A stretch of 51,333 nucleotides of DNA, from NCBI GenBank assembly GCA_025450815.1, contig JANWLO010000060.1, positions 1 through 51,333 of the forward strand, written 5' to 3'. This document shows, piece by piece, positions 1 through 51,333 of the stretch (positions are counted from its first letter, which is position 1; each line of letters starts with the position of its first letter). Both the position numbers and the translations under genes were made by a program. The notes under the pieces are model-generated. The model was given only the letters and a program-made list of their open reading frames with translations, made no database searches and was not told the origin of the DNA. The stretch comes from Gemmatimonadaceae bacterium. Lineage in GTDB: Bacteria; Gemmatimonadota; Gemmatimonadetes; Gemmatimonadales; Gemmatimonadaceae.

Positions 1-473
1 CCGTCGGCGTCGTGGAGCAGCCGCGACTCCACGGCACTTCCCGGATCGCGCTCGGGCATGTGCGTGCGTATCGCCGCGGCGACGCGCGCAATCTTTTCAC
101 GGGGAAAGCCGACGCCCGTGAGCACGGAGTCCATGAGCTCCGCGCCACGGTCCTGATGATCGACACCGGCCTTGGCCCACGGCGGGAATCCCGCCATGTC
201 GTGGAGATAGGCGGCGGCGAAGAGCACGTCATCGTCGTAGGCGAGGTGATCGCTGTCCGCGAGCGCCTTGGCGACCTCGTAGTCGCGCACCGAATGCGAC
301 GTGCCCCAGGCCGAGTGATGGAAATTCTGCTCGTTCAGCGAGCGAATGGAGTCGCGCCAACCAGCGTGGCCGGTGCAGGGGGCGCCGATGCGCTCTCGCG
401 CCTCGGCCGGACGCACGAGCGCGCCAGCGATCGCGACGAGCGCGATCACGGAATACCGGAAATCGATGGACAT
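1..473 (-). CDS. HD-domain (metal-dependent phosphohydrolase-like) protein, possibly secreted; truncated at window edge
   Basis: Manual reverse-strand translation MSIDFRYSVIALVAIAGALVRPAEARERIG...HSVRDYEVAKALADSDHLAYDDDVLFAAAYLHDMAGFPPWAKAGVDHQDRGAELMDS; HD-type 'YLHDMAG' motif. No ATG ORF was listed on this strand because it runs off the edge. Confidence 0.65.
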   Translation of the reverse strand, partial: MSIDFRYSVIALVAIAGALVRPAEARERIGAPCTGHAGWRDSIRSLNEQNFHHSAWGTSHSVRDYEVAKALADSDHLAYDDDVLFAAAYLHDMAGFPPWAKAGVDHQDRGAELMDSVLTGVGFPREKIARVAAAIRTHMPERDPGSAVESRLLHDAD

Positions 474-587
474 CGTTCCCTCTCCGCGGCAGGGCCGCGC
501 GTACGTACTACACGGTCGTCCGGTGATGCGAAACGCGCCTCCGATGCACCGGAGGCACGCTCGCGTCACTACATCATAACTCCCTGC

Positions 588-1931
588 TCAGAGATTCGGG
601 TTGTTGATCCGCTCCACATTCGGAAGTGGGAAACAGGATTGGTCGCCGTAGACACCGCCCGACACGTATGGCGCGCCGGTGGCAGGGGCGAGCGGCAGGT
701 TGAGGCGACGGATGTCGCCCAGCCGGTGGCCTTCGAGGAAGAGCTCGCGTTTGCGCTGCTCCACGATCTCGGCCATCACATTGGTCGCTGTCAGCGTGCC
801 GGGGTTGAACGCCGGCTGATGCGCCGCCGCGCGGAGCGCGTTAATGATCGTCTTCGCCGCGGGCAAGGCGCCCGTGTTCACGTCGTTCTCGGCGATTATG
901 AGCTGCGCCTCCGAGTACTTTGCGAGCGTCTGCAGTGAGGTCGCGGAAGCATCCTTCCTGGGAAGCCAGATCGGCGTGAAGCCATCGGAACCGATTGGGC
1001 CGAGGCTGTCGACCGCGATTCGCGCGTCCGCCGTGTCTCCCGGATTGGCGAATGATGCCCTGTACCGGTTGATAATCGACGTGTCCACCGACGAGAACTG
1101 CGCTTGGAGAATGTCGATGTAGACGAGATTCTGTCGCCGCGTTGCCGTGGCGTCGTGATCGATGTCGACCTCGAAGCCGGGCGGGATCAGCGCCGCATCC
1201 GCTGCCGCGGCTGCCGAGTTACCGAGGTCGAGCTCCGTGCGCGCTCGGCCGAGCAGTGCGAGGTTCAGTGTGTTCGCATCGCTCGCGCGCGTGGCGGCCA
1301 CCACCGCCGTGTCGAATCGCGTCATCGCATCCGCGAAGAGCTGCGCCGGAGTGAGCTCGGGGCCGAGGTCCAGCGCGGCTGAGCACATCCCCTCGCCGAG
1401 CAGCACGAGGCTGTAGCCACCGTATGCTGAGGCGACGCCGATCAGCTGGCTGCGGTCCGGCACCTGCGCGTCCGTCCAACCCTCCAGGTGCGCCACCGCC
1501 ACATCATTCGACGCGCGAGCGACAGAGAGCGGCGTATAGACGGCTCCGTACTGTTGCGAAGTGCAGTCGTCGGTACCGACCGCATCGTCCGCGGTGACCG
1601 TGCGGCGATCGAGATTGAAATTGAGCGTAGCCGAGATTGCATTCCTTAGCTCATCCACGAACTCGCCGCTCGTCGCGATGTACTGGTTGAACGCGCACTC
1701 GAAATCGCCACGAGAGCTGTTGACGATGAGGTCCGCATTCTCCGGCGCAAAGACGCCGGGCCCGAGCTGCCCCGGGTTCGACTGCTCGAGGGTCGTGATG
1801 TCGTGGCACGCCACTGCCGCCAGCGTCAGGGCAAGTCCCGCGACCGCGGCGCGCGCCGCGAGAATGTACCTGCTGCCGCGGCGAGTGGACCACACCGCCC
1901 GCGACGCTCTCTTCATCTGTGAGTTTCGCAT
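588..1931 (-). CDS. RagB/SusD family nutrient-uptake outer membrane lipoprotein
   Basis: 447 aa ORF with lipoprotein-like N-terminus (LALTLAAVACHD) and SusD-like C-terminus (EIVEQRKRELFLEGHRLGDIRRLNLPL); 2 bp downstream of SusC. Confidence 0.9.
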   Translation of the reverse strand: MRNSQMKRASRAVWSTRRGSRYILAARAAVAGLALTLAAVACHDITTLEQSNPGQLGPGVFAPENADLIVNSSRGDFECAFNQYIATSGEFVDELRNAISATLNFNLDRRTVTADDAVGTDDCTSQQYGAVYTPLSVARASNDVAVAHLEGWTDAQVPDRSQLIGVASAYGGYSLVLLGEGMCSAALDLGPELTPAQLFADAMTRFDTAVVAATRASDANTLNLALLGRARTELDLGNSAAAAADAALIPPGFEVDIDHDATATRRQNLVYIDILQAQFSSVDTSIINRYRASFANPGDTADARIAVDSLGPIGSDGFTPIWLPRKDASATSLQTLAKYSEAQLIIAENDVNTGALPAAKTIINALRAAAHQPAFNPGTLTATNVMAEIVEQRKRELFLEGHRLGDIRRLNLPLAPATGAPYVSGGVYGDQSCFPLPNVERINNPNL

Positions 1932-1933
1932 GG

Positions 1934-4900
1934 TCAGAAGGTCAGGTTGAGGGTGGCAACGAAACGGCTGAGCGGCGGAAGCACAGCCTGGTCCTGCGCA
2001 ATGAGGCCCGTCGGCACCTGATTCACCTCGGGATCCGGCCCGGTGTACTTGGTCCAGATGTGGAGCTCGCGAGCGGCGAGCGTGAACGACGCGTGCCGGA
2101 CTCCAGGAATGAGGTGATCGGGAAGTGAGTACGTCGCGGAGATCTCTCGCAGCTTCACGAAAGACGCATCCTGATAGAACTGGTCATCCTCCTGATTGAC
2201 GTAGGCGCCAACGTTGGCCTCCGCTATCAACAGTGGCGAGTACTTGGTCGGGTGATAGTTCATGTCGCATAGGCCGATCCCGATCAATCCCTGACAGCGG
2301 AGTTGGTCGACGGCGTTGGCCAGTCGATTGCCGTGCTTGAAGTCGACGAGTGCGTAAAGGCGGAGCTTTTTGAACAGCGTGAACGTGTTCGCGACGGAGC
2401 CCGTGCTCGTCGGTACCGCGGAGCCGATGAAGACGAACGGCGCGTTCGCGCAGTCGACCGGCGCGGCGCCTTTGCCGCCATCGCAGAGCACATTCGACGC
2501 TGCCCCCGTGGTGGGATCGATCGTTGCCGACACGACCTTCCGCGAAAAATAGGATTCGATGGGATTGCCGACGACGTTGGCCTGTCCGGCCGTGGTCACG
2601 AGCGACGGAATGCCGCCCAGACTGATGATCTTGTTCTTCGCCGTCGCGAAATTGCCGGTGATGTCCCAGGCGAAGTTGTGCATGTTGAGCACGTTCACGG
2701 TCGCCTGCAGCTCGATGCCGTGGTTGTTCACCTGGCCGAGGTTCTGGTACTGCGTGCCGGTGAATCCGAGCGACGGTGCGATGTTCTGTGCGACGATCTC
2801 GTTGGTCGTGTGCTTGTTGTAGTACGTGAAGTCGAGATGCACTCGGTGCCAGAGATCCGACTCGAAACCGGCCTCCAGCTCTTTTCCTCGTTCGGGCTTG
2901 AGGTCCGGATTGCCGAACGAGCCTGCCGTGAACGCATTGGAGCCCCCGGGCCCCTGCACCGGCAGGTAGGCGCGAAGCGCCGAGAATGCGAGTGGCGCGC
3001 GACCGGATTCACCGTACGCCGCGCGCAGCTTGAGCGAGTTGACGAAGCCCACGTGCCAGAATGGCTCCTCGTTCACGACCCACGTCGCGCCGAACTTGGG
3101 ATAGGTGATCCATTTGAACTGGTCGCCGAACGCGCTGTTGTTATCCACGCGCAACGCGGCCGTGAGGAAGAGCCGGTTGTTCCATCCGATCTCCTCCTGC
3201 GCGTAACCGCCGATCGTGGTGTTGATCGTGTCGCCCTGCGTGGACTGGATCGCCTTGGCGGTGCCGGAGACGGTGGTGATCCCGGGACCGGGGAATCCGA
3301 TGCCGCCCAGGAAGCTCTCGTGGATCCCCGTGCGGTACCATTGGCCGCCGAGTGACGTCGACGATGTGATCGACGGCGTGAGCGTGAACTTTGCCGTGCC
3401 GTTGTAGTCGAGTGACGTAACCGTCGTGCTCGTGAGCGTCTGGCCGATGCGGCCTGCCGCACCGCCGAGCGTGAACGGCGCGAGCTCCGGCGGCGCGAAC
3501 TTCTCGAGCCCTCGCCCGTCCTCGTTCGTGTAGTCCACTCCAACAATGGCTCGTTGCGTGAACCAATCCGTCGGACGATGGGTGAAGGTCGAGCTTCCCG
3601 TGAAGCGGTGGATACCGTCGCTGTTGTCGAACAGCGTCTGCGGCACCTCCGGGGGCACGTTCGGATAGAACCCGTCCGCGCCGGGAACGCTGAAGATGAG
3701 AGGGTGCGCGAACTCCGCACCGAGCAGCGCCGAGAGTCCGACGTCGACGCCCGTGTGGTAGGTACCCTGCACGTAGTTGAGACTCGTGCCGATATCGACC
3801 TTTGGCGTGGGCGCGAGATTCAGATTCGCGTGCCCGCTGAACTGCCGAATGGAGTTGTTCGGCTCGACGCCCTGGTCGTCTTCATAGTTTCCGGAGAGAA
3901 AATAGTTCGCCATGCCGAGTTGCCCGGAGAGCGATGCGTTGTACTGCCTCGCGTTGCCGGTGTTGAATACCGGCGTCCCAGCTTTCTCCTGTGCCGTGAT
4001 CGCATTGAAGCCAACGAGGTTGCCGTTGCCATCCGGGACGTAGTTGGTCTGAATGCGTCCCTCGGGATCACGGAAGTAGATGTACCCGTGCTGAATCTGC
4101 ACATCGAGCGTGGGCTTGGCCCCCCCGCCCTTCTTCGTGATGATCTGGATGACGCCGTTCGCCGCCTCGGTTCCATAGATCGTCGATGCCGCGGGACCCT
4201 TGATGATCTGGATGCTCTCGATCTCCTCCGGGCTAATGTCGTTGAGCCGCCCGACCACGCCAGCGTTCTGTGCGCCGTAGCCGCCGTTGCCGTTCGTCGT
4301 CGTGCCCCCTCCCACCCGATTGCTCACCCGGACGCCGTCGATGTAGATGAGCGGATTGTTGTCGAGACTCAGGCTCGACACGCCGCGGATGGTGATGTTC
4401 GGACTCGCGCCGAGGCGCCCGGTGCTGGGCGCGACGGTCACGCCTGGCGCGCGGGAGTTGAGTAGCGACCCCATGTCCGGCGCCTGCGACTCGGAGAGCA
4501 CTTGCGGCGCGTTCACTGACGACACGGCGTTGGGAATCTCGCGCCGCTGCTGCTCGCCCGGTGTTCCCGTGACGATCACCTCGTTGAGCGAGGTGGGTGC
4601 GCCCACGAGGACGAAATCGGCGGTGACTTCGGCATCAGCGGCCACGACGACCGTCCGGCGCTGTGCCACGTAACCGATTCGGCGGACGCTCAGCGTGACC
4701 GTACCGGGTGGGACGGCGAGGATCCGGTAGCGCCCGGCGGTATCGGTGACGGCGCCCAGTGGCGTGCCGTCCACGCGCACCGAGGCGCCTACCACGCCCA
4801 CCTTGGTACCCGCATCGGTCACCTGGCCAACGATGGAGGACTCGCGCCGCGCGGTTGCGGCAGTCGCGCCGTGCGGCGCGGTGCTCGCCGCGTGCGCAGC

Positions 4901-4990
4901 CGGCACGACGAACATCATCATGGCGGCCAGCGCAGTGCACTCCGCGAGCATGAACGCTCGATGCAGATGCTGACGTATTGTGTTTCGCAT
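1934..4990 (-). CDS. SusC/RagA family TonB-dependent outer membrane receptor
   Basis: Start placed at MRNTIRQHLHRAFML (signal peptide); carboxypeptidase-like regulatory domain (GQVTDAGTKVGVVGASVRVDGTPLGAVTDTAGRYRI), plug motifs (NITIRGVSSLSLDNNPLIYIDGVRV, IQIIKGPAASTIYGTEAANGVIQIITKKG), C-terminal beta-barrel. The upstream part of the listed ORF is out-of-frame artefact. Confidence 0.92.
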   Translation of the reverse strand: MRNTIRQHLHRAFMLAECTALAAMMMFVVPAAHAASTAPHGATAATARRESSIVGQVTDAGTKVGVVGASVRVDGTPLGAVTDTAGRYRILAVPPGTVTLSVRRIGYVAQRRTVVVAADAEVTADFVLVGAPTSLNEVIVTGTPGEQQRREIPNAVSSVNAPQVLSESQAPDMGSLLNSRAPGVTVAPSTGRLGASPNITIRGVSSLSLDNNPLIYIDGVRVSNRVGGGTTTNGNGGYGAQNAGVVGRLNDISPEEIESIQIIKGPAASTIYGTEAANGVIQIITKKGGGAKPTLDVQIQHGYIYFRDPEGRIQTNYVPDGNGNLVGFNAITAQEKAGTPVFNTGNARQYNASLSGQLGMANYFLSGNYEDDQGVEPNNSIRQFSGHANLNLAPTPKVDIGTSLNYVQGTYHTGVDVGLSALLGAEFAHPLIFSVPGADGFYPNVPPEVPQTLFDNSDGIHRFTGSSTFTHRPTDWFTQRAIVGVDYTNEDGRGLEKFAPPELAPFTLGGAAGRIGQTLTSTTVTSLDYNGTAKFTLTPSITSSTSLGGQWYRTGIHESFLGGIGFPGPGITTVSGTAKAIQSTQGDTINTTIGGYAQEEIGWNNRLFLTAALRVDNNSAFGDQFKWITYPKFGATWVVNEEPFWHVGFVNSLKLRAAYGESGRAPLAFSALRAYLPVQGPGGSNAFTAGSFGNPDLKPERGKELEAGFESDLWHRVHLDFTYYNKHTTNEIVAQNIAPSLGFTGTQYQNLGQVNNHGIELQATVNVLNMHNFAWDITGNFATAKNKIISLGGIPSLVTTAGQANVVGNPIESYFSRKVVSATIDPTTGAASNVLCDGGKGAAPVDCANAPFVFIGSAVPTSTGSVANTFTLFKKLRLYALVDFKHGNRLANAVDQLRCQGLIGIGLCDMNYHPTKYSPLLIAEANVGAYVNQEDDQFYQDASFVKLREISATYSLPDHLIPGVRHASFTLAARELHIWTKYTGPDPEVNQVPTGLIAQDQAVLPPLSRFVATLNLTF

Positions 4991-5022
4991 ACCCGAGCTC
5001 CTGTTGATGATGTACCTGCTGT

Positions 5023-6777
5023 TCACTGCGTCATTCCAGCGGTCTCGCGCCACCCTGGTCCCCGCACCACGCGCCCCGGCTTTGCCCCCGTGTGCTTCCC
5101 ATCCCGAATCACTTCGGTGCCGTTCACGAAAACTTCGCGCACGCCCGTCGACGCCTGATTCGGCTTCTCGTACGTGCTGTGCTCCTGTATCGTCGCGGGG
5201 TCGAACACCACGACGTCCGCGTACATCCCCTCGCGAAGCAGCCCGCGATCCTTGATCAGCAGGCGATCGGCGACGGCGCCGCTCATCTTCCGGATCGCGT
5301 CCTCGAGAGTGAGCACGTGCTCGTCCCGCACGTATTTGCCGAGGATGCGCGGGTACGTGCCGTACGTCCGGGGATGCGTGAACTCCGTCATGCTGTCCGG
5401 ATCGGGACCATCGGCATCGGTGCCGATCTTGATCCACGGCTGCTTCAGCTGCATCGCGACGTTCTCGTCGCTCATGAGGAAGTAGATCGTCCCGATGTCC
5501 TGATGCTCCGTGAGCAGCAGATCCATCACGGCGCCCTGCCAGTCCTTCCCCGTCGCCGCCATCACCTCCGACAGGCGGTGCCCCGCCCACTTCTTGTTGT
5601 CGGGGTTCGTGAAAGCCGTGAGCAGCACGCCCTCCGGCGTGGCGAGCTCACACAGACTCTCGGCGTACATCTTCGGGTGCGCGATGTCCTCGCGGATCTT
5701 CGCACGCTTCGCGGAGTCCGCGAGATTCTCGAACAGCTTTCCGTCCGCCGATGCCGACGGCGGGAGACAGGCAGCGAGCCCGGTGCCGCCGGCCGTGTAC
5801 GGATACATGTTCGCCTGCACATCCATTCCCGCCGCGCGCGCCGAATCGATCTTCGCCACTGCCTGTGCCGCCTTCCCCCAATTCCGTTTTCCCGCCGCCT
5901 TGAGATGATAGATCTCGACGGGAACGTGCCCTTCCTGCCCGATGCGAATCGCCTCGTCCATCGCCTGGAGATACTGATCGGCCTCGGAGCGCATGTGCGT
6001 GATGTACACGCCGCCGTACGGCGACATCGCCTTCGCGATCTCAATGAGCTCCTCGGTGCTCGCGTAGTTCCCCGGCGGATAGATCAGCGCGCTCCCCAAC
6101 CCGAACGCGCCATCCTCCATGCCGCGCCGCATCGCCGCGCGCATCGAGTCGAGCGCGGCCGGCGGCGCCGCACCCATGTGCAGCCCCATCCCGAACTCGC
6201 GAATGGTGCTCGCGCCGACGAACGAGCCGACGTTGGGCGAGATGCCATGGGCCTGCATCGCGCGCAGCCACGCATCGAATCCGTGCGCGCCAGTGAAGCC
6301 GCGCACCAACGCGAGCGTCGCGGTGTCGCCGGCGAGATCGGCGAGGGTCAAGTTGCTCACCGGCGCATACGTGTACGCCTCGCCGAGGATCTCCGTCGTC
6401 ACGCCCTGCGTGAGCTTGCCCACGTCGCGACCGTCGCCCGCCAGGAACTGGCCGCCGGACTGCCCCTGGATGTCGATGAACCCCGGCGCGACGACCATCC
6501 CCGTCGCGTCGATGCGCTTCGTTGCGCGCGCGTTGCCGAGCTGGCCGCGCCGGACCACCTTCACGATCCGGTCGCCGCGGATCGCGACGTCACCGTAGAA
6601 CCAGGCGTTGCCGCTTCCGTCGACGACCCTGCCGTTCACGATCACGACGTCGTACGCGGCATCGGATGCGGGGCTCGGTGCCGAGTTTCCGCCTCCTGAT
6701 TTCGTCGCGCTCGTACAGGCCAGCACCCCCGCGGCCGTTACCAGAACGATCGTCCCTTTACCAAGAAGCTGGAGCAT
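5023..6777 (-). CDS. N-acyl-D-amino-acid deacylase (D-aminoacylase)-like amidohydrolase, secreted/lipoprotein
   Basis: Start at MLQLLGKGTIVLVTAAGVLACTS (lipobox-like LACTS); VVIVNGRVVDGSGNAWFYGDVAIRGDRIVKV, VVAPGFIDIQ, YITHMRSEADQYLQAMDEAIRIG, EIYHLKAAG; family-typical C-terminus. Confidence 0.85.
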   Translation of the reverse strand: MLQLLGKGTIVLVTAAGVLACTSATKSGGGNSAPSPASDAAYDVVIVNGRVVDGSGNAWFYGDVAIRGDRIVKVVRRGQLGNARATKRIDATGMVVAPGFIDIQGQSGGQFLAGDGRDVGKLTQGVTTEILGEAYTYAPVSNLTLADLAGDTATLALVRGFTGAHGFDAWLRAMQAHGISPNVGSFVGASTIREFGMGLHMGAAPPAALDSMRAAMRRGMEDGAFGLGSALIYPPGNYASTEELIEIAKAMSPYGGVYITHMRSEADQYLQAMDEAIRIGQEGHVPVEIYHLKAAGKRNWGKAAQAVAKIDSARAAGMDVQANMYPYTAGGTGLAACLPPSASADGKLFENLADSAKRAKIREDIAHPKMYAESLCELATPEGVLLTAFTNPDNKKWAGHRLSEVMAATGKDWQGAVMDLLLTEHQDIGTIYFLMSDENVAMQLKQPWIKIGTDADGPDPDSMTEFTHPRTYGTYPRILGKYVRDEHVLTLEDAIRKMSGAVADRLLIKDRGLLREGMYADVVVFDPATIQEHSTYEKPNQASTGVREVFVNGTEVIRDGKHTGAKPGRVVRGPGWRETAGMTQ

Positions 6778-6779
6778 GC

Positions 6780-8171
6780 CTAGACCGTGGTTGCGGAAGG
6801 AGGACCGAGACGCTCGTCGCGCCGCGAGCGCGCGCGCCACACGAAAAACGCAGGAGTGCCCAGCAGGACGACGCCAAGTCCTGCCGCCGCGCGCAGCGGC
6901 TGCGTGACGACAGTGTTGAGTACCAGCCCCGCGGCGGAGAGGACGAACAGCACCGGCGTGACCGGATAGCCGGGGACGCGGAACGGACGGTGCGCGTTCG
7001 GGAGTCGCCGCCGGTACACGAACACACTGAGCGCACCGAGCGCGTAGAAGATCCATCCGGTGAACACCACGAAGGTGAGCAGCTGCTCGAAGGTGCCGCT
7101 CACAGCCAGCACCGCGGCCCACAGCGCGGTGGCGATGATCGCGAACGCGGGAGTTCCGAAGCGGGCGCTGATGATCGCGAGCCGCCGGAAGAACACACCG
7201 TCGCGGGCCATCGCGAAGTACACGCGCGGCGCCGTGAGAATCAGCCCATTGGCGGCGCTGAAGATGGATATGAGAATCAGCGCGCCCACCACCATGCCGG
7301 CCGCGCGGCCAAGCACCACCGACGCTGCATCGGCCGCGATTTTCTCCGAATGCGACGCGGCGATGGGGCCGAGCGCCGCGAGATACGCGAGATTCACCAG
7401 CAGGTAGAGCCCGACGAGCGCCGCGGTCGCGACCGTGATCGCCAGCGGAAAAGTCCGTTGAGGATTGCGGGTTTCGCCAGCGGAGAAGGTGACGTATTGC
7501 CATCCCTCGTACGCCCAGAGCACGCCGATCATCGCCGCGCCCATTCCAACGGCGAGCGACGGCGAGAAGGACTCGGGCCAGTTGATCGCCGTCCCGCCGG
7601 GCGCTCGTCCGAACATGAGGAGCGCGGCGCTCAGGAGCAGCAACGCGCCCACCTTCGCACCAGTAGTCCAGTTCTGCAGAGTGGAGCTCTTGCGAGTGCC
7701 GCGAACGTTGATCGTCGCGATCACCACGATCACCAGCACCGACACGATGCGTGAGGCCGCGCGGCCGAGCGGGACGAACTCGGAGAGATACCCCGAGAAG
7801 GCGACGGCGAGAGTGGCCAGGGATCCACTCGCGATGACGAAAAAGCTCGTCCACCCGTAGAGAAAAGCCGGGAGCGCACCGAAGGTGTCGCGAATGTACA
7901 CGTATAGTCCGCCTGCCTCCGGCTTCATCGCACCCATCTCGGCGTACGTCAGCGCGCCGAGCAGCGAGAGCACTCCGGCGACGAGCCAAACGAGTAGCGC
8001 GGGCCCGCTCGCACCGCCTGTCTGTCGCAGCACAACGGCGGGCACGAGAAAGATCCCCGATCCGATGACGGTGCCCATGGCCAGGAGCGTGAGGTCGGTG
8101 ACGCCGAGCATCCGGCGCAACTCCGGCACGTGCGCCGCGGCATCCATCGGCGAATCGGTGAGGGCCGTCAT
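6780..8171 (-). CDS. APC superfamily amino acid permease
   Basis: Start at MTALTDSPMDAAAHVPELRRMLGVTDLTLLAMGTVIGSGIFLVPAVVLRQTGG; many hydrophobic helices; GTVIGSGIF motif. Confidence 0.9.
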   Translation of the reverse strand: MTALTDSPMDAAAHVPELRRMLGVTDLTLLAMGTVIGSGIFLVPAVVLRQTGGASGPALLVWLVAGVLSLLGALTYAEMGAMKPEAGGLYVYIRDTFGALPAFLYGWTSFFVIASGSLATLAVAFSGYLSEFVPLGRAASRIVSVLVIVVIATINVRGTRKSSTLQNWTTGAKVGALLLLSAALLMFGRAPGGTAINWPESFSPSLAVGMGAAMIGVLWAYEGWQYVTFSAGETRNPQRTFPLAITVATAALVGLYLLVNLAYLAALGPIAASHSEKIAADAASVVLGRAAGMVVGALILISIFSAANGLILTAPRVYFAMARDGVFFRRLAIISARFGTPAFAIIATALWAAVLAVSGTFEQLLTFVVFTGWIFYALGALSVFVYRRRLPNAHRPFRVPGYPVTPVLFVLSAAGLVLNTVVTQPLRAAAGLGVVLLGTPAFFVWRARSRRDERLGPPSATTV

Positions 8172-9043
8172 GACGGCGTACTCGACCCCAGCTGGAGCAC
8201 GTAGAACGAACGTCCGCTCGACTGATCGCGATGTAGTCCGGACACAGAGTAGCCGTTCCGCAGCGCCCACTGGAAATTCGCGCGGATGGCAGCATGCCAC
8301 ATGGCGACGGTGGCGTGCGAAGTGACGCGCTGGATGTCCGCGGGGACCTCGATCAGCAGTGCGGCAGGCCGGTCGGGCGAATCCAGGTGCGCGAGTGCAT
8401 CGCCCGCGTGAGGATCGGGGGTGAGAATGAGGCGAGTGCGCGCGCTCATCGCCTCGACGGGCGACGAGCCATTCGAGCGAACGGACTCGGGGTTGGTGGA
8501 CCACGAGACGATGAGCCGGTCCGTGGCGAGGCCGTGGTGCAGCGGGCTCGAAGTTGTGCCGTACATGTTTTCGACGTATTCGACGACGCGAGCGCCCAAC
8601 CGATTGAGGTTGAGATGCGCGTTCTTCGCCATGAGCGGGTCGAACGTCCAGTAGAGGGTGGAGACGCCGCGTCGCGCCAGCTCGGCGCGCTGGTAGTGCT
8701 TGAGCATCCGTCCGACGCCGGCATTGCGGGCAGATTCGCGAACGCCGAGCGCGTGCGACCAGTGGACGATCCCGCCGTCTCTGATGCCGGTGAGGCCGAA
8801 GACGAAGCCGACCAGCTCTCCATCCGCGGCGAACGCGCCAGCGATGATGCCGCCGACGTGAGCAACGACGTGGAGGAGCGACGCGGGGATGGCGTCGCCG
8901 TATTCCTCGCCCCAGACCTCCTGCTGCAGGTCGACGCACGCCTTGAACTCGGCGAGCGAGACGAGGGGGCGAATGGTGATATCCGCGGCGGTTTCAGCGA
9001 CGGCGGCGGCGGGAGCTGGGGAGCGGGAGGAGTCGATGGCCAC
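8168..9043 (-). CDS. GNAT-superfamily N-acyltransferase, COG3375-like (copy 1)
   Basis: ITIRPLVSLAEFKACVDLQQEVWGEEYG...GGIIAGAFAADGELVGFVFGLTGIRDGGIVHWSHALGVRESARNAGVGRMLKHYQR; overlaps the permease by 4 bp; clear paralogue of 16941-17819. Confidence 0.85.
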   Translation of the reverse strand: MAIDSSRSPAPAAAVAETAADITIRPLVSLAEFKACVDLQQEVWGEEYGDAIPASLLHVVAHVGGIIAGAFAADGELVGFVFGLTGIRDGGIVHWSHALGVRESARNAGVGRMLKHYQRAELARRGVSTLYWTFDPLMAKNAHLNLNRLGARVVEYVENMYGTTSSPLHHGLATDRLIVSWSTNPESVRSNGSSPVEAMSARTRLILTPDPHAGDALAHLDSPDRPAALLIEVPADIQRVTSHATVAMWHAAIRANFQWALRNGYSVSGLHRDQSSGRSFYVLQLGSSTPS

Positions 9044-9101
9044 GATGCGCGGGGTGCGGGGACCAGCGGCTGAATCGCGGGACCAACATAGGACGCGGTC
9101 C

Positions 9102-9111
9102 GGTATACCAC
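9102..9111. promoter_or_regulatory. Candidate GntR-family operator (GGTATACCAC, site 1)
   Basis: 8 bp perfect palindrome GGTATACC within ccGGTATACCac, in the divergent GNAT1/GntR intergenic region; same 10-mer occurs at 17906-17915 upstream of the paralogous GNAT2. Confidence 0.5.
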
Positions 9112-9214
9112 AATGGTGGACCGTTCACGCCGAAACGGGCGGCTGACACGCGTCCCCCGCAGCGCGTCGCCGCTGCTTGCGCCATCTCCCCCTACCCCGT
9201 ATCGTTGCACGATC

Positions 9215-10036
9215 GTGCAGCGAGCCGCAGCTCTCCCCAGGAAGAACGCCGCCCGCCCACGCCGGCCGAGCGAACGCCACGCCGACTCCGGTGAGCGGCT
9301 CGATAACGTCTCCCGCGCTTACCACGACCTTCGGAGCGTGATCGTCTGGGGACAGCTCCCCCCCGGATCGCGCATCTCCGAGCGCGTCATCGCCGAACGC
9401 CTCGGGCTGAGCCGCACACCCGTGCGTAGCGCCCTCCACCGCCTCGAGCAGGAAGGATTCATCGCTTCCGCCGGCCAGGGTCGCGAGCGCCGGCTCATCG
9501 TCGCCCCCCTCACCCTGGATGACGGCGAAGAACTCTTCCAGATCGTCGGACACCTCGAGGGGCTCGCAGCTCGCACCGCCGCGATGCTACCGCCCGCGCG
9601 CCGCAGAGAGCTCGCTTCCCAAATGCGCGAGCTCAATCGCGAGCTGGCTACGCAATCGCATAATCGCGGCGCCGCCGCGCGATTCTTCGAGCTCGATCTC
9701 CACTTCCACGAGACGTACGTGAACTCCGTGGTCGGCCCCCGCCTGCTCACGCTGCATCGAGCCATCAAGCCGCAGTGCGAGAGGTACACGCGACTGTACG
9801 TGAGCGTGCTGCTGGATGAGCTGCCGACCTCAGTGAAGGAACACGAGGTCATCGCCGCCACTATCGCCCGCGGTGATCCCGACGCCGCGCAGGCCGCTGT
9901 GGAGACGAACTGGAACAACGCCGCGGCGAGACTCGCACGCATCATCGCTCAGCACGGCGAGCGTGGAAGCTGGGCCGGCGCCCGCGACGACGAACGCCCG
10001 GCGCCGCGCTCGCGCTCGGGAGCACGAGCGCGCTAG
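9215..10036 (+). CDS. GntR family transcriptional regulator, FCD domain
   Basis: wHTH AYHDLRSVIVWGQLPPGSRISERVIAERLGLSRTPVRSALHRLEQEGFI plus FCD-like helical domain (HLEGLAARTAA...FELDLHFHETYVNSV...VKEHEVIAATIARGDPDAAQAAVETNW). Start uncertain: GTG 9215 chosen, ORF open from 9113. Confidence 0.85.
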   Translation: MQRAAALPRKNAARPRRPSERHADSGERLDNVSRAYHDLRSVIVWGQLPPGSRISERVIAERLGLSRTPVRSALHRLEQEGFIASAGQGRERRLIVAPLTLDDGEELFQIVGHLEGLAARTAAMLPPARRRELASQMRELNRELATQSHNRGAAARFFELDLHFHETYVNSVVGPRLLTLHRAIKPQCERYTRLYVSVLLDELPTSVKEHEVIAATIARGDPDAAQAAVETNWNNAAARLARIIAQHGERGSWAGARDDERPAPRSRSGARAR

Positions 10037-10041
10037 CACCC

Positions 10042-12381
10042 ATGTTCCGCGCACGCATCCGCTCCACCCTCGCCGCACTGTTTGGACTCGCCGCGATTGC
10101 CGGCGCCGCGCGCTCACAATCGCGCGCCGCGACCATCGAACCCGACAGCCAGCACGCTCCCACGGTCGCGTTCCTGACCCAGGCGATCACTCAGGAGATG
10201 CGCGATCTGCAGCTGCCGGCCCTCTCAATCGCACTCGTCGACGGCAACCGTATCGTGTGGGCACGCGGATTCGGCACCTCCGACTCGGCGCGCCACCTCA
10301 GCGCGAACGCGGAAACCGTCTATCGCGTGGGCGCAGTCTCGTCGCTCTTCACTGTGCTCGGCGTCATGCAGCTCGCGGAACGGAAGCGAATCGATCTCGA
10401 TTCTCCCGTAACGCGCTATCTACCGAACTTTCATCCGTCGAATCCGTTCGGCACGACGATCAGTGTCCGCCAGCTCCTGTCACAACGTTCCGGGCTCGTG
10501 CGCGAGCCGCCGGTCGGTGGCTACTCCGATACCACCGCGCCGTCGCTGGCCCGAACCGTGATGAGCCTGAACGCGACGAGCGTCGTAGTGGCACCCGGAA
10601 GTCGCGTGAAGTACTCGAATGCCGGAATGGCGACCGCCGGATACGTTATCGAGCGCGTGACGCGCCAGCCATTCGCATCGTACGTCGCTCGAAACGTGCT
10701 CGCCCCGATGGGGATGCACGAGAGCGCGTTCCAGCCAACGACGGCGCTCGAATCGCGGCTCGCCACCGCGTACCTCTGGACGTACGACGGCCGTCGCATC
10801 ACCGCTCCCCGCTTTCGGCCAGGCGAATCGCCTGCCACCGGACTCTATACCACCGTCACTGACCTGGGCCGTTTCATGTCCGCAACGCTCGCGGCGCCGG
10901 GAGCGAAGGACGACGTCGGCTTTCGCGTCGACACCCTCGACGGGATGCGCGAGCTCGCGCAGGAGGGATCCATTTACGGATTCTCCTCCGCGCTACAGAT
11001 GCTTCCCGGCGAGCGGCTGGGGGTAGTCGTCATCACGACGCTCGATGCAACCAACACCGTAGCCGCGCGCATTGCCAAATCCGCTCTTCGTGCGATGGTC
11101 GCGTCCAGGCGGAAGGCGCCGATGCCCTTGTGGGTCACGACCACTCCGGTAGCAGCGCGCGACGCCGCGCGACTCGAGGGACGCTACACCACCGGGGACT
11201 CTGCCATCGAGCTCACGTATCTCACCGCTCCCTCGGACAGCGATGCGAGTGCGGCGCAGCTTGTCGAGCGATCGACGGCTGGTGGTACGCGCGGCACGCT
11301 CCGCCTGCTTGGCGACACGCTCGTGCGCGACGATCGGCTTGGATTCGGCACGCGACTCGTGCCGCGTTCCGACACGCTGATCGCCACGTCACGGAGTTTC
11401 GTCCGCGAAGCTGACGCCAAGCCCTCCGGCACTCCGCCGCAGCTCCGGCGGCTCGTTGGCGAGTATGGCTGGGATCACGACATCCTCTACATCCTGGAGG
11501 ATCGAGGCCGTCTCGACGCGCTCACTCGCTGGTTTTATCAGTCACCCCTCGAGCGCACATCCGATTCGACATTCCGCTTCCCTGTGGGGTCGCACTTCGA
11601 TTCCGAACCGGTCGTCTTTGCATTCGACGGCGCCGGCGCGGTGACCGGACTGCGGATCGGTGGGCGCTGGCTCCCTCGGCGCGCGATCGGCCCCGCCTCC
11701 GGAAATCAGCTTCACGTGACGCCCGTGCGGCCGATAGCCGATCTCGAGAGCGAGGCGCGAGCGGCCACGCCGCCTCGCGAGACGCCGCATCCGCGCGCGG
11801 CCGACCTCGTGGAGCTCGTGTCGCTCGACAGCACCATTCACCTGGAAATTCGCTACGCGACGACGAACAACTTCCTGGGCACGCGCTTCTATCCGCAGGC
11901 GCGCGCATTTCTCGAGCGCCCGGCAGCCGAGGCGCTGGTGCGCGCGCATCGCGCACTGAAGAAGTCCGGTTACGGCATTCTCGTCCACGACAGTTATCGG
12001 CCATGGTACGTGACGCGGATGTTCTGGGATGCGGTTCCGGCGGACAAGAAGATCTTCGTCGCGGACCCAGCGGATGGCTCGCGCCACAATCGCGGCGCGG
12101 CCGCCGACATCTCGCTGTACGACCTCGCCACCGGCAAGCCGGTGGACATGGTCAGCACGTACGACGAAACGTCGGACCGCGCGTTCGCGAACTATCCGGG
12201 CGGTACGTCGCTCGAGCGCTGGCTTCGCGCACTCCTGCGCCACGCCATGGAGGCCGAGGGCTTCACGGTGTATCACGCCGAGTGGTGGCACTTCGACTAC
12301 AAGGGGTGGAACGAGTACCCGATTCTCAACATCCCTTACGACCAGATTCCGAGCGGAGTTACTGCTCCCCGGACACCTTGA
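10042..12381 (+). CDS. Fusion protein: serine-hydrolase (beta-lactamase/PBP-like) domain plus C-terminal VanX-type D-Ala-D-Ala dipeptidase
   Basis: N-terminal signal peptide; PBP-like fold sequence (YRVGAVSSLFTVLGVMQLAERKRIDLDSPVTRYLPNF, KYSNAGMATAGYVIERVT); C-terminal SRHNRGAAAD (matches SxHxxGxAxD) and EWWHFDY of the M15D/VanX family; 5 bp after the GntR gene. Confidence 0.85.
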   Translation: MFRARIRSTLAALFGLAAIAGAARSQSRAATIEPDSQHAPTVAFLTQAITQEMRDLQLPALSIALVDGNRIVWARGFGTSDSARHLSANAETVYRVGAVSSLFTVLGVMQLAERKRIDLDSPVTRYLPNFHPSNPFGTTISVRQLLSQRSGLVREPPVGGYSDTTAPSLARTVMSLNATSVVVAPGSRVKYSNAGMATAGYVIERVTRQPFASYVARNVLAPMGMHESAFQPTTALESRLATAYLWTYDGRRITAPRFRPGESPATGLYTTVTDLGRFMSATLAAPGAKDDVGFRVDTLDGMRELAQEGSIYGFSSALQMLPGERLGVVVITTLDATNTVAARIAKSALRAMVASRRKAPMPLWVTTTPVAARDAARLEGRYTTGDSAIELTYLTAPSDSDASAAQLVERSTAGGTRGTLRLLGDTLVRDDRLGFGTRLVPRSDTLIATSRSFVREADAKPSGTPPQLRRLVGEYGWDHDILYILEDRGRLDALTRWFYQSPLERTSDSTFRFPVGSHFDSEPVVFAFDGAGAVTGLRIGGRWLPRRAIGPASGNQLHVTPVRPIADLESEARAATPPRETPHPRAADLVELVSLDSTIHLEIRYATTNNFLGTRFYPQARAFLERPAAEALVRAHRALKKSGYGILVHDSYRPWYVTRMFWDAVPADKKIFVADPADGSRHNRGAAADISLYDLATGKPVDMVSTYDETSDRAFANYPGGTSLERWLRALLRHAMEAEGFTVYHAEWWHFDYKGWNEYPILNIPYDQIPSGVTAPRTP

Positions 12382-14614
12382 ACTGCTTGTTCAGGTAGTC
12401 CACCGTGGCGGAGTCCGCCATGAGCCACGAGTGATATCGCAGAAAGCCGTGAATCTCATCCGGGATCACGAGCTCCTCGAACGGAACCCCCACCGCCTGC
12501 AGCCGTCGCGCGATGTCCACCGTTTGGTGGAACGACACGTTCCGATCATCGTCGCCCTGAATCAGAAGTACTGGGCTTTTCCAGGTGGCCATCGACGCGA
12601 CCGGCGATGACGCCCACGCTACGTCCATCGCGCGCTTGATGTCGCCCTTCTCGTAACGCGACTGCTCATCGGTGAAGTAGCGCCCGATGTCGGCCGCCCA
12701 GTCGTGCACGCCGTGGAAATCCACGCCGGCCTTGAACACGTCCGAGTTGCGGGCAAGAGCGAGCGCAGTGAGATATCCGCCATACGAGCCGCCCCAGATG
12801 CCAATGCGCGATGCATCCACCTCGCGCAGCGCGCGCAGGTATGCCGCGCCGGCCTGCACGTCCTGATACTCCGATGCGCCCCACGGTCCAGCGTGCGCCG
12901 GATTGTGGAATCGCTCTCCATAACCAATGCCGAGCCGATAGTTCACCGACAGCACGACATAGCCGTGGTTCGCGAGATACTGATTCACTGCGTACCCGTT
13001 CGAGTAGTAGTTCATGTAGTGCCAGCCGAGCAGCATCTGACGCGGCGGGCCGCCGTGGACGAAGATGATGCCCGGCTTCTTCGCGCTCGCCGTTGCTCCC
13101 GCTCGCGCGAAGAGTTGGCCGTGCACTACGGTTCCGTCTGCGGCGCGAAAGACGACGGGCTTCGGAATTACGAGCTCCGATTCAGGGAAGCTCTTCGGCA
13201 CGACCTCGCTGCCAATGGCGCGAACGGCGCCTCCGGCAATCGGGACCACCATCGGGAGAGGAGAGCGCTGCGCTCCGGCGCCGATGAAGGCGACGGTGTT
13301 GCCATCACCAGTGATCAGCGGCTGCCACTCGAGTCCATCGCCCGGTGTGAGAGCGACCGGTACCGCGCGGTCGGCGGGCACTGAGTAGAGATGGCGCCGG
13401 TCGAAGTCACCAGCGCTGGTTCCGGTGTTCGCGTTGTAGACGATGGTGTTGCCGTCGCGGGACGTGGTGACGTACTCCACCATGAATTTCCCGGGCGTCA
13501 GTAGCGTTGGCGTGCCACCCGCGTCCGGAATCGAGTAGAGGTGCGGCCATCCGTCGAGCGTACTCAGAAAAACGATGCGACCACTCGTGCTCCACGACAG
13601 ATTCGCTTCACCAGCGGTGTTGGGAATGGAACCGAGCAGCGTGTTCGGGCTCTTCCACACTGCGTGGCCTTCCCTTGTCGCCACATCCGCTATCCAGATG
13701 GCCCACGGCGCGGGATGCCGATCGAGCAAGGTCTCCGGCGCTCCGCCCGTTCCGGGCTGCCGTACGAACGCGATGCGCTTTCCGTCGGCTGACCAGCGTG
13801 GCGAATCATCGTGCGAAGTGGAGGGCGCGAGATATTCGATCGGCGCGGAATCGGATGTAAAAACGCCAATGAAACTGTGGTCACCGCGATCGGAGACGAA
13901 GGCCAGACGGTCTCCCGACGGCGACCATACCGGCGATTCACTCGCGCCGCGCGCGAAGAACAGCTGCTTCGGCGAAGCCGAGCTGTCGAGCGTCGCGATC
14001 CATATCTGATGGTCCTTCGTGAACGCGACGCGATCGCCGCGCGGCGAAAGCACGGGCTCGTCGCCATCGGCGATGAGCTTAGGCTGCTGCGGCTTCTCAC
14101 CGGCGAACGAAGCGGCCCAGATCTCCACCTTTGGCTGCGCTGCGAGATGCGCCGGGTCAGGCTCCAGTCCGCCCTCGGCCGGCCAGTTGGCGTCGTGATC
14201 GCCGCCACGAACGTACACGATGTATTTGCCGTCGGCGCTGATCGAGAGCTGCGTGAGCTCCTGTCCGTCATCGGCGCGATAGTCAGTGATCTGACGCGCC
14301 TTGAAGTCCGGACCCTCGGCCGCCCAAACGTTGCGAACGCCTTGCTGATTGAATACCCACGCCATGCGAGCTCCCGTGGGCGCCGCGGTGAGCTCCTCGG
14401 TGTAGGTGTAGCTGAGGATCTGTTCGAGCGTGAACGATCCGCTCGCCGTTTGCGCAGCTGCGGCGCCGGCCGCGAGAGCCAGCGCGGAGAGAATCCAGCA
14501 CGCACGCATCGGTACGCTGAAGCGGGCATGCGCCCGCGGAGTCACGATCGAAAGTCCCATTTCTTCCTCTGAATCCGAAGAGTGTGTAGCGTTGAATTGT
14601 CGTTTGTCGCGCAT
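12359..14614 (-). CDS. S9 family peptidase (prolyl oligopeptidase / acylaminoacyl-peptidase type)
   Basis: beta-propeller-like repeats followed by alpha/beta-hydrolase with GIWGGSYGGYLTALAL, VLLIQGDDDRNV, EIHGF. Confidence 0.9.
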   Translation of the reverse strand: MRDKRQFNATHSSDSEEEMGLSIVTPRAHARFSVPMRACWILSALALAAGAAAAQTASGSFTLEQILSYTYTEELTAAPTGARMAWVFNQQGVRNVWAAEGPDFKARQITDYRADDGQELTQLSISADGKYIVYVRGGDHDANWPAEGGLEPDPAHLAAQPKVEIWAASFAGEKPQQPKLIADGDEPVLSPRGDRVAFTKDHQIWIATLDSSASPKQLFFARGASESPVWSPSGDRLAFVSDRGDHSFIGVFTSDSAPIEYLAPSTSHDDSPRWSADGKRIAFVRQPGTGGAPETLLDRHPAPWAIWIADVATREGHAVWKSPNTLLGSIPNTAGEANLSWSTSGRIVFLSTLDGWPHLYSIPDAGGTPTLLTPGKFMVEYVTTSRDGNTIVYNANTGTSAGDFDRRHLYSVPADRAVPVALTPGDGLEWQPLITGDGNTVAFIGAGAQRSPLPMVVPIAGGAVRAIGSEVVPKSFPESELVIPKPVVFRAADGTVVHGQLFARAGATASAKKPGIIFVHGGPPRQMLLGWHYMNYYSNGYAVNQYLANHGYVVLSVNYRLGIGYGERFHNPAHAGPWGASEYQDVQAGAAYLRALREVDASRIGIWGGSYGGYLTALALARNSDVFKAGVDFHGVHDWAADIGRYFTDEQSRYEKGDIKRAMDVAWASSPVASMATWKSPVLLIQGDDDRNVSFHQTVDIARRLQAVGVPFEELVIPDEIHGFLRYHSWLMADSATVDYLNKQFKVSGEQ

Positions 14615-14620
14615 GACGAG

Positions 14621-15811
14621 TCAGTACGGATGGCGCGCGCCCACGCGCGCGCACTCGGCCAGCACCGCCGCGCCGATGAAGAGCGCGCCCTCCGCCGCGT
14701 AAAACGCTGGCGAGTGTGCTGGAATCGCGCGAGTGCCGGGCTCGCGCGCGCCGACGCGCATGAAGCAGCCCGGCATGCGCTCCATGTACATCGCGAAGTC
14801 CTCACCGCCCATGTTCATGTTGGGGAGCGCGACGAGCGCATCGAGACCGAGCACGTTCGTGACGGCCTCGCGCGCGGCAGCAGCGATCTGCGGGGGATTC
14901 ACGATCGGTGGCGTACCAGCGGAGAGCTGAACGGAGGCCGTGAGGTCGTAGGCCGCGGCCATTGCCTCCGCCATGCGCCGCAACTCCGTGCCGAGCAGAG
15001 TGCGCGCGGCGGGCGTGGTCGCGCGGATCGTTCCGGTAAGCTCTGCACGATCGGGGATGACGTTCGATGCGCTTCCCGCGACGATGGTTCCTACCGTGAC
15101 GACGCCTGGCTCCGCCGGATCGAGCCGGCGCGATACTATCGTTTGCAGCGCACCGACCAGCGCAGCGGCACCGACGATGGGATCGTGAGATTCGTGCGGC
15201 CGCGCACCGTGCGCGCCTGCGCCCGTGACGATGATCGTGAAGCTGTCCGTGGACGCGGCGAGCGGTCCCGCCTGCGCAACCACCTGTCCGACATCGAAGC
15301 GCCGGTCGACGTGCCCACCGAAAATCATCTGTGCGTCGTCGAGAGCGCCGCTCTCGAGGACGGCGGCGGCGCCCTCGCCCAGCTCCTCCGCGGGCTGAAG
15401 GATCACGAGAACATCCCTCTCCGCCGGATTCGCTACGAGCAGCCGAGCGGCACCCACCGCCCACGACGCGTGCACATCGTGACCGCACGCGTGCATCACA
15501 CCGGGAGTCTCCGAAGCGAAGTCGAGTCCCGTGGCTTCGGTGATCGGTAGCGCATCGATGTCACCGCGAAGTGCGATCGCCGGCCCGCTGCGCGTGCGTC
15601 CGGGGACGCGCGCAACGAGTCCCGTGCGAGCGACGCGCGTTACCTCGGTGATGCCCAGCTCCTGAAGCGCGCGCATGAGGCGAAGCGCGGTGGCTTCCTC
15701 CTGCCAGGAGAGCTCGGGGTGACGATGCAAGTCGCGCCGCAGATTCACGAGCGTCTCCGCAACCCCGCCGCCAAAAAGCTGGCGCACCGATTCCGGCACG
15801 TCCACCGTCAT
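14621..15811 (-). CDS. M20 family amidohydrolase (N-acyl-L-amino-acid hydrolase type)
   Basis: Start at MTVDVPESVRQLFGGG; NLRRDLHRHPELSWQE, GDIDALPI, HACGHDVH, QPAEE, GGEDFAMY motifs. Confidence 0.88.
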   Translation of the reverse strand: MTVDVPESVRQLFGGGVAETLVNLRRDLHRHPELSWQEEATALRLMRALQELGITEVTRVARTGLVARVPGRTRSGPAIALRGDIDALPITEATGLDFASETPGVMHACGHDVHASWAVGAARLLVANPAERDVLVILQPAEELGEGAAAVLESGALDDAQMIFGGHVDRRFDVGQVVAQAGPLAASTDSFTIIVTGAGAHGARPHESHDPIVGAAALVGALQTIVSRRLDPAEPGVVTVGTIVAGSASNVIPDRAELTGTIRATTPAARTLLGTELRRMAEAMAAAYDLTASVQLSAGTPPIVNPPQIAAAAREAVTNVLGLDALVALPNMNMGGEDFAMYMERMPGCFMRVGAREPGTRAIPAHSPAFYAAEGALFIGAAVLAECARVGARHPY

Positions 15812-16944
15812 GCCAGAAGCGTCTGCGTGCGGACCGTCAGGTCGTCGATTCTGTTCACATCCACGGCGACGCCGATTCCGGGCCCGTCGGGCACGCGCAC
15901 CATCCCGTTCGCATCCATCGTCCACTCCGGCGTGACGATGTCGCGAGTCCAGTATCGGGCGCTCGGGCTCACATCGCCTGGCTTGGTGAAGTTGGGCAGC
16001 GATGCCAATGCGACGTTGTACGCGCGGCCGACGCCGCTCTCGAGCATCCCGCCGCACCATACCGGAATGACGTTCCGCATGCAGAGATCGTGAATCGCAC
16101 GCGACTGCTGAAAACCGCCCACGCGTCCCGGCTTGATGTTTATTATGCGCCCGCTCTGCAGCGTGATCATGTCTTCAGCGCGATCCACGCTCGTTATGGA
16201 CTCATCGAGGCAGATAGGAGTGCGCAGAATTCGCTGCAGCTCGGCGTGCCGCACGAGATCGTCGTGCGCAAGCGGCTGCTCGATCATCATCAGCCCTAGT
16301 GAGTCCAACTGAGCGAGATGCGCTGCATCGGCGAGCGTGTAGGCGTTGTTGGCATCGGCCATGAGCGGGGCCTGCGGAAATTTCTCTCGCACTGCGCGAA
16401 CATATTCGATGTCGTGCCCGGGCTCGATCTTTATCTTCACCTTCTGATATCCCTGCGCGAGCGCCCGTCCTGCGCGCTCCACCAGCGCGGCTGGAGAGTC
16501 CTGAATGCCGAGCGAAATGCCCGTGGCGATCTCGGCGCGCGTTCCACCCAGTAGCTTGGCGAGCGGCACGCGCGCCTTTTCCGCGAAGACGGCCCAGATC
16601 CCCATCTCCACAGCCGCCTTCGCCATTTCGTGGCCGCGAAAGTTGTGCTGCAGCGCAGGGTGTACGTGCTCGGGATTCGTGAAGGTAGTGTTGAGAACGC
16701 GCGGTGCGATGTACTCGACGGTGGTGATCCACGCGGTGTCGATGGTCTCGGAGGTGTAGTTCGGCGCCTCGCCGGCGACGCACTCGCTCCAGGTCGTAGT
16801 CCCATCGGTGTCTCGCAGCTCGAGCAGCATGATGCGCCGATCGGTGCACACGCCGGACGAAATGCGGAACGGCTCCTTCAGCGGCAGGCCGATCTCCCGC
16901 AGGGTGAGGCGATTCAATCGGACCTCGTTCGTGGTACCGGTCAT
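15808..16944 (-). CDS. Enolase-superfamily N-succinylamino acid racemase / o-succinylbenzoate synthase-like protein
   Basis: Start at MTGTTNEVRLNRLTLREIGLPLKEPFRISSG; catalytic/metal motifs QKVKIKIEPG (KxK), LMADANNAYT, MMIEQPL, CLDESI, INIKPGRVGG; 4 bp overlaps with both neighbours. Confidence 0.88.
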   Translation of the reverse strand: MTGTTNEVRLNRLTLREIGLPLKEPFRISSGVCTDRRIMLLELRDTDGTTTWSECVAGEAPNYTSETIDTAWITTVEYIAPRVLNTTFTNPEHVHPALQHNFRGHEMAKAAVEMGIWAVFAEKARVPLAKLLGGTRAEIATGISLGIQDSPAALVERAGRALAQGYQKVKIKIEPGHDIEYVRAVREKFPQAPLMADANNAYTLADAAHLAQLDSLGLMMIEQPLAHDDLVRHAELQRILRTPICLDESITSVDRAEDMITLQSGRIINIKPGRVGGFQQSRAIHDLCMRNVIPVWCGGMLESGVGRAYNVALASLPNFTKPGDVSPSARYWTRDIVTPEWTMDANGMVRVPDGPGIGVAVDVNRIDDLTVRTQTLLA

Positions 16945-17819
16945 GTCTCCGTCGCTCGTAAAGTGTAAAAGCACCGCCCTGAATCAGGAGCGGCGGCAAA
17001 TCCTGCCACGCGGTATCCTCGTTCGAGATACCAGGTGAACGCGCGACGCGTGGTCGTGCGCCACGCCAGTGCAATATCGGGGGTGTTCGTCATCACCGCC
17101 TGTATGTCGGATGGAATTTCGACGCGGACTACCGGATCGTCCGGCAGATCCAACTGCTCGGGTGCCGATTGGCCCCCGCTCGAATTGACGATCGCTGGAC
17201 CGCGCACGGGATCGGCAGTGATCGATTCGTCCGCGATCGGCCGTTCCCGCGTGTCTGGCCCCAAGTCCCAGGCGACGACCCATCGGTCCGTTCCAAGATC
17301 CCCGTGCAGAGTGCTTCCGGTGTCCTCTCCGTAGAAGTCGATCACGTACTCCGCGGCCCGTGCGCCGAGCCGCATGAGATTGAGGAAGGCGTTGCGCGCG
17401 ACGAGCGGATCGTACGTCCAGTACATCGTGCGAATACCCATAGCGCGAAGCAGGTCGCGCTGGAAGAGCTTGAGCCGGCGCCCGATTCCGCGGTCGCGCG
17501 CCTCGCTTCGCACGGCGAGAATGTCGGACCAGTGTCCGAGCTCCCCGTCGATCACGCCCGTGAGCCCGAACACGAATCCAATGAGGGAGCCGTCATCTTC
17601 GAACGCGCCGGCGACGACACCTCCGACGCGCTGCGCAATCGTGAGGATCACGGTCGGGACCGTGCCCGTATAGTCCGCGCCCCAGATCTCGTGCTGCAGG
17701 TCGACGCACGCCTCGTACTCGGCGTTGCTCGACACGCGGCGAATCGTGATTCCGTCCGGCCCGCGAGTGGCGGCCCCCTCCTCTTCCAGCGACTTCCGGT
17801 ACGCGATGCGCTGCGTCAT
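16941..17819 (-). CDS. GNAT-superfamily N-acyltransferase, COG3375-like (copy 2)
   Basis: ITIRRVSSNAEYEACVDLQHEIWGADY...GGVVAGAFEDDGSLIGFVFGLTGVIDGELGHWSDILAVRSEARDRGIGRRLKLFQR; overlaps the racemase gene by 4 bp. Confidence 0.86.
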   Translation of the reverse strand: MTQRIAYRKSLEEEGAATRGPDGITIRRVSSNAEYEACVDLQHEIWGADYTGTVPTVILTIAQRVGGVVAGAFEDDGSLIGFVFGLTGVIDGELGHWSDILAVRSEARDRGIGRRLKLFQRDLLRAMGIRTMYWTYDPLVARNAFLNLMRLGARAAEYVIDFYGEDTGSTLHGDLGTDRWVVAWDLGPDTRERPIADESITADPVRGPAIVNSSGGQSAPEQLDLPDDPVVRVEIPSDIQAVMTNTPDIALAWRTTTRRAFTWYLERGYRVAGFAAAPDSGRCFYTLRATET

Positions 17820-17903
17820 CTAAGGCGCAGGAGTTCCGCAGGGTCGCGCAGTCGGGCTTCGTGGTGCATCATGGGGTTGCTCTCGTGTGTATTGTGCCGA
17901 CTG

Positions 17904-17915
17904 GTGGTATACCAC
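17904..17915. promoter_or_regulatory. Candidate GntR-family operator (GTGGTATACCAC, site 2)
   Basis: 12 bp perfect palindrome in the divergent GNAT2/CPBP intergenic region; shares GGTATACCAC with 9102-9111; a further partial half-site (CATACCA) follows. Confidence 0.5.
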
Positions 17916-18003
17916 TTCAGCATACCAAAAACGAATATTGCCCGCCGGCGCCACACGCGCAAGACTCCCCTCGCCACAGCCTCCCCCCGAACCCCATCCA
18001 CGA

Positions 18004-18819
18004 ATGCAAGAGACTCGATTCACGCCACGACTGAAACGGGAGCTCGCCACCTTCCTCATCCTTACCTTCGCATTCAGCACCGTCTTCTACGTCATACTCG
18101 GATCCGCCAAAACACTGAACCTCGGCGGCGGCCGCTACGTGTTGATGCTCATGTGGTGCCCCGGTGTCGCCGCCATGATCACGCGACTGATCTTTCAGCA
18201 CAACCTCCGCGGCGAAGGATGGCGCCCGGGTAAGATCCGATTCCTGCTCCTCGGCTACGCACTCCCGATCGCTTACGCCTCGGTTGCCTACGTCGTGGTA
18301 TGGCTCACCGGATTCGGCGCGTTCGACTCGAGCCGATTTCACACCAGCCCGCTCCGGTTCATCGCCCTCGGCACCGTACTCAGCATCACATCCGCGCTCG
18401 GTGAGGAACTCGGATGGCGCGGCTTTCTCGTCCCGAAATTGGCCGAGGGAACGACGTTCACTCGCACCGCGATCGTGAGCGGCTGCATCTGGGCAGCCTG
18501 GCACATGCCGCTCATCATCCTCGCCGACTACAACGGCGGGACGTCGGTTCCGTACTCCATCGCGTGCTTTGCGGTAATGGTGCTCGGGATCAGCGTCCCC
18601 ATGGCGTGGCTCCGTCTGCGATCGGGAAGCGTGTGGCCCGCTGTGCTTCTGCACGCGAGCCACAATCTGTACATCCAGGGTTATTTCGACAACGTCACGA
18701 TGGACACGGGCATCACTAAGTATTTGACGGGCGAGTTCGGAGCTGCTCTCGCGGTCACGGCGGTGATCACGGGATTCATTTTCTGGCGACTCCGGAGCCG
18801 ACTCGCCTTGGCATCGTGA
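18004..18819 (+). CDS. CPBP (CAAX-like) family intramembrane metalloprotease
   Basis: Multi-TM protein with ALGEELGWRGFLVPKL, AAWHMPLI, HASHNLYIQG motifs; start at MQETRFTPRLKRELATF. Confidence 0.85.
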   Translation: MQETRFTPRLKRELATFLILTFAFSTVFYVILGSAKTLNLGGGRYVLMLMWCPGVAAMITRLIFQHNLRGEGWRPGKIRFLLLGYALPIAYASVAYVVVWLTGFGAFDSSRFHTSPLRFIALGTVLSITSALGEELGWRGFLVPKLAEGTTFTRTAIVSGCIWAAWHMPLIILADYNGGTSVPYSIACFAVMVLGISVPMAWLRLRSGSVWPAVLLHASHNLYIQGYFDNVTMDTGITKYLTGEFGAALAVTAVITGFIFWRLRSRLALAS

Positions 18820-18836
18820 GTCAGATCGTCTGAAGA

Positions 18837-19006
18837 ACCAGGAACTGCTCGACGCAGAGTCGCAGAGGTGAACTGAGAGACACAGAGGAGTAGGGGGACT
18901 TAAGTCTTCCATGGCGGACTTCCCAGCCGATTTTCCTCTGCGGCTCTCCGTATCCTCTGCGCCTCTCTGTCTCTCTTTTGTCTTTTTCTTCCTTTTTCAG
19001 CAACCT
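18837..19006 (+). repeat. Dispersed ~170 bp intergenic repeat, copy A
   Basis: Aligns by eye to the reverse complement of 48634-48790, nearly identical at both ends (accaggaac..gctcgacgcagagtcg..gaggtgaactgagagac and tttttcagcaacct); partly self-complementary cgcagagg / cctctgcg tracts. Confidence 0.85.
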
Positions 19007-19007
19007 G

Positions 19008-20786
19008 CTACACCTCGTGCATCAGCTCGCGCTCGTAGCTCGCGAGCACGTCCTCTCGCGTCAGAACGCCGAGGAGTCGCGGGTGCGACTCGCTCTCGAC
19101 TATCGGAAGGAGATCGGCGGCACGAGCGTTCAGCTTCGCCAACGCGGTCTGTAGCGTGTCGCTCGCCCGCGCGACCTCCGTCGGCTCTGCGAGATCCTCA
19201 GCGAGTAGCAGGGGCGCGAGCTCGCCGCGATCGAGCAACGCGAGTCGCAGCTCCGCGAAGGTGATTACGCCCTGCAGCATCCCGTCGGCGTCGACCACCG
19301 GAATGGTGGTGAATCGCGATTCGGAGGTCGCCGCGATCACCTCCGAAAGCCTGGCGCCCGCTTGCACGCTCACCGGCGCGGTGTTCATCACGTCGCGCAC
19401 GAGCAGGCGGTGCATGATCGCCCGGTCCGCGCCGTGCGCCAGATGCTCGCCCCGCCTTGCCAGCCAGCCGTCATAGAGCCCGTGCTTGGCGAAACGGCGC
19501 GCCGTCGCGTACGCGATCACCGACACGATCATGAGCGGCGGCACGAGGTTGTAGTCGTCCGTCATCTCGAACACCATGAAGATCGCCGTGATCGGAGCGT
19601 GCACCGTGCCGGCGATCAACCCCGCCATCCCCACGAGCCCCCACGCCTCGGGATGCAGTCCGAAGTGCGGCAACAACTCCTGCGCGAGCACGCCGATCCC
19701 GCTCCCGAACGCCGCGCCCACGAAGAGCGTGGGGGTGAAGAGCCCGCCCGATCCGCCTGAGCCTATCGTGAGCGAAGTCGCAAGCGCCTTGGCGAAGGCG
19801 AAGCCGAGGAGCAGGTACCACGCGATGCCGCCGAACATCTCGATCGGAATCGCGAGATGGCCCGTGCCGGCAAGCGCACCACCGCCAGCGTAGACGAGCA
19901 GGCCCACCGCGAGCCCGCCCAGCAGCGGCCGAATCCAGAGCGGCCGCACGCGCTGGAAAAGATCCGCCGTTGCGAAAAACATTCGCGAGTAAAGAGCGGA
20001 CGCGAGCCCGCACGCGACCCCGAGCAGAGGATAGAGCAAAAAGATCGCCGCCGGACGAATGCTGCCGTACGGCGGGATGTGAAACGCGGGATGCGAACCC
20101 AGAAACGGACGCACGGTGATCGCCGCAACCACGCTCGCGATCACCACCGGGCTGAATGCGCCGATGGAGAACGATCCGATCACCTCTTCGAGCGCAAAGA
20201 ACGCTCCGGCGAACGGCGCGTTGAAGGCGGCGGAGATCCCCGCTGCGGCGCCACATCCAACGAGAATCTTGAGACGCCGCGGCTGGAAGCGGAGCGCGCG
20301 TCCCGTCGCCGATCCGATCGCGGATCCGAGCACCGCCGTGGGTCCTTCGCTGCCGGCGGACCCGCCGCCCGCGAGCGTGACCACGGCGGCGAGCGTGCGG
20401 AACACGACGGGGCGAAAGGGGACGATGCCGCCGCGCTTTGCTACCGCGAGCTGCACATCTGGCACCGTCTGCCCCTCTGGGAGCCGCGCCCACTTCACGA
20501 TCGCCCACGCGAGCCAGAGCGCGATCGCGGTAACGAGCGGGCGGTAGAACGCCAACGCGACGGGGTTGAGCCGAGCGCCGATCGTCGTCACGAGCAGCCC
20601 GTACGCAAGATCTATCAACCGGTAGAACGCGACTACGCCCAGCGCGGAGGCAGCGCCGATGCCCAGCGCGAGGATCATTAGCTGCGTGCCCTCGTCCCAA
20701 TCCCGACGCTCGAGCCAAGCGACGATCCTGGTCCACGGCGCGCCGAGCTTGCCGACTGTGTTGGCCGATGAAAGAGTCTTCACCAT
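19008..20786 (-). CDS. ClC-family chloride channel/transporter with C-terminal CBS domains
   Basis: Start at MVKTLSSANTVGKLGAPW; GGGSAGSEGPTAVLGSAIGSATGR, GCGAAAGISAAFNAPFAGAFFALEE, GSGGSGGLFTPTLFVGAAFG; C-terminal CBS-like repeats (VRDVMNTAPVSV...). Confidence 0.92.
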   Translation of the reverse strand: MVKTLSSANTVGKLGAPWTRIVAWLERRDWDEGTQLMILALGIGAASALGVVAFYRLIDLAYGLLVTTIGARLNPVALAFYRPLVTAIALWLAWAIVKWARLPEGQTVPDVQLAVAKRGGIVPFRPVVFRTLAAVVTLAGGGSAGSEGPTAVLGSAIGSATGRALRFQPRRLKILVGCGAAAGISAAFNAPFAGAFFALEEVIGSFSIGAFSPVVIASVVAAITVRPFLGSHPAFHIPPYGSIRPAAIFLLYPLLGVACGLASALYSRMFFATADLFQRVRPLWIRPLLGGLAVGLLVYAGGGALAGTGHLAIPIEMFGGIAWYLLLGFAFAKALATSLTIGSGGSGGLFTPTLFVGAAFGSGIGVLAQELLPHFGLHPEAWGLVGMAGLIAGTVHAPITAIFMVFEMTDDYNLVPPLMIVSVIAYATARRFAKHGLYDGWLARRGEHLAHGADRAIMHRLLVRDVMNTAPVSVQAGARLSEVIAATSESRFTTIPVVDADGMLQGVITFAELRLALLDRGELAPLLLAEDLAEPTEVARASDTLQTALAKLNARAADLLPIVESESHPRLLGVLTREDVLASYERELMHEV

Positions 20787-21706
20787 GGCTCCTTCTCTCC
20801 CGCCTCCAGCTCGCCGAGCAACTTGCAGTAGCTGTCGTAGCGCGATGCGCCGATCAACTTCTCCGCGACGGCGCCACGCACCGCGCATCCGGGCTCCTGC
20901 ACGTGCCGGCAGTCGCCGAAGCGGCACTCGCCGATGAACGGGCGGAACTCGAGGAAGCACGCGTCGAGATCGTTCGCGTCGAGGTTCCACACGCCGATCT
21001 CGCGGAGCCCCGGCGTGTCCACGACGAAGCCACCGTCGGGGAGCGGATGCATCGCCGCGCCAACCGTCGTGTGGCGACCCTTGTTCACCGACTCGCTGAT
21101 CGCTCCTACGCGCAGGTTGAGCCCCGGGTAAATCGCATTGATGAGCGAGGACTTTCCCACACCAGATGGTCCGCTGAGCGCCGACACGGTTTCGTGGAGC
21201 GCCGCGGCCAGCTCCTCGAGGCCGATGCGCTCGCGCGCGCTCGTGATGTGAATCGGATATCCTGGAATCCGGTATTCGTCCAGCCACGGCGGCGGCGCAT
21301 CGGCGAGATCGTACTTGTTGAGCACGATGCGCGCGCTGATGTCGTTCGCCGCGGCGATCACGAGAAAGCGATCGAGCATGCGCGGATGCGGTTCGGGCTT
21401 CGCGAATGCGAACACGACGATCACCTGATCGATGTTCGCTACGACGACGCGCTCGCCGCGCGCGCCACCCGGCGCTCGGCGAGCCAGGCGCGAGCGCCGC
21501 GGATAGATCTCGGCGATCGCCCAGCTGTCGCCGCGCTCCTCCGGCTCGATGCGGACGTCGTCGCCCACGGCGAGCTTCTCCGCGCCCTCCTGCTTGAGTC
21601 GGCCGCGAATCGAGACCTCGCGCGTCGCCCCGTCCGACGTGCGAACGTTCCAAATGCCCCCGGTGCCGTTGAGCACCACGCCTCGCCCCTCGCCAGTCAC
21701 GTTCAT
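20780..21706 (-). CDS. rsgA: Ribosome small subunit-dependent GTPase A
   Basis: Circularly permuted GTPase: NKYDLAD, LSGPSGVGKSSLINAIYPGLNLRVGAISESVNKGRHTTV, VVDTPGLREIG, FRPFIGECRFGDCRHVQEPGCAVRGAV zinc motif. Start at MNVTGEGRG chosen over the longer ORF. Confidence 0.93.
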   Translation of the reverse strand: MNVTGEGRGVVLNGTGGIWNVRTSDGATREVSIRGRLKQEGAEKLAVGDDVRIEPEERGDSWAIAEIYPRRSRLARRAPGGARGERVVVANIDQVIVVFAFAKPEPHPRMLDRFLVIAAANDISARIVLNKYDLADAPPPWLDEYRIPGYPIHITSARERIGLEELAAALHETVSALSGPSGVGKSSLINAIYPGLNLRVGAISESVNKGRHTTVGAAMHPLPDGGFVVDTPGLREIGVWNLDANDLDACFLEFRPFIGECRFGDCRHVQEPGCAVRGAVAEKLIGASRYDSYCKLLGELEAGEKEPW

Positions 21707-21719
21707 CGTCGAGGCCGCA

Positions 21720-22115
21720 TCAGGGCTCACGGTCCGTGCCCTCGTCGCGCATCGCATCCCACCACGGGCGCGATGACTGCGTGGGTGTACCGGTGAGTGC
21801 ATCGAGTTCGCGCTTGACGTCATGCAGAGAGAGCGCTCCGGCCGCTGTCACCGCTTCCTCGATGTTCGCGCCCCAGGCGAGAAATGGCGTCTCGAGATGC
21901 CCGGTAACGGCGGGCTGCTCGCCGCCCCAACGCACGAACAGAAGGTAAGCACCGATCGGGCGTTCGCGCTCCCCGGTTTCATCCGTCTCGATCGCCACGG
22001 TGTACGAGCGCCTGTCGGCACCCTCGAAGGCTGCCGGCCGCGCATGAACCGCCATGTATCCGCCGAGGGTGCGCTCATCACCAAGGCTGTGATCCGGCGG
22101 TTCGTGGCGTCCCAT
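21720..22115 (-). CDS. Hypothetical protein, 131 aa
   Basis: Intact ORF filling the gap between rsgA and proline dehydrogenase, with 13 bp to rsgA and directly abutting the dehydrogenase. Confidence 0.6.
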   Translation of the reverse strand: MGRHEPPDHSLGDERTLGGYMAVHARPAAFEGADRRSYTVAIETDETGERERPIGAYLLFVRWGGEQPAVTGHLETPFLAWGANIEEAVTAAGALSLHDVKRELDALTGTPTQSSRPWWDAMRDEGTDREP

Positions 22116-23054
22116 CTATTGTTTGTAGCCGCTCATCATCTCGCGCACGACGTTGCCGGTGATGAACGCAAGATTCGCCGGGCGTTCGGCGAGTCTCCGC
22201 ATGAGATACGGATACCACTGCGTGCCGAATGGCACGTAGACGCGCATCCCGTATCCCTCGCGCACCAGCTGGTCCTGCATGTCGCGTCGCACGCCGTAGA
22301 GCATCTGAAACTCGAATCGCTCCGGCGCGATGTTCTTCTCCTTCACGAATCGCTTCGTCTGCTCGATGATCGCGGGATCGTGCGTCGCTATGCCGGGATA
22401 GTTGCCGTCCTGGACGAGCTTCTCCATGCATCTCACGTAGTTCGCGTCGACATCCTTCTTGTCCGGATACGCGACGCTCGCAGGCTCCTTGTACGCGCCC
22501 TTGCACAGCCGCACCCGGCACTTGAGCAGGAGCGCCCGCTCCACGTCGGCGCTGGTGCGGTAGAGATAGCTCTGCAGCACAATGCCGACGTTGTCGCTGA
22601 AATGCGGATAGAGCCTGTCCTCGAACATGCGCAGCGTGCGATCCGTGTAGGCGCTCCCCTCCATGTCCAGCCGCACGAACGTCTGGTAGTCGCGCGCCCG
22701 CGAGAGAATCGACTGCATCGTCTCCACGCAGAGCTCCTCGTCGAGATCGAGCCCCATCTGCGTGAGTTTGACCGAGACGTTCGCGTCGAGCTTCTGCTCG
22801 TGGATGCGGTCGAGCATCACGAGATATTCCTGCGCCGCCGCGCGCGCCTCGGGCTCGCTCGTCACACTCTCACCCAGAAGGTCGAGCGACGCGGTGATCT
22901 TCCGCGCGTTGAGCGCGCGCACGGCGGCGAGCGCGGTGTCGAGCGTCTCGCCGGCGACGAAGCGCGATGCGAATCGCTTCGCGAAGCCGTTGCGCCTCAC
23001 CAGGCTGAAAACACGCGGCTGGTTGGAGAGATACAGCAGTGTTCTTCGAAGCAT
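22116..23054 (-). CDS. Proline dehydrogenase
   Basis: LARGE TIM-barrel PRODH signature: ITASLDLLGESVTSEPEARAAAQEY, VSVKLTQMGLDLDEELC, FVRLDMEGSAYTDRTLRMFEDR, VRLCKGAYKEPASVAYPDKKDVDANYVRCME. Confidence 0.92.
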   Translation of the reverse strand: MLRRTLLYLSNQPRVFSLVRRNGFAKRFASRFVAGETLDTALAAVRALNARKITASLDLLGESVTSEPEARAAAQEYLVMLDRIHEQKLDANVSVKLTQMGLDLDEELCVETMQSILSRARDYQTFVRLDMEGSAYTDRTLRMFEDRLYPHFSDNVGIVLQSYLYRTSADVERALLLKCRVRLCKGAYKEPASVAYPDKKDVDANYVRCMEKLVQDGNYPGIATHDPAIIEQTKRFVKEKNIAPERFEFQMLYGVRRDMQDQLVREGYGMRVYVPFGTQWYPYLMRRLAERPANLAFITGNVVREMMSGYKQ

Positions 23055-23143
23055 TGAGACAGGGTATGGGGACGGCGAACGCTACCGCGCGCGCATCGTG
23101 GTGTGCAAGCTAGCGGAGTGAATACGCCGTGCCGACTCGCGCA

Positions 23144-24796
23144 TCATGGCGTACCGTCGGGCCCAATCAGCAATCGCCGCACGGGATACGTGCCGCCCGC
23201 GGCTAGCTCTCGGTCGAATACGTTCCAGGTAGCGAGTCCATCGTCGCTCTCGGGATCGAGCAGGTACATCGCCACCACCGCGTGCCTCTGGTTGCCGCGC
23301 ACGACCCACATGTCGCTCGTTATCCGCGCGCTGCCCGTGCGCCAGCGGCCGAACACGCGAGTTTCGTGATGCTTCTGGAACTCCTTCGGGTTCGAATGGA
23401 GCGAGTCGATGATGAACTCGCTCATCGCCCCGCCAACTCCGGAGGGCAGGTGCTCGACCTCGATGCCGTGCAGTCGCAGGAGCGCCACGGCCGCACTGTC
23501 CGCGGCCGGGACGACCCACGCGTTCGGAATCCGCCGCGTCATCGTGGGATTGAAGCGGACGAACACCGGCATCGGCCGCGTCCTGAATTCCCCCGTGCGC
23601 CGAAAGCCCCGCGGCACTCCCGGCTGGGTAAGCGATGAGTCGCCCGTGTGCGCCATCACCTCGAAAATCACCGGAAGCGTGTCGGGCGACGTCGTAAGCG
23701 CGGACCGAATCGGAACGCGAAGGCCCGTGTCCCCACGCGCGAGCATCGAGTCAGCGTTCTGTTCGATCTCGTAGATGCGAGTCCCACGCTCCGCCACGAG
23801 CGACAGGATCTCGTGCACGAACGCGTACGTCGACTTCACTCGCCGCTCGAATGGATCGTGCGAATACGCCTCGCTCAATATCGATACCCGCTGGCGAAGC
23901 CCGAAATAGTTCGTGCCGAAGCGCGGACGATGGTCGTAGCTGTACCACCCTCCCTTCACCGTATCCGAGATGTCGCGCTCCTCGTACTGCGTATCGAAGT
24001 TGCCGTAGTCGAACACCGCGAAACCATCGCGCGTCTGCATGCGTCGTCGCAGTTCGGGGAGGAGCGAGTCCCGCGTGTACGCCCCCGCGCGCAGCGACGC
24101 CGGGTTCAGCGACGGCGCGTAGGTGAGCGCGTAACCGTGGAAGCTGCCGTCCGTCGTGTGCAGGTCCACGAACACATCCGGATCCCACCTCGCGAACGCC
24201 GCGAGCGACGCCCGCGTCTCCGGCGCCTCCGCCTTCACGTAGTCGCGATTGAGATCGAAGCCTTGCGCGTTCGGCCGCTGGCCCACGCGCTCCGGGCCGT
24301 TCTGCTCCGTGCGATTCACCGCCTGCGGCGCGAATCGCTCGTTGCCGTCCGCATTGTATATGGGGATGGCGATGAGTACGATCGAGTCGAGCATGTTGTT
24401 CTGGCTCGACGCGAGATCGCGCACCAGCGCGAGCAGCGCCTCCTTCCCTTCCACCTCCCCCGCGTGAATGTTTGCCTGCACGTACACGATCGGACGGTGC
24501 AGCGCCCTCGCCTCGGCCGGCGTCGACACGAGCGGTCGCGAGAGCACGAGCAGCGGAAGCGCGCGCCCCTCGGTCGTACGGCCTAGCAGCTGGCGGCTCA
24601 TCGGGACGCCGGCGTGCTGCAGCGAGTCGATGAACGCGATGACATCCGCGTACGTCGACGTCTCCGAATACGACGTGCGTTCGGCGCGCGTGCGCGGCAG
24701 CGTGCCGTGCGCCGGCGCCGGCGTGGTCGCGCCGTGTCCCGCGCAGCCGGCGAATGCGCCGAGCGCGGCGCTGGCGATCAGCTTGCGCAGTCTCAC
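23144..24796 (-). CDS. M14 family zinc carboxypeptidase-like protein, probable lipoprotein
   Basis: IVYVQANIHAGEVEGKEALLALVRDLA (HxxE), FVDLHTTDGSFHGYALTYAP, FDLNRDYVKAEAPETRA. GTG start inferred at 24796 ([21 protein letters not shown], lipobox-like FAGC). Confidence 0.85.
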   Translation of the reverse strand: MRLRKLIASAALGAFAGCAGHGATTPAPAHGTLPRTRAERTSYSETSTYADVIAFIDSLQHAGVPMSRQLLGRTTEGRALPLLVLSRPLVSTPAEARALHRPIVYVQANIHAGEVEGKEALLALVRDLASSQNNMLDSIVLIAIPIYNADGNERFAPQAVNRTEQNGPERVGQRPNAQGFDLNRDYVKAEAPETRASLAAFARWDPDVFVDLHTTDGSFHGYALTYAPSLNPASLRAGAYTRDSLLPELRRRMQTRDGFAVFDYGNFDTQYEERDISDTVKGGWYSYDHRPRFGTNYFGLRQRVSILSEAYSHDPFERRVKSTYAFVHEILSLVAERGTRIYEIEQNADSMLARGDTGLRVPIRSALTTSPDTLPVIFEVMAHTGDSSLTQPGVPRGFRRTGEFRTRPMPVFVRFNPTMTRRIPNAWVVPAADSAAVALLRLHGIEVEHLPSGVGGAMSEFIIDSLHSNPKEFQKHHETRVFGRWRTGSARITSDMWVVRGNQRHAVVAMYLLDPESDDGLATWNVFDRELAAGGTYPVRRLLIGPDGTP

Positions 24797-27012
24797 CTGG
24801 TCACGTGACCGCTGTCGTGGCTTGCATGCCGGCCGTCGCCCAACGTCTCGTCGACGAATCGCGTGAGCAGGGTATACAGATGCGTGCGCGAATTGCCGCC
24901 CGAGAGCGAGTGCGTTCGACCGGGATAGAGCATCAGCTCGAACTGCTTGTTGGCTGCCTGCAGCTTGTCGATGAGTTGAATGGAGTTCTGCAGATGCACG
25001 TTGTCGTCGCCGGTTCCGTGCACGAGCAGGTAGCTCGCGGTGAGTCCCTTCACGTACTCCTGCGCCGAGCCGTCGTGGTAGCCACTGGCGTTGTCGGCGG
25101 GCGTGCGCATGTAGCGCTCGGTGTAGATGTCGTCGTACAGCCGCCAGTCCGTCACCGGCGCGACGGAGATCGCCGAGCGAAAGATCGAGCCGCCGCGGAA
25201 CGAGGTGATGGCGGCCATGTAACCGCCGTAGCTCCATCCCCAAATGCCGATGCGCGCCGGATCCACCCAGCGCTGCTTCGCGAGCCACCGCGCGGCGGCG
25301 ATCTGGTCGTCCGACTCGTGAATGCCGAGATGGAGATAGACGATGTTCCGGAACGCGGCGCCGCGCGCGCCGGTGCCGCGGTTGTCCACGCTCACGACGA
25401 CGTATCCCTTTCGCGCGAGCATCTGATGCCAGAGATAGCGATCGCCGCCATAGCCATCGGCGACGGTTTGCGATCCGGGGCCGCCGTAGACGTACATGAG
25501 CACGGGGTAGTTGCGTGTGCTGTCGAAGTCGGGCGGCACGATGCGCATGGCATTGAGCAGCGTGCCGTCAGGCATCGGCACGTGGAAGAACTCTGGTGCT
25601 CGGGTTGAGTGCGTGAGCTCCTCGCGCAGCTTCGCGTTCGATTCGAGTACCTTGCGCGGACCGTTAGTCGCGAGCTGCACGAGCGATGCTGCTGCTGGCA
25701 GCTGCGCGGTGGAATACGAGTCCACCATCGCCGAGCCGTCGGGCGCGACGCTCACGGTGTGCGTGCCGGCCTCGGTGGTAACGCGCATCTCGGCGCCGCC
25801 GCGCAACGCGTAGCGAAAGAGCTGGCGCTGCATGGGCGAGGGCGAAGCCGCCAGGGCGTAGAGATAGCCGCGCTTCTCGTCCACGCCCGAGAGCGACGAG
25901 ATGTCGACGCCATCGCGGGTCACGCGACTCACGAGTGTGCCGTCGCGACGATATAGATAGTACTGACGCCATCCGCTCCGCTCGCTCGCCCAGAGGAACA
26001 TCGTGCCATTTGCCACCCAGCGAGGCGTGTCGTCGTCAACGTCAACCCACGCGGAGTCGCGCTCGGTGAGCACAGTGCGGCCGTCACCAGTCGCGGCGCT
26101 GAGCATCAGGAGGTCGATCCGATTCTGTATGCGTGGCAAGCGCTGGACCGTCACGCTGTCCGCACCGGCCCACGCCATCGCGGCGATGTACTCGCCGTCG
26201 CCGGTGTGCAGCCACGTCGTCGCGCGCGACTCCACGTCGACGACTCCCACCGTGACCTTCGAGTTCGGGTCGCCGGGGCGCGGATAGCGGAGCGGGATCA
26301 TCCGCGCTGGCACGGAGAGCTCGTCGATCATCGGGAAGATCGGAATGGCCGACTGGTCGAATCGCCAGAACGCGATCTTCTTCGAGTCGGGACTCCACCG
26401 GAACGCGTCGCGAACCGAGAGCTCTTCCTCGTACACCCAGTCGCTCGTCCCGTTGATGATGACGTCGCTGCCATCGGTGGTGAGCGCCTGCTCTTCGTGC
26501 GAAGCGAGATCGGTGACGAAGAGATTGTTGTCGCGCACGAACGCCGCGCGGCGGCCGTCCGGCGAGAACTTGGCGAACATCTGGAGCCCGGGCTTCGTGG
26601 AGAGCGGCGTCACGCGGCCGCTCGCGACATCGAGCACGTCGTACACGCCCCGAGTGTTCTGGCGCCAGACTCGTACGGAGTTGTGGAAGAGAAGAATCTT
26701 CGCGCCGTCAGCCGATGGCACGATCCCCTCGACGACGAGCGGCGCGCCGTCCGCGCCTACCAGCATCTTTGCCGGCGCCACGACTGTGGTGGCGCCACTG
26801 GTAGCGTTCACGCGGATGATGTCGCCGCCGCCGCCGGGAGATGCGCGGAGATCGAGATACGCGCTCCCGTCGGCGAGCCAGTGCGGCTCCGGGAGCGTCG
26901 CGCCGGCGAACGCGCCGTGCGTGATCGCATCGACCGTGAAATCGACGCTCGGCTGTTGAGCGGCGGCGGGCGCCGCGAGGAGGATCGCGAATAGTCCGAA
27001 GGTTGATCGCAT
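24793..27012 (-). CDS. S9B dipeptidyl-peptidase IV-like serine peptidase
   Basis: Start at [86 protein letters not shown]. Confidence 0.93.
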
Positions 27013-27130
27013 CTCGTCTGGGTCGAGGACGAGGAATTTTATCGGCGCGAGCACGGGCCGGATAGGTCGCGGCGCCATTGCGCACACGCCGGTGGGGGGC
27101 GATCATCGCGCATCCCTTGCGGAGCGCGCG

Positions 27131-27463
27131 ATGCAGCACAATCTGACCACCACCACATGGACCCTCGAAGGTTACCGCATCACGCGCCAGCTCGGCGTCG
27201 TGCGCGGGATCATAGTGCGGTCGAGATCGGTATTCGGGAACATCGGCGCGGCGTTGCAGACGCTGGCCGGCGGCAACATCACGATCCTCACTCAGCTTTG
27301 CGAGAAGACGCGCGGCGACGCCTTCGACCTGATGCTCTGGCATGCGGAAGCGCTGGGCGCGAACGCCGTCGTCGGCATCCAGTACGACGCCACGGAAGTG
27401 ATGCAGGGAGTCACGGAGGTACTCTGCTACGGTACCGCCGTGGTGGTGGAGACAGCGCAATAG
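27131..27463 (+). CDS. YbjQ/UPF0145 family protein
   Basis: Start at [72 protein letters not shown]. Confidence 0.88.
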
Positions 27464-27499
27464 CGCGAAGCCCGCCGGCAGATGCCGATGGGCTTCGCG
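27464..27499. terminator. Candidate bidirectional hairpin between convergent genes
   Basis: 10 bp perfect stem CGCGAAGCCC (27464-27473) / GGGCTTCGCG (27490-27499) with further pairing CGGCA/TGCCG in the loop; lies between the ybjQ-like gene (+) and SusD (-). No strong U-tract. Confidence 0.6.
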
Positions 27500-27522
27500 T
27501 CATACGAATTCTCCCGCGCAAG

Positions 27523-28914
27523 CTACGGGCAGGGATTAGGGTCGTTGGGATTGCGGAAGCCACTGATGCCGGCGCCGCTCACAACATCACCGCCGTGCTG
27601 CAGCTGCTCGGCGGAGCTTGGCGCGTTCGCGTTCGTCGCCTCCTCTCCGGAGCCGTAGTACAAGCGGCCCGGTATCTTGTCTCCGTACGTGGGCGAGTTG
27701 AACGGCGTTCGCGCCGGCAGGCAGGTGCGCTTGTAGTCACTCCACGCTTCCACGTTCTGGAAAAGCGCGATGTACTTCTCGGTCATGATCGAGTTAAGCG
27801 TGGCCGGAATCGACGACAAGCCGTTGCTCGTGCGCTCCTGGTCCAGGAACTGTTGCGCCGCTCCCGCTCCGTGGAGCACGAAGTTCGCCTCCGCGAGAAT
27901 CAGCGAATTCTCGTCGCTGGTAACCAGCGGCTGCCGAAATCCCGGCTCGTTGCGAAGTCCCTTGAGTCCCGAGATCCCGTTCGGGCTCGGCGCGCCGTTC
28001 ACGTCCACACCTCCGTACAGGCCGCTCGGCGTCTTTCCGAAGTACTGCGGCCGGCGCGGATCGCTCTGCGCATTCATGAGGCTCACGAGCGTCGCGCCGG
28101 CGACGAGATCGTCGCCAAAGCCGGAATTTACCTGGAACTGATACCAGACATTTCGCTCGAAGGTCGCGGTGGTGTGGAACGTCAGAAAGTCCCCGGCGTG
28201 TGTTGCGATGCCGTTTGTCGCGGCATCGATGGCGTGCTGATATTCGGTGCTACCCCGCACCTCGACCAGATGCAGGTGATAGCGCGCCTTTAGCGTGTTC
28301 GCGGCGGCCGTCCACTTTGCCACATCGCCGCCGTAGACGAAGTCGTTCGCACCGGGCCCGGGACCGGCACCCGCGAGATCCGTTATCGCCTGATCCAGCT
28401 TCGCCTCGATGTCATCGTACACCTGGAGCTGTGGATCGAAGTGCGGCTGCGCGACATTGCCCGCTGCCTCGCGATACGGGATGTCACCCCACACATCAGC
28501 CGCAGTGCCGATCACGAGCGCCTCCCACACCTCGGCGATTCCCTTGAACTGCAGGTCGCCCGCGGCATCAGATCGGCTTTCGATCGTCTTGATGTCGATC
28601 AGCCCGCCGCCGCCGTACACTGCGGCGAAATCCGCGTTCGCGGTTGCATTGGTGATCGTGTATTCGCTCTCCTGGCTCACGAACCGCCCGCCAACGCCCT
28701 GGCACTGTTGCATCCAGAGGCAGCTGATGAACGCCGGGTTCCCCTCCTGTTCGAGAAATTGTCCTGCCTGCACGGCGGTGAACAGCTGCGCCGTCGTGAC
28801 AGTCGCAGGGTTGTTCGGATCCTGCGACGCCGTCTTGTCGGTCAGGAAGCTGGTGCACCCCACGGCGCTGGCCGCGAGCGACGCGGCTCCCGCGAGCATC
28901 AATGACTTTCGCAT
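27523..28914 (-). CDS. SusD/RagB family outer membrane lipoprotein (second pair)
   Basis: MRKSLMLAGAASLAASAVGCTSF lipoprotein signal; SusD-like body; 18 bp downstream of SusC. Confidence 0.88.
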   Translation of the reverse strand: MRKSLMLAGAASLAASAVGCTSFLTDKTASQDPNNPATVTTAQLFTAVQAGQFLEQEGNPAFISCLWMQQCQGVGGRFVSQESEYTITNATANADFAAVYGGGGLIDIKTIESRSDAAGDLQFKGIAEVWEALVIGTAADVWGDIPYREAAGNVAQPHFDPQLQVYDDIEAKLDQAITDLAGAGPGPGANDFVYGGDVAKWTAAANTLKARYHLHLVEVRGSTEYQHAIDAATNGIATHAGDFLTFHTTATFERNVWYQFQVNSGFGDDLVAGATLVSLMNAQSDPRRPQYFGKTPSGLYGGVDVNGAPSPNGISGLKGLRNEPGFRQPLVTSDENSLILAEANFVLHGAGAAQQFLDQERTSNGLSSIPATLNSIMTEKYIALFQNVEAWSDYKRTCLPARTPFNSPTYGDKIPGRLYYGSGEEATNANAPSSAEQLQHGGDVVSGAGISGFRNPNDPNPCP

Positions 28915-28932
28915 TGCGAGTCCTCCAGTCGG

Positions 28933-31900
28933 TTAGCGGTTGAGTCCGAGCGTGATCACGAAAGAGCGCGACTGCGGCTGATTGAAGTAGTCGAGGCCGA
29001 GCGAGTGGCCAGTGGCCCCACCCAGATTCGTCTCGGGGTCGTAGCCGCTGTACTTCGTCCACGTGTAGAGATTGCGGCCGGCGACGCGAAGATCGACGCT
29101 CGTGAGTCCGAGCCGGTTCTTTACGAACGAGTTGTCGAAGCTGTAGCCCACGGAGATCTCGCGGAGCTTCGTGTAACCGCCGTCCTCGTTGAACGCCTCG
29201 TTGTTGCCGGCGAAGAAAAGCGGGCCCTCCGAATACCAGTTGACGCCGATCGACACCGGGGTGCCTGCGCCCGGGCCAACCACCGGCCCGTTGTACCATC
29301 CACCCTTACCGAACGTCTTGAGATTGCCGGTGCACACGGTGTTGCCCGCCGCGTCGGCCGTGCAGTCGGCGCGCTGCTCAGTGTCCTTGTGCGTGCCGTA
29401 GGCCTCGAGTGCGCCCTTGGTGCCGTTGTTGATGACGCCGCCGTGCTTGATGTCGAGGAGGCCGGAGAAGGTCCACTTCCGGTATTGCAGCGACGTGTGC
29501 ACGCTCCCCGTCCACTTCGGGTTCGGGTCGCCGATTACGCGCTGATTGTTGTCGAGCACGGGGAAACCATCCGGGCCGATGTACAGCGCTCCCTTCGGTT
29601 GTCCCGCGCACACCGTTGCGAGATCGACGTTCGCGATCACCGCGCTCATGCCGTCGGGGCTAATGCCGCATTTCGCGAAACCGAAGTCGTACATCACGCC
29701 GATCGGCTGGCCCTTGATCGCGACTTCCTGCGGCGTGTTGTACGTCGGGTCGAGCTGCACAAACTTGGCGCCGAGCAGATCGAGCACCGTGCTGCGGTTC
29801 CGCGCCCACTGGGCACCGATCTCCCACGAGAAGTTCTGCCTCGTCACCGGGCGAACGTTTGCCGTGAGCTCCAGTCCCGTGTTGCGGAACTTCGCGCCCT
29901 GCTGCACCTGCTGGAAATAGCCGGACGACGACGCGAGTTGCTGCGTGAGAATCACGTTGCTCGTTGTGGCGTGATAGTACGTAATTCCGAGATCGGCCTT
30001 GTCGTTGAAGAATCCGAAGTCCGCTCCGCCCTCGAACTCGCGCGTGCGCTCCGGTAAAAGGCTCGTCGTCGCTTTCGTGATGCTCGATGCCAGTCCGCCG
30101 AATCCGCCATACGTCGGCGTGAGGGCGACGCCCTGCGCGATCGTCGGGAAGGCTGCGCTCGCGTAGGTCTGGGTGGTGAGATACGGCAGCGGCTCCTGGC
30201 CGGCCTCGCCGTACGCGACGCGCAGCTTGCTGTACGACACGCCCGGAATCGGGAGCACCTTCGAGAACGTCCAGGCCGCGCTCGCCTTCGGGAACCATGC
30301 GCGCAGGTGATTCCGGTCGTACGTAGAGGAGCCATCGTTGCGCAGCGCACCTGTGAGGTACAGCTGGTCGAACAGATCCATCGTCGCCTGTCCGAAGAAG
30401 CCGACGTTCCTGATCTCCTGAACCGCGTCGATCGTCGGATCGCGAGTCACCGTGTTCGCCAGATTGAACGGCTCCGGCGCAACGAGCGTGCGACCGACAT
30501 CCGACAGCTGGCGAAAGTTTCGGTCGTCGAGCGTGTTGCCGATCGTAAACGTGCCGCTGAAGCTCGGGCTGAACGTGTGCGATGCGGTCGCAGTGAGGTT
30601 CTGATTCAGCTCGTAGTTAACGATCTTCCCTTCCGTGACACGCCCGACGTTCTCTCCGCCTGTTGCTGCGGAGCCCTGCGGCGCGCCCTCGAGGCGCTCG
30701 TCCGTGTAGTAGTCGCCCCCCAGCACGTACGCGAACTTCAGCCAGTCGGCCGCTTCGAAGTTCGCGTTCAGATTGCCGAACGCGCGCCCAAGCTGAGAGT
30801 TGTGCACGCCCTCGTTGAGTGTCCAGAATGGATTGTTCCAACCGCGATCACTCGTGACGTCGCCGGGAGTAGGATGCTGGAAGCGGAAGGTGATCTGCCC
30901 GTTCGGACCCTTGTACGGCATGTTGTTCCAGTCCGGCGGGGTGCGCAGCAGTCCGAGCTGAAGCCCATCCGTCGTATTTCCGCGCTCGACGTAATTGCCC
31001 CGCGCATCGGCGAAGGAAATGTTGCCGCCGATATCGAACCGGTCGGTGAGCTTCTGCGTGGCCTTGAGGCGAACGGTGGAGCGCTGGTAGTTGTTGTTCG
31101 GCCCCACAAAGATGCCGCGGTCGTACAGATACGAGCCGCTCAGAAAGAAGGACGTCCGGTCGCTTCCGCCCGAGACGGTGAGATTGTTGTCTGTGGTGTG
31201 ACCGGTGGTGTACGCCTCCGTCGCATGATCGTAAACCTTGGCGCCCGTCACTCTCAGATCGGGGCCCCAGCTCGTGCGGCAGAAGAAGTTCGAGATGTTG
31301 TCGCACGCCGTGGGATCGGGATTGCCAGCGGCATCCGCGTTCAGTTCCTGCGGCGACTGCCCGTAGTATCCCTGTCCGTAGCGCGTCTGCAGCGGATACT
31401 TCTTGTTGATGTCATCGAACGAGAGCTTGCTCTGCGCGGAGTAGCGCGTCGCGCCAGCCCTGCCGCTCTTCGTCGTGATGAGAATCACGCCCTGTCCCGC
31501 GCGCGCACCGTACAGCGCACCGGCCGCCGCCCCCTTGAGGATCTCGATGTTCTCGATGTCGTTCGGGTTGATGTCGGACGCGCGGTTCGCCTGCGCGGTG
31601 CCCTCGATCTCACCGGAGAGCAATCCATCGTTCGGATTGAAGTTCGTGGTCGAAAAGCTGCTGTTGTCGATCGGCACTCCATCCACGACGAACAGCGGCT
31701 GGCTATTGCCCGACGCGAGGCTGCGCGTTCCGCGAATGCGGATGTACGAGCCCGCGCCCGGCTCGCCGCTCGACTCCGTCACCTCGACGTTCGGTGCCTT
31801 GCCGGCGAGCGACTCGACGACGTTCGATTCATTGCTGCGCGTGATCGCCGTCGAATCCACGTGATTGCGTACGTTCCCCAGCTTCTCGGCTGACGACGAC

Positions 31901-32268
31901 GTGCCGGTGCCCGTGATCACGATCTCGCCCAGTCGAAGCGGATTCGTGGCGAGCACGAAGTCGTGCGTGATCGCGCCGTTCGCGAGCGTCACCGGAAAGG
32001 CCACCGACTTGAAACCGATGAGCCGCGCAACCAGCGACGCGGTCTGTCCATTGATTCGCGCGGCAGGGACGACCAGCGAATAGCGGCCGTCGTCGCGCGT
32101 GATCGTGCCGATGCTCATGCCATCCAGAAACACGCTCGCCGAGGCGAGCGGCGTACCGGCGTCACTCGTGACGCGACCGGAAATGGTGGCTTGCTGGGCA
32201 CTCGCCGCCGTAGCGGCGAGCGAAAGGAAGGCGAGCAATGCACCGGCCTGACGAAGTTTCGATACCAT
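28933..32268 (-). CDS. SusC/RagA family TonB-dependent outer membrane receptor (second pair)
   Basis: Start at MVSKLRQAGALLAFLSLAATAASAQQ after a GGAGGA-like RBS; ATISGRVTSDAGTPLASASVFLDG; YIRIRGTRSLASGNSQPLFVVDGVPIDN; IEILKGAAAGALYGARAGQGVILITTKSG. Confidence 0.93.
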   Translation of the reverse strand: MVSKLRQAGALLAFLSLAATAASAQQATISGRVTSDAGTPLASASVFLDGMSIGTITRDDGRYSLVVPAARINGQTASLVARLIGFKSVAFPVTLANGAITHDFVLATNPLRLGEIVITGTGTSSSAEKLGNVRNHVDSTAITRSNESNVVESLAGKAPNVEVTESSGEPGAGSYIRIRGTRSLASGNSQPLFVVDGVPIDNSSFSTTNFNPNDGLLSGEIEGTAQANRASDINPNDIENIEILKGAAAGALYGARAGQGVILITTKSGRAGATRYSAQSKLSFDDINKKYPLQTRYGQGYYGQSPQELNADAAGNPDPTACDNISNFFCRTSWGPDLRVTGAKVYDHATEAYTTGHTTDNNLTVSGGSDRTSFFLSGSYLYDRGIFVGPNNNYQRSTVRLKATQKLTDRFDIGGNISFADARGNYVERGNTTDGLQLGLLRTPPDWNNMPYKGPNGQITFRFQHPTPGDVTSDRGWNNPFWTLNEGVHNSQLGRAFGNLNANFEAADWLKFAYVLGGDYYTDERLEGAPQGSAATGGENVGRVTEGKIVNYELNQNLTATASHTFSPSFSGTFTIGNTLDDRNFRQLSDVGRTLVAPEPFNLANTVTRDPTIDAVQEIRNVGFFGQATMDLFDQLYLTGALRNDGSSTYDRNHLRAWFPKASAAWTFSKVLPIPGVSYSKLRVAYGEAGQEPLPYLTTQTYASAAFPTIAQGVALTPTYGGFGGLASSITKATTSLLPERTREFEGGADFGFFNDKADLGITYYHATTSNVILTQQLASSSGYFQQVQQGAKFRNTGLELTANVRPVTRQNFSWEIGAQWARNRSTVLDLLGAKFVQLDPTYNTPQEVAIKGQPIGVMYDFGFAKCGISPDGMSAVIANVDLATVCAGQPKGALYIGPDGFPVLDNNQRVIGDPNPKWTGSVHTSLQYRKWTFSGLLDIKHGGVINNGTKGALEAYGTHKDTEQRADCTADAAGNTVCTGNLKTFGKGGWYNGPVVGPGAGTPVSIGVNWYSEGPLFFAGNNEAFNEDGGYTKLREISVGYSFDNSFVKNRLGLTSVDLRVAGRNLYTWTKYSGYDPETNLGGATGHSLGLDYFNQPQSRSFVITLGLNR

Positions 32269-32507
32269 GGGTCCTCCTTCCGCCATCGCGGAAGACGGTG
32301 GGTGCGCTGACAATCGGGCGGGCCACGCGGAAGACGCGGTCGTCGAAACACGACGCGGCGATTCGAGAGGCAGGCCCGTGCATGCTGCACGCTAGAGAAC
32401 CTTTGTAGGCGACGCTGCTGAGTTGGCGACCCTCGTACGGAATTCGCACGCGCGAAGGTGGAACTGTCAGCGGATGGTCAGAGCGTCGTCGCCTTCGTGT
32501 GCGACGA

Positions 32508-33200
32508 TCAGCGCTCGAAGCGGTATCCCGTTTTCCGAACCGTGAGGAAATGCCGTGGGGACGACGGATCGTCCTCGAGCTTGCGCCGCAGCTCCACGAT
32601 GTGTGTGTCGATCGTGCGACTCACCATCGCCGGCTTGTAGCCCCACACCTCGCGCAGCAGCTCCGCGCGCTGCGCCACCGAGCCATCACGTCGCACGAGC
32701 GCCATCAACAGATCGAATTCCTTGGGGCGCAGCGGCACCGGCGCACCCTGCCGCGTCACGAGCCGCTTTGACGGATGCACCTCGATCGTGCCGAAGCACA
32801 CCGCGCTATCATTCGACGCGGCGACAGTCGCCACGTGGCGCGAACGCCTGAGCAGCGCCTCGATGCGCGCCAGCAGCTCGATGAGACTGAACGGTTTCGT
32901 GACGTAGTCGTCCGCCCCCCACCGGAAGCCGCGCACCTTCTCCGCTTCGTCCGAACGCGCCGTGAGGATGAGCACCGGCATGTGCAGCCCCTCGCCTCGC
33001 ATCGCGCGCAACAGGAGATAGCCGTCCATCTTCGGAAGCATCAGGTCTAGCACTATGAGATCGGGACGCGACGTGCGCACCAGCGCCAGTCCGCGCTCGC
33101 CGTCGAGTGCGACCCCCACCTCGTGCCCTTCCAGTTCGAGATTGGTGCGCAGCGCGCGAGCCAGGTCGACGCTGTCTTCAACTACCAGAATGCGCGCCAT
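32508..33200 (-). CDS. OmpR-family two-component response regulator
   Basis: ARILVVEDSVDLARALRTNLELEGHEV, DLIVLDLMLPKMDGYLLLRAMR, GADDYVTKPFSLIELLARI, winged-helix C-terminus. Confidence 0.95.
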   Translation of the reverse strand: MARILVVEDSVDLARALRTNLELEGHEVGVALDGERGLALVRTSRPDLIVLDLMLPKMDGYLLLRAMRGEGLHMPVLILTARSDEAEKVRGFRWGADDYVTKPFSLIELLARIEALLRRSRHVATVAASNDSAVCFGTIEVHPSKRLVTRQGAPVPLRPKEFDLLMALVRRDGSVAQRAELLREVWGYKPAMVSRTIDTHIVELRRKLEDDPSSPRHFLTVRKTGYRFER

Positions 33201-33213
33201 GGAGCTCTCCTTG

Positions 33214-34977
33214 TCAGAATGCGCCGTGCACGGCCGATGCAGGTGTATACGTCAGCGCGCCCGCCGATGTTTCAGACGGAACGGTGCCACCCACCAGCTC
33301 GATCACGAATCGTGCGCCCCCGTTCGGTGCTTCCTCCACCCAGGCCCGCCCGTCATAACGCTCCGCCAGGTGCCGCACGACCGACAGCCCGATACCGCTC
33401 CCCGTGGACGACGAGCGAACATCGCGAGCCAGGCGCACGTACGGCTCCCAGATTCGCTCGCGGTCGGCCTCCGGCACGCCCGGTCCCTGATCGTCCACCC
33501 AGATGCGCACGCATCCGCCGTGGCGCGCCGAGCCCACGGTGACCACGGACGACGCGGGTGAATACTTCGCGGCGTTGTCGAGCAGATTCACCAGCGCGTG
33601 CCGCAGCACGGGCGCACTTATCGCGGCGGCGAGACTCTCGTCCAGATTCTCGCAAATCGAGATTCCGTGTTGCCGCGCGAGCGGTGCGAACGTGTGCGCG
33701 ACCTCGCGAATGAGCGGCGCCAGAGGAAGGAGCTGCGCGGGCGGCGGCGTCGGCTGTTCACGCGAGGCACGCGAGAAGAGCAGAACGTTGTCGATGAGAT
33801 GAGTCAGATGCCGAGCCTCGCGCACGATCACCGCGATCGCGTGCGACCGCTCATCGGGCGCCGGCACTCGACCCAGCTGGAGCATTTCTGCGTACACCAT
33901 GATCTCGGCTAGCGGCGTGCGCAGCTCGTGCGATACGCTCGACGTGAAGTCGTCGCGGATCGCCGCGAGCTCCTGCGCTCGGCGCGTCAGGATGTAGGCG
34001 CTGAGCAGAAGCGCGCAGGTGAGGACGCAGAGCGCGATGAGCAGCGGCGCACGACTTCGCGGCATGCCGCCGATCAGCAGCCTCGACGCCATCTCCGGCA
34101 GGATCGCCACCTGCACGCGTGACTTGCTATCTACGCCATCCCCCCACAGGGAGGAGATACCGGCGTACACCGTGTCCTTGGCCCAGCGCGACTGCCACGC
34201 GAGGTGATGCCCGTCCCACACCTTCACCGAAAAGAGGCTGTCGTTCGGTACCCCCTTCGTGAGCGACGGCGGCAGCAGCGGCATCTTCGTGATCATGCCG
34301 AACGTCTGCGGCGCGAACGACGACAGCGTAGTCGCAAAGCCGTACATCGCGTCCGGCGCGCCGCGCACGCCGTGCAGCGCCGTGAGCAGCAGGATCTTCT
34401 CGCCGCTCGAATCCGGGAACGTCACGAGATAAAACGCGCCCCGCAGCACCCGCGGCGCGTCGAACAGCGGCATCGATGGCTCGCCCTTGATCGAGTCGCG
34501 CAGCACGCCCAGCTCCATCGCCGATGGCGTGATCCGCCCAGCCGTCTTGAGCTCGTTCGTGGACGGAACGTAGCGAAAGAAATACTGCGGTTTCGGATCC
34601 CACATGCACTCGCAGTGCTTTACATCGTCGGCGGCGTCCTGCAGCACGCGTAGATCGAACAGGCTGTCCGCCTCGAGTCGGCTGCTCTTGCCACCCAGCC
34701 ACGAGAAAATCGCGAGCGCGCTCTGGCGAAGCGAGCGCTGCGTGTCCATCGCGTAGTTGTTCGCCGCGAAGCGCGCGTAGTCCCGCACCGCCGCCTCGGC
34801 CGCGGTGCGCTGGGCGCGCGCGGCCAGCCACGCCTGCGCCGTTAGCGCGACGGTGGCGAATAGTGCGAGCACGAGTACCGCGATCAACCCCGTACTCCGA
34901 ACGTGAGGGGAACGTCCGGATGGTGTGGAAGGGGCGCCGCGATCGAACAACCAGCGGAGTGGCGTCACCCCACTCAT
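33214..34977 (-). CDS. Membrane sensor histidine kinase
   Basis: N-terminal TM, long periplasmic sensor, second TM (LIALCVLTCALLLSAYILTRR); DFTSSVSHELRTPLAEIMVYAEML H-box, VNLLDNAAKYSP N-box, VDDQGPGVPEADRERIWEPY, GSGIGLSVVRHLAERYDG. Confidence 0.95.
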   Translation of the reverse strand: MSGVTPLRWLFDRGAPSTPSGRSPHVRSTGLIAVLVLALFATVALTAQAWLAARAQRTAAEAAVRDYARFAANNYAMDTQRSLRQSALAIFSWLGGKSSRLEADSLFDLRVLQDAADDVKHCECMWDPKPQYFFRYVPSTNELKTAGRITPSAMELGVLRDSIKGEPSMPLFDAPRVLRGAFYLVTFPDSSGEKILLLTALHGVRGAPDAMYGFATTLSSFAPQTFGMITKMPLLPPSLTKGVPNDSLFSVKVWDGHHLAWQSRWAKDTVYAGISSLWGDGVDSKSRVQVAILPEMASRLLIGGMPRSRAPLLIALCVLTCALLLSAYILTRRAQELAAIRDDFTSSVSHELRTPLAEIMVYAEMLQLGRVPAPDERSHAIAVIVREARHLTHLIDNVLLFSRASREQPTPPPAQLLPLAPLIREVAHTFAPLARQHGISICENLDESLAAAISAPVLRHALVNLLDNAAKYSPASSVVTVGSARHGGCVRIWVDDQGPGVPEADRERIWEPYVRLARDVRSSSTGSGIGLSVVRHLAERYDGRAWVEEAPNGGARFVIELVGGTVPSETSAGALTYTPASAVHGAF

Positions 34978-35073
34978 TTATATGGAATTCGAGACATCGG
35001 CAATGGCCGGGACGTGCGACCTCTCCGACAATGTCATCAACTCGTCAACTTCGGCTGTGCAGCGCCTCCGCGG

Positions 35074-37224
35074 TCAGCGCGGCCTTCCCCGATCCGGATA
35101 GAATCGCGCTCCGTTGGACGCCATCTGCCGGAGCAGAGCCGCGGGGCGGAAGCGCGGCGAGAAGCGGCCGTCGAGAACCTCGAGCGCCCGAATCACGGTC
35201 GGGATGCCGAGCGTGTCCAGATATCGGAAGGGGCCGCCGCGGAATGGAGGGAAACCGATGCCGTACACCGCGCCGACATCGCCATCGCGTGGACTGCCGA
35301 TGATTCCCTCCTCCAGGCAGCGTGCCGCCTCGTTGAGCATCGCGAATACACACCGCTCCACGATGTCGCGCGCGCCGAGTCCGAGCCGCTGTCCGCTGCT
35401 GGAGAAGATCGGATACACCGACTCATCGACTCCTTTCTTTTTTCCCTGCTCGTATCTGTAGAAACCACTCCCGCCCTTGCGACCGGTGCGCCCGGACTCG
35501 ATCACGCGGGCGATCGACACCGACGGGACCATCCGGTCGCCGAACGCCGCGATCATCGTCGCGCTCGACTTTCCGGCGATGTCGAGCCCCACCTCATCGA
35601 TGAGCGTGAGCGGTCCCACTGGAAATCCAAACTCGACCAACGCGCGGTCGATCGCATCCACCGCCACGCCCTCGTCGAGAAGAAGCCCAGCCTCGTTCAC
35701 GTACGGCGCCAGAATACGATTCGCGTAGAACCCCGGCGCGTCCTGCACCACGATCACGGTCTTCCCGAGCTTCTTGCCGTACGCGACGGCCGTCGCCAGA
35801 GCCGTATCGCTGGTCCGCTGCGCGCGCACGACCTCGAGCAGCGGCATCTTCTGGACCGGTGAGAAGAAGTGCATTCCGAGCACGCGCTCGGGATGCCGGG
35901 CAGCGGATGCGATTTGCGCGATCGGGATCGTGCTCGTGTTCGACGCGATGATCGCTTTGGGCGCCGCCTCCTCCGCCTCCGCGAGCACGGCACGCTTCAC
36001 CGCGAGATCCTCGAACACCGCCTCGATCACGATCTGCGCGGTGCCGAACCCCGAGTAGTCGGTCGTGCCGCCAATGAGCGTGAGCTGATCATCGAGCTGA
36101 CGCTTCGTGATCCGCTTGCGCTTGAGCTGGTCGCGCAGAATCCCATTCACCTCGCGCAGCCCTTTCCCCACGCGATCGGTCTGCGCGTCCTTCAGCCGGA
36201 CGACCGTGCCCTGCATCGCGGCGATCGCCGCGATCCCGGCGCCCATGAATCCGGCGCCGAGCACCCCGATCTTCTCCACCGGCGTGGGCACGACGCCCGC
36301 GCTGCTCACGCCCGTGTCCTTCTTGAGCGCCGCGCCCGCGAAGAAGAGAAAGATCAGCTGGCGGCTCACATCCGTCACCGCCATCTCGCCGAACAATCGC
36401 GCCTCGGTGGCGAAGCCGCGCGCGCTGTCGCCGCCGTACGACTGCTCGATCGCATCGATCGCCGCGAGCGGCGCGGGGTAGTTTCCCTTGGTCGCGCTCC
36501 GCGTGGCTTCGCGCGCCTTCCGGAACACCACCGACCGTCCCACCGGATTGTCCTCCAGCAGCACATCCGAAATCCCGTGCGCCGCACGCCCGCGCTCGCG
36601 CGCGATCGTGCCCGCGGCGAGCTTCGCGGCACGATCGAGCGCGACGTCGAGCAGAATCGACGGATGCACGAGCTCGTCGATGAGCCCGATCTGCAGCGCC
36701 TTCTTCGCACGCACGTTCTTCCCCTGCAGGATCATGTCGAGCGCCTGCCGCAACCCCACTCGGCGCGGCAGCCTCTGCGTTCCGCCCGCACCCGGAATGA
36801 GTCCGAGCTGGACCTCGGGGAGCGCGAGCACGGTTTTGGGATGATCCGTCGCGATGCGGTACGCAGAAGCGAGCGCGGTCTCGAGCCCTCCGCCCACGCA
36901 CGTACCATGGATGGCGCAGACGACCGGCGCGCGGAGCTTCTCGATCCGCGCCACCATCTCCTGCCCCTCGCGGCTCATCGCCTCCGCCTCCGCCGCGGTG
37001 CGAAGCTCGAGAAACTGCTCGATGTCTGCACCGGCGATGAACAGATCGCGCTTCCCCGAGATCAGTACGATTGCGCGAACCGACGAGTCCGTGTCCACGC
37101 GATCCATGAGGAGGCGGAACTCGTCGATCACTTCGCGACTGAGCTTGTTCACCGATTCGCCGGCCAGGTCGAACGTGACGACGGCAACTCCGTCGTCGCG
37201 CATCTCCGTGGTGAGCGCGCTCAT
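35074..37224 (-). CDS. fadJ: Fatty-acid oxidation multifunctional protein: enoyl-CoA hydratase / 3-hydroxyacyl-CoA dehydrogenase (FadJ-like)
   Basis: Start at MSALTTEMRDDGVAVVTFDL; hydratase AGADIEQFLEL, GTCVGGGLETALASAYRIA; dehydrogenase GVLGAGFMGAGIAAIAAM, GMHFFSPVQKMPLLEVV. Confidence 0.92.
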   Translation of the reverse strand: MSALTTEMRDDGVAVVTFDLAGESVNKLSREVIDEFRLLMDRVDTDSSVRAIVLISGKRDLFIAGADIEQFLELRTAAEAEAMSREGQEMVARIEKLRAPVVCAIHGTCVGGGLETALASAYRIATDHPKTVLALPEVQLGLIPGAGGTQRLPRRVGLRQALDMILQGKNVRAKKALQIGLIDELVHPSILLDVALDRAAKLAAGTIARERGRAAHGISDVLLEDNPVGRSVVFRKAREATRSATKGNYPAPLAAIDAIEQSYGGDSARGFATEARLFGEMAVTDVSRQLIFLFFAGAALKKDTGVSSAGVVPTPVEKIGVLGAGFMGAGIAAIAAMQGTVVRLKDAQTDRVGKGLREVNGILRDQLKRKRITKRQLDDQLTLIGGTTDYSGFGTAQIVIEAVFEDLAVKRAVLAEAEEAAPKAIIASNTSTIPIAQIASAARHPERVLGMHFFSPVQKMPLLEVVRAQRTSDTALATAVAYGKKLGKTVIVVQDAPGFYANRILAPYVNEAGLLLDEGVAVDAIDRALVEFGFPVGPLTLIDEVGLDIAGKSSATMIAAFGDRMVPSVSIARVIESGRTGRKGGSGFYRYEQGKKKGVDESVYPIFSSSGQRLGLGARDIVERCVFAMLNEAARCLEEGIIGSPRDGDVGAVYGIGFPPFRGGPFRYLDTLGIPTVIRALEVLDGRFSPRFRPAALLRQMASNGARFYPDRGRPR

Positions 37225-38519
37225 GACGCGTTCTCCAGCACCATCGCGAACCCCATCCCGCCCGCGGCACACAGCGTCATCAGTCCGAACTGTCCGCCGC
37301 GCCGGCGCAGCTCGTTCGCGAGCGTCATGGTGATGCGCGCGCCGGTGGCGCCGAACGGATGCCCGATCGCGATCGAGCCGCCCATCACGTTCAACCGCGA
37401 GCGGTCCACCTCCCCCACCGGCTGCGTGAGCCCAGCGCGCTCCGCCCACTCCTGGCTCTCGAAGCCGCGCAGAGTGCTCAGCAGCTGCGCCGCGAACGCC
37501 TCGTGCATCTCCACGAGGTCGATGTCGCCGAGTTCGAGTCCCGCGCGCGCGAGCGCTATCGGCGCCGCGAGCACCGGAGCCTGCAGCAGCTGCTCCCCCG
37601 GATCGAGCGCCGCGTACGCGTACGACTTGATGTACGCGATGGGAGTGTAGCCGAGCGCGCGCGCACGCTCCTCGCTCATGAGAATCACCGCCGCACCGCC
37701 GTCGGTGAGTGGCGACGAGTTGCCCGCCGTCACCGTGCCGTACTTCCGGTCGAACACGGGCTTGAGCGCCGCGAGCGCCTCGGGGGTGGAATCAGAGCGA
37801 ATGCCGTTGTCGCTGAGCGCCGCCTCCGAGTACTTCGGCGGCACATAGTACGGCATGATCTCGGCGGTGAGCCGGCCGTCCTGCGTTCCTGCCGCCGCGA
37901 GCCGGTGCGACCGCAGCGCGAACTGATCCTGCTCGTCGCGCGGAATGTGGTTGAGCTTCGCCATCTTCTCCGCACTCTGCCCCATCGTCTCGCCCGTCGA
38001 CGGCTCGGCGATCGCCGGCGTGATGGGAATCAGGTCGCGCGGACGGATGCGCGCGAGTGCGCCCATGCGAGCCGGCAGCGACTTCGCCTTGGAGGCCGCG
38101 ACGAGCGCATCCGCGAATCCGCGCGAATGCAAAATCGGAACGCTCGACAGCGACTCAGCGCCGCCCGCGATCGCCACGTCCGCGTGGCCGAGCGCGATCT
38201 GGTCGGCAGCATCGGTGATCGCCTGATTCGCAGAGGTGCACGCGCGACTCACCGTCACCGCTGGAATTCCCTTGGGCAGCATTGGGAGGAGCGCAACTTC
38301 GCGGGCGATATTCGGCGCGAGCACGCTCGGCACCACGGTGCCGAACACCAGAGTGTCGATCTCCTCGCCGTCCAGCCCCGTGCGCGCGACGAGCTCGGCG
38401 ACTACTGCGCGGCCGAGCTCCTGCGCGGAGAGCGATTTGAACAGCGTGCCCGCTCGCTCGAACGGCGTCCGCAGCCCGGCGACGATGGCTACGCGGCGGC
38501 CGTTTCCGAAGGTTGGCAT
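37221..38519 (-). CDS. fadI: Acetyl-CoA acyltransferase (thiolase, FadI-like)
   Basis: VTVSRACTSANQAITDAADQIALGHADVAIAGGAESLS, VEMHEAFAAQ, NVMGGSIAIGHPFGATGARI, MTLCAAGGMGFAMVLE; 4 bp overlap with fadJ-like gene. Confidence 0.92.
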   Translation of the reverse strand: MPTFGNGRRVAIVAGLRTPFERAGTLFKSLSAQELGRAVVAELVARTGLDGEEIDTLVFGTVVPSVLAPNIAREVALLPMLPKGIPAVTVSRACTSANQAITDAADQIALGHADVAIAGGAESLSSVPILHSRGFADALVAASKAKSLPARMGALARIRPRDLIPITPAIAEPSTGETMGQSAEKMAKLNHIPRDEQDQFALRSHRLAAAGTQDGRLTAEIMPYYVPPKYSEAALSDNGIRSDSTPEALAALKPVFDRKYGTVTAGNSSPLTDGGAAVILMSEERARALGYTPIAYIKSYAYAALDPGEQLLQAPVLAAPIALARAGLELGDIDLVEMHEAFAAQLLSTLRGFESQEWAERAGLTQPVGEVDRSRLNVMGGSIAIGHPFGATGARITMTLANELRRRGGQFGLMTLCAAGGMGFAMVLENAS

Positions 38520-38594
38520 CCATGGAAGTTACACAATTCGTTGTGCGAGCAATGGGAGGAGGATTGCTGACTCCTTCACTGTTCTCTCCCGAAT

Positions 38595-39092
38595 TCACTT
38601 GAGCGGGGTCGCGACACGCTTCGGCTTCCTCGCAGGCTTGCCCCGGACTACCCTCGAGACATTCTTGCGCGCACTGGAAGGCACCTGAGCGCTGGTCTCC
38701 GCCGTCTTCCGTCCTGAGTTGCCGGTGACCACATCAGCGGTGTGGCGCACGACGACATTCATCGATTGTACGACCGACTCGAGCGCCTCGCGTACGACAG
38801 CCTGAACGCTCCTCTCGACTACGGCTGCGGTGAGTGTGAGATCCCGGTGCAACGCTGGATCGATGCGCACCATGAACTTTCCAGAAAAGGGCTTTTCGGG
38901 CGCCTCGCCTCGCTCTTCACAGAATTCGAGATAATCCTCAATCGAGTCTTCGAGCGCCCTCCGCAGTTCCTTTACAGTACGTCCCTGAAAGGTGATCACG
39001 TCACGCGTGTTGACGATCTGCCCGTGAAGGAGATTGGCTTCATCGTCAACTTCCACCACGCCAACGTATCCCTTGTATTCGAGTGTAGCCAT
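38595..39092 (-). CDS. hicB: HicB family antitoxin with extended basic C-terminus
   Basis: MATLEYKGYVGVVEVDDEANLLHGQIVNTRDVITFQGRTVKELRRALEDSIEDYLEFCEERGEAPEKPFSGKFMVRIDPALHRDL; adjacent to hicA. Confidence 0.9.
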   Translation of the reverse strand: MATLEYKGYVGVVEVDDEANLLHGQIVNTRDVITFQGRTVKELRRALEDSIEDYLEFCEERGEAPEKPFSGKFMVRIDPALHRDLTLTAAVVERSVQAVVREALESVVQSMNVVVRHTADVVTGNSGRKTAETSAQVPSSARKNVSRVVRGKPARKPKRVATPLK

Positions 39093-39161
39093 TGGTTTGT
39101 ATGTGGTCTGGGTAAATGAGAATGGTCTGGAGTGCTTCGCGCGCCTGCCGCGCTCCCCGCG

Positions 39162-39416
39162 CTAGGGTCCGACCCCTGCGCGCGTCAAAAACTCTCTGAC
39201 CGATCTGACTGCTCCCTTGTCGGTCGTCGGCTCGGGGTGGGGCCGGTGAAAATCGGCTTTCAAGCCATTCAGGAAGACCCGGACACGTGAGCCGCGTCCT
39301 TCGGTAACCACTGCCTTCAGACCTTTGAACAGCGATAAAATGTCCGACCATCGGATGCCACTCTGCACCGGATTGGAGAAGATCGCGTCGAGAGTTTTCT
39401 GCTGGCGACTGTTCAT
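39162..39416 (-). CDS. hicA: HicA family toxin
   Basis: MNSRQQKTLDAIFSNPVQSGIRWSDILSLFKGLKAVVTEGRGSRVRVFLNGLKADFHRPHPEPTTDKGAVRSVREFLTRAGV; upstream of hicB on the same strand. Confidence 0.9.
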   Translation of the reverse strand: MNSRQQKTLDAIFSNPVQSGIRWSDILSLFKGLKAVVTEGRGSRVRVFLNGLKADFHRPHPEPTTDKGAVRSVREFLTRAGVGP

Positions 39417-39422
39417 TACTGA

Positions 39423-39474
39423 TGATACCGCTACGTGATACCATAATCGATATCACATATTGATACAATGATAC
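39423..39474. promoter_or_regulatory. Candidate hicAB operator/promoter: four TGATAC repeats plus inverted repeat GTGATA-N10-TATCAC
   Basis: TGATAC at 39423, 39436, 39461 and 39469; GTGATA 39435-39440 and TATCAC 39451-39456; AT-rich island directly upstream of hicA in an otherwise GC-rich window. Confidence 0.55.
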
Positions 39475-39611
39475 GCCGCTGAATCTGTTATTCCTGCGCA
39501 GGTGGCTTTCGACCGCCCGAGGGGCCGTTGGCGACCCGCGATCCCTAGCCTGGACCTCTACCGGGACGGCAGCCGTTGACCCATGAGCGCCCGTCACCGT
39601 AGCGTTCCTCG

Positions 39612-41273
39612 ATGCCCGACGAGCAGGAACTACAAGCGCAGACGACGATGGCGGCGCCCTCGACGCAGGATCAGCGCGCCGCGGCGCTGGAGGTCCTGGC
39701 GTCGGACACCTTCGACGTGCTCGTCATCGGCGGCGGCATCACTGGCGCGGGCATCGCTCGCGACGCCGCGATGCGCGGACTAAGCGTCGCGCTCGTGGAC
39801 GCGTCCGACTTCGCGAGCGGCACGTCGAGCCGCTCTTCCCGCCTCATTCACGGTGGCGTGCGCTACCTCGAGCACGGACAGCTCCACATGGTGTTCGAGT
39901 CGTGCCGCGAGCGCCGCATTCTCGCGACCATCGCGCCGCACCTCGTGCGCTCGCTCCAGTTCATCTGGCCCGTGTACGAGAAGGCGCGAATAAGAAAGTG
40001 GAAGCTGCGCGCCGGTCTCTGTCTCTACGACGCCCTCGCCCTGGGCCGCACCCTCGGGCGGCACCGCATGCTCACGACGCAGATCGTGACCGCGCTCGAG
40101 CCCGAGTTGCGCCAGATGGGGCTCATCGGCGGCGCGTCGTATTTCGACGCGGCGACGGATGACGTTCGCCTCACGCTCGCCAACGTGCTCGCCGCGCGCG
40201 ATGCGGGCGCGGTGGTCGTGAACCATCTCACCATACACGACCTGCTCATGACGAGCGACGGCGTGTGCGGCGCGCGCGGCGTCGACATGCGAACGGCCGT
40301 GGACGTGGAGATCCATGCGCGCACGGTGGTGAACGCCGCGGGACCGTGGAGCGATGCGATCCGGCGCATGGCCGAGCCGCAGGCGAGGCGCGCGGTGCGC
40401 GGCACCAGGGGCGTGCACGTGGCCGTTCCGCGCGACCGTCTGCGCCACAACGGCGCGCTCACGCTCCTCTCGCCGATCGACGGCCGCGTGATGTTCGTGC
40501 TCCCCGCGGGCGCGTTCAGCATCATCGGCACCACGGACACGGAGTACGATGGCCGTCCGGACAAGGTGCGCCCCACGACGTCGGACGTCACGTATCTGCT
40601 TCGCTCCGCGAACGCGTTCTTCCCCGGCGCGCACCTGCTTGCGAGCGACATCGTCGCAGCGTGGGCCGGTGTGCGCCCGCTCGTGGCGAGCGGCGATCCA
40701 AATCCGGATGCGGCATCGCGCGAGCACGCGATCACGTGGACTGTGCCGGGACTTCTCTCGGTCACCGGTGGCAAGTTGACGACGTATCGCGCGATGGCCT
40801 CGGAGGTAATGGACACGATCGCGCGCCGTCTGCGCGCGGGGCACAGCCGCGCGGCCACGAACCGCACGCCGCTCCCCGGCGGCGACATGACCTCGCTCGA
40901 CGACGAGCTCGCGCTCGCGCGCGCGACCGTTGGCGCGCCGGACATCGCCGAGCATCTCGTATACGCTTACGGCACGCGGTGGCGCGCACTCTGGCAGATG
41001 GCGAGCGTCGACCGCGCGCTCGCCGATCGCATCCTCCCCGAGCTCCCCTACATCGCTGCGGAGTTGGTGTGGGGCGTAACGCACGAGCTCGCGCGCACGC
41101 TCGGCGACGTCCTCATCCGGCGCACGCACGTCGCGTTCGAGACGCGCGACCATGGCATGTCGGTGGCGCCTGCCGCGGCGCAGCAGCTCGCGTCGGTGCT
41201 GGAGTGGAACGTGGACGACGAGCTGCAGGCGTATCGGCGGGAAGTTGACGCGTTGTTTGGCGTCGAGGAGTAG
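39612..41273 (+). CDS. glpD: Glycerol-3-phosphate dehydrogenase (FAD-dependent)
   Basis: FDVLVIGGGITGAGIARDAAMRGLSVALVDASDFASGTSSRSSRLIHGGVRYLEHGQLHMVFESCRERR; TVVNAAGPWSDAIR; LSVTGGKLTTYRAMA. Confidence 0.93.
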   Translation: MPDEQELQAQTTMAAPSTQDQRAAALEVLASDTFDVLVIGGGITGAGIARDAAMRGLSVALVDASDFASGTSSRSSRLIHGGVRYLEHGQLHMVFESCRERRILATIAPHLVRSLQFIWPVYEKARIRKWKLRAGLCLYDALALGRTLGRHRMLTTQIVTALEPELRQMGLIGGASYFDAATDDVRLTLANVLAARDAGAVVVNHLTIHDLLMTSDGVCGARGVDMRTAVDVEIHARTVVNAAGPWSDAIRRMAEPQARRAVRGTRGVHVAVPRDRLRHNGALTLLSPIDGRVMFVLPAGAFSIIGTTDTEYDGRPDKVRPTTSDVTYLLRSANAFFPGAHLLASDIVAAWAGVRPLVASGDPNPDAASREHAITWTVPGLLSVTGGKLTTYRAMASEVMDTIARRLRAGHSRAATNRTPLPGGDMTSLDDELALARATVGAPDIAEHLVYAYGTRWRALWQMASVDRALADRILPELPYIAAELVWGVTHELARTLGDVLIRRTHVAFETRDHGMSVAPAAAQQLASVLEWNVDDELQAYRREVDALFGVEE

Positions 41274-41683
41274 GGGCCGCTCGAGGATCTGGACAGCTGT
41301 GGGCTGGCAGCTGTGAGTCATGAGCCGGGGACGCCGCATCCCTTGCGAGGCCACAGCATCACGAGGCCGAAAGCGGGCCCCAGCTATAGGCTGTGAGCTG
41401 ATCGCTTTGAGCCGTCAGTTTGCCCCGATCGATGGGCCGCTCCGAGGTACATCCTCCCGCTACCGGTCGAAAAAGAGATGCGCGCCGAGGCCCGGTAACG
41501 GCTCATCTCTCATGGCAATCGGCCCACGGCTACCTGCTGGGGCTCGTCGTACCGCTCGCGATATCAGCGCATCGCGAAGTGAACGTTGCCCTGCAGCTGT
41601 AGGCTCGCGACCGACAGCTCTGAGCCCCGAGCTCGTCGTACCCCCCGCGACGCCGGCGACGACCCGTGAGCGAACCCGTCGCC

Positions 41684-42157
41684 TTATGCCGCCGAGTTGT
41701 GAATCGTCTTCAGCTCGATGATCTCCAACCGCCGCGTGGCCGCCGGAAGTCTGAGCATCACCAGCTCCCCCACCGCCTTGCCCACGAGCGCGCGCCCGAT
41801 GGGCGACGACATCGTCACCTGCCCCTCCTCGAACTCCACGGAGTCGCCGAACACCAGGTGGTAGGCCTCCTCCACACCCGTGGAGCTATCCTTCACGATC
41901 ACGCGCGAACCGAGCCCCACCTTGTCGGTCGGAATCTGTGACACGTCGATCTGCGAGAGCTTGCTCAGCCGCTGGCGTAGCTGTCCCAGCCGCGCCTGCA
42001 CGAACTGCTGACGCTCGAGCGCAGCCTTGTACTCGCTGTTCTCGCGCAGATCGCCAAGCTCCACCGCTCGGCGGATCTCACCGGGAAGCGTGACATTCAG
42101 TTCGAATTGGAGCTTGTTTGCCTCCAGCTCCAGCTTTTCCTTCAGCTCTTCAATCAT
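41684..42157 (-). CDS. greA: GreA/GreB-family transcription elongation factor
   Basis: Start at MIEELKEKLELEANKLQFEL; LRENSEYKAALERQQFVQARLGQL; SSPIGRALVGKAVGELVMLRLPAATRRLEI. Confidence 0.9.
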   Translation of the reverse strand: MIEELKEKLELEANKLQFELNVTLPGEIRRAVELGDLRENSEYKAALERQQFVQARLGQLRQRLSKLSQIDVSQIPTDKVGLGSRVIVKDSSTGVEEAYHLVFGDSVEFEEGQVTMSSPIGRALVGKAVGELVMLRLPAATRRLEIIELKTIHNSAA

Positions 42158-42264
42158 GGTGCAGCAGCACAGCGTAAAATGTGAGCGCCCGGCATGGGAG
42201 CCGGGCGCGTGGGTGCTTCTTGCATTGTAGGCAGGCGAGGCAGCGGTGTCCAGCCTGTCGCCAG

Positions 42265-43524
42265 CTATCGATGGCGATCGAGCGTCGAATTCGTCTCTTC
42301 GGAGGTCACGGGCGCCGCGCTCGACCGCTCGAACTCGCGTTTGAGCCGCGCCATGCTCGCTTCCCGGCGATCGAGCAGCCGCTTGAGCGCGCGCGGTTTT
42401 CGCCGTGCCAGCGCGTACGACGTGAGCAGCGGGAGCGCGATCGTGGAGTCCACGTAGCACACCACGGCGTCCGGAAGCTTGTCCGGATCGATCTTCCCCC
42501 AGCTCACCGCCTCTGCAGGTGTCGCGCCAGAAAGACCGCCGGTGTCCGGACGCGCATCCGTGATCTGCAGAAAATAGTCGTGCCCCTTTTCGTCGATCCC
42601 GAGCACCTCCTGGATCTGCGGCTCCGTTTGCAGCATGAAATTCTTCGGACTGCCGCCGCCCAGGATCATCACCGCGCTCTTCCCGTTGGACCTCTTCGCG
42701 TTCAGCACGATCGACGCGGTCTCGTTCACGTCCGAATTCGGGTCGATGAGCAGCCGATTCCCCTCGAGCGCGAGCGCCGCGATGTTCATCCCGATCGACG
42801 AATCTCCCGGCGACGATGTATAAATAGGTACGCCCGCCGTGTATGCCGCCGAGAGCAGCGATCGCTGTTCGAGACCCAACGCCTTCTCGCGCTCGCTCAC
42901 GTACTTGCCGCACAGCGCGTGGAACTCCGCGCTCGACATCGCGCGCTGGAACTCCGGCGCGCGCATGATCTGCCGGAAGAACGCGTCCGTCGACAGTAGC
43001 ACGTCGTAGTCGAAGAAGATGTCGTAGATGCGGACGACGCCCTCTTCGCGCAGCACGATGTCGGACTCGCTTGCGTTCCCGCGGTGCATCGCGAGGCCGA
43101 GCCCGAAGTGCGTGTCGTGATACAGATTCGCGCCCGTGGAGATGATCCAGTCCACGAACCCCGCTTCGATGAGCGGGATGAGCGCCGCCATTCCGAGCCC
43201 CGCAGGGGTGAGCGCGCCCGTGAGCGTGAGCCCCACCGTAACATCGGGCTCGAGCATCTTCCCCGCGAACAGCTGCGCCGCCTCGCGCAGCCGCGCGGCG
43301 TTGTACGCGAGAAAGGTCCCGTCGATCAGATCGGCGACGCTCTCGCTCCCGTCAATTCGGCGCGGATCGATCCGCTGGCCGCGCAGGAATCGGCTCTTCT
43401 CGTGCGACGTGTGCGCCGCCCCCGCGCGCTCCCGCTCCTCTGCCTCGTGCTTCTGCTGTGCCTTCGGGCCCGCCGCGGACGAACGCTTTGCCTTCTCGCT
43501 CCCCTTGCCCTTCTTTGCCGCCAT
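42265..43524 (-). CDS. Deoxyhypusine synthase-like protein
   Basis: [97 protein letters not shown] (lysine region conserved as in deoxyhypusine synthases). Confidence 0.88.
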
Positions 43525-43559
43525 CGTCGATTCCTTGGTACTGAGATTATTGCGCTACG

Positions 43560-44555
43560 CTACGTCTGCCGCCGCATCTGGTCCGACGCGCGCCGCTGCG
43601 GCGGCTTGTAGTGCGCCTCGTGCGCCGCGATCACCGCGCGCGCCGCCTCGTCCGGATCGTCGGTCACCAGCAGCAAATCCAGGTCGCCCGGGGAGATCTT
43701 CTTCTCGAGCAGCACGCGTGACCTGAGCCAGCGAATGAGCCCCGCCCAGTAGTGCCGTCCGAAGAGTATCACGGGAAACTGGTAAAGCTGCCCGGTCTGA
43801 ATGAGCGTCAGCGCCTCGCACGCCTCATCGAGCGTGCCGAAGCCGCCCGGAAAGATGATGAACGCAGACGCGTACTTCACGAACATCAGCTTTCGAATGA
43901 AGAAATACCGGAACTCGATCACCGTGTCGACGTACGGATTGGAGCCCTGCTCGAATGGAAGTTCGATGTTGCAGCCGATCGAGCGGCCGTGCCCCTCGCG
44001 GGCGCCTTTGTTCGCCGCCTCCATGATCCCCGGCCCCGCGCCGGTGATGATCGCGAAGCCTGCCTCCGCGAGCAGCCGCGAGGTTTCCTGCGCAGCCTGA
44101 TACTGCGGATCGTCCGGCCCCGTTCGCGCCGAGCCGAAGATCGACACCCCCTTCTCGACACCGGCGAGAGTGTCGAATCCCTCAATGAGCTCCGACATGA
44201 TGCGCAGCACACGCCACGGATCAGTGCGCGTGAAATCGACGCGTGAGGAGGCAGAGCCGAGCAGCTTCTCGTCCTGCGTCTCGATGAGCGGACGGTCGTC
44301 GCGGATCGAATAGTCGGCGGGTCTCACGCGACTTATCGAAATTTTCGTCGGCCCGGACGTCTGTTGGCGCGGCTCCATCTGCGACGGCGGCGTGCGGCCG
44401 GCAAGTATGTGCCCCTGCTCGGTGCGCTCGCGAAGGGCCGCGCGTGCGCTCTCTTCCGCTTCCTTGAGCTGCGTGAGGTCCGCCGGCTTGCCGGTGCCGG
44501 TGACGGCCTTCTTCGCTTTTCGCGTCGTCGCTTTCGCGGGTTTCCGAGTGGCCAT
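43560..44555 (-). CDS. LOG-family (TIGR00730-type) Rossmann-fold protein
   Basis: VSIFGSARTGPDDPQYQAAQETSRLLAEAGFAIITGAGPGIMEAANKGA; FIIFPGGFGTLDEACEALTLIQTGQL (PGGxGTxxE). Confidence 0.9.
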   Translation of the reverse strand: MATRKPAKATTRKAKKAVTGTGKPADLTQLKEAEESARAALRERTEQGHILAGRTPPSQMEPRQQTSGPTKISISRVRPADYSIRDDRPLIETQDEKLLGSASSRVDFTRTDPWRVLRIMSELIEGFDTLAGVEKGVSIFGSARTGPDDPQYQAAQETSRLLAEAGFAIITGAGPGIMEAANKGAREGHGRSIGCNIELPFEQGSNPYVDTVIEFRYFFIRKLMFVKYASAFIIFPGGFGTLDEACEALTLIQTGQLYQFPVILFGRHYWAGLIRWLRSRVLLEKKISPGDLDLLLVTDDPDEAARAVIAAHEAHYKPPQRRASDQMRRQT

Positions 44556-44651
44556 GAGTCAGCCGTGCCGTACGGTCATGTGCTACCTTCCTCCGATTAT
44601 GCGCGCGTACCGAGCGCGTAAACGTAGCCGTCACTCGCGACCGTCGCGAGT

Positions 44652-46079
44652 GTGATCGCAGCCGCACTCGTCTGCATGCCACTCATTTTGATCGTCGCCG
44701 ATGGCGCGCGATTCGACACGATCGACGCCGCCACGCGAGATGGTGCGCTCCCCGCCCTCGCGCGTCTTCGCGCAGAGGGCGCGCTGCGCCCGGTCGCGAC
44801 GGCTTTCCCGTCCGTCACGGGCATCGCGTACGCGCCCTTTCTCACCGGCCGATTTCCCGGTCCCGCGGGACTCCCGGGTCTTCGCTGGTTCGACCGCGCG
44901 CACAGTCGCTGCTCGCGACCACCGTACGCGCGCAGCTATCTCGGCGCCCAGATGCGGCACCTCGACGAGGATCTCACGCCCGGCGTGCCCACGCTGTTCG
45001 AGCTCGCACCCTCGCGCTTCAATGCGATGAGCATGCTGGGCCGCGGCACGCGCGGACGCGAGCGCATCGGCCGCGACGCACGTACCCTGCTGCGCGTTGC
45101 GCGCACGCACTGGATGGGCGACGTGAACGGCTGGAACGCGCTCGATCGGGCCGTCGCGCGCGAATCGACGCGGCGCGTGATCGCCCAGCGGCCAGCGTTC
45201 GCCTGCATCGCGATGCTCGGCCTCGACAAGGCATCGCATGCTTTCGGGCACGAGAGCAGTTGCGCGCGTGAAGCGCTGGAGGCGATCGACGTTTCGGTGG
45301 GCGAGCTGCGCGACGCGCTCGAGCGCGCGGGCCGCTGGAGCGAGACCACGCTCTGGATCGTGAGCGACCACGGCCACTCGCGCGTGAGCGCTCACGACGA
45401 TCTCGTGCACGTCGTTCGCGCGGCGGGGTACAGCGTGCTGTCTCACCCATGGCTGCTCGCGCGACGCGCGATGGTCGCGGTGATGGTGGGCGGAAACGCG
45501 ATGGCGCATCTCTACGTGGAGCTCGATCGCCGCGTTCGCGCCGGATGGAGCGCCCTGCGCGAGCGATGGGAGCCGCTCGCGAGCGCGCTGCTCGAGCGCG
45601 AGTCGGTGGATCTCGTAATCCTGCATCACGGTGACATGCGCACCGAGGTTCGCGCGCACGGTCGCGGGAGCGCGATGATCGAATGCGCGAACGGCCGATT
45701 CTCGTATCACCCGGTCGACGGCGACCCGCTCGGCGTCGGCCGCGAGCTTCATGCGCTCGATTCGCGCGAAGCGTACGACGTGCTCGCGGACGGCGACTAT
45801 CCCGACGCAATCGTGCAGATCGCGCAGCTCGCGGCGAGCGCACGATCGGGCGACATCATTCTCTCCGCGGCGCCGCAGTGGGACTTTCGCGAGAAGTGGG
45901 AGCCTATCCCCCACGTGAGCACCCACGGCTCGCTCCATCGCGAGCACATGATGGTGCCGCTGCTCACGAACCGCCCGTTGAGCGGCCATCCGCGACGAAC
46001 GGCGGATGTGATGCCGAGCGCGCTCGCGACGCTCGGGCTTCCGGCGATGGCGGGACTCGACGGCGAATCATTCGTGTGA
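44652..46079 (+). CDS. Alkaline phosphatase superfamily / type I phosphodiesterase-nucleotide pyrophosphatase-like protein
   Basis: LILIVADGARFDTIDAATRDGALPALARLRAEGALRPVATAFPSVTGIAYAPFLTGRFPG; WIVSDHGHSRV; ISTHGSLHREHMMVPLL-like C-terminus. Start could be ATG 44679. Confidence 0.82.
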   Translation: MIAAALVCMPLILIVADGARFDTIDAATRDGALPALARLRAEGALRPVATAFPSVTGIAYAPFLTGRFPGPAGLPGLRWFDRAHSRCSRPPYARSYLGAQMRHLDEDLTPGVPTLFELAPSRFNAMSMLGRGTRGRERIGRDARTLLRVARTHWMGDVNGWNALDRAVARESTRRVIAQRPAFACIAMLGLDKASHAFGHESSCAREALEAIDVSVGELRDALERAGRWSETTLWIVSDHGHSRVSAHDDLVHVVRAAGYSVLSHPWLLARRAMVAVMVGGNAMAHLYVELDRRVRAGWSALRERWEPLASALLERESVDLVILHHGDMRTEVRAHGRGSAMIECANGRFSYHPVDGDPLGVGRELHALDSREAYDVLADGDYPDAIVQIAQLAASARSGDIILSAAPQWDFREKWEPIPHVSTHGSLHREHMMVPLLTNRPLSGHPRRTADVMPSALATLGLPAMAGLDGESFV

Positions 46080-46093
46080 GTGGCCAGATGTCC

Positions 46094-46315
46094 TTACGAC
46101 GCGGCCACGCGCCTGAACAGCGGCGGCAGCGACAGCGCGGCCCAGATGAACTCCAACCCGATGAACCCCCAGCGGTGGTCGTGCACAGCGACGAAGCCCA
46201 GGAGCATGGAGCCCACGAAGTTGAGCACGTTGAACCACCTGTCGCGGCGGTCCATTTTCCCCGTTTGCAGACAGGCGAATGCCACGAGGACGAGCACCGC
46301 TCCGGTCACCGACAT
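46094..46315 (-). CDS. Small membrane protein (CBU_0592-like)
   Basis: MSVTGAVLVLVAFACLQTGKMDRRDRWFNVLNFVGSMLLGFVAVHDHRWGFIGLEFIWAALSLPPLF; start may lie slightly upstream. Confidence 0.65.
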   Translation of the reverse strand: MSVTGAVLVLVAFACLQTGKMDRRDRWFNVLNFVGSMLLGFVAVHDHRWGFIGLEFIWAALSLPPLFRRVAAS

Positions 46316-46359
46316 CAGTTGATAGAACACCGCTGCTCCGCGAGATTGGGTAGACCCAC

Positions 46360-46641
46360 ATGACGAAGAATACCGTGTCTGTCGCCGGTGCCACGACCTG
46401 GCCAAAGCTGGTGCTCGCGCTGGCGGGGCGTTCGGTGCTCTCCCCGTCGCTCGCGGTGGCGCTCGTGCGCGTCGCGTGGCGCTTTCGCGAGAGAGGGTGG
46501 TATCTTCGCGTGCCATTTCTTCCGCTCCCGCCGCGCGAGTACGTCCGCTGGCGGATGTATACCGCGTACGGCGACTACGATGCCATTGCGCCCGCGGAAG
46601 ATGTCGAGCGATACGCGCGCTGGGCGGTGCGCTCGCAGTGA
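46360..46641 (+). CDS. Hypothetical protein, 93 aa
   Basis: Intact ORF MTKNTVSVAGATTWPKLVLALAGRSVLSPSLAVALVRVAWRFRERGWYLRVPFLPLPPREYVRWRMYTAYGDYDAIAP; overlaps the queG GTG start by 4 bp. Confidence 0.65.
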   Translation: MTKNTVSVAGATTWPKLVLALAGRSVLSPSLAVALVRVAWRFRERGWYLRVPFLPLPPREYVRWRMYTAYGDYDAIAPAEDVERYARWAVRSQ

Positions 46642-47612
46642 CCGCAGCGGCTCCCGCGCGCACGCTCGAGGATCGGATCCGCGCGCAGGGCTACGGGCTT
46701 GGCTTCGACCTCGTTGGCATCGCGACGCTCGGCGAGATGGACACCGCGCCCTACTTCGATCGCTGGCTCGAGCGCGGCTTCGCGGGCGAAATGCACTATC
46801 TCCCCAAGTGGCAGAGCAAGCGGCACGACTCGCGTCTGCCGTATGAGGGCGTGCACAGCGCGATCGTGGTCGCGATGAACTACGGTGGCACGGAGCCCGC
46901 GGGCCCGGTTGCGCGATACGCGCGCGGCGACGACTACCACGACGTGATGGACGCGAAGCTCCGCTCGCTCTTGCAGTGGGTGAGCGCCGAGGTGGGACGC
47001 GAGGTGCGCGGTCGCGCGTACGTCGACACCGGCCCGCTGCTCGAGCGCGACCTCGCGCGCCGCGCGGGGCTCGGCTGGTTCGGCAAGAACACGAATCTAA
47101 TCAATCCCAAACTGGGCTCGTTCTTTTTTCTCGGCGCGTTGTTGGTCGATCTCGAGCTCGCGCCGAACGAGCCGTTCGCGAACGATCATTGCGGCACGTG
47201 CACGCGGTGCATCGAGGCGTGCCCCACCGGCGCGATAGCGGAGCCGCGCGTGCTCGACGCCACGCGGTGCATCTCGTACCTCACGATCGAGAACAAGGGC
47301 GAGATTCCCTTAGCGCTAAGAGAATCGATTGGCGAGCTCATTTATGGCTGCGACATCTGCCAGGAGGTGTGTCCGTGGAACGAGAGCTTCGCGCAGGAGC
47401 TGCGCGAGCCGGCGTTCCGGCCGCGGGCGGCGATCGCGGGGAAGGATGCGCGCACGCTCGCGCGCGAGATTCTCGCGATGACGCAGGAGGAGTTCAGCGC
47501 GGCGTTTAGGGGCTCGCCAATGAAGCGCGCGAAGCTTGCGGGGCTCAAGCGCAATGCGCGCGTGGTGCTCGCCAATACGCGGTCTCCCGATTCGCACGGC
47601 GCGCGCTCCTGA
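46638..47612 (+). CDS. queG: Epoxyqueuosine reductase
   Basis: GFDLVGIATLGEMDTAPYFDRWLERGFAGEMHYL; two 4Fe-4S motifs CGTCTRCIEACPTGAI and CDICQEVCPWN; GTG start inferred. Confidence 0.92.
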   Translation: MTAAAPARTLEDRIRAQGYGLGFDLVGIATLGEMDTAPYFDRWLERGFAGEMHYLPKWQSKRHDSRLPYEGVHSAIVVAMNYGGTEPAGPVARYARGDDYHDVMDAKLRSLLQWVSAEVGREVRGRAYVDTGPLLERDLARRAGLGWFGKNTNLINPKLGSFFFLGALLVDLELAPNEPFANDHCGTCTRCIEACPTGAIAEPRVLDATRCISYLTIENKGEIPLALRESIGELIYGCDICQEVCPWNESFAQELREPAFRPRAAIAGKDARTLAREILAMTQEEFSAAFRGSPMKRAKLAGLKRNARVVLANTRSPDSHGARS

Positions 47613-47625
47613 GCGACGGCTATCG

Positions 47626-48618
47626 CTACTTCGCGCTGCCGAGAAAAGTCGTGATCGCGCGAACGAAGTCCCGCGGCCGTTCCAGATGCGCGACGTGATC
47701 GGAGTTTGCCAGAACAACCCACGTGCGGTCTATACTCGCCAGCTGCGCGAAGAAGGTCGCGGCCTCGGATCCGAGCACGTAGGGATCTCGTTCGCCGTTG
47801 AGGATCAACACCGGCATGTGGATCGCGTGCGGGTCGAGGACGTCGAACTCGTTCTCGTTTCTCCAGTCGACGCGAACGGTATCCGAGAGAAGCGCCGCGC
47901 GCACGTAGGCATCTTTCACTGACGGCGGAAACGCGCCAGGCGTGATGAAGTCCTCACCGGCCGCCTTTGCGGTCGTGTGCTTGCGCGGCGGTACGGCTGG
48001 ATCGGGGGTGTGCGTGGAGCGTGTCCGCGTATCGTAGATCAGCCCGTACACGATGAGTCTCGAGAGCTTCTCCGGGTATCGCTGCGCGGCAAGAAGCGCG
48101 GTGAGAGTCCCACGCGAGTAGCCCAGCAAGGCGGGACGGTCGCTCTTGCGTGCTCCGGAGCGCGCCTCTCTCGCCGCGATCCAATCGAGTACCTCGCCAG
48201 CGTCGTGCGCAGCCCGATCGGGAGTGAGCCATCCGCTGCTGTCACGTCGCGTCTCTCCGTAGCCGCGCTGGTCGAGCGCATACACCGCGTAGCCGCTCGC
48301 CGCGAGGGCATCCATCGTCGAGATGGATTTACCGGCGGCGTGCAGATCGAAATTGGGAAGGGCACTCCATGTTCGGCCATGCAAGAGCAGAATCGCGCCG
48401 GTCGCACGACCCGCGGGGCGCTTTTCCCACACGACGAGCGACTCGCCATCGTCGGCCCGAACGACAAACCGCTCGAGATGCGGAGCTCTCGCCGTCACAG
48501 CCGGATGGGCCAAGAGCGGCACAGCGCCCTGAGCTGGCGCGATGGTCTGGGCTGATACCGAGGGAGACGCGCAGGCGATGACGCCGACCGCAAGCATGGT
48601 GATGCGACCCAATTGCAT
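47626..48618 (-). CDS. Secreted alpha/beta hydrolase
   Basis: MQLGRITMLAVGVIACASPSVSAQ signal; GAILLLHGRTWSALPNF, LLGYSRGTLTALLAAQRYPEKL, VLILNGERDPYV, NSDHVAHLERP. Confidence 0.88.
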   Translation of the reverse strand: MQLGRITMLAVGVIACASPSVSAQTIAPAQGAVPLLAHPAVTARAPHLERFVVRADDGESLVVWEKRPAGRATGAILLLHGRTWSALPNFDLHAAGKSISTMDALAASGYAVYALDQRGYGETRRDSSGWLTPDRAAHDAGEVLDWIAAREARSGARKSDRPALLGYSRGTLTALLAAQRYPEKLSRLIVYGLIYDTRTRSTHTPDPAVPPRKHTTAKAAGEDFITPGAFPPSVKDAYVRAALLSDTVRVDWRNENEFDVLDPHAIHMPVLILNGERDPYVLGSEAATFFAQLASIDRTWVVLANSDHVAHLERPRDFVRAITTFLGSAK

Positions 48619-48633
48619 GCTCAGACCCTTATG

Positions 48634-48790
48634 AGGTTGCTGAAAAAGGAATAAAAAGACAAAAAGAAAAAAGAAGGACGGTGGAGCCGCGGAGGAGAAT
48701 CGGAAGGCGAGGCAGTCAGGGAAGACCTTAACCCCACTCGTCTGCGTCTCTCAGTTCACCTCGGCGACTCTGCGTCGAGCTGTTCCTGGT
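48634..48790 (-). repeat. Dispersed intergenic repeat, copy B (inverted relative to copy A)
   Basis: Reverse complement begins accaggaacagctcgacgcagagtcgccgaggtgaactgagagacgcag and ends tttttcagcaacct, matching 18837-19006; ~157 bp with an indel/divergent centre. Confidence 0.85.
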
Positions 48791-48835
48791 ATTTCAGCAC
48801 CCTTGTAGTGAAAGTGGGTGCGTTTCGGACTTAGG

Positions 48836-49921
<1,086 letters not shown>

Positions 49922-50010
49922 TCAACGCGGCAATTTGCAGTCCGTGCAGTACCTTAGTCGAATCGGTGCAGCCGCGTGGCTGCCCTGCTCAATCTTCCGC
50001 CCCCGCGCCC

Positions 50011-50397
50011 ATGCCCACCCCCGCCTCCGTCCGCCACCTTCGCTGGACCGACCTCCCCAAGGAGCCCGTCACCGACCAGCTCTCGCGCCGCCTCGTCACC
50101 GGCGATCGCATGATGCTCGCCCAGGTCTACCTCAACAAAGGCTGCATCGTCCCTCGTCATTCGCACGAGAACGAGCAGATCACGTGGATCATGGAGGGCG
50201 CGCTCAAGTTCTGGATCGGCGCTGATGGCAGGGAGGAAGTGATCGTCCGCGCGGGCGAGGTGCTGCACATCCCGTCGCATGTGCCGCACCAGGCCGAGGC
50301 GCTCGAGGACACACTCGACATCGACATCTTCAGTCCCATTCGCCAGGACTGGCTCGATCACACCGATGGCTACTTCCACGCGAACGTGAAGAAGTAG
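50011..50397 (+). CDS. Cupin-domain protein
   Basis: MPTPASVRHLRWTDLPKEPVTDQLSRRLVTGDRMMLAQVYLNKGCIVPRHSHENEQITWIMEGALKFWIG...GEVLHIPSHVPHQAEAL. Confidence 0.88.
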   Translation: MPTPASVRHLRWTDLPKEPVTDQLSRRLVTGDRMMLAQVYLNKGCIVPRHSHENEQITWIMEGALKFWIGADGREEVIVRAGEVLHIPSHVPHQAEALEDTLDIDIFSPIRQDWLDHTDGYFHANVKK

Positions 50398-50399
50398 CG

Positions 50400-51191
50400 A
50401 TGGACTTCGGCATTCGCGGGAAGGTCGCGCTCGTCGCGGCGTCCAGTCGCGGACTCGGGCGCGCGTGCGCCGAGGCGCTCGCGGCCGAGGGCGCGGATCT
50501 CGTCCTCTGCGCGCGCGGCGAGCAAGCGCTGCGCGCCACGGCCGCGGACATTCGTCTCGCCAGCGGCGTCCGCGTCGTAGACATCGTCGCCGACGTCGCC
50601 ACGCAGGCGGGCATCGCCGCCGTGCTCTCCGCTGCGAAGCGCGAGTTCGGACGCGTCGATATCCTCGTCACCAACGGTGGCGGACCGCCCGCGGGCCCGT
50701 TCGAGTCACACACGCCCGAGGCGTGGGACGCTGCCGTGCGCACCAACCTCACGAGCGTGGTGGAGCTCGTGCGCGGCGTGCTGCCCGGCATGCGCGAGCG
50801 GAAGTGGGGGCGTATCGTCAACGTCACGTCGATCGCCGTCAAGCAGCCCATCGACAATCTGATCCTGTCGAACAGCGTGCGCGCCGCCGTCACCGGCTTC
50901 GCACGCACGCTCGCGAACGAGGTTGCGCCACACGGCATCACCGTGAACAACGTGATGCCCGGCTACACTCGCACGTCCCGCGTGGAGGAGCTCGCAGCGC
51001 GCACCGCGACACTCAAGGGCACCACGCGCGACGCTGCCTTCGCCGCATGGGAGCGCGAAATTCCAATGGGCCGGCTCGGCGATCCCGCCGAGTTCGGCGC
51101 GATGGTCGCCTTCCTCTGCTCCACACACGCGAGCTACACCACCGGCGCCTCCATCGCGGTGGATGGCGGCTGGATCCGCTCTCTGCTCTGA
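50400..51191 (+). CDS. Short-chain dehydrogenase/reductase (SDR)
   Basis: GKVALVAASSRGLGRACAEALAAEGADLVLCAR; VTNGGGPPAGPF; NVTSIAVKQPIDNLILSNSVRAAVTGFARTLANEVAPHGITVNNVMPGYT; YTTGASIAVDGGW. Confidence 0.93.
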   Translation: MDFGIRGKVALVAASSRGLGRACAEALAAEGADLVLCARGEQALRATAADIRLASGVRVVDIVADVATQAGIAAVLSAAKREFGRVDILVTNGGGPPAGPFESHTPEAWDAAVRTNLTSVVELVRGVLPGMRERKWGRIVNVTSIAVKQPIDNLILSNSVRAAVTGFARTLANEVAPHGITVNNVMPGYTRTSRVEELAARTATLKGTTRDAAFAAWEREIPMGRLGDPAEFGAMVAFLCSTHASYTTGASIAVDGGWIRSLL

Positions 51192-51199
51192 CCCGGCCA

Positions 51200-51333
51200 T
51201 GACACACACTCTGCAATCCGCCGCTCACGCAACGCACGACGATGTCCCTCCGCTCGCGGCGCGGGTCGATCTCCTCTCCGGCGAGGGAGCGCTCGACGTC
51301 TTCCGCCGCGCCACGGAGCTCGAGCGCGCCGGC
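51200..51333 (+). CDS. Probable class I/II PLP-dependent aminotransferase N-terminus; truncated at window edge
   Basis: MTHTLQSAAHATHDDVPPLAARVDLLSGEGALDVFRRATELERAG, resembling N-termini of class I aminotransferases; only ~45 aa visible. Confidence 0.45.

Follow-up and report, generated by a model that had tools for sequence, protein, structure and literature searches.

Two tightly packed gene clusters on the minus strand of a contig from a soil-type bacterium (Gemmatimonadaceae), here called operons A and B, probably constitute one GntR-controlled regulon which scavenges D-amino acids, small peptides containing D-amino acids, and N-acyl compounds. We infer the enzymatic steps, their localisation, substrates, acyl donor and D to L direction, as well as the binding of GntR, as follows. 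The SusC/SusD pair would carry the substrate over the outer membrane, and in the periplasm an S12-M15D fusion protein and a lipoprotein amidohydrolase would free D-amino acids, which an APC permease would move into the cytosol. GNAT1 and GNAT2 would then N-acylate the D-amino acid, with succinyl-CoA as the probable donor, NSAR would interconvert the N-acyl-D and N-acyl-L forms, and an L-selective M20 enzyme would strip the acyl group, giving a net irreversible flow from D to L. GntR, sensing a ligand of the pathway, would bind the TNGTATACNA palindromes located before the two operons.

Gene organisation

The window, i.e. the whole stretch of DNA analysed (51,333 nucleotides), belongs to a 2.94-Mb assembly that is 68.5% complete, and families were assigned to its genes by matches to Pfam and NCBIfam profiles. 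Within positions 588-18819 every gene named in the preliminary description was found, close-set, in frame and on the right strand, and the two tight minus-strand operons proposed there were correct in gene calls, strands and packing. Operon A (-) consists, in order, of GNAT1 (8168..9043), the APC-superfamily amino-acid permease (6780..8171), the amidohydrolase (5023..6777), a SusC/RagA TonB-linked outer-membrane transporter (1934..4990) and a SusD-family outer-membrane lipoprotein (588..1931); the permease and GNAT1 genes overlap by 4 bp, and the gap between SusC and the amidohydrolase is 32 bp. Operon B (-) comprises GNAT2 (16941..17819), an NSAR/OSBS-family racemase of the enolase superfamily (15808..16944), an M20 amidohydrolase (14621..15811) and an S9 prolyl-oligopeptidase-type peptidase (12359..14614), with 4-bp overlaps of NSAR with GNAT2 and of M20 with NSAR. 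Between the operons lie the GntR gene (9215..10036) and a VanX-like gene (10042..12381), both on the plus strand. Sigma-70-like promoters were sought and none were found, and there were no PADLOC matches that would link the locus to a defence system. The final gene of the range (approximately 18004-18819) encodes a CPBP protease and lies outside the unit; the survey of NSAR neighbourhoods gave no support for it as a conserved part.

The acyltransferase, racemase and M20 enzymes

GNAT1 and GNAT2 are paralogues (45% identical) which both score barely above the Pfam GNAT cut-off (PF00583, 20.8 and 21.9 bits), and a sequence search for solved relatives of the GNAT gave none. GNAT1 falls in a SusCD/APC-linked clade (support 1.00), and GNAT2 is paired with NSAR. 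The racemase matches solved N-acylamino acid racemase structures with E ~1e-95 and carries the residues of the NSAR/OSBS subfamily, i.e. the KxK motif and a second lysine as bases and D/E/D metal ligands; K170, K172, D197, E222, D247, K271 and R274 are invariant among 110 aligned sequences. R274, three residues past the second catalytic lysine, corresponds to a residue associated with NSAR specificity. The M20 enzyme (TIGR01891, 340.5 bits, above cut-off) is predicted to be an N-acyl-L-amino-acid deacylase. The three genes are neighbours, as in a D-to-L inversion pathway, and this arrangement is conserved, with co-occurrence seen throughout Gemmatimonadota. GNAT was present in 57/60 NSAR neighbourhoods and M20 in 48/60, both compared to 0/40 control regions from the same genomes; these and the following co-localisation counts come from related genomes and are not independent events.

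The hydrolases

The amidohydrolase, a predicted lipoprotein matching D-aminoacylases in the PDB (E 7e-78), had been labelled a D-aminoacylase. Enzymes of this kind (subtype V) are defined by a Cys/His/His metal site, an HxH motif and a catalytic Asp (PMC12017989). The window enzyme has a non-canonical Glu/His/His site, where Glu aligns to the subtype-V Cys, and QxQ for HxH, and the label was given up since both the metal-site Cys and HxH are missing; they are absent throughout its clade. It shares the fold family, the two metal His and the catalytic Asp with D-aminoacylase, N-acyl-D-glutamate deacylase and OngB (PMC12017989), but differs from them by having Glu for the metal Cys and QxQ or QxH for HxH. 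Although the majority of this clade is located away from GNAT/NSAR, 19/46 members lie within 15 kb of such genes (0.45 expected).

The gene first described as a VanX-like dipeptidase encodes a probably exported protein of 779 aa, in which a domain of the S12 beta-lactamase type is fused to one of the M15D family (PF00144 + PF01427). Peptides containing D-Ala are substrates of M15D enzymes and of many S12 enzymes. The VanX-like designation stands as regards the M15D motifs SxHxxGxAxD and ExxH, which are intact (SRHNRGAAAD and EWWH), and the association with the pathway through co-localisation or the operator, but it misses the fused S12 domain, whose catalytic serine and lysine are gone from the window copy (AxxS for SxxK). 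SxxK is retained in 8 other relatives of the fusion, and fusion relatives adjoin APC/SusCD. Scores against the M15D equivalog models (DdpX-type or VanX) are below cut-off (132.5 bits vs 176; 73.4 vs 320). The S9 peptidase (PF00326, 137.1 bits) had been counted as a member of operon B, but its enrichment in the 60 NSAR neighbourhoods compared to the 40 controls is not significant, which makes its membership weak. Peptidoglycan had also been put forward as a possible source of substrate. This idea gained no specific support: no recycling genes were recognised among annotated recurrent neighbours, and the model that the permease fits best is that of L-type/general amino-acid transporters, with a score well in excess of that for D-Ala/D-Ser/Gly transporters; nor were peptidoglycan-recycling genes found among the recurrent unannotated neighbour families checked by Pfam.

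The S9 peptidase at the end of operon B, the placement of the amidohydrolase in an acylase superfamily and the promiscuity of NSARs on N-acyl substrates (PMC7431475) would all fit a regulon for the salvage of N-acyl-amino acids or ordinary peptides from outside the cell, in the L and the D configuration alike, with NSAR inverting the D part and D-amino acids forming only a side stream. We consider this unlikely, as a CoA-dependent N-acyltransferase would be redundant for a substrate that is already acylated, yet GNAT accompanies NSAR in nearly all neighbourhoods (57/60), and the S12-M15D fusion, from families acting on D-Ala-containing peptides, recurs in the regulon.

Uptake genes

The SusC gene (TIGR04056, 423 bits, above cut-off) is followed by SusD (PF07980, 38.7 bits, above cut-off), as is typical of a SusC/SusD uptake pair. 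SusD was present in 14/60 NSAR neighbourhoods and in 0/40 controls. Within the SusC subfamily (43-100% identity), 12/15 members are found ≤15 kb from a GNAT/NSAR locus, where 0.16 would be expected. The orthologue group of the permease (PF13520, 190.8 bits) is near GNAT/NSAR in 10/24 cases, compared to 0/34 for paralogues and <0.5 expected. Chance clustering was ruled out by coordinate tests and by comparison with the 40 control regions, and the conservation of the neighbourhood, on which the preliminary description had made its reading depend, was found for SusC, GntR, APC and amidohydrolase genes, all of which occur near GNAT/NSAR far above chance.

The presence of importers in both membranes also bears on the direction of the pathway. 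NSAR is reversible and D-succinylases exist (PMC7431475), so that the unit could in principle run from L to D and produce D-amino acids for the cell wall, for signalling or as a product. Outer- and inner-membrane importers, probably periplasmic hydrolases and a single candidate operator make up a catabolic layout, and we regard the L to D direction as quite improbable.

The regulator and its candidate operator

The regulator combines a GntR helix-turn-helix with an FCD domain (PF00392 + PF07729), and a palindromic candidate site is found at the target promoters. Its open frame runs from ATG 9113, but GTG 9215 is probably the start, judging by the position of homologue alignments. Homologues of this GntR are located ≤15 kb from GNAT/NSAR in 23/36 cases (0.36 expected). 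The two candidate operators are CCGGTATACCAC between GNAT1 and GntR (9100..9111) and GTGGTATACCAC upstream of GNAT2 (17904..17915); the former fully matches the palindrome in one half only. They are the only sites in the window with ≤2 mismatches to the palindrome, and the 10-mer GGTATACCAC occurs only at these two sites in the 2.94-Mb, 68.5% complete assembly. The motif recurs ahead of GNAT-NSAR operons having a GntR neighbour: of the loci that include a GntR gene, 20/31 have GTATAC ≤300 bp upstream of GNAT, compared to 10/101 of those that lack one and 4/510 control upstream regions. Some SusCD modules are detached from the other genes, and in 5/6 of these GTATAC precedes SusC. SusCD, APC and GntR are co-localised with pathway genes or bear the candidate operator, in line with their proposed place in the pathway.

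The shared candidate operator, together with a genome (L080) in which GNAT-NSAR-M20-APC-amidohydrolase-SusC-SusD form a single run with a divergent GntR alongside, supports the earlier view that operons A and B belong together, and this comparison of gene order and upstream sites favours a single regulon. In a sister genome (L150) operon A is likewise accompanied by GntR and the S12-M15D gene, with identities of 61-85%. Against this, operons A and B are on different contigs in G317. A less favoured explanation, which we rate slightly below that of an L to D route, is that operon A imports an unrelated nutrient, e.g. a chitin-derived N-acetyl sugar acid, and merely adjoins the NSAR operon: the GlcNAc1A deacetylase OngB has the same fold as the amidohydrolase and is among its PDB matches (PMC12017989), and several APC-SusCD modules lie away from NSAR. 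This is difficult to reconcile with a candidate operator common to both operons and unique in the assembly, with the proximity of most SusC relatives to GNAT/NSAR (12/15), and with the finding that in L080 and G025 the GNAT1-type clade of operon A supplies the sole GNAT of both the NSAR operon and the genome.

The top NCBIfam name of the NSAR gene is o-succinylbenzoate synthase (TIGR01928, 334 bits), but that the racemase is MenC for menaquinone amid unrelated neighbours, an outcome which the preliminary description had said would refute it, is hardly credible: its neighbours are conserved, and an OSBS role is essentially excluded because the host assembly holds two PF02621 futalosine-pathway genes (on C7 and C132) and, at 68.5% completeness, no MenD above cut-off, as opposed to the classical Men route. 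In the sampled family MenD was found in G192 and G247 only, with a fragment in G197, and all three are without PF02621. A further strong member of the enolase superfamily in the host, on C25, was considered as MenC and rejected, being sugar-acid-dehydratase-like and located beside a pyruvate-oxidase-like enzyme rather than a MenC/MenD arrangement.

Relation to known systems

NSARs are routinely annotated as MenC, even where menaquinone is made in another way, and the regulon described here predicts a physiological role for them. D-amino acids build up in soil and sediment, and to our knowledge their use by abundant uncultured soil bacteria is poorly known. Tentatively, and with somewhat less than even confidence, we propose that Gemmatimonadota and some relatives take up D-amino-acid compounds or peptides through a dedicated SusCD locus, equipped with an S12-M15D D-peptide hydrolase and a novel Glu-site amidohydrolase, and pass them to an N-acyl racemase route by which D-amino acids become nutrients. 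If true, a first class of outer-membrane importers would be known for D-amino-acid compounds. A testable uptake-and-inversion regulon with a candidate GntR operator is predicted for Gemmatimonadota.

Sakai et al. reportedly described in 2006 a D-to-L pathway of GNAT, NSAR/OSBS and M20 enzymes in Geobacillus kaustophilus. The window shares with it the three enzyme families, the adjacency of their genes and the chemistry presumed for them, but here the shared candidate operator ties them to SusC/SusD, an APC permease, a divergent amidohydrolase, the S12-M15D fusion, a second GNAT and the GntR regulator. The NSAR/L-succinylase tandem of G. kaustophilus has been used for making L-amino acids (PMC7431475). 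A literature search found no description of a unit for import plus conversion, in agreement with the earlier remark that the locus was not recognised as a described unit, and it seems to be an undescribed variant of the known route having its own importer, permease and regulator.

SusCD loci for polysaccharide or peptide utilisation likewise have a SusC-SusD pair, degradative enzymes and a local regulator in an operon. Compared to such nutrient-uptake loci, operons A and B contain no carbohydrate-active enzymes that we could find, the regulator is of the GntR/FCD type, and the predicted cargo of this SusCD subfamily is non-glycan, i.e. D-amino acids or D-peptides. Pairing of GNAT and NSAR with importer genes for small molecules is also seen in Deinococcus and Sulfitobacter, but at the Deinococcus radiodurans MP1 and Sulfitobacter plasmid loci these encode ABC importer components rather than SusCD and APC, and M20 is missing at both, whereas it is present in D. 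ficus.

Results and Discussion

Every gene named in the preliminary description was found and in the arrangement described, on a contig belonging to a 2.94-Mb assembly that is 68.5% complete. Named relatives belong to Gemmatimonadota, which places the host in that phylum, probably in Gemmatimonadaceae. The VanX-like gene between the operons does encode a VanX-like (M15D) domain, but as an S12-M15D fusion and not as a stand-alone dipeptidase. The GntR start is probably at 9215; signal peptides and lipoprotein status were assigned by eye from the N-termini.

Operon A (GNAT1, APC permease, amidohydrolase, SusC, SusD) and operon B (GNAT2, racemase (NSAR), M20, S9) are one unit, not two, and this unit is real and conserved; the original observation is confirmed. 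At the related locus L080, GntR diverges from a GNAT-NSAR-M20-APC-amidohydrolase-SusC-SusD run whose proteins are 50-73% identical to those of the window. GNAT1 falls in a clade (support 1.00) whose members are linked to SusCD or APC. The sole GNAT of the L080 genome belongs to this clade, which ties the GNAT of operon A to the NSAR route. In the sister genome G317, operon A lies together with GntR and the fusion gene on one contig (L150); a separate contig (L034) holds GNAT2-NSAR-M20. In G033 there are contig ends between APC and amidohydrolase, and the same C71 contig runs on to CPBP and GNAT2-NSAR-M20 (L151, L152), so both parts may be neighbours there as well.

As controls for sixty 20-kb NSAR neighbourhoods drawn from the whole phylum, 40 regions elsewhere in these genomes were examined. 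GNAT (57/60 versus 0/40) and M20 (48/60 versus 0/40) show the neighbourhood to be conserved in related genomes, and amidohydrolase (15), SusD (14), GntR (14) and APC (at least 300 bits; 8, p 0.014) were likewise found in 0/40 control regions. S9 and CPBP were not enriched in this comparison; the S9 peptidase, previously counted in the system, is not supported as a conserved part of it, and the CPBP gene, within the range first claimed, falls outside the unit. When the ORFs of the 60 neighbourhoods were clustered without supervision, the recurrent families were mostly the window's own gene set. When 61 family genomes were searched with each window protein, 12 of 15 members of the window's SusC subfamily lay no more than 15 kb from a GNAT/NSAR locus (0.16 expected), as did 23/36 GntR (0.36), 19/46 of the amidohydrolase clade (0.45) and 10/24 APC orthologues (0.23), against 0/34 APC paralogues. 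Kinship among the genomes makes the p-values overstate independence, although the order of the genes varies widely from locus to locus.

The palindrome GTGGTATACCAC upstream of GNAT2 (17904-17915) and CCGGTATACCAC between GNAT1 and GntR (9100-9111), the only window sites at up to two mismatches, form a candidate operator common to both operons, to which GntR would bind. Their common 10-mer, GGTATACCAC, has no other occurrence in the assembly, where the reversed control pattern gave zero matches; as it was chosen from the two sites, this tests uniqueness, not presence. As independent evidence, of 31 loci that have a GntR homologue close by, 20 carry GTATAC within 300 bp upstream of GNAT; the figure is 10 of 101 for loci lacking one and 4/510 for control upstream regions. 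The majority of sites are similar to TNGTATACNA.

Among loci selected later, by APC or SusC similarity alone, GTATAC directly precedes SusC in five of six SusCD modules (L256-L259 and L268; not L260). Several are APC-SusC-SusD-(S12-M15D) runs, and the VanX-like fusion therefore belongs to the regulon. No NSAR accompanies the APC-(SusC-SusD)-(S12-M15D) modules at L258-L261 and L268, several of which share the GTATAC site; they represent a detached uptake module. The window's S12 domain reads AxxS, SxxK being kept by eight fusion relatives, and its M15D motifs are intact. At 10321-10360 the catalytic Ser and Lys of S12 are lost (GAVSS for GSVSK); the copy at L151, in a sister genome, retains both.

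In Geobacillus kaustophilus, a GNAT, an NSAR and an M20 enzyme convert D- to L-amino acids. The NSAR/L-succinylase tandem of that organism has been described (PMC7431475). The window unit likely belongs to this pathway and works alike, in a new form coupled to an importer; substrates, direction and acyl donor would follow by analogy. The nearest solved structures to NSAR are N-acylamino acid racemases, and none of its catalytic residues varies among 110 sequences. The alternative raised earlier, that it serves as o-succinylbenzoate synthase for menaquinone, is excluded as far as the 68.5% complete assembly allows, since futalosine genes are present and MenD is absent from it. In the sampled family MenD is restricted to genomes without PF02621 (G192, G247, G197), which suggests that the classical menaquinone pathway replaced the futalosine pathway within the family.

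The NSAR-GNAT pair also occurs in KSB1, Ignavibacteria, Acidobacteriota and Bacteroidota, and on Deinococcus and Sulfitobacter plasmids it stands alongside ABC importer genes; coupling of N-acyl racemase chemistry to an importer is thus a general theme. The GNAT-adjacent NSARs at L170-L172 (Deinococcus, Sulfitobacter) are annotated menC or o-succinylbenzoate synthase, a probable systematic misannotation.

The APC permease is of a general type. The name D-aminoacylase given to the amidohydrolase is not supported: OngB requires the subtype-V Cys and HxH residues (PMC12017989), whereas this clade has Glu for the Cys and QxQ, QxH or less for HxH. It retains both metal His as well as the catalytic Asp, and the protein is probably an active mononuclear amidohydrolase. 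The clade (5023-6777 in the window) occurs in many copies in Gemmatimonadaceae with the same Glu and QxQ replacements.

Elsewhere in the window, a consecutive minus-strand run at 22116-32313 (proline dehydrogenase, M14 carboxypeptidase, DPPIV-type S9 peptidase and a second SusD/SusC pair) likely serves proline-peptide utilisation.
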